DNA of 64,000 nt from Lachnospiraceae bacterium (GTDB taxonomy: Bacteria > Bacillota > Clostridia > Lachnospirales > Lachnospiraceae). The notes under the pieces were generated by a model. The model was not told the DNA's origin. It did not search any database and worked only from the letters and a program-made list of their open reading frames with translations. Shown piece after piece: positions 1-64,000 of this stretch. The DNA lies in the NCBI GenBank assembly GCA_024698345.1, contig JAILRH010000255.1:18148-82147 (forward strand), given 5' to 3'. The number at the start of each line of letters is the position of its first letter. Within the stretch, counting starts at the first letter, position 1. A program made the position numbers and the translations under genes.

Positions 1-1
1 G

Positions 2-532
2 CTCACAATGATTCAGTCGTATATGAAACTTGCGGAAGTATCTGTCAAAAACGGCAAAAACGACGAGGCACAGGAATATTTATCAGAGGCAAGAGTACTT
101 ACAGGAAATGGAATAAAGGAACTTAGAGAGTCAATTAATATGCTCAGACAGGGCGAAAACTGCGAATTGGTTACTAAAGGTGTTATGCAACTTGCAAATC
201 AGGTGAAAGAGATGGAAGTTGAAGTAACTGTAAAAGGTGAGGATTCTGAAAAATATTCCCATCTTTCAAAGACGATGTATGATACAATTAGAGAACTGAT
301 AACTAATGCCCTAAAGTATTCAGGCGCATCAAAAATGGAGATTGTGCTAAAGTTTAAACCGAACAGTCTTGAAGTAACAATTGCGGACAACGGCGTGGGT
401 TGCGAAAAGATATCTGAGAATAATGGAATCAAAGGAATCAGAGAACGAATTGAGAAAGAAAAGGGAAAAGTCAGATTTATGACTGCAAAAGGACAGGGAT
501 TTTTGACCAGAATTGAAATTCCGATTAAATAG
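2..532 (+). CDS. Sensor histidine kinase, C-terminal part (NarL/LiaS type), cut by the window edge
   Basis: This is the C-terminal part of a two-component sensor kinase; the 5' end lies outside the window. The reading frame is open from base 2. The first residues (LTMIQSYMKLA) match the region just after the phospho-accepting histidine of HisKA_3 dimerisation domains, so the ATG at base 8 is an internal methionine. The HATPase_c domain follows, with an N-box (ELITNALKYSGAS), a G1 box (DNGVG) and a G2-like box (NGIKGIRERIEKEKG). It stops 17 bp before a NarL-type response regulator, its presumed partner. The family phosphorylates the regulator in response to envelope or metabolic signals; the stimulus here is unknown because the sensor half is missing. 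Confidence 0.9.
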   Translation, partial: LTMIQSYMKLAEVSVKNGKNDEAQEYLSEARVLTGNGIKELRESINMLRQGENCELVTKGVMQLANQVKEMEVEVTVKGEDSEKYSHLSKTMYDTIRELITNALKYSGASKMEIVLKFKPNSLEVTIADNGVGCEKISENNGIKGIRERIEKEKGKVRFMTAKGQGFLTRIEIPIK

Positions 533-549
533 TTGATTGTGAGGCACGT

Positions 550-1203
550 ATGAAAAAAATAAAAGTAATAATTGCAGATGACATCAAAATATTAAGACAG
601 GGATTGAAAGCCATTCTTGAGCAGGATGAGGAGATAGAGGTGGTTTCCCTTGCAGAAAACGGAAAGCAGGCTTTCGACATGGCAAAAGTATATGAGCCTG
701 ACATAGTACTCATGGACATGAGGATGCCTGATTATGACGGGGCCTACGGAATTGCGGCTATAAAGGAAAAGTGTCCTAATACGAAAGCACTGGTGCTTAC
801 GACTTTTGATGACAAAGAGACAATAGACAAAGCTATAAAAAGCGGTGCGGACGGATATATTCTCAAAGAGATGGAAGACGAGAAAATAATAGCCGGAATC
901 AAGAGTGTGTACAATGGAATAAATGTTTTTGGCGAGAGTGTATATAAGGTTATGCTCAGTGGATATGAGCAAAGTAAGAAAAACAATAGTTTTGCAGGAG
1001 ATGATAAGATTTCAGATCTGACAGAGCGTGAACTTGACGTAGTAAAGTTGGTGGCTCAGGGTTATGACAATAAGGAAATAGCAGCAGAATTATTTTTAAG
1101 TGACGGAACAGTAAGGAATATAATTTCAAAAGTTTTGGAAAAGTTACAATTAAAAGACAGAACACAGTTGGCGGTATTTGCGGTCAAGAATGGGTTAGAC
1201 TAG
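550..1203 (+). CDS. NarL/LuxR-family response regulator
   Basis: A 217-residue response regulator with an intact receiver domain (about residues 1-120) and a LuxR-type helix-turn-helix (about 148-210). The acidic pocket is D10/D11, the phospho-acceptor is D56 (in DIVLMDMRMP), the switch threonine is T84 or T85, and K106 (GYILKEM) is the conserved lysine. The HTH reads LTERELDVVKLVAQGYDNKEI, typical of the NarL class. It lies directly downstream of the partial kinase and is probably translated from the same mRNA. No recognisable ribosome site other than a weak GTGAGG precedes the ATG. Its targets cannot be told from sequence, although the neighbouring surface locus is an obvious candidate. Confidence 0.93.
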   Translation: MKKIKVIIADDIKILRQGLKAILEQDEEIEVVSLAENGKQAFDMAKVYEPDIVLMDMRMPDYDGAYGIAAIKEKCPNTKALVLTTFDDKETIDKAIKSGADGYILKEMEDEKIIAGIKSVYNGINVFGESVYKVMLSGYEQSKKNNSFAGDDKISDLTERELDVVKLVAQGYDNKEIAAELFLSDGTVRNIISKVLEKLQLKDRTQLAVFAVKNGLD

Positions 1204-1227
1204 ACCTTGTGCAAAATGCCATTTTTC

Positions 1228-1256
1228 TTGACATATTTGACCTAAAAACTTATAAT
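1228..1256 (+). promoter_or_regulatory. Sigma-A promoter for the EAL gene
   Basis: A perfect consensus: TTGACA at 1228-1233, a 17-nt spacer, and TATAAT at 1251-1256. Transcription would start near 1263, leaving a leader of about 70 nt before the EAL gene at 1333. No terminator is visible between the EAL gene and the sipW island, so this promoter may also read into 2170 onwards. Confidence 0.85.
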
Positions 1257-1332
1257 TTTATATAAGAATAACTGTCGGAATATGCTATTTTTATGGCATT
1301 TATTTTCAAAAGAAAAACAAGAGAGATAAAGT

Positions 1333-2094
1333 ATGGAAAATGAAATTAGGGAGACTAAAGTTGGAGGATTGAGAGCTGTTGAGGTTCTTTATCGAGGCAT
1401 TCGAGGATTTGAATCAGGCGACATTACTTTTCTCCAATCTAAGACAAAATTGAATACACCGGATCTTGGCACCCTGATGCCGGAGAATTACCGCAAGGTA
1501 GCAGAACTCAGCAATCAGTGTGTATCTTTATTTGAACTTGAGTTGGCTCAAGTTTTGGAATCGGTCAAAAACCTCCAAAAGAGAGATTATTATTTTAGAT
1601 GGATGTCTGTATATATGCCTTTGAAGTATCTTGAGATGAGAGGCGTGCAGCACACTATTGTAAAGGTTCTTGAGGAGGCGGAGATAGACACTAACAAGAT
1701 ATGTTTTGAACTGACGCCGGATATATTGGTGGAAGGCAATCAGTTGCACAGCAGGAATATTGAGAATCTTCGGAACAGAGGATTTCACTTTATGATTACG
1801 GAGTTTGGCGGAGCTAACTCGCCGCTTATGAGACTTGCGCATTTTCCTGTTGATTATGTTCAGCTTAGCAGGGCAATCATTGGCTACCTGAAGGATGATG
1901 ACAGATCGCTCTCTGCGGTTAGTTCCATGGTTGAGTTCGCACAGGGACTTGGAGCAGAATCCATTGCAGATGGGGTTTCAACTGTGGAGCAGGCGGAGAA
2001 ACTATATCAGGCACAATGCCTGTATGGTACGGGGCCTCTCATAGGCAAGTTTGTGGGCGAGAGATACCTCAGAAAGAAGAACAGTGATGAATAA
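1333..2094 (+). CDS. Degenerate EAL-domain protein (c-di-GMP related)
   Basis: A 253-residue stand-alone EAL domain. The fold signatures are present but eroded. The EAL motif reads EVLYR, the second-strand motif reads CFELTPD instead of ELTES, and the DDFGTG catalytic loop reads TEFGGANSP, so the paired metal-binding aspartates are lost. The LKID lysine motif reads VQLSR, and EGVET reads DGVST. Active EAL phosphodiesterases need these residues to hydrolyse c-di-GMP, so this protein is unlikely to be an enzyme and may be a nucleotide-binding or protein-binding regulator. There is no transmembrane segment and no GGDEF domain. It sits just upstream of the SipW/TasA island, which fits a regulatory role in surface-fibre production, but that link is inference. 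Confidence 0.85.
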   Translation: MENEIRETKVGGLRAVEVLYRGIRGFESGDITFLQSKTKLNTPDLGTLMPENYRKVAELSNQCVSLFELELAQVLESVKNLQKRDYYFRWMSVYMPLKYLEMRGVQHTIVKVLEEAEIDTNKICFELTPDILVEGNQLHSRNIENLRNRGFHFMITEFGGANSPLMRLAHFPVDYVQLSRAIIGYLKDDDRSLSAVSSMVEFAQGLGAESIADGVSTVEQAEKLYQAQCLYGTGPLIGKFVGERYLRKKNSDE

Positions 2095-2169
2095 TTTCAA
2101 ATTATTCTTGAATGGCGTCAAAATGGAAAAAAAGGGATATATGGAAAACAGAAAAGGGGCGATGATATC

Positions 2170-2883
2170 TTGGCAGAGAATACAAAAAATGTTGTAGAAT
2201 TGCGAAGAACTGTTAAGGAAGTCAAAAGACATGTTCTTATATCGAGGATGTTGGCGCTTTTGGTAGGATTGTTAGTAGCGATACTTGCGGTTGCGTATGC
2301 GATATCGTACTTCTATGATAAGTTTGGCAGTTTTACGGTAAAGGTTAACAAATATGACATGGCAAAGCAGGGCTTGTGCTTGTCAGAAACTCCGGATTAT
2401 GACAAATCCATATCGCAGCTTAATGCGAATATAGTTTACGATATGACCAATATTAGTGGCGAGGATTTGCCGGATAATCTCGATAAGATAAATGGTAGCC
2501 ACAATGGAAATAATTACATAGCATACACATTTTATCTTATAAATTCGGGAAGCGACACATTAACTTATGATGGGCAGTTGGTTATTCAGAATGTCACAAA
2601 GAATGTGGACGACGCAGTTAGAGTTACAGTATATCAGAATGGCGAGAAAGTGGTTTACGGCAAGACAAAGTCCAATGGTCAGGGCATGGAGAGTGATTGC
2701 GACAAAGAGTTCTTATCTTCCAATATTGTAATGAAAGATAGAAGAAAAGATTTCAAACCAAAGGACAGAGACAAGTATACTGTAGTTATATGGTTAGAGG
2801 GTAATGATCCTGACTGTATTGATGCTATAATCGGAGGAACCATTAAGTTTCAGATGCAGTTCAATATAGTTGAGGCAACCTAA
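2170..2883 (+). CDS. Membrane-anchored TasA/camelysin-like surface protein
   Basis: A 237-residue protein starting at TTG 2170, chosen because AAGGGG lies 10 nt upstream and no better in-frame start exists. It has a short basic cytoplasmic N-terminus, one hydrophobic segment (about residues 27-48, ending AVAYAISYFYDKFG), and an extracellular domain. The C-terminal strand pattern VIWLEGNDPDC...GGTIKFQMQF closely resembles VRVWLEGEDKTC...DGTWSFETKF at the end of the TasA-like protein at 9627, so the two share a fold. The sequence after the hydrophobic stretch resembles SipW-type cleavage regions. It is the first gene of the island that encodes both SipW peptidases, and is probably a substrate or fibre anchor. 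Confidence 0.7.
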   Translation: MAENTKNVVELRRTVKEVKRHVLISRMLALLVGLLVAILAVAYAISYFYDKFGSFTVKVNKYDMAKQGLCLSETPDYDKSISQLNANIVYDMTNISGEDLPDNLDKINGSHNGNNYIAYTFYLINSGSDTLTYDGQLVIQNVTKNVDDAVRVTVYQNGEKVVYGKTKSNGQGMESDCDKEFLSSNIVMKDRRKDFKPKDRDKYTVVIWLEGNDPDCIDAIIGGTIKFQMQFNIVEAT

Positions 2884-2887
2884 TTCA

Positions 2888-2959
2888 GCAGATTATTATT
2901 ACGAAGCAGATTATTATTACGAAACAGAATATTATTACGAAGCAGATTATTATTACGAA
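2888..2959 (+). repeat. Four tandem 18-bp repeats upstream of sipW1
   Basis: Four exact-length 18-bp units lie back to back (2888-2905, 2906-2923, 2924-2941, 2942-2959). Copies 1, 2 and 4 are identical; copy 3 has changes near its start. Each unit is six sense codons (A/T-D/E-Y-Y-Y-E) in frame with the signal peptidase gene that starts at 2975. The array begins 5 nt after the preceding stop codon and ends 15 nt before the start codon. Confidence 0.95.
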
Positions 2960-2974
2960 AAGGAAACAAAGATT

Positions 2975-3754
2975 ATGAAAAAAGTATTAAAAGTAGCAGC
3001 AGATGTATTAGCTTGGGTATTATTGATTTTGGCATTTATTATTACATTGACAGTTCTTACTTCCACAAAGAATGAAGGAGTTGCGAGACTGTTTGGTTAC
3101 ACACCGATGAGTGTACAGTCAGACTCAATGAAGCCGACATTCAACAAAGGGGACCTTATTATAGTTCATAAGATAGATAATCTTTACGATTTGAAGGAAA
3201 ATGATGTTATTACTTTCTATACAATCGTAGGGAAACAGAGAATTATCAACACCCATAGAATTGTCAAAATTGAAGAAAAGGATAATACGAGAAGTTTTAT
3301 TACACGAGGTGATAACAATCCGGTGGATGACGAACTACCTGTTGAGGCGGTTGATATTATAGGACAGTGGACAGGAAAGAGTTTTGGAAAAATAGGCGTT
3401 GCACTTGACTTTGTTCAGACTCAGAAAGGTTTCTTTATCTGTATTATTATTCCTATAGCGATTATCTTCCTGTTTGAATTATACAAGTTCATTACTACTC
3501 TTGTTGAGATAAAGAGTGGAGATATTTCAGAGGAAGACGAAGAAGCAATTAAGCAGAAAGCTATTGAAGAATATCTCGCTAAACAGAAGAAAGAAGAAGA
3601 GGAAAAAGCAGCGGCTGAGGCAGCGGCTGAGACGGCAGCAAAGGCAGCAGCAGAGGCTGAGGCAGCTGCAAAAGCGGCAGAGGAAGATCCGGCTGAGGAT
3701 ATTTTAGATACTGTAGTTGAGACGGCAGAAGATGCAGAGGTAACAGAGCAGTAA
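2975..3754 (+). CDS. sipW: SipW-type signal peptidase I, copy 1
   Basis: A 259-residue membrane serine protease of the ER/SipW class of signal peptidase I. It has an N-terminal transmembrane helix (about 9-30), the catalytic serine S51 (SDSMKPTF), and H94 (NTHRIVKI) in place of the bacterial catalytic lysine, which defines the SipW type. D113 (RGDNNPVDD) follows, and a second transmembrane helix spans about 152-170. A long cytoplasmic tail rich in Glu, Lys and Ala (about 180-259) is unusual for the family. ATG 2975 is preferred because AAAAGGAAA precedes it; an in-frame TTG at 2870 has no ribosome site and would add the tandem-repeat peptide. SipW removes signal peptides from TasA-like fibre proteins, many of which are encoded nearby. 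Confidence 0.9.
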   Translation: MKKVLKVAADVLAWVLLILAFIITLTVLTSTKNEGVARLFGYTPMSVQSDSMKPTFNKGDLIIVHKIDNLYDLKENDVITFYTIVGKQRIINTHRIVKIEEKDNTRSFITRGDNNPVDDELPVEAVDIIGQWTGKSFGKIGVALDFVQTQKGFFICIIIPIAIIFLFELYKFITTLVEIKSGDISEEDEEAIKQKAIEEYLAKQKKEEEEKAAAEAAAETAAKAAAEAEAAAKAAEEDPAEDILDTVVETAEDAEVTEQ

Positions 3755-3856
3755 TAAAAAGTTATCGAATTACTAACCGACATTACAGAAAATGAAGAAA
3801 CATGGAAACAATTGAGTATTGCTGGATAAGCATGATGAAAAGCAAGGGGTGACTGT

Positions 3857-5419
3857 ATGGACGGATTTTTGAGATGGTTTTTTGAATTTATCTCAGAGAT
3901 GCTTCAGGGATATGCCACTATATTCAGAGGTGTAGGTGAAGGAATTCTCAAGATATTCAACGTAAAAAAATATATAGACATTTTTAAGTCATATTCCGAG
4001 AAGTTTACTACGGCCGAGTGGATTCTTGCCATTTTAGCTATAGTTTTGGTTATTGCGGTGTATTTCATAATTGCATTGCTGATTGTAATGGGAATTAGAA
4101 AGTATATCAGATTCAGACATTCCATAGTCAGTAATGAAGATCTGTTAGAGGAGATTACGGTTCTCCAGAAACAGGTTATAAAGATGGTAAAGGAAAAAGA
4201 CGAAATCATGGCAATGAAAGTTGCACAGATTGGCGGAGGATCAGGATCGGCATTAAGTCTTTCACAGACAGACTTTGAAAATGAAGATGCCGAGAATATT
4301 CAGCAGGCAGCCGGTGAAGAAGGTATCATTATCACATCGACAAGACGTTTTTCCAAACTCTTTGAAGTGGATATGTTCTACAAAGATTACACACCACCTG
4401 AATATGACAACGAAATCACTCTTGAAGGAATTTGCGAGAGATTCAGACTATTTGCATGTTCAAGAATGCATCTCTACTATGATATAAAGACAATTAGATT
4501 GTTTGTGGCAGGCATGGCTTCTACAAAGCTTATTATCCTTCAGGGTATTTCCGGAACAGGTAAAACATCCCTCCCATATTCATTCGGAAAGTTTTTACAG
4601 GTAGATACAACTATTGCGTCTGTTCAGCCATCATGGCGTGACAGAACAGAACTTTTTGGTTACTTCAATGAATTTACAAAGAACTTCAACGAGACAGAAG
4701 TTCTTAGAAGAATATATGAAGCCAGTTACAATGACAATGTTAACTTAATCCTTCTCGATGAGATGAATATCGCGAGAATTGAGTACTATTTTGCAGAGAT
4801 GCTTTCTATTCTTGAAATGCCGAATGCAGATGAGTGGGAGCTTGACATTGTACCTAATGTGTGGAGTTCGGATCCTGTAAATCTGGATCATGGAAAACTC
4901 AGGATACCTCAGAATATCTGGTATATTGGAACAGCTAATAACGATGATTCCACATATGCTATTTCTGATAAGGTATATGACCGTGCGCAACCTATCAATC
5001 TTGATGCGAAGGGCGTTGAGTTTGAAGCGGAAGACACAGAACCACTTTCGCTTAGCTTTGAACACTTAAACGCTATGTTCAATGAAGCGTTTGAAAAATA
5101 TCCGGTTTCGGAAGAAAACCTTAAGAAGATACATCAGCTTGACCTTTGGGTAATTGACAAGTTGCGTGTGGCTTTTGGTAACCGTATTATTAAACAGATG
5201 AATATGTTTGTTCCTGTTTATGTAGCATGTGGAGGAGATGAACTGGATGGAATAGATTACGTTCTTGCAACAAAGATATTCCGTAAGTTTGAGTCACTCA
5301 ACTTAGCTATGCTTAGGGATGAACTTAAGGAACTTGTGGTATATATGAACAAGTCCTTCGGAAAAAACAGAATGGCAGAGTCCATTGCATATCTTGAGAG
5401 ATTGCAGAAACTATTTTAA
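3857..5419 (+). CDS. Membrane-anchored McrB-like AAA+ ATPase
   Basis: A 520-residue protein with a transmembrane segment (about 54-80), a short coiled coil (about 93-122), and a C-terminal AAA+ domain of the McrB family. Motifs in order are Walker A GISGTGKTS (230-238), the McrB-type WRDRTELFGYF (260-270), Walker B LILLDEMNIARIE (297-309), sensor 1 GTANNDDST (358-366) and DRAQPI (375-380). LDEMN followed by an ARxEYYF block is diagnostic of the McrB clade, whose members are GTP- or ATP-driven ring motors. No DNA-recognition domain is visible. The membrane anchor and the position between two SipW genes argue against DNA restriction. AAGGGGTGA precedes ATG 3857. The partner is probably the next gene. 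Confidence 0.88.
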   Translation: MDGFLRWFFEFISEMLQGYATIFRGVGEGILKIFNVKKYIDIFKSYSEKFTTAEWILAILAIVLVIAVYFIIALLIVMGIRKYIRFRHSIVSNEDLLEEITVLQKQVIKMVKEKDEIMAMKVAQIGGGSGSALSLSQTDFENEDAENIQQAAGEEGIIITSTRRFSKLFEVDMFYKDYTPPEYDNEITLEGICERFRLFACSRMHLYYDIKTIRLFVAGMASTKLIILQGISGTGKTSLPYSFGKFLQVDTTIASVQPSWRDRTELFGYFNEFTKNFNETEVLRRIYEASYNDNVNLILLDEMNIARIEYYFAEMLSILEMPNADEWELDIVPNVWSSDPVNLDHGKLRIPQNIWYIGTANNDDSTYAISDKVYDRAQPINLDAKGVEFEAEDTEPLSLSFEHLNAMFNEAFEKYPVSEENLKKIHQLDLWVIDKLRVAFGNRIIKQMNMFVPVYVACGGDELDGIDYVLATKIFRKFESLNLAMLRDELKELVVYMNKSFGKNRMAESIAYLERLQKLF

Positions 5420-5455
5420 CATACTTGCACAACTTAGAAAGGGAAGGAAGAGCTA

Positions 5456-7705
5456 TTGAACGAGAAGTATGGAGAGTGGTATCAGCAGTTGCAGGATGCT
5501 CTTGGAAACATGCAGGATAATGATTACTATGACGATATGAACAAACTTGTAGACTCAGGAAACATCAGTGTCTCCATGAATCGAAAACTGATGGAGAAGA
5601 GTATTGATGTATCCTGGGTTGAAGCAATAGAAAATGGACTTGTTCATGTTGACAATGTAGTCAGAAATCCCAGCAGAACAATAGTTGACGTTGAAGAAGT
5701 TGTTCCGATAGCACTGTCTAGGAAGATTACAGTAGAATCCATAAAGCATTTGGCCCAGCATACGGATTTGATTCAGAGCGTAGATGAAAAAAGAGGGACA
5801 ATAACGCCTTCTAAGATTCTAAATATTCACAAAGAAGAAAGTCTGGCGACTTATGAGAATCGATTTGTGAATACTCTTATAGACAGATTGTACATCTTTA
5901 TTATGCTTAGATACGAGAAACTATCTCAGGTAGAAAAGGATGAGGAAGTCTTCGAGATGGAGATGGATAACGAGATAAATGACCAGAGTGGTCATGTATA
6001 TAACGTCAAGATATCCATTGATTCCAAGAAAAATCTTGAGTCCACTAATGAGAGTGGATATACCATTTGGCAAAGGGTTGAAAAATTGAAAAAGACCTTG
6101 GAAGGTTACAAGGGTTCAGAACTTTGTACTACTCTGGGGAATAACTTTGTCCAGCCACCCATTATGCGTACAAACGCCATAATGAAGAATGTGGATTTGA
6201 AAGCATGTCTTTCTTTGTGGCAGTATATCTTAAGTTATGATAAAGCGGGTTATGAAATAAATGTTGAGGATACAGCACTAAATCCGGACAAAGCTTATCT
6301 TCAGGATGTGGGTCAGATGATGGCTTGCAATCTTATGCTTTTTAGAACTTATACTGAAGGTGATAAGGAAGAAGCAGAGTTTGTTCCTATTGGAAAGAAG
6401 AACTATGGTGGGTTCAAGCCTAAGGTAATCAAAAGGTATAAGTCTGAACTTTTGTCAGGTTCTTATGATTTGCATACAGACGGAGCTGTGGGATATATTG
6501 AAGCGGAAGGTATGAATGCGTTTATCAATAAGGATTTGCCGGAAGATTCGGATGAGATATTTGTTCAGATAGACAAGGCAATAGCCATTGAGCGTAATTA
6601 CATCGCAGAAGCAGAGAAGAAGCGAATGGAAGAATTGGCGCTCAAGGAAGAAATAGAAAAGAGAAGACAGGAGCGAATTCAGAGACTCGAGGAAAAGAGA
6701 CGAATCGAGGAAGCAAAGAGAGAGGAACGAGAAAGAATTCGTCGTGAGCGAGAAGAAGAAAAGAAACGTGTTCAGGAAATGCTTGAGAGAAGACGTGCTG
6801 AGATTGAGGCAGAAGAGAGAGAAAGAGCAAGACTTGAGGCAGAGCGTAAGGCGAAAGAAGAGGAGGAAAGACGACAGGCTGAAGAAGCTGCAAGAGAGGC
6901 AGCTGAGAGAGCCAGAATCGAAGAAGAAAAGAAGAGTATCCGAAGTGAGTTTGGTGAGGCAGAAGGTGTCGACACTAATATATTAGATAGCAAGAAAGAG
7001 CAGAGAGACAAAGTTAATGCTTCGGGAATGGTTACAGCTGATGATATAGAGGAAGCTGAAGAAAAACTCAAGGAAGATGCAGAACTTAACGGTGAACTTC
7101 CGAAAGAAGTAATGGAAGATCCTAGAGAAGTTGCAGTTAGAATCAAACTTGAACAGCAGAAGCTTGAGAAAGAAAGAAAAGAAAAAGAAAGAGCACAGAG
7201 ACTGAAAGCAGAGCGAAACAGACTCGAAGCTAAGCCTTTCAGGGAAATATACAAAATGTATACCTACAACCCGATATATGCAATTCCAAGATTCTTCATC
7301 TGGTTGTTATATGTATTATTTGGATATATTCCTAAAGATACTGAAAATCCTGATCAAAGGCGTATACTTGCGCATAGAGAAGAAGTCGCAAGACAGGAAG
7401 AGTACGAGAGAGGCGAGAGAGAAAAATACGAGGTATACTACAAGAAATACTCTACTGCTTTTCCGTATAATGTTGTCAGATATTTTAATGACTTGAAGTT
7501 CAAACGCAAGAGAGCAAAGGCTAACAAGGGAAAACCAAAGCCTGTATTCACCCCGCCTAACAGAACTCCGCAGGAACAGAAAACTATTGACATGGAAATG
7601 AAGAGACTTTACAAGACGTACCATGTTGGTGTTGTAGAGAGTACAAGACGTCTTATTAAGAAGATAAAAGGAAAAGAGGACGATTTGCAGGACAATGCAG
7701 CATAA
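5456..7705 (+). CDS. DUF2357/McrC-like partner with long coiled coil and membrane segment
   Basis: A 749-residue protein starting at TTG 5456, with GGAAGG 10 nt upstream. The N-terminal third includes SLATYENRFVNTLIDRLY (about 129-146), the signature of DUF2357, a domain often encoded beside McrB-type ATPases and distantly related to McrC partners. Residues about 385-510 form a highly charged Arg/Glu coiled coil. A hydrophobic stretch near residue 610 (IPRFFIWLLYVLFGYI) suggests membrane association. No PD-(D/E)xK nuclease could be recognised. The gene lies 36 bp after the AAA+ gene and overlaps the second sipW by 11 bp, which points to a shared complex. A role as structural adaptor or motor partner in export or assembly is inference. 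Confidence 0.78.
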   Translation: MNEKYGEWYQQLQDALGNMQDNDYYDDMNKLVDSGNISVSMNRKLMEKSIDVSWVEAIENGLVHVDNVVRNPSRTIVDVEEVVPIALSRKITVESIKHLAQHTDLIQSVDEKRGTITPSKILNIHKEESLATYENRFVNTLIDRLYIFIMLRYEKLSQVEKDEEVFEMEMDNEINDQSGHVYNVKISIDSKKNLESTNESGYTIWQRVEKLKKTLEGYKGSELCTTLGNNFVQPPIMRTNAIMKNVDLKACLSLWQYILSYDKAGYEINVEDTALNPDKAYLQDVGQMMACNLMLFRTYTEGDKEEAEFVPIGKKNYGGFKPKVIKRYKSELLSGSYDLHTDGAVGYIEAEGMNAFINKDLPEDSDEIFVQIDKAIAIERNYIAEAEKKRMEELALKEEIEKRRQERIQRLEEKRRIEEAKREERERIRREREEEKKRVQEMLERRRAEIEAEERERARLEAERKAKEEEERRQAEEAAREAAERARIEEEKKSIRSEFGEAEGVDTNILDSKKEQRDKVNASGMVTADDIEEAEEKLKEDAELNGELPKEVMEDPREVAVRIKLEQQKLEKERKEKERAQRLKAERNRLEAKPFREIYKMYTYNPIYAIPRFFIWLLYVLFGYIPKDTENPDQRRILAHREEVARQEEYERGEREKYEVYYKKYSTAFPYNVVRYFNDLKFKRKRAKANKGKPKPVFTPPNRTPQEQKTIDMEMKRLYKTYHVGVVESTRRLIKKIKGKEDDLQDNAA

Positions 7706-8399
7706 AGGGACAATAAAAAAAACACTTACGATTTTAGAATACATAATATTAGTCCTGGGACTGATTTTTTTGGCATTTGTATTTATCAATACTAGTAGAG
7801 GTAGGGCAGTTGACATTTTTGGCATGAATATACTGCATGTTGTTACGGGGAGCATGGAGCCAACTATTGAGAAGGGACAATATGTCCTTGTCGTAGAAAA
7901 AGATTTGGATAAACTGGCAGAAGAGGATATAATCGCCTACTACTCAGAGGATCCCGATGTATACGGGAAGATAGTAATCCATAGAGTTATTGAAATAAAT
8001 GATGACGAAACCTATGTAACTAAGGGGGATGCCAATACCAAGGCTGATGATTATCATGTTAGAAAAGATCAAATCATAGGCAGATACACATCTGAGATTT
8101 GGTTTCTTGATTGGCTTACATCATTTACAGACATGAAGAAACTGATGCTGATGGTGGTAGTGATTCCGCTGTTTTTGGTTTGTGCCTACGAGTTTAGTAC
8201 GGTTACAAAGTTGTTCTACAAGTTGAAGAGCGAAGAATACCGGGAAAAACAGAAAGAAAAAGGAATAGAAACTATGGAGGAAAAGCTGGAGAGGCTGAAG
8301 AGAGAGGCAGTTGAGGAGTACCTGAGGCAACAGGATTCAGGTGCTGAAGTTGCAGCGAATGAAGTTGAAGATACAGATACAAAACCAACAGGGCAATGA
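7695..8399 (+). CDS. sipW: SipW-type signal peptidase I, copy 2
   Basis: A 234-residue SipW-class signal peptidase, translationally coupled to the preceding gene (11-bp overlap). It has a transmembrane segment at about 11-32, catalytic S53 (VTGSMEPTI), H96 (VIHRVIEI) and D112 (TKGDANTKADDY), then a second transmembrane helix at about 150-168. As in copy 1, a long charged cytoplasmic tail follows, containing REAVEEYLRQQ, which resembles QKAIEEYLAKQ in copy 1. The body sequence is clearly diverged from copy 1, so this is not a recent duplication. Two peptidases suggest different substrates or timing. Confidence 0.9.
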   Translation: MQHKGTIKKTLTILEYIILVLGLIFLAFVFINTSRGRAVDIFGMNILHVVTGSMEPTIEKGQYVLVVEKDLDKLAEEDIIAYYSEDPDVYGKIVIHRVIEINDDETYVTKGDANTKADDYHVRKDQIIGRYTSEIWFLDWLTSFTDMKKLMLMVVVIPLFLVCAYEFSTVTKLFYKLKSEEYREKQKEKGIETMEEKLERLKREAVEEYLRQQDSGAEVAANEVEDTDTKPTGQ

Positions 8400-8424
8400 A
8401 TTGTAGAAAAGGCAGATGATTCAT

Positions 8425-8955
8425 ATGGCAAAAGACAAAGATAAAAATAGGAAAAATAAAAACGAAAAAGTAGAGGAAATGCTTAATTATACCTATCGTG
8501 ACAGTGGGCAGGAATTTCTTATGCAAAAAAAGATGCTTAGGTCCATTGTTTTGATGATTATTACAATGATGGCATTGATTGTGTTTATTGCGCTATACTT
8601 TGGTGAGAGACAAAGAGTTCAGGAAACGTATCAGAGACAATTTGACAAAGCACTCGACAGCGCAATAGAACATATGGAAGATTATGTTAATGCAGACGGA
8701 GATTTTGAACTACGATACAGAATGATTTTTACTGAAATAACAAATATCAATACGTTTTCATTCCTGCTTGAGGGGAAGGAAGCAGAACATAAATCGATAA
8801 ATGAATTGTATACAGTATTTCTCAAGTATCCTGAGCAGACGAGCGGGAGAATAGAAGAAGTTAAAGAGATAGTTGAGAAAATAAAAACATCAGAAAAAGA
8901 TGCTTATGAACAACTGGATCAATTTATTGCTTCGATTGATAAGAAGGGATTTTAA
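8425..8955 (+). CDS. Single-pass membrane protein of unknown function
   Basis: A 176-residue protein not recognised as any family. It has a very basic N-terminus (KDKDKNRKNKNEK), a transmembrane helix at about residues 41-63, and an outer domain of about 110 residues predicted to be mostly helical and rich in Glu and Lys. ATG 8425 is preferred because AAAAGG lies 12 nt upstream; the in-frame ATG at 8416 is only 3 nt from it. It follows sipW2 by 25 bp and is probably the last or second-last gene of the same operon. Its position suggests an accessory part of the fibre-export machinery; no activity can be assigned. Confidence 0.7.
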   Translation: MAKDKDKNRKNKNEKVEEMLNYTYRDSGQEFLMQKKMLRSIVLMIITMMALIVFIALYFGERQRVQETYQRQFDKALDSAIEHMEDYVNADGDFELRYRMIFTEITNINTFSFLLEGKEAEHKSINELYTVFLKYPEQTSGRIEEVKEIVEKIKTSEKDAYEQLDQFIASIDKKGF

Positions 8956-9084
8956 ATTATAGCTATTGTTTGCCTTTGTGTGAAAGACGGCAATAGGAAA
9001 ATGATGATATTAGAAATGGCTATATAAAGAAATGATAAAAACGAAACGACATGTATGGTGTTTGAGTAAGAAAGGATGAGGCAT

Positions 9085-9309
9085 ATGAGTAGAAAAAGTC
9101 GTCTAAAAAAAGAAATAAAGGTATGTCAGAAAACAATAGTGGAGATAGAGAGAAGACGTGCCAGATCCCAGTCGGCTCTGGTTCAGGCAATCCTTTTACA
9201 GGAGGAACCTGATGAGGCAGATGTTGAGTGGTTCAATAAATATACCGGAGAGATAACAGCCTGCCGTAATCATATGCTGGAGATGAAAAAAGAACTGGAA
9301 TCGCTATAA
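9085..9309 (+). CDS. Small coiled-coil protein of unknown function
   Basis: A 74-residue, strongly helical, basic protein (start MSRKSRLKKEIK). ATG 9085 is chosen because AAAGGATGAGG ends at the right distance; the in-frame ATG at 9076 overlaps that ribosome site. No family is recognised. It stands between the sipW island and the promoter of the major TasA-like gene, on the same strand, and may be cotranscribed with the genes before it. Confidence 0.6.
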   Translation: MSRKSRLKKEIKVCQKTIVEIERRRARSQSALVQAILLQEEPDEADVEWFNKYTGEITACRNHMLEMKKELESL

Positions 9310-9511
9310 ACTGGCAAAAAATATACCTAAAGATTTCTGGTTTTAGGCTTAATTGTGTAAAATATCGAGTCTTGAGAAAAAAAGTTTTATATTCTATGGT
9401 GCATAAAGTGCATAATATTCAATAAAAAGATTAAATGAAAGGTTTTTATGCAGTGTGCATAAGAATGAGCCAAAAAAATACAAAAACAAAGCAAAAATAT
9501 ACAAAAAAAAC

Positions 9512-9540
9512 TTGTGAAAATGACATTTTTTGTATATAAT
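9512..9540 (+). promoter_or_regulatory. Promoter of the TasA-like subunit gene
   Basis: TTGTGA at 9512-9517, a 17-nt spacer and TATAAT at 9535-9540. The start would be near 9547, giving a leader of about 80 nt that contains the cre-like box and an ideal ribosome site. The rest of the 317-bp gap from 9310 is AT-rich and shows repeated TGCATAA/GTGCATAA-type words but no gene. Confidence 0.7.
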
Positions 9541-9583
9541 TAAGATAGTTAAAAAAGGTAGACTCGTAATTATAGTGGGGTCT

Positions 9584-9597
9584 TGGAAACGGTTTCA
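9584..9597 (+). promoter_or_regulatory. CcpA cre-like operator in the leader
   Basis: TGGAAACGGTTTCA matches the catabolite-responsive element consensus TGWAANCGNTNWCA at 13 of 14 positions and is nearly palindromic. It lies about 40 nt downstream of the predicted transcription start and 30 nt before the start codon, a position where CcpA usually blocks elongation. This implies that the abundant fibre subunit is shut down when preferred sugars are present. Confidence 0.65.
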
Positions 9598-9626
9598 AAG
9601 GAAAAGTGAAAAAGGAGGAAACGATT

Positions 9627-10604
9627 ATGAAAAAAACAAACATGAAAACAAGGAAAAGATTGGCCGGTGCGGTGTCAATGTTATTAATATCGAGTATGAT
9701 GCTCGGAACCGCAACATATGCATGGTTCACAATGAATAATGAAGTTACCGTAACTGGTATGTCAATGAAGACAACTGTAGAAAGCAACTTACTGATTGAT
9801 GATGTTGCAGCTTGTCATGGTGGTTCATGGAGTGCAGGTAGTTATGCTACTAATGATTCAACATTTAGATCATCTACCACCCAAACAATTGGTAGTGCTG
9901 TTTTAGCGCCTTTATCAACAACAAATGGATATAACTTCTTTGCAACTTTACCTAACAATGTAAAGGGTGATGGAGATGCTATTAATAATGCTTACACAGC
10001 TATTACTCAACTTAGTGACTTGACAGGTTTAGGATATAATTCAGCAACCCATACTTGGCTTGATTATCATTTTGTATTAAAGGCTGTAAACACTGATAGT
10101 AGTGCAACTAAGAATATTAACTTGTCTCAACTTAAGATGACATTTAGTAAGGCAACAGATTCAGAAAAAGCTTGGCGTGTTGCAATTCATTCTAAGAAAT
10201 TCGAAACAGCAACTGTTAATGGAGCAAAGACACTTCCTGATATTGATGCAAGTAATACTGGAGTTACAACACATATTTATGCTCCTGCCAGTGCAACTAA
10301 TTTTGAGGCTAACAAAGCTGTAACTTCAACAACTGCAACCGGTAGTGTTACATATGCAAGTCAAGTATCTGATGCAACAATTGCAACTGTAGCTGCAGGC
10401 GCAACAGAGTACTATGAAGTAGTAGTTCGTGTATGGCTTGAAGGTGAAGATAAAACTTGTAATGTAAATACATTCCAGTCATTGGTTGATGGAACATGGA
10501 GTTTTGAAACTAAATTTAAGCTTGAAACTGGAACAACAAGTGGTGTATATGTAATTGAACAGGCTGTTACATCTGCTGGATCGGGATCGGGATCGGGATC
10601 ATAA
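9627..10604 (+). CDS. TasA-like secreted fibre subunit with SipW-type signal peptide
   Basis: A 325-residue exported protein. ATG 9627 is set by AAAGGAGG ending 8 nt upstream; a GTG at 9606 lies before that site and is not used. The signal peptide is basic (KKTNMKTRKR), hydrophobic to about residue 34, and ends TATYAWFTMNN, the hallmark of SipW-processed TasA/CotN/camelysin proteins. TVTGMSM follows, also seen in its neighbours. The mature part is rich in Thr, Ser and Ala with only two cysteines. The C-terminal VRVWLEGEDKTC motif is shared with the protein at 2170, and a Ser-Gly tail encoded by a 6-bp microsatellite ends it. Strong promoter, strong ribosome site and a dedicated terminator suggest this is the abundant, monocistronic major subunit. 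Confidence 0.82.
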   Translation: MKKTNMKTRKRLAGAVSMLLISSMMLGTATYAWFTMNNEVTVTGMSMKTTVESNLLIDDVAACHGGSWSAGSYATNDSTFRSSTTQTIGSAVLAPLSTTNGYNFFATLPNNVKGDGDAINNAYTAITQLSDLTGLGYNSATHTWLDYHFVLKAVNTDSSATKNINLSQLKMTFSKATDSEKAWRVAIHSKKFETATVNGAKTLPDIDASNTGVTTHIYAPASATNFEANKAVTSTTATGSVTYASQVSDATIATVAAGATEYYEVVVRVWLEGEDKTCNVNTFQSLVDGTWSFETKFKLETGTTSGVYVIEQAVTSAGSGSGSGS

Positions 10605-10639
10605 CTTAAAAATGATAATGCCATAGTTATAATCGAATT

Positions 10640-10680
10640 ATATAAAGAACCGTCGGGGATTCCCCGACGGTTCTTTATAT
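10640..10680 (+). terminator. Long perfect hairpin, probable bidirectional terminator
   Basis: An inverted repeat with a near-perfect stem of about 19-20 bp. The arms are 10640-10659 and 10661-10680, with core AAGAACCGTCGGGG and its complement. The U-rich end (TTCTTTATAT) makes it a plausible terminator for the TasA-like gene 36 bp upstream. It directly abuts a gene remnant on its right side. Confidence 0.75.
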
Positions 10681-10758
10681 GCAACAGCATTGGATGATAT
10701 AGACGTTGATATTGTATTTGAACTTAAAGCGATTCCTACTCCTACTCCTGCTTCATAA
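10681..10758 (+). pseudogene. C-terminal remnant of a second TasA-like gene
   Basis: A 25-codon open stretch ending in TAA reads ATALDDIDVDIVFELKAI and then a PTPTPTPAS tail. The strand pattern DIDVDIVFELKAI resembles the last beta strands of the TasA-like proteins at 2170 (GGTIKFQMQFNI) and 9627 (GTWSFETKFKL). It has no start and no body; the hairpin at 10640-10680 stands where the rest should be. It is followed 40 bp later by a canonical terminator. I read it as the tail of a deleted paralogue, whose own terminator survives. Confidence 0.5.
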
Positions 10759-10799
10759 TGCGTGTTTAGAATTAGAAGTGTCTATTTGGATAAGCATTG

Positions 10800-10827
10800 G
10801 TCCCCTCTTCGGAGGGGACTTTTTTTG
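10800..10827 (+). terminator. Rho-independent terminator
   Basis: An 8-bp GC-rich stem, GTCCCCTC / GAGGGGAC, with a stable TTCG tetraloop (10808-10811) and a run of seven T. It is the second terminator after the TasA-like gene and probably belonged to the lost paralogue. Confidence 0.92.
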
Positions 10828-10882
10828 TTTAGCAACGAGGAAAATTCATCAAGCTTGCTTGAATGAATTTGACGACTGCCTA

Positions 10883-10917
10883 CAATCCCGAAACAAGCGT
10901 AGCGGTTTCGGTGATTG
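10883..10917. repeat. Dispersed hairpin repeat, copy A
   Basis: An imperfect inverted repeat with outer arms CAATC / GATTG, inner arms CCGAAAC / GTTTCGG and a loop containing AAGCGTAGC. A near-identical element occurs at 32984-33017. The 10828-11163 gap otherwise holds AT-rich DNA, a weak cre-like site and the ribosome site of the next gene. Confidence 0.7.
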
Positions 10918-10990
10918 CCTCTCGACGAAGAAAATGATGTTATCGTTAATAATGATTGATTAACAAATTAATTAAAATAATTTATACAAA

Positions 10991-11004
10991 TAAAAGCGCT
11001 TTGA
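10991..11004 (+). promoter_or_regulatory. Weak cre-like site upstream of the surface operon
   Basis: TAAAAGCGCTTTGA matches the cre consensus at 12 of 14 positions with a palindromic AAAGCGCTTT core. It lies 160 bp before the gene at 11164. A clear promoter could not be fixed in this AT-rich stretch. Confidence 0.35.
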
Positions 11005-11163
11005 AAAGTATTATTGTCATATTATGATTATTTTTCATGTTTTATAATGTTAGTAATATACTATTATTACTCGATATGTTATTATTAAATTAGTAGATTT
11101 TGTTTCTTGAATCGGTGATTATTCGTAGTAATTAATAACTAACAGAATTAGGGAGGTGGTAAT

Positions 11164-12063
11164 ATGATTAACTTAAAACATAAATTTAGAACTGTTTTTA
11201 AATTGTATTCCCATTTCTTGGTTTTGTTACTATTATTGATTGCGTCAATTGTATTGATGATTATTATTTTTAATGGAGCTATTGCTTGGCTGGTTGCAAA
11301 TAAACAAACCAACACATCCGGAATGCAAGTGTCCATAAAGAAATCTGATGCCGTGGCAGATTATTATGTATATATATATGATGTCAAGGAAGATGATGTA
11401 CATTATACAGGGCAAACAGTAAATAAGAACGGAATTGCGATTACTTTTTCACCACCGACATTACAGAGTTTGGAAATGCAGTTTTTCGATACAATTTTTA
11501 GATTGAAAAACCGACACACACCGGCTATTGTTCGTATTAGGCTGACGGACTTAGCCGAAGAATGGATTAATGGAGGAAATGTATCGATAACTCTTAAAAG
11601 AGATACGTCGATACCTGAGTATACAACGGAAAATGGGGATAAAAAACTTAATGAATATCTTACAAGTATGATGAGGTTCTCTCTTGCACAGGATAAAGAT
11701 TGGTACAATGCCGATGCAATCACTATGTTCAATAATGTAGATTCTGTGTTATATCCCAAAATTGTTACAAATAGAAATTATAATCCCTCAGGTTCGTCAG
11801 CCGTGTTTACAACAGTTACCACGTCAAATGATGTTATAACAAACATTAGCAAGACGGATGATATAACCATTACAACGTCTTATGAGGCGTCAGACATAGT
11901 AAATGGATATCTGGATGTTTATATGTTTATTACTTATGACGAAAATCTTGTTAATAAGTATGATTTGTCCAATATGAACATTGAAGGAACTGCGGTTGCA
12001 CATGTAACGACTTTAGAAAATGATTTGGAGTTACTTAGTGTTTCTTTTTCGGAAAGTGAGTAA
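11164..12063 (+). CDS. Exported surface protein with SipW-type signal peptide
   Basis: A 299-residue protein with GGGAGGTGG just before ATG 11164. A basic N-terminus and a long hydrophobic segment (about 18-40) end in GAIAWLVANKQTNTSGMQVS, matching the SipW-type pattern of Ala-Trp followed by an Asn/Thr-rich stretch and a xTGMxV block. The mature domain has no cysteine and no recognised family beyond TasA-like architecture. It is followed by a hairpin repeat and then the 1596-residue protein 140 bp later, with which it probably forms an operon. A minor fibre subunit or adaptor role is inferred from the signal peptide and neighbourhood. Confidence 0.75.
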   Translation: MINLKHKFRTVFKLYSHFLVLLLLLIASIVLMIIIFNGAIAWLVANKQTNTSGMQVSIKKSDAVADYYVYIYDVKEDDVHYTGQTVNKNGIAITFSPPTLQSLEMQFFDTIFRLKNRHTPAIVRIRLTDLAEEWINGGNVSITLKRDTSIPEYTTENGDKKLNEYLTSMMRFSLAQDKDWYNADAITMFNNVDSVLYPKIVTNRNYNPSGSSAVFTTVTTSNDVITNISKTDDITITTSYEASDIVNGYLDVYMFITYDENLVNKYDLSNMNIEGTAVAHVTTLENDLELLSVSFSESE

Positions 12064-12073
12064 CCGTATAACT

Positions 12074-12118
12074 AAGAAATAGATGTTCCCCTCTTCTAAA
12101 CAAAGTGAAGGTGGGGGT
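12074..12118 (+). repeat. Dispersed GATGTTCCC hairpin repeat, copy A
   Basis: AAGAAATAGATGTTCCCC and then TCTAAACAAAGTGAAGGTGGGG; the arms form an imperfect stem. A copy with a perfect CCCACCT/AGGTGGG stem is at 59600-59642. Both copies lie between two cotranscribed genes, just after a stop codon. Confidence 0.75.
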
Positions 12119-12203
12119 AAGAAAATTCGTTAAGTAGATGAAAGGTAAGATGAGTGAGTTGAGAAAGAAGTAAAATATCTTGAAACAGAAAGGAGTTGGG
12201 CGT

Positions 12204-15200
12204 ATGAAAAAATACAGAAAAATTATATTTGTTATATGTTTTATTATTTTTGCAGTTGCCATGACTCCAAATGCGTTTGCATGGTTTTATTCTTCGTTGC
12301 AGACTCAACCGGATATTACAGCATATATCCACAAATCTTATTTTGAGAGTGGGGATGGGACTTCGTCTGCGCAGTTTATTGACGGAACGCATGGAACAGA
12401 TGATTCGGGATGCGCATTTGAGATAAAATATCCGGTCCAGTTGTACTATTTTGCATGGCTTCAGGCTCTTGGATACTTTAATATTCCGAATGACGGCGAA
12501 AATACAATAAACCAGGTTTATTTTTATCTTTCGAGTGATCTTGATATGACAGGATATGTATTACCGGAGATTGGAACCGAAGAATATCCTTTCGTTGGAA
12601 ATTTCGATGGTAATGGTCATACTATTTCCAACCTTACGGTACAGAATGTTACAACAACTTCAGATTCGTCAACTACACTGACAGATATTCCGGATGAAAT
12701 TGCAAATTCCGAGATTGTAGGATTTTTTGGAGTGGTAGGATCGCTTTATACAAGTGGTGCAAATTCCGGGACGGTTAATGGGGCAGTGGATAGTGATGGC
12801 AGCTTTGTTGCTACAGCGGGATATACCTACAGCAGTCTTGTTAATGAAATAAAGAATTTTACTATAGACAATGTAACTATCAAAACTGAAACAGATAATG
12901 CATTGATTGGTGCGATTGCAGGATACGTTAATGGCAATGTATCCAATTCGGCATGCTCTGATATAATGCTGAAAATAAAAGATCATACATCTACAATTGG
13001 AATTACATCAGCAATATCAGATTACTCACTGGTGGGGTATTGCACAGATGCATATAAATTTAATCTTAACGTTTCCAAAAATACAGTCTACGCACCTGAA
13101 GAGACTGACAATATGATTTATAAGATAATCCAGGGTGAGGGTGCAGGCTTTGGTGGAAGTGTAAACATGCAGAACTTTTATAACAGGATGAGGAGTGCGT
13201 ATAATGCAGCTTCTTGGCCGACATATGTTTCTACAAAAAATTATATTGTGGATGTTGATGGAGTTAGAACATTTCAGAGCCAAAGCTCAAGTTCAGATTC
13301 TTACCATAAAGCAGTTGATTATGGAAGTGGGGGTAATTATTCTTTTGTTAAGTATCAGTCCGGTCAGGAAACGACAAATTTCTTTTACGTATATGGCGGA
13401 CTGGAATATGACAGCACTATTGTAACAACAACATATTATTATGATAATGAAACAGCTTACTTCATTAAAAGCAATGGCAAGTATTTAAATTTGGATTCAA
13501 ATCATAATATTGTTGCAGGTGATACTGGTGTTACGAAATGGCTGGTTGATAATTCGGGATATTATTATTCGGTTGAATATAATGATTCTACATCTCAGAA
13601 TTATTATTATCTGAATGCAAACGGAAATACAGATGTCCATATACAAAGTAGTGGAAGTACAGTTTGGAATAATAGTAATTCCCAACTATATTTAACTTCA
13701 GGAGGGGTAAATTACTATCTGTATTTTGATGGAAGTAATTGGCGACTTGTATCTAATATAATGCGTATTTCAGACGGAAACGGAAATTATCTTGGAGTTA
13801 GTAATGGCGACATTGCAAATGTTAATGAAAATGCATCTGTTTTTTGGAAGTATGAGAGTGATTGCTGGTCATGTGAAACAGATGGAAATACATATTATCT
13901 GAGAAATAATGGTGGTAATTTAGAGGTTACTACGAATGTGCTTCAAGCCACACAGTGGAATTATAGTGGCGGCACAATTTCAGACGGTAATTATTATTTA
14001 AGGTACAATAATGGAATGTGGTCTTTGGAAACTCTAACTATAACGCAATATTATGTTACAGATGGAAAGGGAAATTATCTAAGATATAATAGTGGTTTAA
14101 CATATTCAAACAATAAATCAAATGCGACTGTTTGGAATTTTTCGAATCATAGTGGAACCGGAACTATTGGCAATGGAACAAGAAATTTGAGATATTATTA
14201 TAATACACTAACAACCGGAACGGGAACCGGAACTTCATACAATTGGACTACAACTTCAGATTCTATTTATTATACTTCAGGAGGAAATAATTATTATATC
14301 AATTATTCAAACGGATGGAAAGCAACGGTAGGTCAGCAAGGGAGAACAATTAGTTACAATGGACAATATCTTAATATTATATCTACAACAGCAGTTGGAA
14401 CGTCAGAGGGTATTGGAGACTATAATGATGAAAACGGAAATACTTTATGGATGATTAATGGAAATACAGTATATACATATGTTGGAGGTACTGTATATTA
14501 TATGGTAAGGAATGGAACAACAGGAATAAGAGTACAAACAACATCTACGACGTGGTCAAGTGTAGGGTCAGATCAAATTTATTATCGAAGCGGTGGAAGG
14601 TATTATTATGTAAGTTATAACAATGGATGGGCGTTATCTCAAACATCACAGTATCTATCAATGTCAAATTTGGTGGAGTTGTATCCAAAAGTGTATACGG
14701 AACCGTATATTGATTTGTCACAACACAGTGACGTGGTATTTGATTTTGATAGCCCAGTAGTATCTTTCGCTAATACAACAGAGCAGATAATGAAATCGAG
14801 AGTTACGAATGATACTGAAAAAACATATGGGCATTCAAATGCTACGTTTTTTCCGATTAACTGTGTTGGAAGTGAGACCTTCAATGAATCATATCCAACT
14901 ATCACAAACGCTAATAAAAATCTTTTAGAGCCTAGCGATAATAATACGGGATATGTTGTTTCCGGCAATTCTATTGGGAACCAGACTTCATATGGTTATG
15001 ATGGCACCGGTGATATTCGTATATCAACTTATGCAATGTCATCTATTTCGGCATCAACTAATCAGTCAAGCAGTTTCACTTACTCAAATTCATATGATAG
15101 CAGACTTGAAATTATTACTGCGGTTAACAATGGCACATACAGTGGTTTTTACAGAGTATCTGATACATATAATGCAAACAACTCAAATATAAATGCAACT

Positions 15201-16994
15201 ATGTCAAGTGCCGTGGCAAACAGTAGAAAAGTAGATTACAACACATTGGGACTTAAGAGATATAAAGATGCCAGAGCAGCACTGTCTGATACATTTATGA
15301 ACGAATCAAATATTTTTGGTCTTCACTTTATGGAGGCAACAATTGATAAAAATAATTATATTGTCATTCCGGAAGCCAATATTAATGGTGAGATATATGA
15401 AAATTACAAAGTTCCAAAGGATAGTATAGATTTTAATGTTAAAAGACGCGGATTTATTACAGTATTTGCAGGTACTTATTTTAATAATAATAGGGCATTC
15501 TTCTCGCTTCATGAGATAACCCGTTATAAGGAAGATGATCCGGAAGTTATAAGTGGAACTTACGAAGTTAACGACATAAAAGATATCAAGGAAATATCAA
15601 ATATTTATAAGGCGGCAGTAGGAAGTGATTATATTTATCAGTATAGCGACGGAACATTCTCAAGCAATGCTGCACGAGGAAATCTGGCTTTCAATATGGG
15701 TTGGATGACGGATACAGAATCCTATTCAACATGGGTTCAAAATGCGGTATATTATTTTGAAATACCTGTTAATGCGGGGGAATTTGCCCTTGGTTCAGTT
15801 CCGGATAAGAGAGGTGCATATCTCTTCTATCTAGACATTGCTGCAAATGCAGGTACTGCTGAAGATAAAGAACGAAGAACATTTACAGAAAAGTTTATGG
15901 ATGAAACTTTCAGTATGCAGCTTCCTAAGGGAGTTCAGTTAGTTGAGTCAGGTAATAGTTACAATGCCTCAAAACCATACGAGTTTCTAACTGTAAACAT
16001 TGGCTCAGGTTTTAGTGGACAATATCCGTTAGTAAGAACGGGAGATGTGTTTACCTATACAGATAATGCGAATACAGAATTGACATATATTGGAGGAGCA
16101 TTGACAGCCCAGACAGTTTCGGGAAATGTTGCGAATGACTATGTGTATTATCCAAACGGATATAAATTCAAATACATTGAGCATGTGACGGATAAGGGGA
16201 TTGATACAGACAATTATGACCATTTCCTTGTTGAAACAACGGACACATATGATTCGACGGGAAATAGAACCGGAAGAAGTGTAAGTCTGTATTCAAGTAT
16301 ATTAAACGGAACAGATTTTACAGATAATGAGGTGATTGACGAGGATGATTTAGACCATATCATTACATTTACATACAATCCAACCGGGCATGATAATATA
16401 GCTATGCGATGCGTAAGAGCGGCGTCAGAAGGTGGTTTTACTATTGCTTTTAATGAGAACATTACGCTGTTGACAACAAGTATAACCAGCGACAATCCGG
16501 ATGTGCATGTCAACTTCGGAGATACTACAGGAGACTTAACCACCGTAACTGCAGCAAATAATCTTAATGGAGTTACAATCCCTGCCATTAATTTGGATGG
16601 CACCGCCGGTGGAGATGACAATGACGAAGGACTGTATCACAAGTCAGTTTACGGACCGGCACTTGCACAGTATCAGACTTATTATACAGGCACGGGTGCA
16701 AATGCAACACTTGATACGGACACATCATTTACAATGGCAAATCTTGCAGCAGGTAATTCAAATCAGAACAGGACGCTCACATACAACATTACCCTTACTC
16801 CGGGAGCATCTGCAGGAACAGTTACGGTATATGCGAGACGCCTGATAAACAGCTATAGTTACACGACACATACATTTAATACAGTTGAAGGGGAGGAAGC
16901 AGTTGCTTCAGGAACGATAAATGTAACAGTTGGAGGCGTAAATATAAACAGTACCGCAATTGGTACACAGACAACAACAGTTACCATTCAGTGA
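12204..16994 (+). CDS. Large SipW-dependent repeat surface protein (1596 aa)
   Basis: ATG 12204 is set by AAAGGAG 8 nt upstream. The signal peptide ends PNAFAWFYSS, a SipW-type site. Residues about 75-175 hold a GLUG-like module (PVQLYYFAWLQALGYFN, later FVGNFDGNGHTISNLTV). From about 420 to 880 comes a tyrosine- and glycine-rich array whose units follow the pattern G-x-YL ... W ... YYLRYNNGMW, with roughly 40-50 residues per unit, resembling beta-trefoil or cell-wall-binding repeats. The remaining half (about 880-1596) is beta-rich, Thr/Ser/Asn-rich and unassigned. No C-terminal membrane anchor or LPxTG is present. It is probably secreted and retained by the fibre or by sugar binding. A strong terminator follows. 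Confidence 0.8.
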   Translation: MKKYRKIIFVICFIIFAVAMTPNAFAWFYSSLQTQPDITAYIHKSYFESGDGTSSAQFIDGTHGTDDSGCAFEIKYPVQLYYFAWLQALGYFNIPNDGENTINQVYFYLSSDLDMTGYVLPEIGTEEYPFVGNFDGNGHTISNLTVQNVTTTSDSSTTLTDIPDEIANSEIVGFFGVVGSLYTSGANSGTVNGAVDSDGSFVATAGYTYSSLVNEIKNFTIDNVTIKTETDNALIGAIAGYVNGNVSNSACSDIMLKIKDHTSTIGITSAISDYSLVGYCTDAYKFNLNVSKNTVYAPEETDNMIYKIIQGEGAGFGGSVNMQNFYNRMRSAYNAASWPTYVSTKNYIVDVDGVRTFQSQSSSSDSYHKAVDYGSGGNYSFVKYQSGQETTNFFYVYGGLEYDSTIVTTTYYYDNETAYFIKSNGKYLNLDSNHNIVAGDTGVTKWLVDNSGYYYSVEYNDSTSQNYYYLNANGNTDVHIQSSGSTVWNNSNSQLYLTSGGVNYYLYFDGSNWRLVSNIMRISDGNGNYLGVSNGDIANVNENASVFWKYESDCWSCETDGNTYYLRNNGGNLEVTTNVLQATQWNYSGGTISDGNYYLRYNNGMWSLETLTITQYYVTDGKGNYLRYNSGLTYSNNKSNATVWNFSNHSGTGTIGNGTRNLRYYYNTLTTGTGTGTSYNWTTTSDSIYYTSGGNNYYINYSNGWKATVGQQGRTISYNGQYLNIISTTAVGTSEGIGDYNDENGNTLWMINGNTVYTYVGGTVYYMVRNGTTGIRVQTTSTTWSSVGSDQIYYRSGGRYYYVSYNNGWALSQTSQYLSMSNLVELYPKVYTEPYIDLSQHSDVVFDFDSPVVSFANTTEQIMKSRVTNDTEKTYGHSNATFFPINCVGSETFNESYPTITNANKNLLEPSDNNTGYVVSGNSIGNQTSYGYDGTGDIRISTYAMSSISASTNQSSSFTYSNSYDSRLEIITAVNNGTYSGFYRVSDTYNANNSNINATMSSAVANSRKVDYNTLGLKRYKDARAALSDTFMNESNIFGLHFMEATIDKNNYIVIPEANINGEIYENYKVPKDSIDFNVKRRGFITVFAGTYFNNNRAFFSLHEITRYKEDDPEVISGTYEVNDIKDIKEISNIYKAAVGSDYIYQYSDGTFSSNAARGNLAFNMGWMTDTESYSTWVQNAVYYFEIPVNAGEFALGSVPDKRGAYLFYLDIAANAGTAEDKERRTFTEKFMDETFSMQLPKGVQLVESGNSYNASKPYEFLTVNIGSGFSGQYPLVRTGDVFTYTDNANTELTYIGGALTAQTVSGNVANDYVYYPNGYKFKYIEHVTDKGIDTDNYDHFLVETTDTYDSTGNRTGRSVSLYSSILNGTDFTDNEVIDEDDLDHIITFTYNPTGHDNIAMRCVRAASEGGFTIAFNENITLLTTSITSDNPDVHVNFGDTTGDLTTVTAANNLNGVTIPAINLDGTAGGDDNDEGLYHKSVYGPALAQYQTYYTGTGANATLDTDTSFTMANLAAGNSNQNRTLTYNITLTPGASAGTVTVYARRLINSYSYTTHTFNTVEGEEAVASGTINVTVGGVNINSTAIGTQTTTVTIQ

Positions 16995-17011
16995 TTGGTA
17001 CAGTTATATAG

Positions 17012-17056
17012 GCACCTGTTTGTCAATCGGATTGATTGATGAACAGGTGCTTTTTT
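17012..17056 (+). terminator. Rho-independent terminator
   Basis: A 17-bp stem with two G-U pairs (GCACCTGTT... / ...AACAGGTGC) followed by six T, 18 bp after the stop of the 1596-residue protein. Confidence 0.93.
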
Positions 17057-17731
17057 AATCGGAGTCGTTTGATTCGAATTATTTGACCTGATTGCTTCTT
17101 ACGCAAAAGGTGAGAAGAATAACGTTTATTGTCATTTTATGGTCATTCTGTGAGTGTATAATTAAAGCAGGATAAACATTATGAAGTTTGATTTGAGTGT
17201 GAACAAATTGTTTTTGCAAGAAAAATGATATATAATGTAAAGAGGAAAAGTTCGTTTTTACGGTTTTCAATTAAATAAAAGAAGACATTGTAATATTAGC
17301 GTTTTGGAGACATTGTATGGCGAGGAAAAATGAGTTTGAAAGAAGTTAGTGTTCTTTAATTAGGACAGCTGGTAAAAAAAAGAAAACGGGGAAATGAAAA
17401 TCTTGACAATTATATATTTAGTTTTGACTGTTATATCTGCGGCTGATAATGGGTTAGTATTTTCTAATCTCGCAGGTAAGATTCATTTAGAGATTTTATT
17501 CTTTTATTCTAATCTAAGCGCATATGGTTCTAAACGTTTTTGGACCGGAGGCTTTCTTTATGTTCATTTAATAGATTGTTTCCAATATTGCAGTTGGTTT
17601 TGTACCGCTTCCTCATTTTGACGATTGTTGACTATAAAACAGAATTGTAAGATAATGGTAGTAAGTGAAAGTTCGCTTTTTTATAGTTATATTTGATTAG
17701 TTTTATGATAATTTTGAAAGAGATGATTTAA
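17057..17731 (+). other. 675-bp intergenic region with a candidate promoter
   Basis: AT-rich and without a convincing gene. A promoter candidate is TTGTTT (17208-17213), a 17-nt spacer and TATAAT (17231-17236), about 500 nt before the next operon. A 75-codon open frame at 17394-17621 has a poor ribosome site and no recognisable protein character. The long leader may hold regulation, but I could not define a fold. Confidence 0.4.
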
Positions 17732-18664
17732 ATGATAAAGAGAAATGTGGATGATAAAAAAGACAAAAACATAAGATTTATTATTATAAAAAACTGTATA
17801 TTGTTGCTATTGTTGCTCTTTACACTTATTTTTGGCGCAATTGCCTGGTTCTCTAATAACAGACAACTACTTGTAACAGGAATGGAAGTTAAGATGCAGG
17901 AACCGCCTTATACCATTCAAACCCGAAACGAAAGCGGTTACTACAGTGATATTTATGAATCGCTTGATACCGGAGCTATGGAGTGGAAGGTTTCCGAAGA
18001 TGACAATTTTGACAATCATGAGGATGATTTGGATCATGAAGAGGATGAACCGGGACTTGAGCCCGGAGACAGCGGGGTACTTGAATTCAGAGTCAATCCT
18101 AATTCTGATGATACCATAACGGTTGATTGTGTTTTTGGTATTAGAGCATATCTCGAAGTGACAAGTATAGATGAAAACGATAATTCTGTGACAGAGATAA
18201 CAGAAATAGATGACAGTACGCTCTTACAGTTTGTCAAGTCACATATTATACTTTTTGAAGATTATGATGAACAAACAGGAAAATATAGCAACCTGATTGG
18301 CGATGATCAGTCGTTTAGGCGTGTGCTTACAAATCAGACATACAGAAGAAATGAAAATGTATACACCAAAGTTTACTGGGTTTGGCCGGAACATTTAGAT
18401 GAACTTACAGATGAAGATGATGAAGAAATTATATATGACCCGACTGAACGTACAGATGTTATTACATACATCGCCAATAACAAGAATGGCTTTTTTAAGG
18501 ATTGTAATGATAGTGTTACGCAGGTTGCAGCAGATCTTACAGCTCTTTCTTCAGCTTATTCGACTTCAATCTATAATAGATATAGTATGAAGTATGACAA
18601 TACAGATCTTGATATAGGAAACAATGTATCTTATGTGATTCTATCAATGCAGGTAGAAGAGTGA
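17732..18664 (+). CDS. Acidic surface protein with SipW-type signal peptide
   Basis: A 310-residue exported protein. Its signal segment (about 19-42) ends FGAIAWFSNNRQLLVTGMEV, nearly the same layout as the TasA-like protein at 9627 (AWFTMNN...VTGMSM). The mature protein is very acidic, with clusters such as DLDHEEDEPGLEPGD and TDEDDEEI. The family is not recognised beyond the signal. It is the first gene of a four-gene operon (gaps 60, 49 and 64 bp from chosen starts) ending in the 3474-residue protein. Acidic surface proteins of this kind may bind cations or cap fibres; this is inference. Confidence 0.75.
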   Translation: MIKRNVDDKKDKNIRFIIIKNCILLLLLLFTLIFGAIAWFSNNRQLLVTGMEVKMQEPPYTIQTRNESGYYSDIYESLDTGAMEWKVSEDDNFDNHEDDLDHEEDEPGLEPGDSGVLEFRVNPNSDDTITVDCVFGIRAYLEVTSIDENDNSVTEITEIDDSTLLQFVKSHIILFEDYDEQTGKYSNLIGDDQSFRRVLTNQTYRRNENVYTKVYWVWPEHLDELTDEDDEEIIYDPTERTDVITYIANNKNGFFKDCNDSVTQVAADLTALSSAYSTSIYNRYSMKYDNTDLDIGNNVSYVILSMQVEE

Positions 18665-18724
18665 TATATGCTCCGTGGGGAGTGAATAATGATAAGTGAA
18701 TCAATCAAAGAGGAGGTGGCAGAA

Positions 18725-19513
18725 TTGAAAAGTTTAATATATACAATTAGGAAGATGTCACTTCGGACTAAGATTATTCTTGTTATGATGATTGTACTTA
18801 TTTCTTCTGCTACTGTATTTGCCTGGCTTGCCTATCAGGACAAGATAGAAGCCTTGAGTAAGATAAAAGAGCCACCGTCCATAAACCTTGCATCGGGTGG
18901 TGATGATTCGGCGTTGTACATATCCCTTGAGAATATTGATGTTTCAGTTGCTGTGGAGAAATATGTTGTGTTCTCTATTGAACCGGGAAAGTATTCAGCA
19001 TATGATATTCAATTATCACATACAACAAACATTCCATTTACATATGAACTATACAGGGTTAGAGAGGATGAAAACGGAACCATAGAATACACAGATCATA
19101 CAAGAGATGTGAATGGAGGAGAAACTATTTTAAAATACAGTATTATGGCCAATGCAACCGGTACAACAGCCGGAAAATTAATCCTTAATGACATTAATCC
19201 TGACGATGGTTCCACAGGAAGGATTCTGGGAGATGAGGGAGAGCTTTCAGCAAGCCGTAAGAATTATGTGGCAACGGATGAAGTTAATCAATATGTAAAG
19301 CCAATATATAGTGTGGTGAGAAGAGTGCCACAGTTTAATGAACATACCGATGGAAGTAGTGATAGAGATTATTTTGTGATTAAACTCACTTGGACTCCGG
19401 GTAACAGTAATATGACGTATGCTGATGCAAACTATTGGAACTATGCATTCAATAACAAAGAAACAGATATTATTTATATTTCGGCTAAGCAGAACACGTA
19501 TGAAGAACCTTAA
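18725..19513 (+). CDS. Surface protein with SipW-type signal peptide
   Basis: A 262-residue exported protein. TTG 18725 is chosen because a perfect AGGAGGTGG (18711-18719) sits 5 nt before it; ATG 18689 would add 12 residues and has a weaker GGGGAG site. The signal segment ends SSATVFAWLAYQDKI, then a proline-containing region. The mature domain (SINLASGG onward) is unrecognised, with alternating beta-strand character and no cysteines. It lies within the operon 17732-31134 and is probably an accessory fibre or adhesin component. Confidence 0.72.
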   Translation: MKSLIYTIRKMSLRTKIILVMMIVLISSATVFAWLAYQDKIEALSKIKEPPSINLASGGDDSALYISLENIDVSVAVEKYVVFSIEPGKYSAYDIQLSHTTNIPFTYELYRVREDENGTIEYTDHTRDVNGGETILKYSIMANATGTTAGKLILNDINPDDGSTGRILGDEGELSASRKNYVATDEVNQYVKPIYSVVRRVPQFNEHTDGSSDRDYFVIKLTWTPGNSNMTYADANYWNYAFNNKETDIIYISAKQNTYEEP

Positions 19514-19562
19514 AGTGCCGGTTGGTACTTTGTAGACGGTAAGAAAGAATGGGGCGAGGACT

Positions 19563-20645
19563 ATGAAAGGACATGTTAAGAATTTTTATAAAAGAATAAT
19601 TAAATATCCTTTGACAATCTGTATGGTTGTGTTTTTGCTACTTTCATCAACCGCATTTATAGCTTACGCAGCCTACAATGGAACTGCCAATGTTAAGCGA
19701 GTTGTATCTACTCAGGCTTCAAGTAATATGGTGTTTTCTTCAAATTACATGGAGGTTTATTCTGCAAATAATTTAGTGGTTAAGAATCTTAGAACGATGA
19801 ATGAAGGAAACTTTATATGTTCGGTTACGGTATGTAACTATGATCAGCTTGATCCTACAAGCCCGGCACGCGGAAACATTGATTACAGCTTTAAAGCAGA
19901 ACTTGTGGAATACAATCCAAGTACCGGCACATATGATCCGGTGACAACAGTGCAAATGAATGATAATGTTCCAAAGACTTTCTATGTTAAGAAAACAGTG
20001 GAAGAAAATCAACAAATTGATACTGATACTCAGCATAATTTGAACAGTGCGGGAAGTTTCGCGTATACATATACTTCTGAGAGTCTTACCGGAGGAACTT
20101 CTTATAAGGATTCGTTTGATATTTGTTTCGATGCATCAGAGACAATGAAGGATGTTCCGACACTTTTTATTAGAGTGACATCAACACCAACCGAAGAAAG
20201 TATTCAGATGAACAGCGGTATATCTACGTTGTCAAGTATCATCAGTGTTTCTCAGGGGCGAAGCGTTGAAACCGGATGGCACGGAAGTCTTCAGGAATCA
20301 AGTAATATTGATTACGATGGATATAATCTTATAGTTGAAGGTTCCGGAGCTGGGACAATAGATATTTTGTGGGATGATAATAAATTTGCAATGAATCCTG
20401 CTTTTGTAACACTTTACGGAGGAACAGGGGGAATATTATCTGAAGAATCAAGTGTTTCAGGTCAACCGTATTGGAAGAAGCGAACGCTAACAGTCAATTC
20501 GATGATAGATAACAGATATGTAGTTCAGTTTTATAAGAAAAATGCAAACACTACATATACAGGAAATAATTTTGCAAGCAGATATATATTGTGTAACAAC
20601 TACCTTGAGGAGATAATTGAGGAAGATTCAGAGAATGCCCCATAG
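19563..20645 (+). CDS. Surface protein with SipW-like signal peptide
   Basis: A 360-residue exported protein with GGGGCGAGG before the ATG. A hydrophobic segment (about 17-37) ends STAFIAYAAYNGTANVKRVV; AYAAYN is a looser form of the Ala-Trp SipW motif. The mature part contains three cysteines and strands such as NFICSVTVCNYDQ, and ends in an acidic tail (EEIIEEDSENAP). No known domain is recognised. It directly precedes the 3474-residue gene, so it may help display or anchor it; this is positional inference only. Confidence 0.72.
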   Translation: MKGHVKNFYKRIIKYPLTICMVVFLLLSSTAFIAYAAYNGTANVKRVVSTQASSNMVFSSNYMEVYSANNLVVKNLRTMNEGNFICSVTVCNYDQLDPTSPARGNIDYSFKAELVEYNPSTGTYDPVTTVQMNDNVPKTFYVKKTVEENQQIDTDTQHNLNSAGSFAYTYTSESLTGGTSYKDSFDICFDASETMKDVPTLFIRVTSTPTEESIQMNSGISTLSSIISVSQGRSVETGWHGSLQESSNIDYDGYNLIVEGSGAGTIDILWDDNKFAMNPAFVTLYGGTGGILSEESSVSGQPYWKKRTLTVNSMIDNRYVVQFYKKNANTTYTGNNFASRYILCNNYLEEIIEEDSENAP

Positions 20646-20709
20646 AGAGTTGGTTATGTTTTTGTTCAGGAGAAGTGCTTGATAGCTGATAAGGATTGTA
20701 GGTGATGAT

Positions 20710-23700
20710 ATGAAAAATCTTATTAAAATTAATTATAGACTAATCAAAAGAAGTATAAGTTGTGTACTTGCTTTGGCAATTATCCTAGCCGGATTTCCAG
20801 TCGAGATGACTTCTGAAAACGGAAGTGAAATAATTAGTTTTCTGAAAGAAGTTAAGGCAGCAGGTGAGCTGGCTGAACTAACAGCACGGTACAGTGGGCA
20901 TACATATACATTTACTTCCGGTGGTACTGAGTTGTCAGAATATTCACAGTGCTTTCAGGATTCTTTATGGGCAGTTGAGCATGCAAATGATATCATTACA
21001 CTCAATCCGGTTGCAGGAGTGTTTGTATTTGATACAAATTATAGCCCAATAGGCAGTGCAAGTGCGCCATTCAATGGGACAATATATTTCAATACATCCG
21101 CAGCTGATTTTGCAGTTAATGCCAACAGTTCTATTTTTGACTATGTCAAAGATTCTGTATCATTACTTAGGTTGGGAAGTGCAGATGATAATATTCCCCT
21201 GAGTATCAACAGAGTTGCAGATGTCGATGATACAGTGTCTCCTCTTTTTGCTAAGCATGTGGTGGGGAGCGGCGCTGCAGCACCATATGAATGGAAAGTT
21301 ACACTGAATTCTGCCAGTGCAAGAAGTTATTCAGGTGTAATATTTGAAATGACGGATGGTGCAAAAGTTAATCTGACATTTGATGATAAAAGCAATCATA
21401 CTCCTTTACGTGATAACAATAATGTTATTGTTTCAGGTTCTATAATAGATAATAAACAGAATAATGCAAACTATGGAATACTTTGCGGAGTTCTTAAAAA
21501 TGGAAGTGTTCTTAATTGTACATATACAAAGGTAAATGACGATAATGTTACGTTTATCGGAACAGGAATAGCATATACAGGTGGGTTGGTAGGAGAGATT
21601 GACGGCTCAACTTTTGAAATTCTTTCAGGTAGCAGCAACCTTAAAGTTGATTTTCAGACTTCAAAGGATAGTGTGGGATTTATCTGCGGACACGCGTATA
21701 ACAGTACAATTACCTTACCTGACGGCTACGCTATATCAGGAACTGTTGACGGGAATCAGTATGCTGGAGGAATTGTAGGTTACTGCAAGAATACTACCAT
21801 TAATTACGAAAACACAACCGGTATAATTAATATAAGCAACTGCAATATTAGTAATGGGAACAACGCATCTGCAACAGGTGGAGTATTTGGTTATTATGAA
21901 AGCAATGTAAAGACAAATGATATACTAATTAATAATCACAGTTATATATTGACAAACTGCACGGTTGTAGGGGAAAGTGGGAAAAATGGAGGCATTGCAG
22001 GAGAGTATAAGCCTACTTATAATGACAATGTTACCATTGACCTTGACAAATATTCACTTGGCAATTCTATTTCGCTTTCAGGGTCGATAGCCGGAGGGCT
22101 TTTTGGAAAATATACCTCAGCCGGAAATGTAACAATTACAGATTCGAATACGACAAACAGCCACTTTGTACCGTCTTCGAGTACAGTGGCTTATGGTGGT
22201 GTAATTGGTGAATATGTCAATGGAAGTACTGCAGGAGTTTATTCACAAACCCTTACTTTAAGCGATTTTGTAGTAAATGGGATTAACTGTACTTCCACGG
22301 GAAATGTCGGCGGAGTTCTAAACGTTCTTACCGGATCTACATATATCAGTGTAGATGATGTCTCAATTACAAATGCAAGTGTTGATGCTTCGACTAAGTT
22401 TGGTGGTATTGTTTCTACACTAAATAGTAATAATATAGGGTCATTTATTGATTTAACAGGTGATTTTACTGTGTCACTTTCCTCAGGTACATATAAGGGT
22501 GGAGCTGTAGCAGGAAGCTTCAAGAACGGTGTGATTCGTTTTGCGGGAACTACGGATATCAGTGGTGCACGTGCTGCGAATGGTTATGGACAACTTGTTT
22601 ATGAGAACGACAACACCCTTGTTTATGCTTTAGGTAGTGGCTCAGATTCAAGATGGAATTTTATAAGAAATGAGGATACCACAACGTCAGATCTTGGTCA
22701 GTGGGGTGAAGTTGTCAGACTTTTTAAGGTTAATGGAGCTGATAAGAATGCAGAGGAGGCTGGGATTGTCTCCGTAAGCGGTAACAAGGTGACTGTTGCA
22801 GGAGTAACAGTTAATCCTACTATAGATGATGAGGTTTCGTTTGCCAAAGTTGCTCTTAATATGCAACTTAATGATGGCAGTGACCATGGTTCACTTTGTT
22901 TTGCAAGTGGCGGAGCAAATAAAAATGCTTTATTGTCGACTGATATCACGGTCAGTGGCACGGTTGACCTTTCCGGAACAGGGCTGCTTGGACTGATGCG
23001 TGATGGTGGACTGGGAAAATATCTTGGTGGGGGAGACAATACTTTTCACAATGTTGCTTTTTTTACCGGTTCTGTTACAGGAACAAATGACGCTGAGATA
23101 AAATTGACCACAGGAGAAGCGTATGGAAATTATAACTCAGGAAATGTGGGGACGGGTGGAAAAATCTATCTTTCAGAAAATTATGGACATGATGCACAGG
23201 GATTATTTGCATTTGCAAAAGGAGTTAGCATTACAGATTTGAAAGTCAGTGGCAACATTGATGTTGAAAGAAATGGAGGATCTAATTACTTATATGCCGG
23301 AGCTTTGTTTGGTGCAATGACAAATGGTGCAACATTGTCAGGTACTACTGTTACAACAACTATTGATGCAACAAGAGCCAATAATGCCCGATTCTATATT
23401 GGTGGTGTTTCGGGTGTGTTTGATGGAAATGAAACTTCAGGCAATCCATATGAATTGAGTATAAAAGACAGTTCCATAATCAGACCTGTAATTGTTCTCA
23501 GTGGAGTGATAGGTTGTACTGATTCTTATAATGACGGTGATCTCTCAAAATGTAATAACACATATGCAGGCGGAGTGCTGGGACTGCTTAAAGGTGCAAC
23601 AGCCACAAGATATGGTGTTTCAATCAATAGCTCGGAGATATCTCCTGCAATAACGATCGATAGTAGAGTTAGCGATGTTGACTATTCATATCTTGGAGGA

Positions 23701-26700
23701 ATGATTGGACGTGTTTCAGCCAATAGCACAAATCAAAGAACTATCAGTATTAATAATGTAGGAATGACAAATGCTGCTGTGCAGACAAAAGCAAAGTATG
23801 CCGGAGGATTGCTTGGTTCTCATTGGGAGAGGACAAATGTTACTATAGACGGACTTACTATATCGGGTGCTTCTGTTACACATAGCTATTCAGCCGGCGG
23901 AAGTAAAATGAGTGGTCTTGTGTTTAAGGGAACAGGTAAATGGGACGTTAATACACTTAGTATGTCATCAACAGGTATTACTTCTGCCGATACGAATGCT
24001 GCATCATTTGGGCTTATCGTAAATGAAGCATATAGTGGAAGTGATGGTCTTTATATAAATCTTAAAAACAGTGGTTATACTCTTTCAGGTGTAACTATTC
24101 CTACTTCATCTGCAAATGGAAACTATTATGTTGACGAAATAGTCGCTGATTCTCAGAATAATGATAAAAGTGGTGGAGATATTCTTATTGGCAAAGATGG
24201 TACGGGAATTGTCAATATTAATATGAATGCAGTAAATGGAGCTGACACAAAAATAACTTCTACAGGTACATATCAGAACAGGATTTATTCCCAGTTGAAT
24301 ACATTAAATCTTACTGCAAATCAGAATAGCAGATATTATTATAATCTTGATGTTATACTTGCTAAGGGAACAAATGGAAGTGGGGCAACAGATGGAGAGA
24401 AGTTCCTCCTTTGGTCGGTGCGCAAATACGCTTCGAACAATATAAAAGCATATTTTAAAAGTAATGATGATATGATCTCCGGAACAGATATTGATCTTAG
24501 AGGTTTGTCATATTATCCAATTTACGGTGATAATGTAACGTTGCCAACGGGTGCAACTGTTACTTTTGGTTTCAAAGCAATAAATGACTATGAGAATTCT
24601 ACGGTGACGCCTGATAATTGGTCAAGAAATCCGGATGATGCCGGAAGTCCTAAAACTTCCGATGCACGTAATCAACATTATCTGATGCAGACGGGATTGT
24701 TTAATACAACATCAAGTCTGTCAGCAGATAGACTTACGCTCACCGGCGATTTTGGATATGTTGAAGGAATCGCTTCCGGTGCACTCATTAACGGTTCAAC
24801 ATCAGGCAGTGTAACTGTAACAGGATTAACACTTGATAAGTTGGTTCCATCCAATACTTCATCATATATGCTTATAAACTATATAAATGGTACGGGAAAT
24901 GCAACGCCTTCGCTTGTTGTGAGCGGTGTTCGCGCAGAGAATTATAATTCCGCCGGAGTTACTCTTCCGGTTGCAAAGTCATTGTTTGGCACTGCAATGG
25001 GGCAGAACATGACAATGACCTTTAGTGATATAAAGCTCGATGCAAGAAATGGCTCAACCATTACTGATGCCAACTGGTCAGCAGATGCCACAAATAATGC
25101 TGCTTCCATGACAGCAGCCTATGGCACATCACGCTCTATTTTTAGTACGGCTACATTTTTTACCACTTTGCTCTCGTCAAAGACTTCAGTTATGATTTAT
25201 AATTACGGCGTTGATGAAGATTGGGAAGGTGGGGCACCACGAAATGTAACTTACGGTAAAGAGATTACATCATCAAAGCAATACGCAAGTGGTGAGGAAC
25301 ACTATTATACAGTTGGTAATATGACAGGAAATTATACAAATCCTATTGGGAATTCTAATACAAGATTTAATTTTTCTGCCGGTTTTCTTCCGTATGTTGG
25401 AAATTACGAAGATAAAGGTGATGACCCTACTTACCCGGTTGTTGAAATTAAAGTAAATTATAAAGCTCCCGGAATTGTTAATGGTTGTGGAACGTATAAT
25501 GATCCTTATATAATTTCTTCCGCTTCACAGCTTGAACTGGTAGCTGACGTTGTGAACGGGGAGGATTCACCTAGTATTATTACACTTCCAAATGAATTTT
25601 ACACAGATCATATCTCAACTTCGTGGCATAATGCAAACAGTGGGGATGGCCTTTATAATCTGGATAACGGAAGATATGTTAAAGATACCACTAATTCCGC
25701 AAAAGGATTGGATAATAAGTGGACAGCGGATAACGTACGTTTATATCTTGCAGCGGCTTATTATTTAATTGATGATGACATTGAATTGACAAGTGATTTT
25801 AAAGGAATAGGTGCTCCTGGAACAGGAACAGCTGTCAATGGAAATTATGTTTTTCATGGTGTTATTATTGGAAAAAAGATTGATGGGACAGCACCAACAA
25901 TTACAAATCCTACAGATAATCCGTTTATATATATAAGTAATGGTTCTGTAGTTAAGAATATTAATATTGAGGTGGAAACTGCTGTTTCTAAATCGCTGGG
26001 CAGGACAGGCGATAACGCACTTTACGGATATAAAAAGAACAATAGTACTGATAAAGGAGCTGAATATTACGGTGGTGTTATTGGTGAGATTATGGGTGGG
26101 GATAACATTATAGATGATGTTTCAATCGCATACTCGGGCGAGACATCACTTAGTGGAAACTACAGCCATCTTATAGCTGAAGGCGGTATGGTTGGTGTTG
26201 TTGTTAATGGTTCACTGATTTTCAGAGGCTCAAATTCCGTGAGCGGAAGGAGTGTGAGTGGTGGAGGAATTTATTCTAATCCTTATGTAGGAAGAGTTAT
26301 TAACGGTTATGCAATTTATGAAAAAATAAGCGGTAGACCGGGCACTGCTCCAGTGAACAGCAGTTACTATCCAATTGATAGTATAGACAGAACTAATCAA
26401 AACAAATTGGATGTAAATTATGATGACGGAACTATTGATATTCCCGATGCTCAGGCACTTTATATCATGTCACTTATCACTCAGTCAATTGCCGGCACGG
26501 CGATTACAACCGGCAATGAAGACTATACTGATGGCAGTAACAATGGGTATTCTCCATCCTATGGTTTTTGGAAGCAAAATTATTTAGTTGGGGTGGCCAG
26601 ACTAGGCGATTACGATGAAGTGGGTTGTGGAATAGATACAACAAAGCCTAAGGATTATTCTTCTTTTGCTTATAGGGATAGCGTTAATAACACTTACACA

Positions 26701-29700
26701 AATAATGGAGATTTAATGTGGTCTCCTACACCTTATATTATTTACAGATATACAAAGGCGTATGGAACAAACAATAAGACTTCACTAAACTTTCCAGCAC
26801 GCAAGATGACGTCAGATAACGATAAATTTTGGAATATTAATCTTGACAAAAGTAATACATTTATTGATTTTGACAGATATCAGGCATTCAGAGGTATTGG
26901 CAGTGTGGGAATTATTTCTCAAAATAACAAGTCAAAAACTGCAATGAAAATTGCTACTTTTGACGGCAACAACAATACGATTAAATTTCATATTAGCCTG
27001 CCTAGATATGAAAGATATGCAAGTAATAAAGATCAAGATAATTATTTCCATAAACAAAATAAATCACTTACGCAAGTATATGATGGAGTTCAGCTTGATA
27101 ATGCAGATTATGGTCATGATGGTACTAATCAGATTCAGCAGTTGATGGGATTGGGGTTATTTGATTGTGTGATGGTGAAAAATGATTCTACTCATGAATA
27201 CCAATTCTGTAATTTCACTCTGCAGGGTACCATTGAGGATAAAGTATATAATAGAAACGGAGATGATATAACAGGTACTACCGATCAGACGCAACTATTT
27301 TGTTTGGGTGGAGTTATAGGTAAACGAGTAAATGGAAACAATTATGACTTGAATTTCAGTAATATTACATTTGACGGATTGACTATCACCGGAGCATATA
27401 ATTGTGGAGGATTGATTGGTATAGACGCAGTTAAAAGTGTTACGAAGATGAAGATAGATGGATGTAATTCAACAACAAACGGAATTAGTCTGACAGGCGG
27501 ATATTATGGAAAGGCTAATGCACTTCGACATGGTGTAGGCAGTTTTGTAGGAATGACATTTTGGTGCCGCCCATATATCAACGGTCAGACTTCTAACTCA
27601 GCAACATCGGATATTTATGTAGCTAACGTTTCCACCTATTATACAGGAAACGACAATAGATGTAATGTAGGTGGTTTGATAGGTACTTCCGGAACCGGTG
27701 CTGAAATTAAAAATATCAGGTTGGTTGCAGCAAATAACAACTCAGTAGTAGGTGCACCAAATGTTGCAAATGCAGCAGGTTTTATAGGTTATGCACAGAC
27801 TAGAGGAAATGGCAACGATGGTTGGTATGCGGATCCAAATTATTTGTCCAATTCAATTTATATTGAAAACTGCACGCTTGATAATGTATCAGTAAAAGCT
27901 AAAAATAGTGCAGCAGGTTTTTATGGGAGAAGCTGGCTCGATGCATGGTCAGTGAAGTATATCTTTATAAAAGACTGTGCAGTGGTCGGTGATGTTAATA
28001 ATAAACCTGAGATCAAAGCATACGGAACCGGAACGAATAATGATGACAATTGTGTTGGTGGATTTGTGAGTGGGTTTAATGGAGCCAGTACTCTTATTAT
28101 TAGCGAAATGACGAATTGCCATATAGAAGGTTATAGATTGGAGGGATACAATGTTGGAGGACTAATTGGAAGAACGACAGACAAGACTGCTTACCTAAAG
28201 AACCTTTATAGTAGGGATTGTGAAATAATTACATGCAATGCAAATGGGCGTGTAGGTGGAATTGTAGGTTTTTCCAATCAGAATCTATCAGGATATAATC
28301 TTAAAATTGATAATGTGAATTTTTACAGGCGAAATAACAACACTTTATCTGACTTCACAAGTAATGCAGGTATGGTTGTAGGAGGGCATACATCAACAAA
28401 TTATATTTACAAATTTATCGGCATCGGAGGTTATCATTCAGACAATATAAAAGTACCTACTGCAGTTGTAAAGTACTATGGAACAAATGCAGGCAATTTG
28501 TTCGTATATTCAGACTATTTAAATACCGGGGCAATTGACATCGCAAATAAAAATAGTTATGTTTCAACGTTTGGCAATGATGGTGTCAATGTTGATCAGC
28601 CTTTGGCACCATTTGTAAATGTTGCTCCTCATATGGATATGGGAACAGATGAATATCTGACAGGCGATGGCGCAAGCATTGGTAAAGCAGGAGAAATATA
28701 CAAAGATATAAAGGCTGCAACTTCAAACAGAAGATATACTATCAGAACATCCTCAGTGACAGATCCTTCAGTAGGAAATGTTACAGATTCTGTTACAATG
28801 GCAAAATATATCAATGATAATGGTACTTATAAAGATGGCACATTTAAGATTTCAACGGCTTCGGCAGAGTTTAAAGATGCATTTAATAATTTGACCGGGG
28901 TTGACAATTTCTCTATGCTGGTTATTAATGATGATACTGATAAAGCCGGAGATATAACTCCGTTCATCAAATCGTATATACGTATGGTTACAAATGCGGC
29001 AGCAGGTTATAATTCAAATACTTTTTCACAGTATGCATACAGTTGTGGAAATACTACTATTGATGCGTTGTATAGTGTTGTGATTAATCCGTGCTACTAT
29101 GATGCAGGACAGGGTAAATTTGTTTTAGGAGAAGCAGGTGATCAAGGCTTACAAATGTATTCGCGTAGTGATACTACTGATGGAGGTAAGTATTATTTTG
29201 ACTCATCTAAAGCAGATTCTGAATCTTCAAACACATGTCAGTTCTCACTGATTGATGTTCAGTTCAAAGACCCTACAGATACGAATAGCAATAGAGTGGC
29301 ATATCACCTTTATGTACCTGTGTATACAAAGAAGATGCTTACGGTAGAATTTAGTGCAGTGACAATGTCTGAAACTAAATATAACCGTGCGCTATATGCA
29401 AATAAAATTACATCTGAAATAGAGGCTGGGAAAAATACAACCAACAGGTCGATACTTGTTGAGAGTACAAATGAGTGGACAACCACATTTATAAGATATA
29501 CTTATCCGAAGAATCAGGTTTCATCAAGTGATGGCTGGAATTTTGATAAGACTATTACTTTGACACTGGATGGTAACTTTAGGACTTTGCCGATTGGAAC
29601 AAAACTGATACTTGTAGATCCAAATGCAAATTCTGATAAATATTACACGATGACAATTGGTTCAGAGTATTCGACAAATACAGCTATACCACTTAATTTG

Positions 29701-31134
29701 TCGTCCTTCGTTGATGAAAGTGGTAATTCGTTTACTCCGCAGAATCTTTCAGCAATCCTTGCAGATTCTGAGGCTTCGGGTAATGGTGCAGGCCATACAA
29801 ATGAACTTTATGAGGATTATTATATTAGTATGTATGTTCCAAAAAATGAAGGTGCTACACACAGTATACTTTTTGGATGTGAAGCAGAATTGGCCCATGG
29901 AAGTGGGGATGGTATGGTTAAGGCTAATATTGATTCAAAACTCTATTCTCTTGTGATTTTGGGTGATTTGTTCAATCATAGCATAGTGGAGAGAGGATTT
30001 GAGGTAAATTCCGGAGACGGTGTTACTTTTGGTGATAGTCCGGAAATGTTACCAACAAATAATGTGCTTAAATCAGAAGTGACCGCCACTGTACAGATTA
30101 AGAATCAAAGTGCAGGTGCATACCTTGCCAACTCGGATGTATATCATGCGTTTTTCATCTCATTGACATCCCATGATGAAGAGCATAAAGTATCAGATAT
30201 TATTTATGGTATTACACCGGGATACATTAATAATACAACTACATATACCTACACTAACAGCTCGGGAGAACATTCTGTTACTAAAACGGAATCCAGATTG
30301 GGAGCGAACTACATTAAACTTGATAGCGGAAGTATAATAGCTGCACTGTATGATCCAACCATGAGTCCTGTTGTTACAATACACGCTGAAACAACTATGA
30401 CTTTTAATGATGTAACGGCTTTCCCATTTAATATGAACGGGGAAGATGAAATAGGAACGCAGGTGTCAATCAAATCAAATCTTGCATATAGAGAAGAAGA
30501 TTTATTGTTCAGTGCGATGAATGTAATAGAGGAAGATCCGGAAGGAACATTCTATTATTCTAAAACAAAAAATAGTGCTGAACTTAGTTTCAATGCAGTA
30601 CCTTCAGATGATACATCAGATGAGATTGGTTTAAAAACTAACAATAGAAATTTACTTGGTGTAAATGGAAAATACGGTACATCACATCCGATTCTTGGAA
30701 TGGCAATCTATAATGTAGATGATATTGTTGACTATGATTCGTCAACGACATTAAAGTACACAGTTGCACTGTATAAAAAAGTTACAGATGTAAATGGAAC
30801 AAGGTATGTTCAGGTTGATGATATCAGTGACTATCTGAGTAGTGTTGACATGGAGGATCATGAAGTAACACTTACGGCAGACAGAACAACTAATCCTGCA
30901 GAATATGTATTTACGGGTTCGATAAACCATGAGCATCAATCAGACTTAGATAGAATGTTCGAGACGGACTTTAGCTGTAATGTTCTCACAGGAGATGCAG
31001 GGCACAATGAGTATGCTAATTATAAAATATATATTACGGCAGAACTAATCGGGGCAACAAACAGCTGGAAAGATGCATATCTTATTTATACAAATGCCAA
31101 ATTTGATCCGTCAGTTATAGATCAGATAAATTGA
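20710..31134 (+). CDS. Giant GLUG-repeat surface protein (3474 aa)
   Basis: One uninterrupted 10.4-kb gene. An N-terminal hydrophobic segment (about 15-32) precedes VKAAGELAEL, a possible Sec signal rather than a SipW one. GLUG-type turns (GGLVG, GGIVG, GGVFG, GGLIG) recur in two arrays, about residues 287-1035 and 1785-2555, as in beta-solenoid adhesins. Between them lie DLRGLSYYPI (near 1265) and GCGTYNDPYIISSASQLELV (near 1590), resembling the lead-in of GLUG modules. The last 900 residues are non-repetitive and beta-rich. There is no LPxTG and no C-terminal hydrophobic anchor. It is the last gene of the operon. The likely role is an adhesin or very long fibre-associated stalk; ligand unknown. 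Confidence 0.85.
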   Translation: MKNLIKINYRLIKRSISCVLALAIILAGFPVEMTSENGSEIISFLKEVKAAGELAELTARYSGHTYTFTSGGTELSEYSQCFQDSLWAVEHANDIITLNPVAGVFVFDTNYSPIGSASAPFNGTIYFNTSAADFAVNANSSIFDYVKDSVSLLRLGSADDNIPLSINRVADVDDTVSPLFAKHVVGSGAAAPYEWKVTLNSASARSYSGVIFEMTDGAKVNLTFDDKSNHTPLRDNNNVIVSGSIIDNKQNNANYGILCGVLKNGSVLNCTYTKVNDDNVTFIGTGIAYTGGLVGEIDGSTFEILSGSSNLKVDFQTSKDSVGFICGHAYNSTITLPDGYAISGTVDGNQYAGGIVGYCKNTTINYENTTGIINISNCNISNGNNASATGGVFGYYESNVKTNDILINNHSYILTNCTVVGESGKNGGIAGEYKPTYNDNVTIDLDKYSLGNSISLSGSIAGGLFGKYTSAGNVTITDSNTTNSHFVPSSSTVAYGGVIGEYVNGSTAGVYSQTLTLSDFVVNGINCTSTGNVGGVLNVLTGSTYISVDDVSITNASVDASTKFGGIVSTLNSNNIGSFIDLTGDFTVSLSSGTYKGGAVAGSFKNGVIRFAGTTDISGARAANGYGQLVYENDNTLVYALGSGSDSRWNFIRNEDTTTSDLGQWGEVVRLFKVNGADKNAEEAGIVSVSGNKVTVAGVTVNPTIDDEVSFAKVALNMQLNDGSDHGSLCFASGGANKNALLSTDITVSGTVDLSGTGLLGLMRDGGLGKYLGGGDNTFHNVAFFTGSVTGTNDAEIKLTTGEAYGNYNSGNVGTGGKIYLSENYGHDAQGLFAFAKGVSITDLKVSGNIDVERNGGSNYLYAGALFGAMTNGATLSGTTVTTTIDATRANNARFYIGGVSGVFDGNETSGNPYELSIKDSSIIRPVIVLSGVIGCTDSYNDGDLSKCNNTYAGGVLGLLKGATATRYGVSINSSEISPAITIDSRVSDVDYSYLGGMIGRVSANSTNQRTISINNVGMTNAAVQTKAKYAGGLLGSHWERTNVTIDGLTISGASVTHSYSAGGSKMSGLVFKGTGKWDVNTLSMSSTGITSADTNAASFGLIVNEAYSGSDGLYINLKNSGYTLSGVTIPTSSANGNYYVDEIVADSQNNDKSGGDILIGKDGTGIVNINMNAVNGADTKITSTGTYQNRIYSQLNTLNLTANQNSRYYYNLDVILAKGTNGSGATDGEKFLLWSVRKYASNNIKAYFKSNDDMISGTDIDLRGLSYYPIYGDNVTLPTGATVTFGFKAINDYENSTVTPDNWSRNPDDAGSPKTSDARNQHYLMQTGLFNTTSSLSADRLTLTGDFGYVEGIASGALINGSTSGSVTVTGLTLDKLVPSNTSSYMLINYINGTGNATPSLVVSGVRAENYNSAGVTLPVAKSLFGTAMGQNMTMTFSDIKLDARNGSTITDANWSADATNNAASMTAAYGTSRSIFSTATFFTTLLSSKTSVMIYNYGVDEDWEGGAPRNVTYGKEITSSKQYASGEEHYYTVGNMTGNYTNPIGNSNTRFNFSAGFLPYVGNYEDKGDDPTYPVVEIKVNYKAPGIVNGCGTYNDPYIISSASQLELVADVVNGEDSPSIITLPNEFYTDHISTSWHNANSGDGLYNLDNGRYVKDTTNSAKGLDNKWTADNVRLYLAAAYYLIDDDIELTSDFKGIGAPGTGTAVNGNYVFHGVIIGKKIDGTAPTITNPTDNPFIYISNGSVVKNINIEVETAVSKSLGRTGDNALYGYKKNNSTDKGAEYYGGVIGEIMGGDNIIDDVSIAYSGETSLSGNYSHLIAEGGMVGVVVNGSLIFRGSNSVSGRSVSGGGIYSNPYVGRVINGYAIYEKISGRPGTAPVNSSYYPIDSIDRTNQNKLDVNYDDGTIDIPDAQALYIMSLITQSIAGTAITTGNEDYTDGSNNGYSPSYGFWKQNYLVGVARLGDYDEVGCGIDTTKPKDYSSFAYRDSVNNTYTNNGDLMWSPTPYIIYRYTKAYGTNNKTSLNFPARKMTSDNDKFWNINLDKSNTFIDFDRYQAFRGIGSVGIISQNNKSKTAMKIATFDGNNNTIKFHISLPRYERYASNKDQDNYFHKQNKSLTQVYDGVQLDNADYGHDGTNQIQQLMGLGLFDCVMVKNDSTHEYQFCNFTLQGTIEDKVYNRNGDDITGTTDQTQLFCLGGVIGKRVNGNNYDLNFSNITFDGLTITGAYNCGGLIGIDAVKSVTKMKIDGCNSTTNGISLTGGYYGKANALRHGVGSFVGMTFWCRPYINGQTSNSATSDIYVANVSTYYTGNDNRCNVGGLIGTSGTGAEIKNIRLVAANNNSVVGAPNVANAAGFIGYAQTRGNGNDGWYADPNYLSNSIYIENCTLDNVSVKAKNSAAGFYGRSWLDAWSVKYIFIKDCAVVGDVNNKPEIKAYGTGTNNDDNCVGGFVSGFNGASTLIISEMTNCHIEGYRLEGYNVGGLIGRTTDKTAYLKNLYSRDCEIITCNANGRVGGIVGFSNQNLSGYNLKIDNVNFYRRNNNTLSDFTSNAGMVVGGHTSTNYIYKFIGIGGYHSDNIKVPTAVVKYYGTNAGNLFVYSDYLNTGAIDIANKNSYVSTFGNDGVNVDQPLAPFVNVAPHMDMGTDEYLTGDGASIGKAGEIYKDIKAATSNRRYTIRTSSVTDPSVGNVTDSVTMAKYINDNGTYKDGTFKISTASAEFKDAFNNLTGVDNFSMLVINDDTDKAGDITPFIKSYIRMVTNAAAGYNSNTFSQYAYSCGNTTIDALYSVVINPCYYDAGQGKFVLGEAGDQGLQMYSRSDTTDGGKYYFDSSKADSESSNTCQFSLIDVQFKDPTDTNSNRVAYHLYVPVYTKKMLTVEFSAVTMSETKYNRALYANKITSEIEAGKNTTNRSILVESTNEWTTTFIRYTYPKNQVSSSDGWNFDKTITLTLDGNFRTLPIGTKLILVDPNANSDKYYTMTIGSEYSTNTAIPLNLSSFVDESGNSFTPQNLSAILADSEASGNGAGHTNELYEDYYISMYVPKNEGATHSILFGCEAELAHGSGDGMVKANIDSKLYSLVILGDLFNHSIVERGFEVNSGDGVTFGDSPEMLPTNNVLKSEVTATVQIKNQSAGAYLANSDVYHAFFISLTSHDEEHKVSDIIYGITPGYINNTTTYTYTNSSGEHSVTKTESRLGANYIKLDSGSIIAALYDPTMSPVVTIHAETTMTFNDVTAFPFNMNGEDEIGTQVSIKSNLAYREEDLLFSAMNVIEEDPEGTFYYSKTKNSAELSFNAVPSDDTSDEIGLKTNNRNLLGVNGKYGTSHPILGMAIYNVDDIVDYDSSTTLKYTVALYKKVTDVNGTRYVQVDDISDYLSSVDMEDHEVTLTADRTTNPAEYVFTGSINHEHQSDLDRMFETDFSCNVLTGDAGHNEYANYKIYITAELIGATNSWKDAYLIYTNAKFDPSVIDQIN

Positions 31135-31212
31135 TGAAAATAGTTTACTGGATATTATTCATAATAATTTAAAAATATTCAGTGAAATGTGTCTGTTTTG
31201 TGTCCTTCCACG

Positions 31213-31241
31213 TTGACAAATGAGTACAGAAAAAGTATAAT
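31213..31241 (+). promoter_or_regulatory. Sigma-A promoter for the Big_2 protein
   Basis: A perfect TTGACA (31213-31218), a 17-nt spacer and TATAAT (31236-31241). The start lies near 31248 and the leader is about 78 nt. No strong terminator separates it from the giant gene upstream. Confidence 0.88.
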
Positions 31242-31325
31242 TCTAGTTAATTAGGGTTGTTGTGCCCTTAATCATATTGAGTAGTAAAAAAAAGCACATT
31301 AATTGTACGCAGAACGGAGGAGTTT

Positions 31326-32873
31326 ATGAAAAGTATCAAGAGTAGATTTATTGCGTTAGGAATGGCTGTTGCTATGACAGTTACAGTTGCGGGTGTGATG
31401 CCGACTGATCAGGTATCAGCAAAGGCAAAAGTTAATTCTATTGTACTTAACAGAAAGACAGCTACAGTTTATGTAGGACAGGAGAAATCAATCAAACTGT
31501 TCCACGTAAACGGAGCAAAGCCAACATCTTCTAACAAAGCGGTAACTTATAAGATTGCTAATAAGAAGATTGCTACAGTGTCAAAGAAGGGTATTGTAAA
31601 GGGTGTTTCTAAAGGTAAGACAACTGTTACAGTTACTTCGAAATACAACAAGAAGGCTTCAGCAAAGGTTACTGTAAAGGTTAAACAGCAGATTACAGAT
31701 ATCACTGTTACAAATGCAGTGAAAGATACATTGGTTGTTCGCAAAGGCAAAAAGTTAAAAGCATTAGTTAAAGTTGGACCAAAGAATGCTAACAAGAAGA
31801 AAGTTAAGTTCCTTTCAAAGAACAAGAAGGTTTTCACTGTTAATAAGAAGACAGGTATTATCAAAGCTAAGAAGTTTGGTACAGGCAAGCTCGTTATCAG
31901 AGCCGTATATGCACCAAAGAACAAAAAGGCAAGAAAGACTATCAAGGTTATAGTTCCTAACAAGCCTGTAAGTGCTATCACAGCAAAGGTTGACAACACA
32001 ACTCTTGCTCCTGGTAAGACAGCAAACATTGCGCTTACATTTGCACCTGCAGACGCAACAGTTAAGACTGTTACATATGCAACAAGCGATGAGAAGGTAG
32101 CTACAGTATCAGAAGATGGTGTTATTACAGCAGTTAAGCCTGGAAAGGCAACTATCACAGTTACTACATTAGACGGTGGACTTACAAGTACTATTGAGAT
32201 TACAGTCCCAGCAAAGACACCTGCTTCAAAAGTTACTGACAGCGCTTACACATTCTCATTAGATAAGAATGCAATGAGTTATGATATCGGATACGAGGGC
32301 ATTACATACAATATTGCAAGAGACAAATTTGAAAACGACATCATGACATTAGCTAAGATGTTTGGTAATGAGAAGTTCGATCCACAGACATTTGTAAAAG
32401 AACTTTCAAATGACAAGTTGGCAAAAGACTTCAACATCTTTGGCGAGAACAAGACATTGATGCAGAAGGTTATGACTGTATCAGGAACAGATACAGAGAA
32501 GAAAATCAATGTTGAAGGTGTTGTTTATACACTTACAGCTACAAAGGATTCACTTTTCCTCAAGAGATCTAACGAAGTTGATTACCAGAAGATTAGCGTT
32601 AAGAAAGATGGCAGCAACTATGTAATCACTACAGACATCTACGAGTCAAAAGTAGGTTACACAGATAAGTACACAATTACTATTTCTGATGATTACAAGA
32701 GCATCTCTGTTAAGAGAGGATCAATTGAAGTAATCTCTATCAAGATTGTTGATACAGGAGTTGAAGCAAGCTTCGATAAGAATTTTATAGATGTATTAAA
32801 GAACAAATATCCAACAACACCATTATTCATCCACTTTGTTGAGAAGATTTCTATTACAAACGTTTATGAATAA
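31326..32873 (+). CDS. Secreted protein with three Big_2 Ig-like domains
   Basis: A 515-residue protein with a classical signal peptide ending VSAKA (cleavage about residue 34). Three Big_2 bacterial Ig-like domains follow: about 37-120 (NKKIATVSKKGIVKGVSKGK), 121-212 and 213-295 (SDEKVATVSEDGVITAVKPG). The first two are extremely lysine-rich, which favours binding to anionic cell-wall polymers. The C-terminal 220 residues form a separate unrecognised domain. AACGGAGG precedes the ATG and a terminator follows, so it is a single-gene unit. It may be a wall-associated scaffold; no enzyme motif is seen. Confidence 0.85.
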   Translation: MKSIKSRFIALGMAVAMTVTVAGVMPTDQVSAKAKVNSIVLNRKTATVYVGQEKSIKLFHVNGAKPTSSNKAVTYKIANKKIATVSKKGIVKGVSKGKTTVTVTSKYNKKASAKVTVKVKQQITDITVTNAVKDTLVVRKGKKLKALVKVGPKNANKKKVKFLSKNKKVFTVNKKTGIIKAKKFGTGKLVIRAVYAPKNKKARKTIKVIVPNKPVSAITAKVDNTTLAPGKTANIALTFAPADATVKTVTYATSDEKVATVSEDGVITAVKPGKATITVTTLDGGLTSTIEITVPAKTPASKVTDSAYTFSLDKNAMSYDIGYEGITYNIARDKFENDIMTLAKMFGNEKFDPQTFVKELSNDKLAKDFNIFGENKTLMQKVMTVSGTDTEKKINVEGVVYTLTATKDSLFLKRSNEVDYQKISVKKDGSNYVITTDIYESKVGYTDKYTITISDDYKSISVKRGSIEVISIKIVDTGVEASFDKNFIDVLKNKYPTTPLFIHFVEKISITNVYE

Positions 32874-32938
32874 TCGGTATATCTGTTGATGTGTTCATTG
32901 AACCATAACAGACTTGATTATCAGATATGTTAAGATGA

Positions 32939-32973
32939 ATGCTTCGGGTGATATATTTGCCCGAAGCATTTTT
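32939..32973 (+). terminator. Rho-independent terminator
   Basis: ATGCTTCGGG / CCCGAAGCAT stem (10 bp) with a T run, 65 bp after the Big_2 gene. Confidence 0.92.
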
Positions 32974-32983
32974 AAGTGTTGTA

Positions 32984-33017
32984 CAATCACGGAACAAGAG
33001 TAGTGGTTTCGGGATTG
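32984..33017. repeat. Dispersed hairpin repeat, copy B
   Basis: CAATCACGGAAC ... GGTTTCGGGATTG with a central AAGAGTAGT. It matches the element at 10883-10917 in sequence and layout. It lies between the terminator and the ribosome site of the next gene. Confidence 0.7.
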
Positions 33018-33038
33018 GCATTAATAAGGAGTAAGAAT

Positions 33039-33728
33039 TTGAAAAAAAGTTTATTGTTTTGTGCCGGAATCATTGCATGCATTGCAGGCGGAAGTTTATT
33101 GGCACCATCAATTGCACATGCCGGAGATTTGAATGCTGCTGAGCAGTCAATTATGGATTTTGCTCATGGGACCTTTGAATATGAGGGGAAGACATACAGA
33201 GCGACTGACGCTGCCATAGCAATTGCCTATGCAAAACTTGTTCAGGATGGAATTGATCTGACACAGGAAGAAGCTGACAATTATATCAGTCAGGCAAAAA
33301 ACAATGTGAAGGCGGGAATAGATCAGGGATATCTCTATCTTGTGGGAGAGTCGGAAAACAATGATGAATCAGGTGATGATGTCAACTCAGACGCCCAAAA
33401 TGGCAAAAATGGTAAAGGTAACAAAAAAGGTGAGAATAAAGGTGGCAATAAAGGAGCGGATTCTGAAGAATCAACCACTGAAGGAGCTACTACCAAAGAA
33501 TTAAAATACAAAGATGAACTTGAAAAAGTTGAAAAAGATGGGCAGATCTTGGAAACTGTGGCAGATGAAACTGTGGTGACAAGGGATGACTACATACTCT
33601 TCAAGGGAGAGAAAGTTATAAAGAATACCGGACATGATATTTCAGCAGGTATTTGGAGTATGGGAACTATCGCTATGGTATTTTCCCTATCTTTTGTGGG
33701 AGCGATAGTTGCTAAAAAGGATGAGTAG
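33039..33728 (+). CDS. Surface protein with C-terminal anchor, likely sortase substrate
   Basis: A 229-residue protein starting at TTG 33039, supported by AAGGAG 7 nt upstream and a proper signal peptide from there (MKKSLLFCAG ... SIAHAGD). The mature N-terminal domain is helical (about 27-110), followed by a Gly/Lys/Asn/Glu-rich linker. The C-terminus reads VIKNTGHDISAG, a hydrophobic helix (about 203-224) and AKKDE. That is the layout of a cell-wall sorting signal with KNTGH in the place of LPxTG. The sortase gene next door supports this, but the motif is non-standard. Confidence 0.7.
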   Translation: MKKSLLFCAGIIACIAGGSLLAPSIAHAGDLNAAEQSIMDFAHGTFEYEGKTYRATDAAIAIAYAKLVQDGIDLTQEEADNYISQAKNNVKAGIDQGYLYLVGESENNDESGDDVNSDAQNGKNGKGNKKGENKGGNKGADSEESTTEGATTKELKYKDELEKVEKDGQILETVADETVVTRDDYILFKGEKVIKNTGHDISAGIWSMGTIAMVFSLSFVGAIVAKKDE

Positions 33729-33833
33729 TAAAGCTCACAACAGGAGAAGAACCTCACATATGTAAGTGGTGGAAAAAAACAGGAGCGCTAATGCGTTTCT
33801 TATGACATTAAAGAATTGGAGAAAAATGCGATT

Positions 33834-34457
33834 ATGGGTGATGGCAGACAGAGTAAATGGATGTATATTATCGTGCCGGTAGTATTTACCGTTACGGTTA
33901 TTGTACTTGCCATGACAGGATTCAGACCATTAGTAGATTCGGTTAAGGAAGATTTTCTGGCTGTATGGATACAGGGAAGTCCGACTTACGATTATGCAAA
34001 GGGTGACGACTTGGGTGATGATGAGTATATTCGTCCTTCCAACGGTGATTTGTATGGACAGATTTACACAGATGAGGATATTAATGCGCCTTTGTATTGT
34101 GGAGATGGAGCAGATCAATTGGCAAAAGGTGTAGGAACTTATGAAGGAGAAAATTATCCGGGTGAAGGCGGAGTGATATTGGTCAGCAGTCATGATTCTA
34201 CTTATTTTGAAAAAATAGATCATCTGAAAGAGGGGGACAAGGTATATGTAGATACCATGTACGGAAAATATTCGTATGAAGTGTTTGGTAAGAGAATATA
34301 CAATGTTTCGGATGATTTTGATTATAAAGAAAATATCTCGGGAGAGGTTCTTGTGATGTACACATGTTATCCTCTTGGTCAGTCAGTTGGCAGCAGAGAT
34401 GAGAGATATTTTGTGTATGCAAAGAAGATAGAAGGACCGGAGGTTTCAGATAAATAA
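33834..34457 (+). CDS. Sortase (class D-like)
   Basis: A 207-residue transpeptidase. It has a transmembrane segment at about 9-29, a sortase domain with H120 (SSHDSTYF), C178 (VMYTCYPLG) and an arginine at 188 or 191 (SRDERYFVYA). The TxTCYP-like motif is typical of sortases, and the spacing resembles class D. The usual GH before the catalytic site reads SH here. The start is uncertain: ATG 33834 is used, but in-frame TTG 33816 is possible and neither has a strong ribosome site. It would attach the product of the preceding gene, or nearby surface proteins, to the wall. It is followed after 1 nt by a membrane protein. Confidence 0.85.
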   Translation: MGDGRQSKWMYIIVPVVFTVTVIVLAMTGFRPLVDSVKEDFLAVWIQGSPTYDYAKGDDLGDDEYIRPSNGDLYGQIYTDEDINAPLYCGDGADQLAKGVGTYEGENYPGEGGVILVSSHDSTYFEKIDHLKEGDKVYVDTMYGKYSYEVFGKRIYNVSDDFDYKENISGEVLVMYTCYPLGQSVGSRDERYFVYAKKIEGPEVSDK

Positions 34458-34458
34458 T

Positions 34459-35298
34459 ATGGATAATAAGAGATTAGTGACTTTGATACTCAAATATATT
34501 TTTTCGTTTTTTGTGGCAATTTCTTTGTTTGTACTGGTACTATGCATGGAATTTGGTTTTGGTTTTCTGAATGAGCAGACAGTGAGAAAAGGCTTGATTG
34601 GCTCAGGTTACGTCAGAAATATTACCAATGATTTGACGGAGATTATTGAAAATGAGATTAAAGAGAGCGCACTTCCAAAAACTTTATCAAGCGAACTTGT
34701 TGATTATGAAAAAATGTACATCACAGTTAACAATGCAATCGAAAAAGGTTTGGACGGAAAAGGAGTGGGCGACACCGTAGATGATGTTGCGGCATTTAAG
34801 GAAGAATTCCGTAATAAAGTATTTAATTATTTGGAAGAACAAAATGTCGAAGTGGACAGTGAATTGGAAAAGAGCGTTGAAACACTGTCTGAAAAGGTGG
34901 CATCCATATACAGAAAATATGCAAAGTCAAAAATGACTTCTAAATACTACAACTATGTTAGGAAAGTTAAGAACACTATTGTTATAACTATAATTGTGTG
35001 CGTAGTTGTATTGGTATTGTCAATAGTGATACTGTACAGTCTTAACAGCTACAGGCACAGGGCGGTAAGAGGTATTTCTTTTGGAGTGCTTACAGCGCTT
35101 TTTTGTAACATTGCAGCCCAGATATTTACGTATATATCATTTAACAGTATGAATAAAATGAATTTTCATGAATATTATGCTGATTTTTTGACGGAATATG
35201 TGGGAAAATCCATGACAATATGGTATACTATAAATGTTGCACTTTTACTGTGCTTTGTGGGACTTTTAATTAGAATAAGAAAGCTGAAAGAGTCATAA
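34459..35298 (+). CDS. Polytopic membrane protein of unknown function
   Basis: A 279-residue protein with four predicted membrane helices: about 11-33, 173-195, 205-227 and 251-272. A long extracellular or cytoplasmic region (about 35-170) between the first and second is helical and charged. It starts 1 nt after the sortase stop, so translation is probably coupled. The family is not recognised with certainty. A partner role for the sortase is likely from position alone. Confidence 0.7.
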   Translation: MDNKRLVTLILKYIFSFFVAISLFVLVLCMEFGFGFLNEQTVRKGLIGSGYVRNITNDLTEIIENEIKESALPKTLSSELVDYEKMYITVNNAIEKGLDGKGVGDTVDDVAAFKEEFRNKVFNYLEEQNVEVDSELEKSVETLSEKVASIYRKYAKSKMTSKYYNYVRKVKNTIVITIIVCVVVLVLSIVILYSLNSYRHRAVRGISFGVLTALFCNIAAQIFTYISFNSMNKMNFHEYYADFLTEYVGKSMTIWYTINVALLLCFVGLLIRIRKLKES

Positions 35299-35299
35299 C

Positions 35300-35382
35300 G
35301 GCTTGTCCGACTCAGACAAAGTTTACACGTAGTTCGCAGTAAGAACTCCTAGGGTGTTTTCGTGTAGCAAACTTTATAATTA
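35300..35382 (+). ncRNA. Structured leader upstream of capsule-type genes
   Basis: Two nested or adjacent hairpins are visible. TTGTC / GACAA comes first. Then AAAGTTTACACG pairs with CGTGT-AGC-AAACTTT (12 bp with a 3-nt bulge) and encloses AGTTC / GAACT. There is no U run, so it is not a simple terminator. It lies 25 nt before the Wzz/CpsC gene. I do not recognise a known riboswitch. It may be a cis-acting RNA or a processing site. Confidence 0.4.
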
Positions 35383-35406
35383 CAAATAATAGAAAGCAGG
35401 AAGGTT

Positions 35407-36201
35407 ATGAAACAACAGACAAACAGAAGATTAAACAATCAGATGGAAGATGCTATAGATTTGTATGAGTTATTTCTCAATGTAAAGAAACACATACTCA
35501 AGATTATTGCGGTGGTTATTGCATTTGCAATTATAGCAATGATTTATACGAACTATTTTGTAAAGCCTCTTTATAAATCAACATCAAAGATTTATATCAG
35601 AGCAAATTCACAGACTATTATCAGTGTCAGTGATATTCAGATTGGTAGTGCGCTTGCGTACGATTACGAAGAAATGATAAAGAGCAGACCGGTTCAGGAA
35701 CAGGTTATCAAGAATCTTGGACTTAATATGTCTTACGGAGCTCTTCTCAGCAGAGTTACAGTCAATAATCCTGAAAAGACCCGTATGGTAACTATCACAA
35801 TAACATATGAAGATCCGGTTGTTGCCATGAAGATTGCAAATGAGATGGCAGAGATTTCGAAAAAAGAGATCGCCAGCATCATGAATATTGATGAGCCGGC
35901 AATTGTGGAGACAGCTATTGAGGCAAAGAACCCATCAAGTCCTAATATGACAAAGAACGTTGCAATGGCTATGATGCTTGCTTTTATCTTGTCTGTCGGA
36001 GTTATTCTTGTACTTCAGATGCTTGATAATACAGTTTATACTCCTGAGGATGTTGAGAAGTATATAGGTCTCAATACACTTGCTGTAGTTCCTGACAGTA
36101 GCAATAATGATAAGAAGAGAAGAAAAAAATATAAAAAGAGTAACAAAAACAGCAGGTCCTCAGATATAAATAACAACAATAAATCAGGTGATAATAAATA
36201 A
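35407..36201 (+). CDS. Wzz/CpsC-type polysaccharide copolymerase (tyrosine kinase modulator)
   Basis: A 264-residue membrane protein with transmembrane helices at about 32-50 and 181-201 around an extracellular domain, including NPSSPN near the second helix, the proline-rich signature of Wzz-family chain-length regulators. The C-terminus is a lysine- and asparagine-rich cytoplasmic tail. In Gram-positive bacteria such proteins activate the separate BY-kinase encoded next, 20 bp downstream. AGGAAGG precedes the ATG. It sets the length or export of a surface polysaccharide. Confidence 0.87.
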   Translation: MKQQTNRRLNNQMEDAIDLYELFLNVKKHILKIIAVVIAFAIIAMIYTNYFVKPLYKSTSKIYIRANSQTIISVSDIQIGSALAYDYEEMIKSRPVQEQVIKNLGLNMSYGALLSRVTVNNPEKTRMVTITITYEDPVVAMKIANEMAEISKKEIASIMNIDEPAIVETAIEAKNPSSPNMTKNVAMAMMLAFILSVGVILVLQMLDNTVYTPEDVEKYIGLNTLAVVPDSSNNDKKRRKKYKKSNKNSRSSDINNNNKSGDNK

Positions 36202-36221
36202 GTATAGGAAGGATAAATGAT

Positions 36222-36905
36222 ATGCAGATTACATTAGATAAGTTCGAAGAACTTGATTACGCGAAGAGTGAAGCAATTAGTTCATTGCAGACTAACATCA
36301 GTTTCTGCGGTGACGATAACAGGGTTATCCTTTTTACCAGTTCAGCACCGAATGAAGGAAAGAGTACTCTTGTGATGCAGCTTGGAAGGGATATGGCAGC
36401 TAATGAATTGAAAGTACTTGTAATTGACGCTGACCTTAGAAAGTCAGTCCTTATGGAGAGACATTCTGTGAGGAGCGGAAAAGGAGCGATAAAGGGTTTG
36501 TCGCACTATCTCAGTGGACAGGTAAAGTTAGATAAGGTTATATGTTCTACCAACATCCCAAATTTTGATGTTATTTTTTCAGGACATACAACTCCAAAGC
36601 CTGCAGAACTTCTGAGAAATAATTATTTCAAAGAACTTATTGCTTACGGAAGAGAGAATTATGATGTGGTATTGGTTGATGCACCACCACTTGGAATGGT
36701 TATCGATGCAGCGGTTATCGCATCGGAAGTTGACGGGGCAGTCATTGTTATTGAGGCCGGAAAGTGTCCTTACAAGGACATTCTGGATGTTAAGAAACAG
36801 CTCGAAGTTACAGGAGTAAATATACTTGGTTCTGTTATTAACAAGGCACCTGTTGCCAGTGGAAAGTACTATTCTAAGTACTACAGCAAGTACGGAAAGT
36901 ATTAA
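36222..36905 (+). CDS. CpsD-type tyrosine autokinase (BY-kinase)
   Basis: A 227-residue bacterial tyrosine kinase. It shows Walker A SSAPNEGKSTL, Walker A' VLVIDADLRKS, Walker B VVLVDAPPLG, and a C-terminal tyrosine cluster (KYYSKYYSKYGKY) that is the autophosphorylation site. It works with the preceding Wzz/CpsC protein in capsule or exopolysaccharide control. No PHP-type phosphatase or glycosyltransferase is encoded nearby, so the locus is only the regulatory core plus nucleotide-sugar genes. Confidence 0.92.
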   Translation: MQITLDKFEELDYAKSEAISSLQTNISFCGDDNRVILFTSSAPNEGKSTLVMQLGRDMAANELKVLVIDADLRKSVLMERHSVRSGKGAIKGLSHYLSGQVKLDKVICSTNIPNFDVIFSGHTTPKPAELLRNNYFKELIAYGRENYDVVLVDAPPLGMVIDAAVIASEVDGAVIVIEAGKCPYKDILDVKKQLEVTGVNILGSVINKAPVASGKYYSKYYSKYGKY

Positions 36906-37114
36906 TGAGTATTTATATAATAATTATAATAATTATAGTAATTACACTAATTACATTAATTATATTGCATGCGAATGGTATTGATAATAATCCATGTGTG
37001 AAAGATTGATTACAGTAAATGAAATAAAGATGATTAATCGTATATGTTGGGGTAGAAGGATGATTTAGACCTGTGTGTCTTTAGGATTCATGAAAAACAA
37101 AAGAGGATATGGAT

Positions 37115-39166
37115 ATGAAAGATATTAAGAATGAAATTGACATTGATAATAATGCAACCGAAAAGACAACCCAGAGATGGGAGTGGATTTCTATAGGACT
37201 GATGGCATATGATGCATTGGCTATAGCAGCAAGTTTTTTCCTTGCTCTTTGGTTTAGATTTGACTGCAAGTATTCAGCAATTCCAAAGATTTATTTGACG
37301 CCGTATTTGCATTTTATTCTTATCGGAATAGCTTTTACAGTTCTTGTATTTTGGAGATTACATTTATATAACAGTATTTGGAAGTTTGTCAGTTACGTGG
37401 AATTACTTAGAATGACATTGGCAACAATAGTTAGCTTTTTGTTTCACTGTGTTGTTATCACGTTGTTCTTCAAGAAGATGCCAATGTCGTACTATTTGTT
37501 TGGTATTATTCTTCAGTTTGTTTCGACTCTCGGTATCAGATTTTCCTACAGATTCGTTCTGTTACTCAGAGGAAGAAAGGATGAGACTGTCAAATATACA
37601 AAGATGTCCAACGTTATGCTTATAGGAGCAGGAAAAGCAGGACAGATGATTCTTCGCGATATTAAGGATGCTAAAGAAATCAATGACAGGGTTTGCTGTA
37701 TTATTGATGATGACCCTAATACATGGGGACGTGCAATAGACGGTATTCCTGTTGTTGGAGGAAGAGATGACATACTTAAGAATGTAGAGGAATATGAGAT
37801 TGATAAGATATTCCTTACAATTCCAAGTGCTACAGCACTTGATAAGAGAGAAATTCTCAACATCTGTAGTGAGACAGGATGTGAACTTAAGAATCTTCCG
37901 GGAGCATTTCAGTTTGTTAACGGTGAGATTAATGTAAATGCCTTGAAGGACGTAGCGGTTGAGGATCTTCTTGGAAGAGAGCAGATAAAGGTTAATCTTG
38001 ACGAGATTCTGAATCAGATTAGCGGGAAGGTCTGCCTGGTGTCAGGTGGAGGTGGAAGCATCGGTTCAGAACTTTGCAGGCAGATAGCTACACATAATCC
38101 AAAGCAGTTGATTATATTAGACATATATGAGAACAATGCGTATGATATTCAACAGGAACTGAAGAGAAAGTATCCTGAACTTGATTTGGTCGTTCTTGTT
38201 GGGTCAGTGAGAGATTCAAGAAGAGTGAGAGCTATTTTTGAAGAGTATCATCCTGACATCGTGTATCATGCAGCTGCACATAAACATGTACCTCTTATGG
38301 AGGACAGTCCGTGTGAGGCAATTAAGAATAATTCAATAGGTACATATAAGATTGCATATGAGGCAATGATGAACGGAACCAAAAAGTTTGTTCTTATCAG
38401 TACAGATAAGGCTGTTAATCCTACTAATATTATGGGAGCAAGTAAGAGACTTTGTGAGATGATTATACAGTCTTTTGACCGTATGATAAAAGAAAATACA
38501 CCGGATAAACTTCCATTATTATTTGCTCATTCAGAAGACGAAGATGGTTCAATCAGCAATCACAGATCTCTTCCTAAAGAGATTAAGACAGAGTTTGTTG
38601 CAGTACGTTTTGGAAATGTTCTTGGAAGTAACGGTTCGGTTATTCCTCTGTTCAAGAAACAGATTGAGGAGGGTGGTCCTGTTACAGTAACTCATCCTGA
38701 TATTATCAGATATTTCATGACAATCCCTGAGGCAGTAAGTCTTGTACTTCAGGCGGGAGCTTACGCAAAAGGGGGAGAAATATTTGTCCTTGATATGGGA
38801 GAACCGGTAAAGATTGATACTCTTGCAAGGAATCTTATCAAACTTTCAGGACTTAAGCCTGATGTTGATATCAGAATTGAATATACCGGATTACGACCTG
38901 GTGAAAAATTATTTGAAGAGAAACTTATGGCTGAAGAAGGTATGAAAAAGACTGCAAATAATCTGATTCACATAGGAAAGCCTATTGAGTTTGAAATAGA
39001 AGAATTCTTAGGACAGTTAGAAGAACTGATGTATGAATCTTACAACAATTGTGTCAGGGTGCCTGAGATAGTTGAGTCGATTGTACCAACATATCATCCT
39101 GTCGGAGTGAATGGTGATAAGTACAAGAGAGATGAGTACAAGAAGTTATTCAAAGTTGTTGGATAA
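37115..39166 (+). CDS. CapD/FlaA1-type membrane UDP-sugar 4,6-dehydratase
   Basis: A 683-residue polysaccharide-biosynthesis protein. It has four N-terminal membrane helices (about 18-140), a first Rossmann region (MLIGAGKAGQM, near residue 168) and the catalytic SDR domain from about 300 (VSGGGGSIGSEL). STDKAVNPTNIMGASKR holds the S, M and K of the long FlaA1/WbpM class, in which Met replaces the usual catalytic Tyr. YHAAAHKHVPLMEDSP is also typical. The family converts UDP-GlcNAc to a 4-keto-6-deoxy sugar. ATG 37115 is chosen for its spacing from AAGAGG; ATG 37109 is too close. The 36906-37114 gap is AT-rich with short TAATTA-type repeats and no gene. Confidence 0.93.
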   Translation: MKDIKNEIDIDNNATEKTTQRWEWISIGLMAYDALAIAASFFLALWFRFDCKYSAIPKIYLTPYLHFILIGIAFTVLVFWRLHLYNSIWKFVSYVELLRMTLATIVSFLFHCVVITLFFKKMPMSYYLFGIILQFVSTLGIRFSYRFVLLLRGRKDETVKYTKMSNVMLIGAGKAGQMILRDIKDAKEINDRVCCIIDDDPNTWGRAIDGIPVVGGRDDILKNVEEYEIDKIFLTIPSATALDKREILNICSETGCELKNLPGAFQFVNGEINVNALKDVAVEDLLGREQIKVNLDEILNQISGKVCLVSGGGGSIGSELCRQIATHNPKQLIILDIYENNAYDIQQELKRKYPELDLVVLVGSVRDSRRVRAIFEEYHPDIVYHAAAHKHVPLMEDSPCEAIKNNSIGTYKIAYEAMMNGTKKFVLISTDKAVNPTNIMGASKRLCEMIIQSFDRMIKENTPDKLPLLFAHSEDEDGSISNHRSLPKEIKTEFVAVRFGNVLGSNGSVIPLFKKQIEEGGPVTVTHPDIIRYFMTIPEAVSLVLQAGAYAKGGEIFVLDMGEPVKIDTLARNLIKLSGLKPDVDIRIEYTGLRPGEKLFEEKLMAEEGMKKTANNLIHIGKPIEFEIEEFLGQLEELMYESYNNCVRVPEIVESIVPTYHPVGVNGDKYKRDEYKKLFKVVG

Positions 39167-39278
39167 TAAATGAATTCTAATAAATATTAAATTGATTTTT
39201 AATGATTACAGGTGAGTGTGTATTACATTTAATAAGATAATTGTTAATAATATACTGAATATTATTAGTAGTACAGTG

Positions 39279-39314
39279 ATTATGACATCATATTTTAGGG
39301 TATGATGTCATAAT
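39279..39314. terminator. Perfect 14-bp hairpin between capD and capF
   Basis: ATTATGACATCATA / TATGATGTCATAAT around an 8-nt loop. There is no T run after it, so it may be a weak terminator, an mRNA end or a processing site. The arm contains TGACATCA, itself partly palindromic, so protein binding to DNA is also possible. Confidence 0.5.
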
Positions 39315-39398
39315 TGTATATAGAGAATCAGACATTAGAATTGAGCTTAAAAAGAACAGATATATCAGAAAAATAACAGTATGAAAGGAATTGAAAAA

Positions 39399-40595
39399 AT
39401 GAACATTTTAGTTACCGGCGCAAAAGGTATGGTTGGAACAGCCCTTGTTAATAATCTGAAAAACATTAGAGATTACAAGAACAGAACAAGACCTAATATT
39501 GTAATTGATGAGGTCTTTGAGTACGACTTGGATTCTACTGAGGAAGAACTCGAAAAATATTGCAGAGAAGCTGAGTTTGTGTTTAATCTTGCAGGTGTTA
39601 ACAGACCTGAAAATCAGGAAGAATTTATGAATGGCAATTTCGGTTTCGCATCTCAACTTCTTGATTGTCTCAAAAAATATAATAATAAGGCACCTGTAAT
39701 GCTTAGTTCTTCTGTTCAGGCGACTTTATCAGGAAGATTTGGCGATTCAGAGTATGGACGTTCTAAAAAGGCCGGGGAAGATTTGTTTTTTGAATATGGA
39801 AAAGAGACAGGAGCAAAAGTGGCAGTTTACAGATTTCCTAATCTTATGGGACATTCCAGACCAAAATACAATTCAGCAGTGTCTACATTTTGCTATGCGG
39901 TTGCAAATGATGAAGATTTTACTGTAAATGACAGAAGTACTGAATTGGAACTGCTCTATATTGATGATTTGGTAGAAGGAATGTTTGACCTTTTAGAAGG
40001 AAAGGAAAAACATTGCGAGTACGATGGAGTAGAGGCGGTGGAGAGAGAAGATGGACGTTTCTGCTATGTTCCAGCAACGCATAAGGTTACGCTTGGTGAG
40101 ATAGTTGATCTGTTAAATGAATTCAAAGAGCAGCCTGTAACTCTTATGATGCCAAAGATGCCGGAAGGCTCTTTTGCAAAGAAACTGTATTCTTTGTATC
40201 TTACATATTTACCAAAGGAAAAGTTTAAGTATGCACTGAAGACAAATGCTGATGAGCGAGGATCGTTCACTGAACTTGTCCATACTGAGGATTGCGGACA
40301 GGTTTCAATTAATATAAGTAAGCCTGGCGTGGTGAAGGGGCAGCATTGGCACAATACTAAATGGGAATTGTTTATCGTTGTTTCAGGTCATGGCTTGATT
40401 CAGGAACGCAACATTAACACGGGTGAGATGGTTGAATTTGAAGTGAGTGGCGATAAGATTGAAGCTATTCATATGATACCGGGCTGGACTCACAATATTA
40501 TCAACTTAAGCGAGACAGAGAATCTTGTTACGGTTATGACTTGTAATGAGATATTTAACCCTGCAAAACCGGATACTTTCTTTGAAGAAGTATAA
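39399..40595 (+). CDS. capF: CapF-type bifunctional nucleotide-sugar reductase/epimerase with cupin domain
   Basis: A 398-residue protein with an N-terminal SDR domain (ILVTGAKGMVG; YGRSKKAGE carries the YxxxK pair) and a C-terminal cupin (about 285-398, GQHWHNTKWELF metal-binding motif). This domain order is that of CapF/WbjC, which acts on UDP-linked 6-deoxy-hexulose intermediates in L-FucNAc synthesis. ATG 39399 is chosen because AAAGGAA lies 8 nt before it; ATG 39381 overlaps that site. CapE- and CapG-like partners are not in the window, so the full pathway must lie elsewhere or the product differs. Confidence 0.88.
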   Translation: MNILVTGAKGMVGTALVNNLKNIRDYKNRTRPNIVIDEVFEYDLDSTEEELEKYCREAEFVFNLAGVNRPENQEEFMNGNFGFASQLLDCLKKYNNKAPVMLSSSVQATLSGRFGDSEYGRSKKAGEDLFFEYGKETGAKVAVYRFPNLMGHSRPKYNSAVSTFCYAVANDEDFTVNDRSTELELLYIDDLVEGMFDLLEGKEKHCEYDGVEAVEREDGRFCYVPATHKVTLGEIVDLLNEFKEQPVTLMMPKMPEGSFAKKLYSLYLTYLPKEKFKYALKTNADERGSFTELVHTEDCGQVSINISKPGVVKGQHWHNTKWELFIVVSGHGLIQERNINTGEMVEFEVSGDKIEAIHMIPGWTHNIINLSETENLVTVMTCNEIFNPAKPDTFFEEV

Positions 40596-40799
40596 AAAAT
40601 AATTCTTCATTGCGTTAAAGCATTAAATGTTGTAGAATAAAGGATGGACTGAATTATTATGTGGAGCAGAACTGGCTCTTACTAAGGAAGAATTGATTAA
40701 AAAGCTGATATAATGTGCGGTAGAAGTACAAATTCAGTAAAAGGAACGCAAAGGCGTTTTTGATTTATGTATACTTTTGAAAAAGGAAGGAAAATAAAA

Positions 40800-42098
40800 A
40801 TGGGCAAATATTTTCAAGAAGACATTGAGACAATGCCTCAATCTGAGATTAAGAAGATTCAGGAGAAGGGCCTTATCGATGTTGTAAAGCGCGTGTATGA
40901 GAATGTTCCATATTATGCAAAGAAGATGGAAGAGATAGGTGTTACTCCGGATGATATAAAGAACCTGAAGGATATTACTAAGTTACCATTTCTTACAAAA
41001 GATGATTTAAGAGATGCATATCCATATGGTTTACTTGCAGTACCTAAGAAGGATTGTGTTCGTATTCATTCTACATCAGGAACTACAGGTAAGAGAGTAG
41101 TAGATTTCTATACACAGAAGGATTTGGATATGTGGAGCGACTGTACAGCCAGAGCGTTGGTTGCAGCAGGAGCATCTGAGGAAGATGTAGTTCACGTTTG
41201 CTATGGTTACGGATTATTTACAGGTGGTTCCGGAATTCATGACGGTTCTCACAAGGTTGGATGTCTTACGCTTCCAATGTCATCAGGAAATACAGACAGA
41301 CAGCTTCAGTTTATGCAGGACATGGAAGCAACAATTCTTTGTTGTACACCTTCTTATGCTGCATATCTTGCTGAATCTATTGAAAAGAGAGGAATCAAAG
41401 ATAATCTTAAGTTAAAGGCTGGTATCTTTGGTGCAGAGGCATGGTCTGAAGATATGAGACATTCCATTGAAGGCAAGCTTGGTATCAAAGCTCACGATAT
41501 ATATGGTCTTACTGAGATTCAGGGACCTGGTGTTTCCTTTGAATGTGAAGAGCAGGACGGAATGCATATCTGTGAAGATTACTTCATTCCTGAGGTAGTT
41601 GATCCTGAGACTTTAGAACCTGTACCTGACGGAGAACTTGGAGAACTTGTATTTACAAGCTTTGCAAAGGAAGCGTTCCCTCTTATCAGATACAGAACAA
41701 AAGACATCACATATATTACTCATGAGAAGTGTAAATGTGGACGTACTCACGCACGTATCCACAGACTTATGGGAAGAACAGATGATATGCTTATCATCAA
41801 GGGTGTAAATGTCTACCCATCACAGGTAGAGGAAGTTCTTATCAAACGTGGTATGGAACCTAACTACCAGCTTATCATCGACAGAATTGACAACAGTGAT
41901 ACACTTGATGTTCATGTTGAAAAGAGCGGTATGCTTATCAATTCTGACTACGAAGTAATCAAGGCTAAAGAGCGCGAAATTGTATCCGGACTTAAGAGCA
42001 TGCTTGGAATTTACGCTAAGGTTACACTTGTTGAGCCTGATTCAATTCCAAGAAGTGAAGGAAAAGCTGTAAGAGTAATTGATAACAGAAAGATATAA
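40800..42098 (+). CDS. paaK: Phenylacetate-CoA ligase family (PaaK), copy 1
   Basis: A 432-residue adenylate-forming enzyme. The P-loop motif STSGTTGKRV, YGLTEIQGPG and the CxCGRTHARI zinc/hinge region are those of PaaK, which makes aryl-acetyl-CoA from the acid, ATP and CoA or runs the reverse to gain ATP. ATG 40800 follows GAAGGAAAAT and gives the usual family length; ATG 40767 has no ribosome site. It stands alone between capsule genes and a convergent pair, with a terminator behind it. Copy 2 at 54341 is linked to iorAB. Confidence 0.92.
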   Translation: MGKYFQEDIETMPQSEIKKIQEKGLIDVVKRVYENVPYYAKKMEEIGVTPDDIKNLKDITKLPFLTKDDLRDAYPYGLLAVPKKDCVRIHSTSGTTGKRVVDFYTQKDLDMWSDCTARALVAAGASEEDVVHVCYGYGLFTGGSGIHDGSHKVGCLTLPMSSGNTDRQLQFMQDMEATILCCTPSYAAYLAESIEKRGIKDNLKLKAGIFGAEAWSEDMRHSIEGKLGIKAHDIYGLTEIQGPGVSFECEEQDGMHICEDYFIPEVVDPETLEPVPDGELGELVFTSFAKEAFPLIRYRTKDITYITHEKCKCGRTHARIHRLMGRTDDMLIIKGVNVYPSQVEEVLIKRGMEPNYQLIIDRIDNSDTLDVHVEKSGMLINSDYEVIKAKEREIVSGLKSMLGIYAKVTLVEPDSIPRSEGKAVRVIDNRKI

Positions 42099-42165
42099 TA
42101 AGCAAAAACATTCAGCCAAATGCATAAAACAAGTGTAGGCTGAAAGGTTGAATAGTTATTGTAAT

Positions 42166-42208
42166 AAAAAATTGCAACTAAAGGATTTGCCTTAAGTTGC
42201 AATTTTTT
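42166..42208. terminator. Bidirectional terminator between convergent genes
   Basis: AAAAAATTGCAACT / AGTTGCAATTTTTT stem extended by AAGG / CCTT. It serves paaK on the plus strand and the DUF2752 gene on the minus strand, whose stop codon is at 42211. Confidence 0.9.
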
Positions 42209-42210
42209 GA

Positions 42211-42582
42211 TTAAATGATATTTCGAACAATTCCAAACAAAATAACTATTGCTAAGATTACATACCACAAATTAGATTTTGAATTCATTAACCTGAAATT
42301 ACCGTATCGTACGTAATGGTATGTATCATAAATACATATCATTCCTAAAAAAGGAAGTAGAAAGAATAACAGCTGATTGTGTTGAAATGCCGATTTGAAA
42401 TCCAAATGCATCATTGAGGTGCACATCCTTGTTATACCGCATCCCGGACATTTTAATCCGGTAACAAGATTGAAAACACAAGGAATTGCCCAGCCGGTTA
42501 TGCTTACGAAGATACCGTAACAAATTCCGACAATTATAATGATGCAAATAACAGATAAACTTTTTTTGAATCTGTTTTTCAT
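42211..42582 (-). CDS. DUF2752 membrane protein
   Basis: A 123-residue small membrane protein with helices at about 9-30, 70-88 and 105-121. It carries the family signature CPGCGITRMCTSMMHLDF followed by AFQHNQLLF. The function of DUF2752 is unknown. It is encoded 2 bp after the DUF4234 gene on the minus strand, probably as a translationally coupled pair. It is convergent with paaK. Confidence 0.85.
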   Translation of the reverse strand: MKNRFKKSLSVICIIIIVGICYGIFVSITGWAIPCVFNLVTGLKCPGCGITRMCTSMMHLDFKSAFQHNQLLFFLLPFLGMICIYDTYHYVRYGNFRLMNSKSNLWYVILAIVILFGIVRNII

Positions 42583-42584
42583 TA

Positions 42585-42947
42585 TTAGAATTTGGAGCTT
42601 CCTGAGCTGAGTTTATTTAATTCGTTCTGGATGATACAGTATGAAATGATGCCTAATCCTACTAAAGATAGAAGCAGTAAGAGAATTCCATAATTTTCTT
42701 TTTGAAGACCGTTCTGTTCTCTAAGCGAATCAATCTTATTACCTGTAACATACATCCAATATAATCCGTAGATACCACATGTTACAAGAGTAAGTAATAC
42801 TACTACACCACCGGACATGTCTTTTCCGTATGAACCGTAAAGTGTATTGGTATCATCGTTTAGACAAGCCAACCAGTATAATCCGTAGATGCCACAAGTT
42901 ACAAGTGTTAAAATAATCTGTACAGCAATATTTCTTTGTTTTAACAT
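42585..42947 (-). CDS. DUF4234 membrane protein with internal duplication
   Basis: A 120-residue membrane protein. LTLVTCGIYGLYW occurs twice (about residues 13-25 and 52-64), so the protein is an internal tandem duplication of a two-part DUF4234 unit. A third hydrophobic segment follows (about 90-106). The start at 42947 is supported by AGAGGAG; a start at 42977 would precede that site. It is a partner of DUF2752 in a two-gene unit. The function is unknown. Confidence 0.82.
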   Translation of the reverse strand: MLKQRNIAVQIILTLVTCGIYGLYWLACLNDDTNTLYGSYGKDMSGGVVVLLTLVTCGIYGLYWMYVTGNKIDSLREQNGLQKENYGILLLLLSLVGLGIISYCIIQNELNKLSSGSSKF

Positions 42948-43085
42948 TTTTTCTCCTCTTTGTAAAATAATATACAAAAAAATACTATATCATATGAAAT
43001 GCGATTGCAATAGTAAAATAAAAATATGAAGAAATGACAGTTAAATAAATATATGAAGAAATGAATATAAAACTATGTAAAAACT

Positions 43086-43115
43086 TTCGCAAAAAAGAAT
43101 TATATATGTTATAAT
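43086..43115 (+). promoter_or_regulatory. Candidate promoter for the DUF1846 gene
   Basis: TTCGCA (43086-43091), an 18-nt spacer and TATAAT (43110-43115). The -35 is weak; the -10 is perfect. It is the best site in the 243-bp gap between the divergent genes. Confidence 0.45.
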
Positions 43116-43190
43116 AAAGTTTGTTGTTTTATTATAGAGGTAGAACATGCATAAAAAGAAAAATATGTTAGACAAAAGAGGTAGAAATCA

Positions 43191-44681
43191 GTGAGAAAAG
43201 GATTTGACAATGACAAGTATTTAAAAATGCAGTCAGAGCACATCAGAGAGAGAATAGCTCAATTTGGAAATAAACTATATCTTGAGTTCGGTGGAAAGTT
43301 ATTTGATGATTTTCATGCGTCAAGAGTTTTACCGGGATTTGAGCCTGATTCCAAGTTGCAGATGCTTCTTCAGTTAAAAGATCAGGCTGAGATTGTTATA
43401 GTTATCAGTGCTGAAGATATTGAAGAGAATAAGGTTAGAGGTGATTACGGTATCACTTATGATATGGATGTTTTGAGACTTATTGATGAGTTCCAGTCTA
43501 TCGGACTTTTTGTAGGAAGTGTTTGTCTTACAAAGTTTGCGGGACAACCATCTGCAGAACTGTTTATGAAGAGACTCGAGTCTATGGGAATTAAGTCTTA
43601 CAAACATTACAAGATTCCGGGATATCCTAGTGATGTTAAGTTTATTGTTAGCGATGAGGGGTATGGCAAGAACGACTACATAGAGACGGAGCGTCCATTG
43701 GTAGTAATTACTGCTCCGGGACCTGGAAGCGGAAAGATGGCTACATGCCTTTCTCAGTTATACCACGAATATAAGAAGGGAATTAAGGCAGGATATGCCA
43801 AGTTTGAGACTTTCCCAATTTGGAATATACCACTTAAGCATCCTGTTAATCTTGCATATGAGGCAGCTACAGCAGATCTCAATGATGTCAATATGATTGA
43901 TCCTTTCCATTTAGAGGCATACGGTGAGACAACTGTTAACTACAACAGAGATATTGAAATCTTCCCTGTTGTTAATGCTATGTTTGAACTTATTGCAGGA
44001 GAAAGTCCATACAAATCCCCAACAGATATGGGTGTTAATATGGCAGGAAACTGCATCTTTGACGATGAAGCATGTTGCGATGCTTCTAAGCAGGAGATTA
44101 TCAGACGTTATTATAAGAGTCTTTGCGAAAAGAAACGTAAGGGAACAACTAAGGACGATATATATAAGTTAGAGTTGCTCATGAAGCAGGCAGAGATAAC
44201 AGTAGAAGACAGAAAAGTGGCAGTTGCCGCATTGGCAAGACAGGAAGAAACAGAGGGCAAGCCTGCAGCAGCAATAGAACTTCCGAATGGTTCTATAGTG
44301 ACCGGAAGAACAAGTGAATTGCTTGGAGCTGCTTCGTCAGCGCTGCTTAATGCAATCAAGGTTTTAGCCGGAATCGATGATGAGGTCAAACTCATTGCAC
44401 CTGAAGCTATCGAGCCTATTCAGACACTCAAGACTAACTATCTTGGAAGCAACAATCCAAGACTTCATACAGATGAGATTCTGACAGCACTTTCATCTAC
44501 TGCGGCACACAGTGATGTTGCAAGGATTGCATTGGAACAGTTGCCACAGCTCAGAGGATGCGATGCTCATTCCACAGTACTTTTATCAACAGTTGATGAG
44601 CAGATTTTTAAGAAACTTGGAATTCAGCTTACTTGCGAGCCAAAGTATGAGGAAGACGGCAGAATGTATCATAAGCACTAG
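43191..44681 (+). CDS. DUF1846 family protein
   Basis: A 496-residue cytosolic protein of the DUF1846 family, common in Firmicutes. [18 protein letters not shown] (about 176-193) is a P-loop-like family motif, and the N-terminal [15 protein letters not shown] is characteristic. The family has solved structures but no settled function. It starts at GTG 43191 with AAGAGGT upstream. It has its own promoter and terminator, so it is a single-gene unit. Confidence 0.9.
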
Positions 44682-44728
44682 AGACAGTTAACAATAATAA
44701 AAACATAATAATTTAAAAATACGGAACA

Positions 44729-44778
44729 AAACACAGGACAGTTTTAAGCAATGGCTTTAAATTTGTTCTGTGTTTTTT
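44729..44778 (+). terminator. Rho-independent terminator
   Basis: AACACAG / CTGTGTT extended by inner pairs AAGC / GCTT, followed by six T; 48 bp after the DUF1846 gene. Confidence 0.85.
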
Positions 44779-44859
44779 ATATAAATAAGTTAAAATAATA
44801 GTAGTATACAAAGTGGTGTATTAGACTGAAAAAATGACCACTTTATCGGGGTGATTTTA

Positions 44860-45618
44860 TTGAAAAAAGTCAAGGAAAAGGATTCAAAGTTGGGGAGACA
44901 GAGGGATAAGAATATGAATGAAAAAAATAATGAAAAAAATAATGAAAATAAAAACGATAATAAAAACGATAATAAAAATAGTGATTTGAAAGAATGGGAA
45001 CTTGAATATAGTCAGTTTGGTGTTGATAGCATTTACCAATATATACAGGATATGGCAGTGAAGTACAACTTATCGCAGACACTTGAGGCTTTGCCATATG
45101 TTTGCAGGATGCATGAGGGACAATATAGAAAAGGCGAGTGTAAATTACCTTATAGCATTCATCCATTGACTGTTGCAGCACATGCTCTCGCGCTGCATAT
45201 TATTGATGATGTTGTTATTGCGACAAGTCTTTGCCATGATATCTGTGAAGATTGCAAAGATGAAAACGGAAACAGAATCAGTGCAAATGATCTTCCTATT
45301 GGAGATGAAGCTAAGGCGGCAGTTGCACTTTTGACAAAAAAGAAGAGAAAAGATTTTGTGAAAAAAGAGTATTATGACAATATACAAAATAATCAGGTTG
45401 CGATGATTGTAAAGGTTTTGGACAGATGCCATAACATATCGAAAATGGCAACAGGTTTTTCGAAAGAGCGAATTAACGGATATATCGCAGAGACTGAACA
45501 ATATGTTTTTCCGCTGATAGATATTATCGAAAAAAACTACCCTGAATATAAAGAGAAGATGTTTGTAATCAGGTATCATATGCTCGCAGTGATGGAAAGT
45601 TTAAAAAGATATGTATAA
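44860..45618 (+). CDS. HD-domain phosphohydrolase (RelA/SpoT-hydrolase-like)
   Basis: A 252-residue protein. The HD region includes YSIHPLTVAAHA, LCHDICED (the HDxxED core) and VLDRCHNIS, which resembles the hydrolase half of RelA/SpoT and stand-alone alarmone hydrolases. No synthetase or TGS domain is present. Residues about 20-45 are a low-complexity Asn/Lys/Glu stretch encoded by AT-rich microsatellite DNA. Starts at GTG 44851, TTG 44860 and ATG 44914 are all possible; TTG 44860 has GGGGTGA at the best distance. Hydrolysis of (p)ppGpp is a guess; other HD substrates are possible. Confidence 0.8.
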   Translation: MKKVKEKDSKLGRQRDKNMNEKNNEKNNENKNDNKNDNKNSDLKEWELEYSQFGVDSIYQYIQDMAVKYNLSQTLEALPYVCRMHEGQYRKGECKLPYSIHPLTVAAHALALHIIDDVVIATSLCHDICEDCKDENGNRISANDLPIGDEAKAAVALLTKKKRKDFVKKEYYDNIQNNQVAMIVKVLDRCHNISKMATGFSKERINGYIAETEQYVFPLIDIIEKNYPEYKEKMFVIRYHMLAVMESLKRYV

Positions 45619-45837
45619 AAATAATTTTATATACCTTTTTATTAAATTTGTGATAAAATAGAAATAAGCATAATTATTTATAAGGGGAATGCATATTATT
45701 CAATGATATTTAATATGCACCGGAAAGATATAAATTAATAGAATTGAAAAAGAAAGGATAATTATACTCATTTAATTAATAGTTTCTATTCCAATGAGAC
45801 GACGGTTATGGGATATGTTAGGAGGTTATATTAGAGT

Positions 45838-46308
45838 ATGATTGATAACAGAAAGAGTAGTTCTGTAGGTTTTTTCTTATTCTTTGCTGTTCTGTTGTTA
45901 GCATCAATTCTGGTAATAGTCTATGGTACAAATGAAAAGAAGAGTCTTTTGTACAGTGCAGAGTATGTTGCAAGAGAGCAGGAAGAAACAATAGATGTCC
46001 AATATTTTGAAATGAATGGAGAGGCCTTTTCTATTGGTGCGAACAGTCAGGGAAAGCCTGTATTTAAAGATCCGGAGGCTGCCCTTGAGGCGTTGAAGGC
46101 GGATTACCAGACAGGAGTTAATCTGATAAAAGAAGAGTTTAAACTTGCGGAGTTAACTGATAAAAGTTATAAAGAGTATTTGAGAAAAGGAAAGAAGATT
46201 TCCAACGGTTCTGAAAATGCGAGAATGCAGGCAGATTTCGTAGTAAAGTTTTTAGAAGTATATGATAACAGTTTTGCTGATGATTACAATATCAAGCTGC
46301 CATATTAA
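45838..46308 (+). CDS. Small membrane-anchored protein of unknown function
   Basis: A 156-residue protein with one N-terminal membrane helix (about 11-30) and a soluble outer domain of about 120 residues, charged and mostly helical. No family recognised. GGAGGTT precedes the ATG. The 219-bp gap before it holds a GCATATTA / TAATATGC hairpin (45691-45718) but no clear promoter. Confidence 0.65.
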   Translation: MIDNRKSSSVGFFLFFAVLLLASILVIVYGTNEKKSLLYSAEYVAREQEETIDVQYFEMNGEAFSIGANSQGKPVFKDPEAALEALKADYQTGVNLIKEEFKLAELTDKSYKEYLRKGKKISNGSENARMQADFVVKFLEVYDNSFADDYNIKLPY

Positions 46309-46389
46309 TAGAGCTTGAGTTGCGAGAATAAACTGGTATTGCTTGAGAATAATAACTGGATTTCGTGATTACAAATTGGAACAATAATT

Positions 46390-46440
46390 ATAAAAGAAGA
46401 AGGCAAGTTGCAATAGTGCACGCTTGCCTTCTTCTTTTAT
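46390..46440. terminator. Perfect 18-bp bidirectional terminator
   Basis: ATAAAAGAAGAAGGCAAG and its exact complement around a 15-nt loop. Both strands end in a T-rich arm, so it can serve the plus-strand gene before it and the minus-strand gene after it. Confidence 0.9.
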
Positions 46441-46444
46441 GGGG

Positions 46445-46481
46445 AAAAACGGTAATCGCCGCAGCGGGTAACTGCGGCGAT
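46445..46481 (-). terminator. Terminator of the minus-strand gene
   Basis: A GC-rich 10-bp stem ATCGCCGCAG / CTGCGGCGAT (46455-46481). Read on the minus strand it is followed by TACCGTTTTT. Confidence 0.75.
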
Positions 46482-46522
46482 CGAAAGGAAATAATTGTAG
46501 TATGGCTAAACTAGTAACCAAG

Positions 46523-46978
46523 TTACTGTGCTTGATAGAAATCATGGGCAAAATACAAATGATTCTTCAACGATCCGTTCATTCTTGATTTGAATGCATC
46601 ATAGTACATTCTTGCGTTCTTTCCATCGAAAATAACATTGCCAATGACAAGTTTGGTTCCATGGAATTTGTTTATGAAATCGCTTATAATACTGTCAATG
46701 ATGCGGGTATCCTTTACATTGGTAACGGCACCGGCTTTGACAAAGCTGTTATTTACAAAAATCATATAGGATAATTCTGTTTGTCCACAGTATATTGTAA
46801 TATTGGCCTGCTGACCTGAATCACTACTTACTTGTTTCTTTTCTTCCGAACCGACTTCGAACTTCCTCGCATCTTTTTTGTAAAAATAGTTCATCATTTT
46901 AAAGTGACTGAATAAATCGATTTCGTTAACCCCAAATTTCTTACTGATTTGCCCAACCATATAGTTTTCTTCAAACAA
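46523..46978 (-). CDS. Hypothetical cytosolic protein
   Basis: A 151-residue soluble protein that I do not recognise. The TTG start at 46978 is fixed by a perfect AAGGAGGTGG six bases before it. The N-terminal part may be a small DNA- or protein-binding helical segment (VGQISKKFGVNEIDLFSHF), and the rest is alpha/beta (ITIYCGQTELSYMIFV, KLVIGNVIFDGKNARMYYDA). No signal peptide or membrane segment. It is a single-gene unit with its own terminator. Confidence 0.7.
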   Translation of the reverse strand: MFEENYMVGQISKKFGVNEIDLFSHFKMMNYFYKKDARKFEVGSEEKKQVSSDSGQQANITIYCGQTELSYMIFVNNSFVKAGAVTNVKDTRIIDSIISDFINKFHGTKLVIGNVIFDGKNARMYYDAFKSRMNGSLKNHLYFAHDFYQAQ

Positions 46979-47279
46979 AACCTACCACCTCCTTATAATT
47001 AAATTCTTGCAGAATAATTTATACATTTCTGTTGCAATGATGTGAACATTTTGTGAACTTTTTGCATAAAAGTGTTTAACGATGTATAAAAACCATTTTA
47101 TTTAACACGGAGTTTAAAAAGAGTGTAAATGAATAGTGATGAATTTTTATTAGATAAATGAATGATAGTAAAATATTACAAGATTAATGAATAATGATGA
47201 ATTCTTATCTGATTGTATAGAATAATATATAAATATGGTGTATGATAGGAAAAGTGTGACACGTGAAAGGAGATTTTCA
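46979..47279. other. Divergent intergenic region with TGTGAAC direct repeat
   Basis: An AT-rich gap between the minus-strand hypothetical gene and the lipoprotein gene. TGTGAAC occurs at 47041-47047 and again at 47052-47058, one helical turn apart, a possible regulator site. The stretch TTTTTATT/GATGAAT also recurs near 47110-47200. No consensus promoter could be fixed. Confidence 0.4.
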
Positions 47280-47792
47280 ATGAGAAATATATTTAAAAGA
47301 ACTGTGGCAGTTTCAATGATTATGATTATGGCGGCGACTACATTGAGTGGATGCAATTCAAATAAGAAGGCTGATGGCAAAAGTAAGGAGACTAAGCAGG
47401 AAATTACAAATCAGGCATTTGTTGACGGAAAGAAAGTTTTTGATGATTATATGAATAGTAAATACAATAAGAAGACTAAGAAAGAGGCTGAAAACATTTA
47501 TTCTTATACTATTAGAGATAAAGAGAAAAATATACTGGTAAAATATGCCTTTGTATATTTGAAATCTGATGAAGAAGCTGATAAATACATTGATAATGTA
47601 TCAGGTGCTTTCTCAGATGATTATGTAAGTGAATATGATGCCGGAGAAAAGGGAGTTGCAATTATCCCTTCAGATGATATAGATTATCCTTCATATATTC
47701 TGACTAAAAAAGGAACAGGTGTATATACTGTTTCATACGAAGATGAGTATGAAGCAGATGCAAAAGAATTTATTGTCGAAGTTACAAAGTAA
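47280..47792 (+). CDS. Lipoprotein of unknown function
   Basis: A 170-residue lipoprotein. ATG 47280 has AAAGGAG 7 nt before it. The signal peptide ends in the lipobox LSGC (C25), so the mature protein is lipid-anchored on the outer face of the membrane. The mature domain is lysine- and aspartate-rich, alpha/beta, and unrecognised. It is followed 28 bp later by the DUF1653 gene, probably on the same transcript. Confidence 0.8.
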
Positions 47793-47820
47793 TATTATTT
47801 TATTCAAAGGGAATTATAAA

Positions 47821-48333
47821 ATGAGCAGAGTAAAAATAATAAAGAAAAAAACTGATTATTCACTCGAGTATGTCGTTGGTGAAGAGTATGAGGTTGATAC
47901 TACGTGGTATGGTGGAGTGAATATAATAGGTAAGAGTGGAATTCCGGTTCCTGTTGAAAAGGATGAATATATTTTAATAGAAGAAACAGGTGCTTCGGAA
48001 AATGTTGAAAACTCAGATTTTTCAGACAAAACTCATTATTCAGATGGCGAAAATAAAACTGCTTTTATGAATAATGATAGAGATATAACCGTTGGCGATA
48101 TAGTGAGACATTTTAAAAGGGAATGGATTAAAGAAGACAATTCTGAGTATTATTACAAGGTATTGGCATTTGCCAGCCATACCGAAACAGGAGAGAGACT
48201 TGTAATTTATCAGGGGATGTATCCGCCTTTTAAGGTGTGCGCAAGACCGTATGACATGTTTATGTCTGAAGTTGACAGAGAAAAATATCCGGATGTAAAA
48301 CAAAAATATAGATTTGAAAAAGTAGAACTATAG
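47821..48333 (+). CDS. DUF1653 domain protein
   Basis: A 170-residue protein. The C-terminal half (about 92-168) is DUF1653: [31 protein letters not shown] and [17 protein letters not shown]. The N-terminal half (about 1-60) looks like a small beta domain of the DUF-type found before it in related proteins, joined by an acidic linker. ATG 47821 is preferred over the in-frame upstream ATG inside the lipoprotein gene. The function of DUF1653 is not established. The last codons are part of a tandem repeat that continues past the stop. Confidence 0.85.
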
Positions 48334-48465
48334 ATTTTGGAAAGTAGAACTATAGATTTTGGAAAGTAGAACTATAGATTTGAGAATATTATAACTATAG
48401 ATTAGGAAAAGAAAACGATAGATTAGGAAGAGAAGAACTATAGATTTGGGAATGCTAGAAATACA
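48307..48465 (+). repeat. 22-bp tandem repeat derived from the end of the DUF1653 gene
   Basis: About seven units with a 22-23 bp period, starting at 48307, 48329, 48351, 48373, 48396, 48418 and 48439. Each begins near TATAGATTT; the first holds the gene's last codons and the second begins at its stop. Later copies are progressively degenerate. Confidence 0.88.
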
Positions 48466-48593
48466 ACCGGAAAAATGTAGTTAAATTGACATATAATTAT
48501 ATAAAATATGAAAATATTTCAAATATTTGTTATACATAATGTTATATATCTCTTTAAAATTGTGAAAAAAGTGTATAAAAATATTTCAATCCC

Positions 48594-48622
48594 TTGTCTT
48601 TTTATTATAAATAGTGCATAAT
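48594..48622 (+). promoter_or_regulatory. Promoter of the glucanase gene
   Basis: TTGTCT (48594-48599), a 17-nt spacer and CATAAT (48617-48622). The start is near 48629 and the leader about 80 nt. The DNA between the 22-bp array and this site is AT-rich with no gene. Confidence 0.6.
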
Positions 48623-48707
48623 GTAGATGATATGGTTTGAGCGGATTTCAACTTAATATTATCCAATCACAAAGCGAAGAGAAAAAGAATTGAAAGGGAG
48701 AAAGAAA

Positions 48708-51680
48708 ATGAGAGATATTTTCAAATTTGGAAGACGTTTAGTGTCTTCTGTATGTGCTATGGCACTTGTGGTAACTATGAGCGGACCTATCTACAAGACT
48801 CAGGCTGCTTCAGTTTCTGTAGAGATTAACGGTTACCAGATTAGTACATCTTGGGAAGGGTACAGAACAATTTATTCTATAGCTGATTCATCTAACTCAG
48901 TTGCAAGTTGCGGATTATTATACGGACTTTCAGATGAGGTTTCAGCATCACAGATGGTAGTAAACAGTTCAAGTTCAAGAGTTTACGATTATCAGGCAAC
49001 ATCTGCCGGAATTCTTTCAAAGAATTACAGTAAATTAAATAACTCAGTTAGCCGTGCAATGACAATGAAGTTCATTAAGACAGCTGACTTTTACAATGCA
49101 GGTATTTTGGTAAGAGCATACGCGAAGTTAAAAGATGGAAGCGTATCTTACAGTACATGTCAGACAGTAAACGTATTTGGTGTTGCTGATTATTTATATC
49201 AGAACTTAAAGATGCAAAACAGCAGCGCTCACGCTTACGTTTACAATGAGATTCTTAAAATAGCAAATCCAAATTATCAGACAGTTGATTATGACTGGAA
49301 TGATGATGTATACGCTCCTGGCGGAGATGTAGCAACAGAAGTATCAGTTGAGACAGAGGCTCCAACACAGGCTCCAACACAGGCTCCAACAGAAGCTCCA
49401 ACACAGGCTCCTGGTGGTTCTTACACAACAGCAACAGTTAATGAGTGGGGACATGTTGATAAATGGGGCGCATATTTTGGAAACTGGGCTGGAACAGCTA
49501 CAGGAGAATATAAATATGAAAACGGTACTTTCTTTGTAAAAGTAGATTCAAATGACAAGAGTGACTGGTTAGTTCAGGGAAGTTATGAGTCAACAGTTTC
49601 TTCTGGAAAGACATACAAAGTATCAGTTGATGTTAAGTCAAACAAGGCAGCATCATTCCTTATGAAGGAAGACGTTTCTAACGAGAACAATAGTTCAACA
49701 TTTGTTAACGCAAGTGTTTCAGCAAATGCAAAGAAGACAATAACAGGAACATTCCCTGTTTCATCAAACAGTATCAAAGTAATGTTCAATCTTGGACAGG
49801 TTGATGCAGGAACTATTCTTGAATTTAGCAATGTTAAGATTGAAGAAGTTCAGGGACAGGTTGTAACAGAAGCTCCAACACAGGCACCTACAACTAAGCC
49901 TGCACAGTCTGGAAACGGACCTGAAGCTCCTGTAGGATTAACATTTGCTGGAAATGCAGATCTTCCATACTACTTTGCATGGGCTGCATCTGATGGTGTT
50001 ACATATAACTTCTATATTGATGGAACAAAGGTTGCACAGGGAATCACAGGTGGTGCATATAATGCAGCACAGCATTCAGGATACTTTACAGCAGGTGAGC
50101 ACACAATCGGAATCACAGCTGTTAACGGAAACGGTGAGTCAGCACTCACAACAATCAAGCATACATTTGAAACTAATGGTCCTTCACAGCAGCAGACATC
50201 AGCTCAGGTTGAAAATCCAACAGTTCCTGATGTAAATGGTGACTATGAAGAAGATGCATCAATCGAGAAACCATTTGGTATGGTATTATCATCACCAAAG
50301 GATGGTTATGTAAATGTAGTTTGGGGAGCTGGTTCAGTTAACTGCTACAATGTATATGTTGACGGTGAGAGAAGAAGAACAGCAGTACCTGCATCAAGCA
50401 TTACAATGCCTGTATACTTCCAGGGTACTCATTCAGTTTCAATCAGAACATTATCAAATGGAAAAGAATCACAGCCTACAACACTTACAATTCAGATTAA
50501 CGGCGTTGGAGAGAGAGAGACAGAGGCTCCGACAGTTCCTGCTAACTTAAGACCACAGGTTAGATACAATTACCAGAGTGATAAGATTCTTATCCAGCTT
50601 AACAACAAGACAAACGGTGCATATAGAGATGATGAGATTTATTGGTGCTTATTCGGTATGGATAAACAGGACAGAATGTGTTATGTAGATACAAACGGTA
50701 ACCTTATTCCTGGTTCAGTTAGTCTTAACACAGCATCAATCGGTAATAGAGAGTACGCTCCTATTATCTGCCATAAGCTTTCTGAGAGTGATCACTTCTA
50801 CATCGGATCAATCAACTCAGGACGTATGTACATCAGTTACGGTAAGCCAATGTATATCGCATTCAATCAGTCAGCAGACGGACATGTAGGATACGGCGGA
50901 CCTGACCTTAACAACACATCAGATCCAAATGCAAATACATTATATGAATTTGAAGAATTTACTATTGATGGTAAGTTCTACTGGGGAAATACAACAAGAG
51001 TAGATTACTTCTGTTTCCCAACTGTAACAAGATTATTAGGACATACACAGTACACAACATATGATAAGACAGTAGGTGATATGGACTCACGTGCAGATAC
51101 ATTTGCAGCATTCAGAGCTACAGCACCTGCAGCATTCCAGTCATTAGTAACAGATCAGAGAATCATGGCTCCATGTAAGACAACATTTAATGAGGGTCAG
51201 ATTTACGGAAATTACTTCGACGGATACATCAACCAGTTCTGGGCAAAATATGCTAACGAAGATTTAGTAATCAACTTAGAACAGGGATCATATATTGGTA
51301 GAGTATATGGTAACAGAATGCAGTTCCACAGAAATGGTGACAGCACAATCTACTATGTAGACAAGCCATCTACACAGGATGTTCTCGAAGGAAGAGGAGC
51401 ATTCAACAGAGAAAGTGACCCAAGTAAATCGGTTGTTGAAAAAGCTATCGAAGCTCAGCTTTGTGCAGCATTCAACAGAGGTGTTGCTACATCACCAGCT
51501 GATTACTATGATATTTCTAAGTACTACAAGAATGACATTAACAACTTCTATGCTGGATTCATGCATGAACATTCATTTGTAGGTCTTGCATACGGATTCT
51601 GTTACGATGATGTAAATGATCAGAGTACATTACTTCAGACAAACGATGCAGACGCATTAATTGTTGACCTTAAGTGGTAA
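48708..51680 (+). CDS. Secreted multidomain GH64-like beta-1,3-glucanase
   Basis: A 990-residue exported enzyme. ATG 48708 follows AAAGGGAG. A signal peptide (1-34, ending QAA) precedes an unassigned N-terminal domain (35-200), a Pro/Thr linker of PTQA repeats (218-235), and a CBM4/9-like carbohydrate-binding domain (245-380). A second PT linker, two Fn3-like units (about 405-495, 515-600) and a C-terminal GH64/thaumatin-like domain (about 610-990) follow. GH64 features are LLNNKT-type strands, SGRMYISYGKPMYIAF, DPNANTLYEFEEFTIDG and TTRVDYFCFP. The family cleaves beta-1,3-glucans such as laminarin and yeast glucan. No wall anchor. A strong terminator follows; it is a single-gene unit. Confidence 0.85.
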   Translation: MRDIFKFGRRLVSSVCAMALVVTMSGPIYKTQAASVSVEINGYQISTSWEGYRTIYSIADSSNSVASCGLLYGLSDEVSASQMVVNSSSSRVYDYQATSAGILSKNYSKLNNSVSRAMTMKFIKTADFYNAGILVRAYAKLKDGSVSYSTCQTVNVFGVADYLYQNLKMQNSSAHAYVYNEILKIANPNYQTVDYDWNDDVYAPGGDVATEVSVETEAPTQAPTQAPTEAPTQAPGGSYTTATVNEWGHVDKWGAYFGNWAGTATGEYKYENGTFFVKVDSNDKSDWLVQGSYESTVSSGKTYKVSVDVKSNKAASFLMKEDVSNENNSSTFVNASVSANAKKTITGTFPVSSNSIKVMFNLGQVDAGTILEFSNVKIEEVQGQVVTEAPTQAPTTKPAQSGNGPEAPVGLTFAGNADLPYYFAWAASDGVTYNFYIDGTKVAQGITGGAYNAAQHSGYFTAGEHTIGITAVNGNGESALTTIKHTFETNGPSQQQTSAQVENPTVPDVNGDYEEDASIEKPFGMVLSSPKDGYVNVVWGAGSVNCYNVYVDGERRRTAVPASSITMPVYFQGTHSVSIRTLSNGKESQPTTLTIQINGVGERETEAPTVPANLRPQVRYNYQSDKILIQLNNKTNGAYRDDEIYWCLFGMDKQDRMCYVDTNGNLIPGSVSLNTASIGNREYAPIICHKLSESDHFYIGSINSGRMYISYGKPMYIAFNQSADGHVGYGGPDLNNTSDPNANTLYEFEEFTIDGKFYWGNTTRVDYFCFPTVTRLLGHTQYTTYDKTVGDMDSRADTFAAFRATAPAAFQSLVTDQRIMAPCKTTFNEGQIYGNYFDGYINQFWAKYANEDLVINLEQGSYIGRVYGNRMQFHRNGDSTIYYVDKPSTQDVLEGRGAFNRESDPSKSVVEKAIEAQLCAAFNRGVATSPADYYDISKYYKNDINNFYAGFMHEHSFVGLAYGFCYDDVNDQSTLLQTNDADALIVDLKW

Positions 51681-51703
51681 TGAATTTATAATAATAAATG
51701 GAG

Positions 51704-51733
51704 TGTCCCAGGGCATTGCCCTGGGACATTTTT
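51704..51733 (+). terminator. Rho-independent terminator
   Basis: TGTCCCAGGGC / GCCCTGGGACA with a 3-nt loop and a T run; 23 bp after the glucanase gene. Confidence 0.95.
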
Positions 51734-51874
51734 ATGTGTTATTCACTGGGAACCAAGGTGTAGCAGATTTTGCTAATTGTGAGAATTTCTTAAACCAGGT
51801 AGTTTCTGATTTGAATTCTTAAACCTTAGGATATTTTAAAAACTTGGAGAATAACAATTGAGGAGGAACTATAA

Positions 51875-53671
51875 ATGAAGAAAGAATACGTTATGGGAAA
51901 TGGAGCTATAGCTCTAGGGGCTATGGCTGCAGGTGTAAATGTTGTTGCGGGATATCCGGGAACACCATCATCTGAGATTATTGAGACAATTTCTAAGTAT
52001 AATAACGGGGATATTCATCTTGAGTGGTCTATTAATGAGAAGGCAGCCATGGAAGTTGCAGCCGCAGCAGCATATACAGGTGCAAGAACTATGGTTACCA
52101 TGAAGCAGGTAGGACTTAATGTCGCTTCGGATCCGCTTATGTCATTGGCATATGTTGGAGTAAAAGGCGGAATGGTTGTGGTTTCAGCGGATGATCCGGG
52201 ACCTATTTCTTCTCAGACAGAGCAGGATACGAGACTCTTTGGAAGTTTTTGTAAGATTCCGGTTTTTGATCCTTCCACACCGGAGGAAGCTTTTGAGATG
52301 ATTCAAGATGCATTTGAATATTCTGAAAAATATAAGACACCTGTATTGTTCAGACCAACAACAAGAGTTTGCCATGGTTATGCTTCAATTGAAGTGGCTG
52401 AAAGTTATGATACGAAAAAGCACGGAGATTTTGAAAAGGATTCATCTAAATGGGTTATTTTCCCAAGATTGTCTTTTGAAAATCATGCCATGATAGAGAA
52501 GAGAAATCCAAAGATTGGTGCGGATTTTTCTGAGTATAAATACAATAGTGTAAGAGGTAACGGCAAGAAAGCTGTATTTGCAGGAGGAATCAGTTACGCT
52601 TATGCAATGGAATATCTTAAGGATAAAGATGATGTCAAGGTGTGCAAGATTGGAACACCATTCCCATTCCCTGAGGATTTTGTGCTTAGGGTATTAGAGG
52701 GAGTGGAAGAGGTTTTGTGTTTCGAAGAACTTCATCCGTTTATTGAGGAAGAACTTTTAAAACTTGTAGGAAAACATCACCTTAATATAAAAATAAGAGG
52801 AAAACACACAGGAGATGTTGCACTCAGCGGTGAGAATTCATCTGAATCTGCAAGAGAGGTTATTAGTTCGTTCCTTGGTCTTTCTGATTCTTGTGAGCAG
52901 ATAGACCTAAGTGATATGCCAAAACTTCCTGTCAGACCGCCGGTGCTTTGCGCAGGTTGTCCCCACAGAGCATCTTTCTATGCCGTAAAGGAAGCGATGA
53001 AAGGTAAAAAGGCTATTTTTTGTGGAGATATAGGCTGTTACACATTAGGTAATGCGATGCCACTTGACATGGTGGACACTTGTCTTTGCATGGGTGCCGG
53101 AATAACTATGGCTCAGGGATTTAACTGGACACATGATGATTGTACTAATTTTGCCTTTGTCGGAGATTCGACTTTCTTTGCGTCAGGAATGACAGGTGTT
53201 GCAAATGCGCTCTACAATGAAGCAGACATGATACTTTGCGTTCTTGACAACTCGACCACAGCAATGACAGGTCACCAGCCTCATCCAGGTACCGGAAGGA
53301 ATATGATGGGCGATGTGGTTGACAAGATTAGCATTCAAAGTGTTCTTGAAGGTATGGGAGTTAAGAAGATTGAGACTGTTGATCCTCTTGATTTTGAAAA
53401 AGCAGTTAATGTTGTAAAAGAATGCGCAGAAATGAAAGGCGTTAAGGCCATTATATTCAAATCGCCATGTATTGCCATTGTCAAATCAGATAAGAAGATG
53501 ACAATCAGTGATAAATGTATCAACTGTAAGAAGTGCATCAGGGAGATTGGATGTCCGGCTCTTATTACAGTTGACGGACAGGTTACAATTGACAGCAGCC
53601 TGTGTACAGGATGCGGGCTTTGCAGTCATATCTGCCCGGTAAAAGCTATAGGAGGTGAGTGCAATGAATAA
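51875..53671 (+). CDS. iorA: Indolepyruvate:ferredoxin oxidoreductase, alpha subunit
   Basis: A 598-residue TPP enzyme subunit that oxidatively decarboxylates aryl pyruvates (indole-, phenyl-, hydroxyphenyl-pyruvate) to aryl-acetyl-CoA, passing electrons to ferredoxin. The N-terminal GYPGTPSSEI and NEKAAMEVAAAAAYTGART belong to the pyrimidine domain, CAGCPHRASFYAVKEA and VGDSTFF to the TPP domain. The C-terminus has two 4Fe-4S clusters (CINCKKCIREIGCP and CTGCGLCSHICP). GAGGAGGAAC precedes the ATG. It overlaps iorB by 8 bp. Confidence 0.96.
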   Translation: MKKEYVMGNGAIALGAMAAGVNVVAGYPGTPSSEIIETISKYNNGDIHLEWSINEKAAMEVAAAAAYTGARTMVTMKQVGLNVASDPLMSLAYVGVKGGMVVVSADDPGPISSQTEQDTRLFGSFCKIPVFDPSTPEEAFEMIQDAFEYSEKYKTPVLFRPTTRVCHGYASIEVAESYDTKKHGDFEKDSSKWVIFPRLSFENHAMIEKRNPKIGADFSEYKYNSVRGNGKKAVFAGGISYAYAMEYLKDKDDVKVCKIGTPFPFPEDFVLRVLEGVEEVLCFEELHPFIEEELLKLVGKHHLNIKIRGKHTGDVALSGENSSESAREVISSFLGLSDSCEQIDLSDMPKLPVRPPVLCAGCPHRASFYAVKEAMKGKKAIFCGDIGCYTLGNAMPLDMVDTCLCMGAGITMAQGFNWTHDDCTNFAFVGDSTFFASGMTGVANALYNEADMILCVLDNSTTAMTGHQPHPGTGRNMMGDVVDKISIQSVLEGMGVKKIETVDPLDFEKAVNVVKECAEMKGVKAIIFKSPCIAIVKSDKKMTISDKCINCKKCIREIGCPALITVDGQVTIDSSLCTGCGLCSHICPVKAIGGECNE

Positions 53672-54245
53672 AGATATTTTAGTTTGCGGTGTTGGCGGAC
53701 AGGGTACTGTACTTGCATCTAAGCTTATAGCTTCTGCAGCTATGGACAACGGCGAAGTTGTTCATTCAGCAGAAACTATCGGAATGGCTCAGAGAGGTGG
53801 CTCAGTTACAAGTCATATCCGAATTGGAGATGAAATATACTCACCACTTATTCCAAAGGGACATGCTGATATGATAATTGCATTTGAACCTGCTGAAGCT
53901 GTTAGAAATCTTTCTTATCTAAAAAAAGATGGAATAGTTATAGTAAATAAACAGCCGGTCAAACCTGTTACTGAATCATTACAGGATACAGGTTACGATG
54001 GAGTTGAGATGATAGAATATATGCAGAAAAAATGTGAATGTATCGTTGTTGACGCAAAGTCTATCTGTGAGCCCCTTGGTTCGTCTAAGTTTTTCAATGT
54101 TGCTATTTTAGGAGTTGCTGTTGGAAGTGGTAAACTTGGAATCAGCAAAGAGTGGATGGTCAAGCAGATTGAGACAAGAGTTAACGCGAAGTTTGTTGAG
54201 AAGAATATGCAGGCATTTGAAGCAGGAATTAAAGTTGTTCAGTAA
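53664..54245 (+). CDS. iorB: Indolepyruvate:ferredoxin oxidoreductase, beta subunit
   Basis: A 193-residue gamma/beta-type subunit of the 2-oxoacid oxidoreductase superfamily (VCGVGGQGTVLASKL; ETIGMAQRGGSVTSHIRIG; PKGHADMIIAFEPAEAVRN). ATG 53664 is set by GGAGGTGA five bases upstream and inside the end of iorA, so the two subunits are made together. A possible weak promoter (TTGAAA ... TATAAT, 54279-54309, 19-nt spacer) lies before paaK copy 2. Confidence 0.95.
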   Translation: MNKDILVCGVGGQGTVLASKLIASAAMDNGEVVHSAETIGMAQRGGSVTSHIRIGDEIYSPLIPKGHADMIIAFEPAEAVRNLSYLKKDGIVIVNKQPVKPVTESLQDTGYDGVEMIEYMQKKCECIVVDAKSICEPLGSSKFFNVAILGVAVGSGKLGISKEWMVKQIETRVNAKFVEKNMQAFEAGIKVVQ

Positions 54246-54340
54246 AGTGAAAAATGCATTCTTTATTATGGTAATTATTTGAAAAAAAGATATATATTAT
54301 TTTTATAATTTACGATATGGACTGAAAGGAGAATTTTAGT

Positions 54341-55582
54341 ATGAAACCAAATACAGAACAGTTAAAACTGATTGATGCGCAGATTAAGCGCCTCATTAAG
54401 ACAGACAGTTATTACGGAAAAATGTACAGAGAACTTGGAATTGACAAGGTTGAGTCTTTTGAAGATTTTAAAAAGATTCCATTTTCAAGTAAGGAGGATT
54501 TGAGAAATGCTTATCCACTTGGAATTCAGGCAGTTCCTGATGAAGAAGTTGTAAGAATTCATTCATCGTCAGGTACAACAGGAAAACCGGTTATTATTCC
54601 TTACACAAAGAAGGATGTTGAAGACTGGGCTACAATGTTTGCAAGATGCTATGAGATGGCAGGTATTACAAAGAATGACAGAATTCATATTACTCCGGGA
54701 TATGGTCTTTGGACCGCCGGTATCGGATTTCAGGCAGGTTGTGAAAAATTAGGTGCTATGGCAATTCCTATGGGACCGGGTAATACAGAGAAACAGTTAC
54801 AGATGATGCAGGATTTAGGTTCCACTGTATTGACAGCAACATCTTCTTATGCACTTTTACTTGCTGAGGAAATCAATAAGAGAGGACTCAAGGACAAGAT
54901 TAAACTTAAAAAAGGTGTAATCGGTTCAGAGAGATGGAGTGAGAAAAAACGTGAGTATATCGCAAATGAACTTGGAATCGAACTTTATGATATCTATGGA
55001 CTGACAGAAATTTATGGACCTGGAATTGGCGTAAATTGTGATAAGAATGAAGGAATTCATTATTGGGATGATTATCTTTACATTGAAATAATTGATCCTA
55101 AGACAGGAGAGCAGGTTGAAGACGGTGAAGAGGGAGAAATTGTTATCACAACAATGGTAAAAGAAGGCGCACCTCTCATCAGATTCAGAACACATGATAT
55201 TTCAAGAATTATTCCTAAGAAATGTTCATGTGGAAGTGAATTTCCAATGCTTGATATTATCAAGGGAAGAAGTGACGACATGTTCAAAGTACACGGCGTA
55301 AACATGTTCCCAAGTCAGGTAGAAGAACTTCTTCAGAAATTTGACGGCGTACTCAGCGAGTACAGCATCAATATTGCTCATGATGAGACAAAGAACAAAG
55401 ACGTAATGCTTCTTACAGTAGAGGCAGAAGGTAGAGTAGATTTCGAACAGACAGCAAAAGAAATCAGAGATATGTTCAAAGCGATAATCGGAGTTACTCC
55501 AAAGGTAACAGTAGTGCCAATCAATACACTTCCAAGAAGTGAGAAGAAGACACAGAGAGTAATCGATCACAGAGAACAGTAG
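54341..55582 (+). CDS. paaK: Phenylacetate-CoA ligase family (PaaK), copy 2
   Basis: A 413-residue adenylate-forming enzyme with HSSSGTTGKPV, YGLTEIYGPG and CSCGSEFPML. It is about 20 residues shorter than copy 1 at the N-terminus. Lying behind iorAB, it probably recovers ATP from aryl-acetyl-CoA as the aryl acid is released (phenylacetate, indoleacetate), or activates the acid for the reverse path. AAAGGAG precedes ATG 54341. A terminator lies about 200 bp on, beyond a tandem repeat. Confidence 0.93.
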   Translation: MKPNTEQLKLIDAQIKRLIKTDSYYGKMYRELGIDKVESFEDFKKIPFSSKEDLRNAYPLGIQAVPDEEVVRIHSSSGTTGKPVIIPYTKKDVEDWATMFARCYEMAGITKNDRIHITPGYGLWTAGIGFQAGCEKLGAMAIPMGPGNTEKQLQMMQDLGSTVLTATSSYALLLAEEINKRGLKDKIKLKKGVIGSERWSEKKREYIANELGIELYDIYGLTEIYGPGIGVNCDKNEGIHYWDDYLYIEIIDPKTGEQVEDGEEGEIVITTMVKEGAPLIRFRTHDISRIIPKKCSCGSEFPMLDIIKGRSDDMFKVHGVNMFPSQVEELLQKFDGVLSEYSINIAHDETKNKDVMLLTVEAEGRVDFEQTAKEIRDMFKAIIGVTPKVTVVPINTLPRSEKKTQRVIDHREQ

Positions 55583-55608
55583 AGAAAAGCATGATATTAT
55601 AGAAAAGT

Positions 55609-55740
55609 CAGGTAATCTGGAATAATTAAGGTAATCCAGGTAACTTGGAACTATTAAGATGATCCAGGTAATCTGGAATAATATATATTTGAGATTATCT
55701 AGAATAATATTGAAAATCGAGATATTCTAGAATAATGGTA
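55609..55740 (+). repeat. 28-bp degenerate tandem repeat
   Basis: Five units with a period of about 28 bp; CAGGTAATCTGG-type words start at 55609, 55637 and 55665, and TCTAGAATAAT words at 55698 and 55726. It lies between the paaK stop codon and its terminator, so it would be in the mRNA. Confidence 0.8.
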
Positions 55741-55778
55741 AAGGAAAAAGTTCAATAACGAACAATAAAAATAAGATG

Positions 55779-55823
55779 TGTACCTCCTAGATACGAAAAA
55801 TGGTGTTTGGGAGGTACATTTTT
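55779..55823 (+). terminator. Rho-independent terminator of the ior-paaK operon
   Basis: TGTACCTCC / GGAGGTACA stem with inner partial pairing and a T run. Confidence 0.9.
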
Positions 55824-55842
55824 GTGCGAAAAGAAGAGTTAT

Positions 55843-56188
55843 GTTAACAATAATTAAAGGGTATTTACCTACTAAACGTTAAAAACTTGATTTAGTAGGT
55901 CATAATCATGTGAAAAAGGAATGTGTTATGTTAACAAATTAAAAAAATATATACCGCCCAAACTCTAAAAAAGCCATATGAGTGGTAGTGATTGTTTGAA
56001 AAAATGAAAAAGAGTTAACATAATTGAAAAATGAAATACCGCCCAAACACTAAAAAGGCCATATGAGCGGTAGTGATTGTTTGAAAAAATGAAAAAGAGT
56101 TAACATAATTGAAAAATGAAATACCGCCCGAACACTAAAAAGGCCATATGAGCGGTAGTAATTGTTTTAAAAGATAAAAATAGTCAAC
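55843..56188 (+). repeat. 85-bp tandem array with a hairpin in each unit
   Basis: Four hairpin units start at 55866, 55952, 56037 and 56122 (steps 86, 85, 85). A conserved GTTAAC word recurs at 55843, 55930, 56014 and 56099, with GTCAAC at 56183. Units 1-3 carry TACCGCCC ... GAGCGGTA hairpins; unit 0 has a different but perfect stem, ACCTACTAAA / TTTAGTAGGT, at the same place. In unit 1 a G-C pair is replaced by G-T. There is no open frame. The array lies between the ior-paaK terminator and the convergent arsR gene. Confidence 0.92.
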
Positions 56189-56212
56189 ATAATTAAAAAA
56201 CAGAATAACTCC

Positions 56213-56284
56213 ATTTATTAAAGTATATGCTTTTTTATTTATTAAAGTATATTCTTTTTTGTTTACTAATGTATTTGCTTATTT
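56213..56284 (+). repeat. 24-bp tandem repeat, three units
   Basis: Exact 24-bp period (56213, 56237, 56261). Units 1 and 2 differ at one base (ATTTATTAAAGTATAT core); unit 3 is diverged. It abuts the 3' end of the minus-strand arsR gene at 56306. Confidence 0.9.
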
Positions 56285-56305
56285 ATTCCAACTACAATGT
56301 AAAAA

Positions 56306-56668
56306 TTACTCTGATGGACATGATATTTCAACCATTTTCTCGATCATATGATGGAGTAAATCGACAGGTTTTGTTTCGGCAGCCTTGTAATATACTTCCT
56401 TACCCTCTCTGCGGCTTACAATCAAACCACTCGATTTTAGGGATTTTAAATGATGCGATACAGCAGGACTACTCATATCTACCATTGCTGAAATATTTGT
56501 TACACATTCTTCGCAGTGGCATAACAACCAGAAAATTCTGATTCGGCTGCTGTCGCTCAACTGTTTGAATATTGTTGAAATTGTTTCGAAGTCCTCAACC
56601 TTTGGCATATGATCAAAATTGTGCTCCATATGTTGTCCGTGATTGTGAGGTAAATGTTTATCTGACAT
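56306..56668 (-). CDS. ArsR/SmtB-family metal-sensing repressor
   Basis: A 120-residue winged-helix repressor. The histidine-rich N-terminus (HLPHNHGQHMEHNFDH) and CHCEEC (C50, C52, C55) before the recognition helix are candidate metal ligands, and DLLHHMIEKM in the last helix resembles the alpha-5 zinc site. The HTH is SSPAVSHHLKSLKSSGLI. AAGGAGATAATT precedes the start. It probably controls the metal-transport genes 59379-61564, in which case it acts at a distance, as a surface-protein gene stands between them. Zn, Cd or Co are likely inducers; the metal is not certain. Confidence 0.9.
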   Translation of the reverse strand: MSDKHLPHNHGQHMEHNFDHMPKVEDFETISTIFKQLSDSSRIRIFWLLCHCEECVTNISAMVDMSSPAVSHHLKSLKSSGLIVSRREGKEVYYKAAETKPVDLLHHMIEKMVEISCPSE

Positions 56669-56770
56669 AAATTATCTCCTTGATTATTATTAAGTATAAA
56701 TTTAATTCTCATGGAGTGTATATCAGATGTGAGATTGGACTCCCACTGATACTATCTTGCTGCTCACCAC

Positions 56771-56848
56771 TTAGCTCATACGCGCTTGAAGCGGGAGCTG
56801 TATCACATCTTAGCTCATACGCGCTTGAAGCGGGAGTTGTATCACATC
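56771..56848 (+). repeat. 39-bp direct duplication with hairpin potential
   Basis: Two units, 56771-56809 and 56810-56848, differ at one base (GAGCTG versus GAGTTG). Each contains TTAGCTCATACGCGCTTGAA. The preceding 56720-56770 holds a related GACTCCCACTGATA segment. It lies in the 405-bp region between the divergent arsR and surface-protein genes; the rest (56849-57073) is AT-rich, with a TTAATTATAATTAA palindrome near 56884 and a weak TTGATT (56932) promoter candidate. Confidence 0.85.
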
Positions 56849-57073
56849 TTATATAACTAACTCATTATGATAGTATAACACAGTTAATTATAATTAATCT
56901 ATAAAAAAAGTGAATGAGAAAAATAGTATTTTTGATTGAATGAAATATCCAAATGTAATAAAATATAGAGTAAGAGATATTGAGATTGGATTTATTAAGA
57001 TATAGTTAAAAATGGATGTCTTTAAATGTAAAAAAAGATAATGTCAAATAACTAAAAAATGGAGGTATTGTTT

Positions 57074-59005
57074 ATGAAAACAAAAAAACTAATAGCAGGA
57101 CTATGTTCCTGTGCATTACTCGTTTCAGGGACTAATATAGCACCGACAAGTACGGTAGAGGCTGATTCTGTCTGGCTACCATTCGCTCTTGAAGCACCAA
57201 AGGATGTAGTGCTTGACTGGTTACAGGGGGGCGATTCGCCTACAACCATGCAAGTAGGATACAATATGTCTGAAGAGATGTGCAATTTTATGAAATTAAA
57301 GAGAGATGATTATGATTCATATAAAGATGTTATCGGGCAGCAAAAATATGATTCGGTCGATATATTTGCACAGATTGACTGGGCGATTGATGATCCTGAA
57401 AATGGATGGCATTACAATGATTTCTGGGATACCATGGGATATGAAGTCACAGGTGCGTATAGAGTTGGATGCTGGGACGTTATGCAAAGTAGTCCATCAG
57501 GAGATACGACGACTACTGAATGGATTATGAGAAGCGGTGGCTATGGTGATATAAATGACATCACAAATCAATATTGGTATGGCGATAATGAGAATCCGGG
57601 TCTGAAGAATCAGTTGAAAGAGGGACAGTATAATATAGTGAATGGTGAAGATTCGTCATATATTACAATTGATTACAAAGAGCATACTGTATATGTAAGA
57701 GTGCGTTACGGTGTGGAAATCGGTGATATGAATAATGGATATAGTTACACATTCTCGGATTGGTCAAATGTTGCTTCATACGGAAAAAACGGTAACGGAT
57801 TTATACCATACACAGAGAGTACCATTCCGACACCGGATCCATATGATCTTCGTATTACAGATAAGTATTTTAACAATAATCCGATAGCAGGAGTGAAAAT
57901 AAAAGTATCTGATGAATTGGCATCTCAGGTAACACAAATTGTTGCAAGAGGTGGTGCAATGTTTCTTGAAGTTGAAATGAGAGCACAGGGTACGGATAAA
58001 TGGAGATTCATTGCCGGAGATAGGAATGTATCGCCAAGTGAACTTGAGCAGCCATTGAGTTATCTTGTAGATGAGGGACAGATGATTCCTGCAGGTTCAA
58101 CATTAGAATTTAGATGCAGATTTTTCTGCTCGCAATATCCATCTTATGGAGTGGAAGCTCTTCCGGATTTGTATTCGTCATATTCAAAAACACTCACAGT
58201 GACGACTCCTGTTCAGATAGGTTCCGGCAAGAGTGTTTATGACCAAACACCTGCTAATCCGTCAACAGAAAAGCCAACAACAGCACCGGGTTCAGGAGAT
58301 TCCGGAAATAAATCAACTATCAATTCAAACGGTGATAACAAGCAGGTGGACAATGCCCCTATTTATTCAGCATTAACAGGTGCTACAAATACACAGGTTG
58401 ATAATTTTGTTGCTGCGCTTTCAAACGACAATGATCCAAAAGGAACATCTTTTGATTATCTGTTTGGAAGACAGAAGAAGTCAACAAAAAATGCAATCAC
58501 ACTTACATGGAAGAAACCTGCAAAAGCTTCTTATTTTGTTATCTACGGAACAAAATGTGGAAAGAAGAACCGTTATGTGAAAATTGGAAGTGCAACATCA
58601 ACTTCTTTTACACAGTCAGGTTTGAAGAAAGGTACATACTATAAGTTCCTTATAGGTGCATTCGATTCTAATAACAAATTACTTGGAATGTCAAATACAA
58701 TCCATATTGCAACAAAGGGTGGTAAATATGGAAACTTCAAATCAGTAACAACAGCTGCTAAGAAAAACAAAGTTACATTAGATAAGAAGGGTAAAATATT
58801 CAAACTAAAAGGAAAAGGAATTGTTGAGTCAAAGAAACTGAAAGTACCTGTACACAGAACTGTTAGATATCTTTCAACAAATAAAAAGATTGCAACAGTA
58901 GATACATCAGGAAAAGTAACTGCAAAGAAAAAAGGAAAATGTACAATAATTGTATATGCCCAAAATGGAGCGTTCAAGAAGATAACGGTAACAGTCAAAA
59001 AATAA
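57074..59005 (+). CDS. Secreted Fn3/Big_2 surface protein
   Basis: A 643-residue exported protein. ATG 57074 is set by GGAGGT 7 nt upstream; ATG 57059 overlaps that site. It has a signal peptide (1 to about 31, ending VEADS), an unrecognised domain of about 380 residues rich in Trp, Tyr and Asp, a Pro/Thr/Gly linker (about 395-425), an Fn3-like domain (about 470-560) and a lysine-rich C-terminal Big_2 domain (NKKIATVDTSGKVTAKKKGK). The Lys-rich Big_2 end resembles that of the protein at 31326 and may bind the wall. The function of the large domain is unknown. Confidence 0.8.
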   Translation: MKTKKLIAGLCSCALLVSGTNIAPTSTVEADSVWLPFALEAPKDVVLDWLQGGDSPTTMQVGYNMSEEMCNFMKLKRDDYDSYKDVIGQQKYDSVDIFAQIDWAIDDPENGWHYNDFWDTMGYEVTGAYRVGCWDVMQSSPSGDTTTTEWIMRSGGYGDINDITNQYWYGDNENPGLKNQLKEGQYNIVNGEDSSYITIDYKEHTVYVRVRYGVEIGDMNNGYSYTFSDWSNVASYGKNGNGFIPYTESTIPTPDPYDLRITDKYFNNNPIAGVKIKVSDELASQVTQIVARGGAMFLEVEMRAQGTDKWRFIAGDRNVSPSELEQPLSYLVDEGQMIPAGSTLEFRCRFFCSQYPSYGVEALPDLYSSYSKTLTVTTPVQIGSGKSVYDQTPANPSTEKPTTAPGSGDSGNKSTINSNGDNKQVDNAPIYSALTGATNTQVDNFVAALSNDNDPKGTSFDYLFGRQKKSTKNAITLTWKKPAKASYFVIYGTKCGKKNRYVKIGSATSTSFTQSGLKKGTYYKFLIGAFDSNNKLLGMSNTIHIATKGGKYGNFKSVTTAAKKNKVTLDKKGKIFKLKGKGIVESKKLKVPVHRTVRYLSTNKKIATVDTSGKVTAKKKGKCTIIVYAQNGAFKKITVTVKK

Positions 59006-59035
59006 AAAAGAGAATATAACTTAAGTGAGTTATAC

Positions 59036-59089
59036 AAAAACAGTTGTATAAGTGAATGGGAATCATATCATTTATGCAACTGTTTTTTT
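59036..59089 (+). terminator. Rho-independent terminator
   Basis: AAAACAGTTGTATAA / TTATGCAACTGTTTT stem with one mismatch, then a T run; 31 bp after the surface-protein gene. Confidence 0.88.
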
Positions 59090-59094
59090 GCTGG

Positions 59095-59180
59095 GACAAA
59101 AATCTGCTTAGAAAATATCGACAAAAATCTGCTTAGAAAATATCGACAAAAATCTGTTTAGAAAATATCGATAAAAATCT
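59095..59180 (+). repeat. 25-bp tandem repeat, three units and a partial
   Basis: Units at 59095, 59120 and 59145 begin GACAAAAATCTGCTTAG; a truncated fourth begins at 59170 and runs into the -35 box of the metal operon promoter. Confidence 0.93.
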
Positions 59181-59181
59181 A

Positions 59182-59210
59182 TTGATTATTTCTAAGTGAA
59201 AGTGTATAAT
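59182..59210 (+). promoter_or_regulatory. Promoter of the metal-transport operon
   Basis: TTGATT (59182-59187), a 17-nt spacer and TATAAT (59205-59210). The start would be near 59217, exactly at the left edge of a palindrome. Confidence 0.75.
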
Positions 59211-59217
59211 ACAATTA

Positions 59218-59243
59218 AACAATTAAACAACCGTTTAATTGTT
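59218..59243. promoter_or_regulatory. Operator palindrome at the start site
   Basis: AACAATTAAAC-AACC-GTTTAATTGTT, an 11-bp perfect inverted repeat around a 4-bp centre, covering about +1 to +27. Its place fits a repressor such as an ArsR- or TetR-family protein. The ArsR encoded at 56306 is the nearest candidate. Confidence 0.65.
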
Positions 59244-59378
59244 GCAAGCGCATACAAGGCACTTGTTGATAGAAATACTTATTTAATAATCATGACCAAA
59301 GAACAGAATAACAAAAATTAAGAAGTAAGTATTAATTTTATAAAAATGTAGAATTAAGAGATAATGGAGGATTAAATC

Positions 59379-59597
59379 ATGAAGAAATCGTACAAAATTG
59401 AAGTGGACTGTGCAAACTGTGCAAACAAGATGGAGGAGGCTACAAAGAAGACAGCAGGAGTTGCTGATTGTGTAGTTAATTTCATGACTCAGAAGATGAA
59501 AGTTGAGTTTGAAGAAGGAGCAGATGTTGATTCTGTTATGAAAGAGGTTCTTAAGAATTGTAAAAAGGTCGAGGACGACTGTGAAATATATTTTTAA
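59379..59597 (+). CDS. Stand-alone HMA metal-binding domain protein
   Basis: A 72-residue protein made only of a heavy-metal-associated fold with DCANC (C11, C14). It resembles the N-terminal domain that most CadA/ZntA-type pumps carry fused. The ATPase next door lacks that domain, so this small protein probably acts as its separate metal chaperone or regulatory domain. TGGAGGATT precedes the ATG. The C-terminal KNCKKVEDDCEIYF has two further cysteines. Confidence 0.9.
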   Translation: MKKSYKIEVDCANCANKMEEATKKTAGVADCVVNFMTQKMKVEFEEGADVDSVMKEVLKNCKKVEDDCEIYF

Positions 59598-59599
59598 TT

Positions 59600-59642
59600 A
59601 AGAAGTAGATGTTCCCACCTCTAAACAAAGTGAAGGTGGGGT
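59600..59642 (+). repeat. Dispersed GATGTTCCC hairpin repeat, copy B
   Basis: AAGAAGTAGATGTTCCCACC followed by TCTAAACAAAGTGAAGGTGGGG; CCCACCT and AGGTGGG pair perfectly. Copy A is at 12074-12118. It begins 3 nt after the HMA stop and precedes the ATPase gene. Confidence 0.78.
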
Positions 59643-59680
59643 GATAAAAGTTACTATTAAATATACTGCCGGAGGTGCGT

Positions 59681-61564
59681 ATGAACAAAAAGCAAAAGAA
59701 ATTATTAACTAGAATTATTATATCCGCGATGTTAATGATTGGACTCTACTTTATGCCTGTTAAAGGGTTGGTTAGGTTTTTACTGTACCTGATACCATAT
59801 TTTGTTATAGGATATGATATTTTAAAGAAGGCATTTAAGGGCATTGTAAACAGGCAGATTTTTGATGAGAATTTTTTGATGGCGGTAGCAACGATTGGGG
59901 CCATGGCTATTGCCGTGTATGAAGACGGTGATTACACGGAAGCTATTGCGGTTATGTTGTTTTATCAGATAGGCGAGTTTTTCCAAAGTTATGCTGTCGG
60001 AAAGAGCCGAAAGAATATATCTGCATTGATGGATATCAGACCTGATTATGCAAATGTGGAAACAGAAGGTCAGATTGAACAGGTCGATCCTGACGAGGTG
60101 GAAGTTGGAACGGTTATTATTGTTAATCCGGGAGAGAAAATTCCAATTGACGGAGTTGTAGTCGAGGGACAATCCAGTGTTGATACAAGTGCGCTCACGG
60201 GCGAAAGTGTTCCAAGAGATATCGAAAAGGGAGAAGAAGTCATAAGTGGATGCATTAATCTGTCAGGAGTGCTCAAAGTCAAGACAACAAAGGAGTTTGA
60301 AGAGTCTACAGTTTCTAAGGTGTTGGAACTGGTGGAAGATTCGAGTTCGAGAAAGTCTAAGTCTGAAAACTTCATTTCAAAGTTTGCAAAGTATTATACT
60401 CCGGCGGTTTGTTACAGTGCGTTAGCATTAGCTGTATTACCTCCTATTTTTATATTGATTGTTCTTGGGGGCAATCCTATGTGGGGTTCATGGATTTACA
60501 GAGCTCTTACATTTTTGGTAATCAGTTGCCCTTGTGCATTGGTTATCAGCATTCCGCTCAGCTTCTTTGCAGGGATTGGAGGAGCAAGCCACGCAGGAGT
60601 TTTGGTTAAGGGATCTAACTATTTAGAGGCATTGGCGAAAACTAAGTATATTGTTTTTGACAAGACTGGAACTTTGACACATGGAGTGTTTGAGGTCGCG
60701 GGAGTTCATCATAATAAAAAAGAAGATGAACTGATTTTGGAGTATGCCGCGCTGGCTGAGAGTGCATCATCACATCCAATCAGCAAGAGTATTAGAAGGG
60801 CTTACGGGAAGAAAATTGATTTATCGAGAGTTAAGGATATAAAGGAAATAAGCGGAAACGGAGTTACAGCGACTATTGATGGAAAGCAGGTGGCTGTGGG
60901 AAATGATAAACTCATGAAAAGCATTGATGCAGATTATATTCCGTGCCACAGTGTTGGAACAATTATACATATTGCTATTGACGGAATATATGAAGGGCAT
61001 ATAATAATATCAGACATCATTAAATCTACATCAAAAGATGCAATTAGCAAAATGAAGGCTATGGGAATCAAACAGACAACAATGCTTACAGGTGATGCAA
61101 AAGCAGTTGCTAAGAATGTTGCTGAGGAAATTGGAGTTGATAGTTATTACGGCGAACTGTTACCGGCAGATAAGGTTGAAAAGATTGAGGAGATTCTTTC
61201 AGCCAAGGGTGCAAAAGAAATTGTTGCTTTTGTAGGTGACGGTATAAACGATGCTCCGGTTTTGTCCAGAGCAGATATTGGTATTGCTATGGGTGCCATG
61301 GGATCTGATGCTGCGATAGAGGCGGCAGACATTGTTCTTATGGATGACAATCCAATGAAGATAGTGAAGGCTATCAATATTTCAAAGAAATGTCTTCGAA
61401 TTGTATATGAGAATATTGGATTTGCGCTCTTTGTAAAGTTCGCATGTCTTATACTGGGAGCATTCGGTATTGCAAACATGTGGTTAGCCATATTTGCGGA
61501 TGTAGGTGTTATGATTATCGCAGTATTAAATGCAATAAGAGCCTTGTTTGTAGAAAAACTCTAA
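59681..61564 (+). CDS. cadA: P1B-type heavy-metal ATPase (CadA/ZntA-like)
   Basis: A 627-residue metal efflux pump. It has ALTGES (171-176), the membrane CPC motif (283-285), DKTGTLT with phospho-acceptor D327, SSHPIS (363-368), MLTGD and GDGINDAP. CPC and the HP motif place it in the P1B group; the C-terminal helices suit Zn/Cd/Pb transport, but copper cannot be excluded. It begins directly with membrane helices and lacks an N-terminal HMA domain, which is supplied by the small gene at 59379. ATG 59681 follows GGAGG. Confidence 0.94.
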   Translation: MNKKQKKLLTRIIISAMLMIGLYFMPVKGLVRFLLYLIPYFVIGYDILKKAFKGIVNRQIFDENFLMAVATIGAMAIAVYEDGDYTEAIAVMLFYQIGEFFQSYAVGKSRKNISALMDIRPDYANVETEGQIEQVDPDEVEVGTVIIVNPGEKIPIDGVVVEGQSSVDTSALTGESVPRDIEKGEEVISGCINLSGVLKVKTTKEFEESTVSKVLELVEDSSSRKSKSENFISKFAKYYTPAVCYSALALAVLPPIFILIVLGGNPMWGSWIYRALTFLVISCPCALVISIPLSFFAGIGGASHAGVLVKGSNYLEALAKTKYIVFDKTGTLTHGVFEVAGVHHNKKEDELILEYAALAESASSHPISKSIRRAYGKKIDLSRVKDIKEISGNGVTATIDGKQVAVGNDKLMKSIDADYIPCHSVGTIIHIAIDGIYEGHIIISDIIKSTSKDAISKMKAMGIKQTTMLTGDAKAVAKNVAEEIGVDSYYGELLPADKVEKIEEILSAKGAKEIVAFVGDGINDAPVLSRADIGIAMGAMGSDAAIEAADIVLMDDNPMKIVKAINISKKCLRIVYENIGFALFVKFACLILGAFGIANMWLAIFADVGVMIIAVLNAIRALFVEKL

Positions 61565-61580
61565 TCAAAAGAGCAGAGAA

Positions 61581-61680
61581 ATAATTCATGAAGCAATGAA
61601 CAGAAAAATGCTTGCATAGTAATTATTCATGGAACAATGAACAGAAAAATGCTTGCATAATAATTATTCATGGAGCAATT
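61581..61680 (+). repeat. 41-bp tandem repeat, two units and a partial
   Basis: CAATGAACAG words at 61594 and 61635 mark a 41-bp period; a partial third unit ends near 61680. Unit core: ATTATTCATGGAACAATGAA. It fills most of the gap between cadA and map. Confidence 0.85.
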
Positions 61681-61703
61681 AAAAATAAGAAAGGAATGCA
61701 GTT

Positions 61704-62576
61704 ATGTTTTTAATAGGAAGGAATGATCCATGCTGGTGTGGAAGTGGTAAGAAGTATAAGCAGTGCCATTTGGCATTTGATGAAAAACTCAAGCAGTTCA
61801 AGAGAGAAGGATATATAGTTCCAAAGAAAAAGATTATCAAAACTCCGGCACAGATTGAAGCGATTAAAGAAAGTGCAAAAATAAATATAGCAGTTCTTGA
61901 TTATGTGGCAGAACACATCAAAGAGGGCGTTTCAACAGAAGATATCAATACATGGGTTCATGAAGAAACTATAAGACAGGGTGCAACTCCGGCAACCCTT
62001 GGATATCAGGGATATCCAAAGTCAGTGTGTACATCAGTAAATGATGAAGTGTGTCACGGAATTCCAGATGAGAATATAATATTAAAAGATGGAGATATCA
62101 TAAATGTAGACTGCTCGACTATATATAACGGTTATTTTTCCGATTCTTCAAGAATGTTTTGCATAGGAAATGTATCTGATGAGAAAAAGAAACTTGTTGA
62201 AGATGTAAAGAAGAGTATTGAACTTGGATTGGAGCAGGTAAAACCTTGGACCACAATTGGTAATATTGGTCAGGCAATCAATGATTTTGCAACAGAACAG
62301 GGATATTCAGTTGTCCGAGAAATCGGCGGACACGGTGTCGGACTTGAGTTTCATGAGGATCCATGGGTTGGCTATGTTACAAAGCGTGATACCGGAATGC
62401 TTATGGTACCGGGAATGATGTTTACAATAGAGCCAATGATTAATATGGGAAGACCTGAAATTTATCAGGATGCTGATAACGGTTGGACTATATATACTGA
62501 GGATGGCTCTCCTTCTGCACAGTGGGAAGTTCAGGTGCTTGTAACAGAAGACGGATATGAGATTATATCTTATTAA
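61704..62576 (+). CDS. map: Methionine aminopeptidase with SEC-C motif
   Basis: A 290-residue type I methionine aminopeptidase. The N-terminal SEC-C zinc motif (NDPCWCGSGKKYKQCH) is typical of the longer clostridial form. The catalytic domain has DGDIINVDCST and GYFSDSSRMF (metal-binding aspartates), GGHGVGLEFHEDP (histidine), FTIEPMI (glutamate) and SAQWEVQVLV. It removes the initiator methionine from new proteins. AAAGGAA precedes the ATG. Confidence 0.95.
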   Translation: MFLIGRNDPCWCGSGKKYKQCHLAFDEKLKQFKREGYIVPKKKIIKTPAQIEAIKESAKINIAVLDYVAEHIKEGVSTEDINTWVHEETIRQGATPATLGYQGYPKSVCTSVNDEVCHGIPDENIILKDGDIINVDCSTIYNGYFSDSSRMFCIGNVSDEKKKLVEDVKKSIELGLEQVKPWTTIGNIGQAINDFATEQGYSVVREIGGHGVGLEFHEDPWVGYVTKRDTGMLMVPGMMFTIEPMINMGRPEIYQDADNGWTIYTEDGSPSAQWEVQVLVTEDGYEIISY

Positions 62577-62616
62577 CGGATTTGAACTGGCATTGCTGAA
62601 AGACTGAATAATTACA
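62577..62616 (-). repeat. Truncated copy of the 63546-63725 element
   Basis: ACGGATTTGAACTGGCATTG and the next 20 bases match, with a few changes, the reverse complement of 63564-63603. Only this end of the element is present. The remaining gap 62617-62906 is AT-rich and holds two GGCGAAAA words 21 bp apart (62672, 62693) but no clear promoter. Confidence 0.7.
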
Positions 62617-62906
62617 ATTAGCTGAATTAACAGTGAAAAGATAAAAAGTGAATCAAATCAACTTAATTATTGGCGAAAAGTAGAAAAAAAGTGGCGAAAA
62701 ACAACGAAAAATGGTGAGAAATCTTTATAATTATAAAAATACCAAAAATATTCGAAAAAACACACTTTTTTCATAATTAATCTGTATTATTACATACTAA
62801 AGAGAAAACAATCACATTTTGTTAATCTTTTGTTAATAATTTATTTACAATTGAACATGACGAAACACTTGTAATCAAAGCTTGAATATGTCAGAAAGGA
62901 GTATAG

Positions 62907-63407
62907 ATGGCAGAGTTAGTTGTGTATTTTTCAAGAGCTGACGAAAACTATTTTGGGGGAGACATACGTAGCGTAGGTGTGGGTAATACAGAAAAAATCG
63001 CATCAATGATTGAGGAAGTAACTGGTGCAGACAGTTTCAAAATTGAGCCAAGCAATCCTTATTCACAGAATTATTATGAATGTGTAGAGGAAGCTAAGGC
63101 TGATTTGCAGAACGATGCACGTCCGGATATCAAAGGATATTTGGATAATATAGAAGATTATAATACTGTTTATATCGGATATCCAAATTACTGCGGAACA
63201 ATGCCGATGCATGTATTTACTTTCTTGGAGCATTACAATTTTTCAGGAAAGAATATCAAACCGTTTTGTACCCATGAGGGTGACGGGTTTGGACAGAGTG
63301 TAGACGATATTAAGAGAATCTGTCCGGGAGCTGTTGTTGAGAGAGGGCTTGCTATAAAAGGAGACGCTATCGGAACAGCAAAAAAAGCAATTGAAAACTG
63401 GGTATAA
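62907..63407 (+). CDS. Flavodoxin-fold protein
   Basis: A 166-residue flavodoxin. The N-terminal VVYFSRADENYFGGD with VGNTEKIASMIEE is a loose FMN phosphate loop; YIGYPNYCGTMPMHVFTFLE and CTHEGDGFGQSV follow, the pattern of the flavodoxin_4 group. It probably carries electrons in anaerobic metabolism, perhaps as a quinone- or nitroreductase-like electron carrier. AAAGGAG precedes the ATG. Confidence 0.9.
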   Translation: MAELVVYFSRADENYFGGDIRSVGVGNTEKIASMIEEVTGADSFKIEPSNPYSQNYYECVEEAKADLQNDARPDIKGYLDNIEDYNTVYIGYPNYCGTMPMHVFTFLEHYNFSGKNIKPFCTHEGDGFGQSVDDIKRICPGAVVERGLAIKGDAIGTAKKAIENWV

Positions 63408-63497
63408 ACAGTTTATTGTCAGTTGAGAAACTATATAAGAAGTCGAGTGAATATAATTTTTTTCGCCGACACAATTGGATGATAAAATGATATGAGG

Positions 63498-63536
63498 GCT
63501 GTTGCATTAACAAAAGGTTAGTGCGGCGGCTTTTCT
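63498..63536 (+). terminator. Rho-independent terminator
   Basis: A 14-bp stem with several G-U pairs, GCTGTTGCATTAAC / GTTAGTGCGGCGGC, then TTTTCTTTTT. Confidence 0.85.
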
Positions 63537-63545
63537 TTTTGTATT

Positions 63546-63725
63546 GAACTATTCTTTTTGTGTAACTATTCAGCTTTTCAGCAATGCCAGCTCGAATCCG
63601 CAGATCTGCTTAGCTTTCGTGATTTTCATCCTTCGGATATCAAATCACTTTCGCTCGCGACAAAAAAAAGTTTTGTCGCGTATCTCGCTGATTTGGGTTC
63701 CCCAAATACATAAAAGAATAGTTAC
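63546..63725. repeat. 180-bp multi-hairpin element with terminal inverted repeats
   Basis: The ends GAACTATTCTTTTTGTGT (63546-63563) and ACATAAAAGAATAGTTAC (63708-63725) are inverted copies with two mismatches. Inside are CGCGACAAAA / TTTTGTCGCG (63656-63680), GTGATTT / AAATCAC enclosing ATCC / GGAT, and the palindrome GCAGATCTGC. There is no open frame. It has the layout of a MITE or a mobile structured RNA, and a truncated relative is at 62577. Confidence 0.75.
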
Positions 63726-63799
63726 ATTTAAATAACAAAAAACGCCCAAAATAGAAAAATAAAATAAAAAATAAAAAATAAAAAAATCAAAAAAAAGTG

Positions 63800-63828
63800 T
63801 TGACAGATGTTGTTTGAGGTGTTAATAT
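63800..63828 (+). promoter_or_regulatory. Strong promoter, probably of an rRNA operon
   Basis: TTGACA (63800-63805), a 17-nt spacer and TAATAT (63823-63828). A-rich tracts immediately upstream (63740-63797) resemble an UP element. Downstream lies the untranslated leader. Confidence 0.75.
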
Positions 63829-63834
63829 ATCAGA

Positions 63835-64000
63835 GTTGCTGCTGAACAAGACAGCAGAACAACACAGGAACATTGATAATTAAACAGCAACCATCCCTGA
63901 AAATTTCAAGAATAAATTTTCAGCGAACATCATCGAAAGATGATTTTCCAAAACAGTAATTGATGGAAGAATGGCTAACGTCATTCTGAAATGGATTAAA
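63835..64000 (+). other. Probable rRNA operon leader
   Basis: No open frame. GGAACATTGATAATTAAACAG resembles the boxA-like sequence found in clostridial rRNA leaders, and CTGAAAATTTC / GAATAAATTTTCAG and ATCATCGAAAGATGAT form hairpins as in pre-16S leaders. The 16S gene itself would begin beyond the window, so this is inferred. Confidence 0.6.

Follow-up and report, generated by a model that had tools for sequence, protein, structure and literature searches.

A candidate SipW-dependent pilus locus with a McrBC-derived membrane NTPase in a Lachnospiraceae bacterium

A Lachnospiraceae bacterium of gut or rumen has a conserved set of genes whose products probably build surface protein fibres. 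The genes lie in a window of 64,000 nucleotides (the whole stretch of DNA that was analysed, within which positions are given), and comprise two SipW-type signal peptidases, a McrBC-derived membrane module and a series of candidate pilins and adhesins. Gene content, conservation, a gene fusion, catalytic residues, conserved signal sites and the predicted fold make it fairly probable, if well short of certain, that this is a system of the CoCoPALM type, a SipW-dependent non-covalent pilus run by a McrBC-derived membrane NTPase.

An earlier note on this DNA had described a SipW-linked fibre locus with at least five substrates, seen as an enlarged tapA-sipW-tasA operon. The fibre locus is well supported, with about six candidate substrates, and it is much larger than the Bacillus operon. 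The interpretation was incomplete, however, since the core, a McrBC-derived membrane module, was missed and the pilin ectodomains are unlike those of TasA and camelysin. The genes for the AAA+, DUF2357 and EAL proteins, the gene called 8425 and the 74-aa ORF at 9085 were absent from that description, and large loci of a similar kind are present in other Clostridia too.

Core operon and its McrBC-like pair

The core operon consists of eight genes, with a promoter ahead of the first:

1228-1256, promoter (12/12 consensus), 5' of the EAL gene
1333..2094, + strand, degenerate EAL-domain protein, first core gene (PF00563, E 1e-33)
2170..2883, + strand, membrane-anchored protein with a predicted TasA-like beta-sandwich (AF2 model; ectodomain homologous to 9627)
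2975..3754, + strand, SipW-type signal peptidase A (NF046067, E 1e-32; TIGR02228 over cut-off)
3857..5419, + strand, membrane-anchored McrB-like AAA+ NTPase: transmembrane helix, coiled coil, AAA+ (alignment and McrB profile match)
5456..7705, + strand, McrC-like DUF2357 protein with a long charged coiled coil and one hydrophobic segment (PF09823, E 2.5e-9)
7695..8399, + strand, SipW-type signal peptidase B (TIGR02228 over cut-off)
8416..8955, + strand, single-helix membrane protein 8425, core component
9085..9309, + strand, 74-aa coiled-coil protein, core component

Relatives were collected by a scan of one genome per species, in which 84,980 species yielded 531 relatives, and the best 80 of the 531 loci were used. 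Among the 47 loci with enough flanking DNA, the genes for SipW-A, the AAA+ protein, the DUF2357 protein and SipW-B were present in 47/47 and their order was kept in 46/47; the loci had been chosen by AAA+ similarity, so the AAA+ count is complete by construction, which does not apply to the other genes. The EAL, 2170 and 74-aa genes were each found in 43 of the 47 spanning loci, and 8425 in 40. The best 80 of 531 come from rumen Lachnospiraceae, Eubacterium ruminantium, E. uniforme, E. xylanophilum, Ruminococcus albus, R. flavefaciens and related Clostridia. In a separate 250-genome sample of the family, SipW occurred in all 16 genomes with a membrane AAA+ protein, as against 85 of the 234 others.

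The two SipW enzymes reported earlier were confirmed by matches to NF046067 and TIGR02228, and they are the only proteins of the genome that match TIGR02228 over its cut-off. The NF046067 equivalog cut-off for Bacillus SipW was not reached, so that both are to be taken as relatives and not as orthologues of the Bacillus enzyme. The active-site residues of SipW-A (S51, H94 and D119) are conserved in 69-72 of 72 relatives, and those of SipW-B (S53, H96 and D118) are invariant in relatives. The reading frame of SipW-B overlaps the DUF2357 gene by 11 nt, and in 23 loci, mostly from Ruminococcus, the two form a single ORF (about 970-1050 aa in examples). No other finding argues as strongly as this fusion that the McrBC-like pair and the peptidase act together and are not merely adjacent. 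In the frame 5' of SipW-A (window 2884-2974), a YYYEAD/YYYETE repeat reads through into the peptidase frame; the repeat is probably a non-coding leader.

In the AAA+ protein, a hydrophobic segment near residue 61 is followed by a charged, helical-looking stretch with invariant residues. The alignment of relatives contains the invariant motifs GISGTGKT, LDEMN and NNDD, and McrB was the sole sequence family matched when the AAA+ profile was compared with the PDB (E 2e-5). The invariant residues N361-N362-D363-D364 align with the McrB asparagine, in a string that fits NxD and NxxD alike. The partner protein carries DUF2357, the domain through which McrC activates McrB according to the available text of Bell et al. 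2024 (PMC11090510). Its charged stretch spans about residues 350-575, and its C-terminal part consists of a charged coil with a hydrophobic segment or, in relatives, of a fused SipW-B. No nuclease family was detected in this protein by a Pfam profile search at E values up to 1.

It could be argued that the locus is a matrix-fibre operon based on SipW, as for tasA or for bsaA of C. perfringens, with self-assembly after cleavage, and that the McrBC-like pair is unrelated to it, serving for example in defence. BsaA polymerises without helpers (PMC7395162), many genomes of the family have SipW and TasA-like genes without the AAA+ gene, and PADLOC labels the AAA+ protein (window 3857-5419) as the phage-defence candidate PDC-M26A (E 2e-41). 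An unrelated pair is nevertheless improbable in view of the four-gene core with its retained order, the fusion of DUF2357 to SipW-B in 23 loci, the membrane anchor of the AAA+ protein and the negative nuclease search in its partner. Annotation from the AAA+ domain alone can mislabel the locus as phage defence. AAA+ relatives in another arrangement were also seen at two loci (L051, where it is AAA-DUF2357-AAA, and L052), the genomes of which gave no SipW match; they are possibly a non-pilus branch.

In the EAL protein, the metal-ligand motifs are replaced (TEFGG, IADGVS) and ExLxR is kept; from its sequence, it is predicted to be a non-catalytic c-di-GMP receptor or adaptor. Neither 8425 (over cut-off) nor the 74-aa protein matched a Pfam family. 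The latter shows approximately 70-100% identity in most Lachnospiraceae and Ruminococcus loci, and a lone paralogue (36%) occurs elsewhere in this genome, close to the end of a contig (L167, 5574-5774), without related neighbours.

The McrBC-like complex might also be a regulator or a quality-control device, gating the SipWs or extracting retained pilins, instead of a secretion or assembly motor. DUF2357 is physically joined to SipW-B in the fusions, a degenerate EAL protein, regulatory in type, belongs to the core, and in S. aureus a member of the McrB family has been recruited to a role in cell architecture outside defence (PMC10602043). Such a role accords with the bulk of the evidence and shares ground with the gating option of the CoCoPALM-type pilus; as an explanation in its own right, it is judged rather unlikely.

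Signal sites and candidate fibre proteins

Downstream of the core lie the candidate surface proteins, in which the arrow marks the proposed cleavage point:

9627..10604, + strand, candidate major pilin, signal TYA↓WF (conserved site; VIA matches; own terminator downstream)
10640..10820, + strand, perfect 20-bp inverted repeat and second intrinsic terminator, 3' of 9627
11164..12063, + strand, cassette 1 candidate minor pilin, signal AIA↓WL, SGM block
12204..16994, + strand, cassette 1 candidate adhesin, 1,596 aa, signal AFA↓WF
17010..17052, + strand, intrinsic terminator closing cassette 1
17732..18664, + strand, cassette 2 candidate minor pilin, signal AIA↓WF, TGM block
18725..19513, + strand, cassette 2 surface protein, signal VFA↓WL
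19563..20645, + strand, cassette 2 surface protein, TasA-like signal AYA↓AYN
20710..31134, + strand, cassette 2 giant candidate adhesin, 3,474 aa, ordinary-looking signal peptide (G[GA]hhG repeats, no sorting motif)

Five proteins had been singled out for a hydrophobic segment ending in A-W-F/L, and all five bear it at the N-terminus: 9627 (TYA↓WFTMN), 11164 (AIA↓WLVAN), 12204 (AFA↓WFYSS), 17732 (AIA↓WFSNN) and 18725 (VFA↓WLAYQ). The motif AW[FLY] just past an N-terminal hydrophobic segment was found in 5 of the 13 such ORFs of the locus and in 0 of 69 in the background (Fisher p = 4.7e-5), which was drawn from the hydrophobic-N-terminus ORFs of the remainder of the window plus 186 ORFs sampled from contigs of the same genome. 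The block said to follow in several of them reads TGM in two (9627 and 17732) and SGM in a third (11164), and is missing from 12204 and 18725, so that "several" stands for three, loosely counted.

The sites are strongly conserved in alignments of relatives. The 9627 family has A and W in 46/46 members and F in 43/46, the 17732 family W and F in 12/12 each, and the 18725 family A and W in 11/11 each, while the sites of 11164 and 12204 show near-equal conservation, with few members aligned. Of the two looser versions that had been proposed, the one in 19563 holds, with a conserved A↓[AS]-Y site (A 10/10, Y 10/10) that follows the pattern of TasA, in which the cleavage site is TWA↓AF. The one in 2170 does not, as this protein is without an A-W-F/L-type site (AYAISYFYDKFG) and its AlphaFold (AF2) model (pLDDT 82) has a single unbroken helix over residues 2-51, followed by mainly beta structure. 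The 2170 protein is probably an uncleaved, membrane-retained pilin-like anchor or initiator and not a SipW substrate. The largest protein, 20710, is likewise without a SipW-type site.

The SipW-signal HMM search that the earlier note had suggested was negative: TIGR04088 gave 0 matches in the bacterium's own genome, with a B. subtilis positive control that matched. In profile-profile comparison with camelysin/TasA-type proteins of other Lachnospiraceae, the 9627 family matched over the signal segment only (E 2.2e-5), and the ectodomains gave a probability below 1%, which indicates a SipW-type signal on a fibre protein from a different family. PF12389 (TasA/camelysin) had no match in the genome, nor in an hmmscan of the locus proteins.

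In several of the proteins, the small residues at P3 and P1 meet the requirements of signal peptidase I as well, and a separate housekeeping signal peptidase I is encoded in the genome. Both points, like the negative TIGR04088 search, would agree with ordinary signal-peptidase-I substrates or membrane-anchored proteins, in which A-W-F would reflect the structure at the end of the helix and not a SipW cleavage site. Against this, P2' is occupied by F, L or Y in the proteins of the locus, and an aromatic residue there goes with poor cleavage of TasA by LepB (PMC10269814); the site is also near-invariant across diverged families, linked to two SipW genes with intact active sites and not seen at the other hydrophobic N-termini that were sampled from the genome. 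Ordinary processing is accordingly regarded as very unlikely.

Within the proposed SipW-dependent pilus, 9627 is the candidate major pilin. Its AlphaFold model, of mediocre quality (pLDDT 69), has an N-terminal helix and then mainly beta structure. Structural comparison by VIA placed an archaeal thread (Z 6.0), TasA (Z 6.0) and FimA forms at the top for 9627 (all donor-strand pilins), and TasA first for 2170 (Z 6.7, 3.1 Å over 128 residues); Z values of 6.0-6.7 fall within the noise range stated for the tool and could arise by chance, so that the fold is supportive and not proof. In a comparison of the 2170 model with the PDB, the TasA fibre 8aur was the best match and an archaeal bundling pilus the third, and TasA was not among the top 50 when Foldseek alone was run on the 9627 model. 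The 2170 profile also weakly matched Brr2 in the PDB (E 0.013), which was put down to chance.

The ectodomains of 9627 and 2170 are homologous (hhalign 97.6-97.8%). Iterated full-length HMMs merged 9627, 2170, 17732, 18725 and 11164 into one family, a grouping that was rejected as drift via the shared hydrophobic segment; the link between 9627 and 2170, the sole one retested on ectodomains alone, was kept. The strong terminators that follow 9627 are what one would expect of a major subunit expressed at a high level. Extra pilin copies near an intact pilin were observed on L125 (2-460(-), 4199-5428(+) and 5581-6744(-)) and L071 (20248-21213(-)). They lie on both strands, start at or just before EYAWFTMSREVEVQNIQM and have no proper signal peptide, and they resemble silent cassettes that would serve antigenic or phase variation.

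Adhesin cassettes and neighbouring genes

The genes 11164-12204 and 17732-18725-19563-20710 are read as exchangeable adhesin modules, both of which are present in the window. An 11164-type gene stands directly before a 12204-type gene in 4/4 relatives. For the second cassette, with contig ends set aside, 17732 is followed by 18725 in 9/9 relatives, then by 19563 in 8/8 and by 20710 in 6/8, and the block can sit on the opposite strand near the core. No Pfam family was found for the adhesin 12204, and 20710 contains 18 G[GA]hhG repeats, compared with 0.6 in shuffled copies. The long leaders before 9627, 11164 and 17732 gave no riboswitch over threshold, and no other direct c-di-GMP element.

A sortase gene at 33816, 2.7 kb downstream of the locus, raises the idea of covalent pili assembled by sortase. 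This is extremely unlikely, given that no LPxTG-like sorting motif was found in any of the surface proteins of the locus and that, in C. perfringens, the nearby srtB is dispensable for BsaA fibres (PMC7395162). The sortase forms a separate small system (window 31326-34457) with a Big_2 surface protein and a protein that has a C-terminal membrane anchor after KNTGHD. Further 3' (window 35407-40595), exopolysaccharide-type genes were recognized by eye (chain-length regulator, tyrosine-kinase-like ATPase and CapD-like epimerase), so that fibre and capsule or matrix genes adjoin.

Proposed mechanism and relation to known systems

For the SipW-dependent, NTPase-run pilus, we infer how cleavage, polymerisation, NTPase coupling, c-di-GMP control and adhesin position at the tip could be brought together. 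Sec would export the pilins (9627 as major, 11164, 17732, 18725 and 19563 as minor subunits) and the large adhesin 12204, with signal peptides ending in x-A↓W-F/L or A↓A-Y, where the two SipW enzymes would cleave. The freed N-terminal strand, including the TGM block where present, would fill in the beta-sandwich of the subunit that follows, in the manner of TasA and of archaeal threads and bundling pili, while 2170 would keep its membrane helix and serve as the base or initiator of the fibre. The McrB-like AAA+ protein may form a ring at the inner face of the membrane, with the McrC-like DUF2357 partner docked to SipW-B, and the two would use NTP hydrolysis to gate, feed or release pilins. The degenerate EAL protein might pass on a c-di-GMP signal, and the two exchangeable cassettes would supply tip adhesins. 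The motor role of the NTPase is the least certain step, and a serious alternative to it is that the AAA+ protein regulates SipW or the release of pilins.

A further proposal, held only tentatively, is that the locus represents a separate class of Gram-positive pilus, in which an NTP-driven, McrBC-derived inner-membrane complex physically joined to SipW processes and polymerises donor-strand pilins and loads exchangeable giant adhesins. If true, it would mean that a restriction system gave rise to an energy-driven pilus pathway. TasA-type fibres are not known to need a dedicated motor for their assembly; the present locus encodes a motor candidate together with a signal peptidase of TasA/thread-type fibres, and 23 relatives have the two as a fusion.

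The closest known description is that of "CoCoPALM" by Bell et al. 2024 (PMC11090510), the available text of which reports McrB-like GTPases with FtsB-like segments beside signal peptidases. The shared features are a McrB-like GTPase with membrane and coiled-coil helices, a coiled-coil DUF2357 protein, signal peptidases in the same operon and a predicted link to pili, to which that text devotes one paragraph, deferring the rest to a later paper. A literature search found neither such a follow-up paper on CoCoPALM nor a description of the fibre proteins. In contrast to the present locus, the CoCoPALM text gives no substrates, fusions or wider core (PMC11090510). The substrate and pilin families with their conserved site, the two adhesin cassettes, the DUF2357-SipW-B fusion and the wider core with the 74-aa gene, 8425, the degenerate EAL protein and the anchor-like pilin relative 2170 are new here, although the supplements of Bell et al. 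may list some of these details.

Like Bacillus tapA-sipW-tasA and B. cereus TasA/CalY, the locus has a SipW-type peptidase, an A↓x-F-like site and a predicted TasA-like fold. It differs in its two SipWs, its NTPase complex and at least six candidate substrates, a giant adhesin among them, and in lacking both a PF12389 match and ectodomain sequence similarity to TasA. The C. perfringens sipW-bsaABCRSD system also combines SipW with several secreted proteins and a dispensable nearby sortase gene, and a terminator is predicted after its main fibre gene bsaA, as after 9627; unlike the locus, it has one SipW and two-component regulation within the operon, and the available text mentions no NTPase or DUF2357 protein (PMC7395162).

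With archaeal threads and bundling pili (PDB 7pnb and 7ueg), the locus shares a predicted beta-sandwich pilin with a freed N-terminal strand, a link drawn from modest fold scores; the assembly machinery of the threads is unknown (PMC9715654). The AAA+ protein is homologous to McrB of the E. coli type IV restriction system McrBC, and DUF2357 is common to McrC. In the locus, unlike in McrBC, a membrane anchor replaces the DNA-binding domain, no nuclease domain was found and SipW is fused in relatives.

More than 500 relatives occur in Clostridia, many of them from the rumen and gut, including the cellulose degraders R. albus and R. flavefaciens. With this wide presence in rumen and gut Clostridia, the locus may account for the attachment of such bacteria to plant fibre or to one another.
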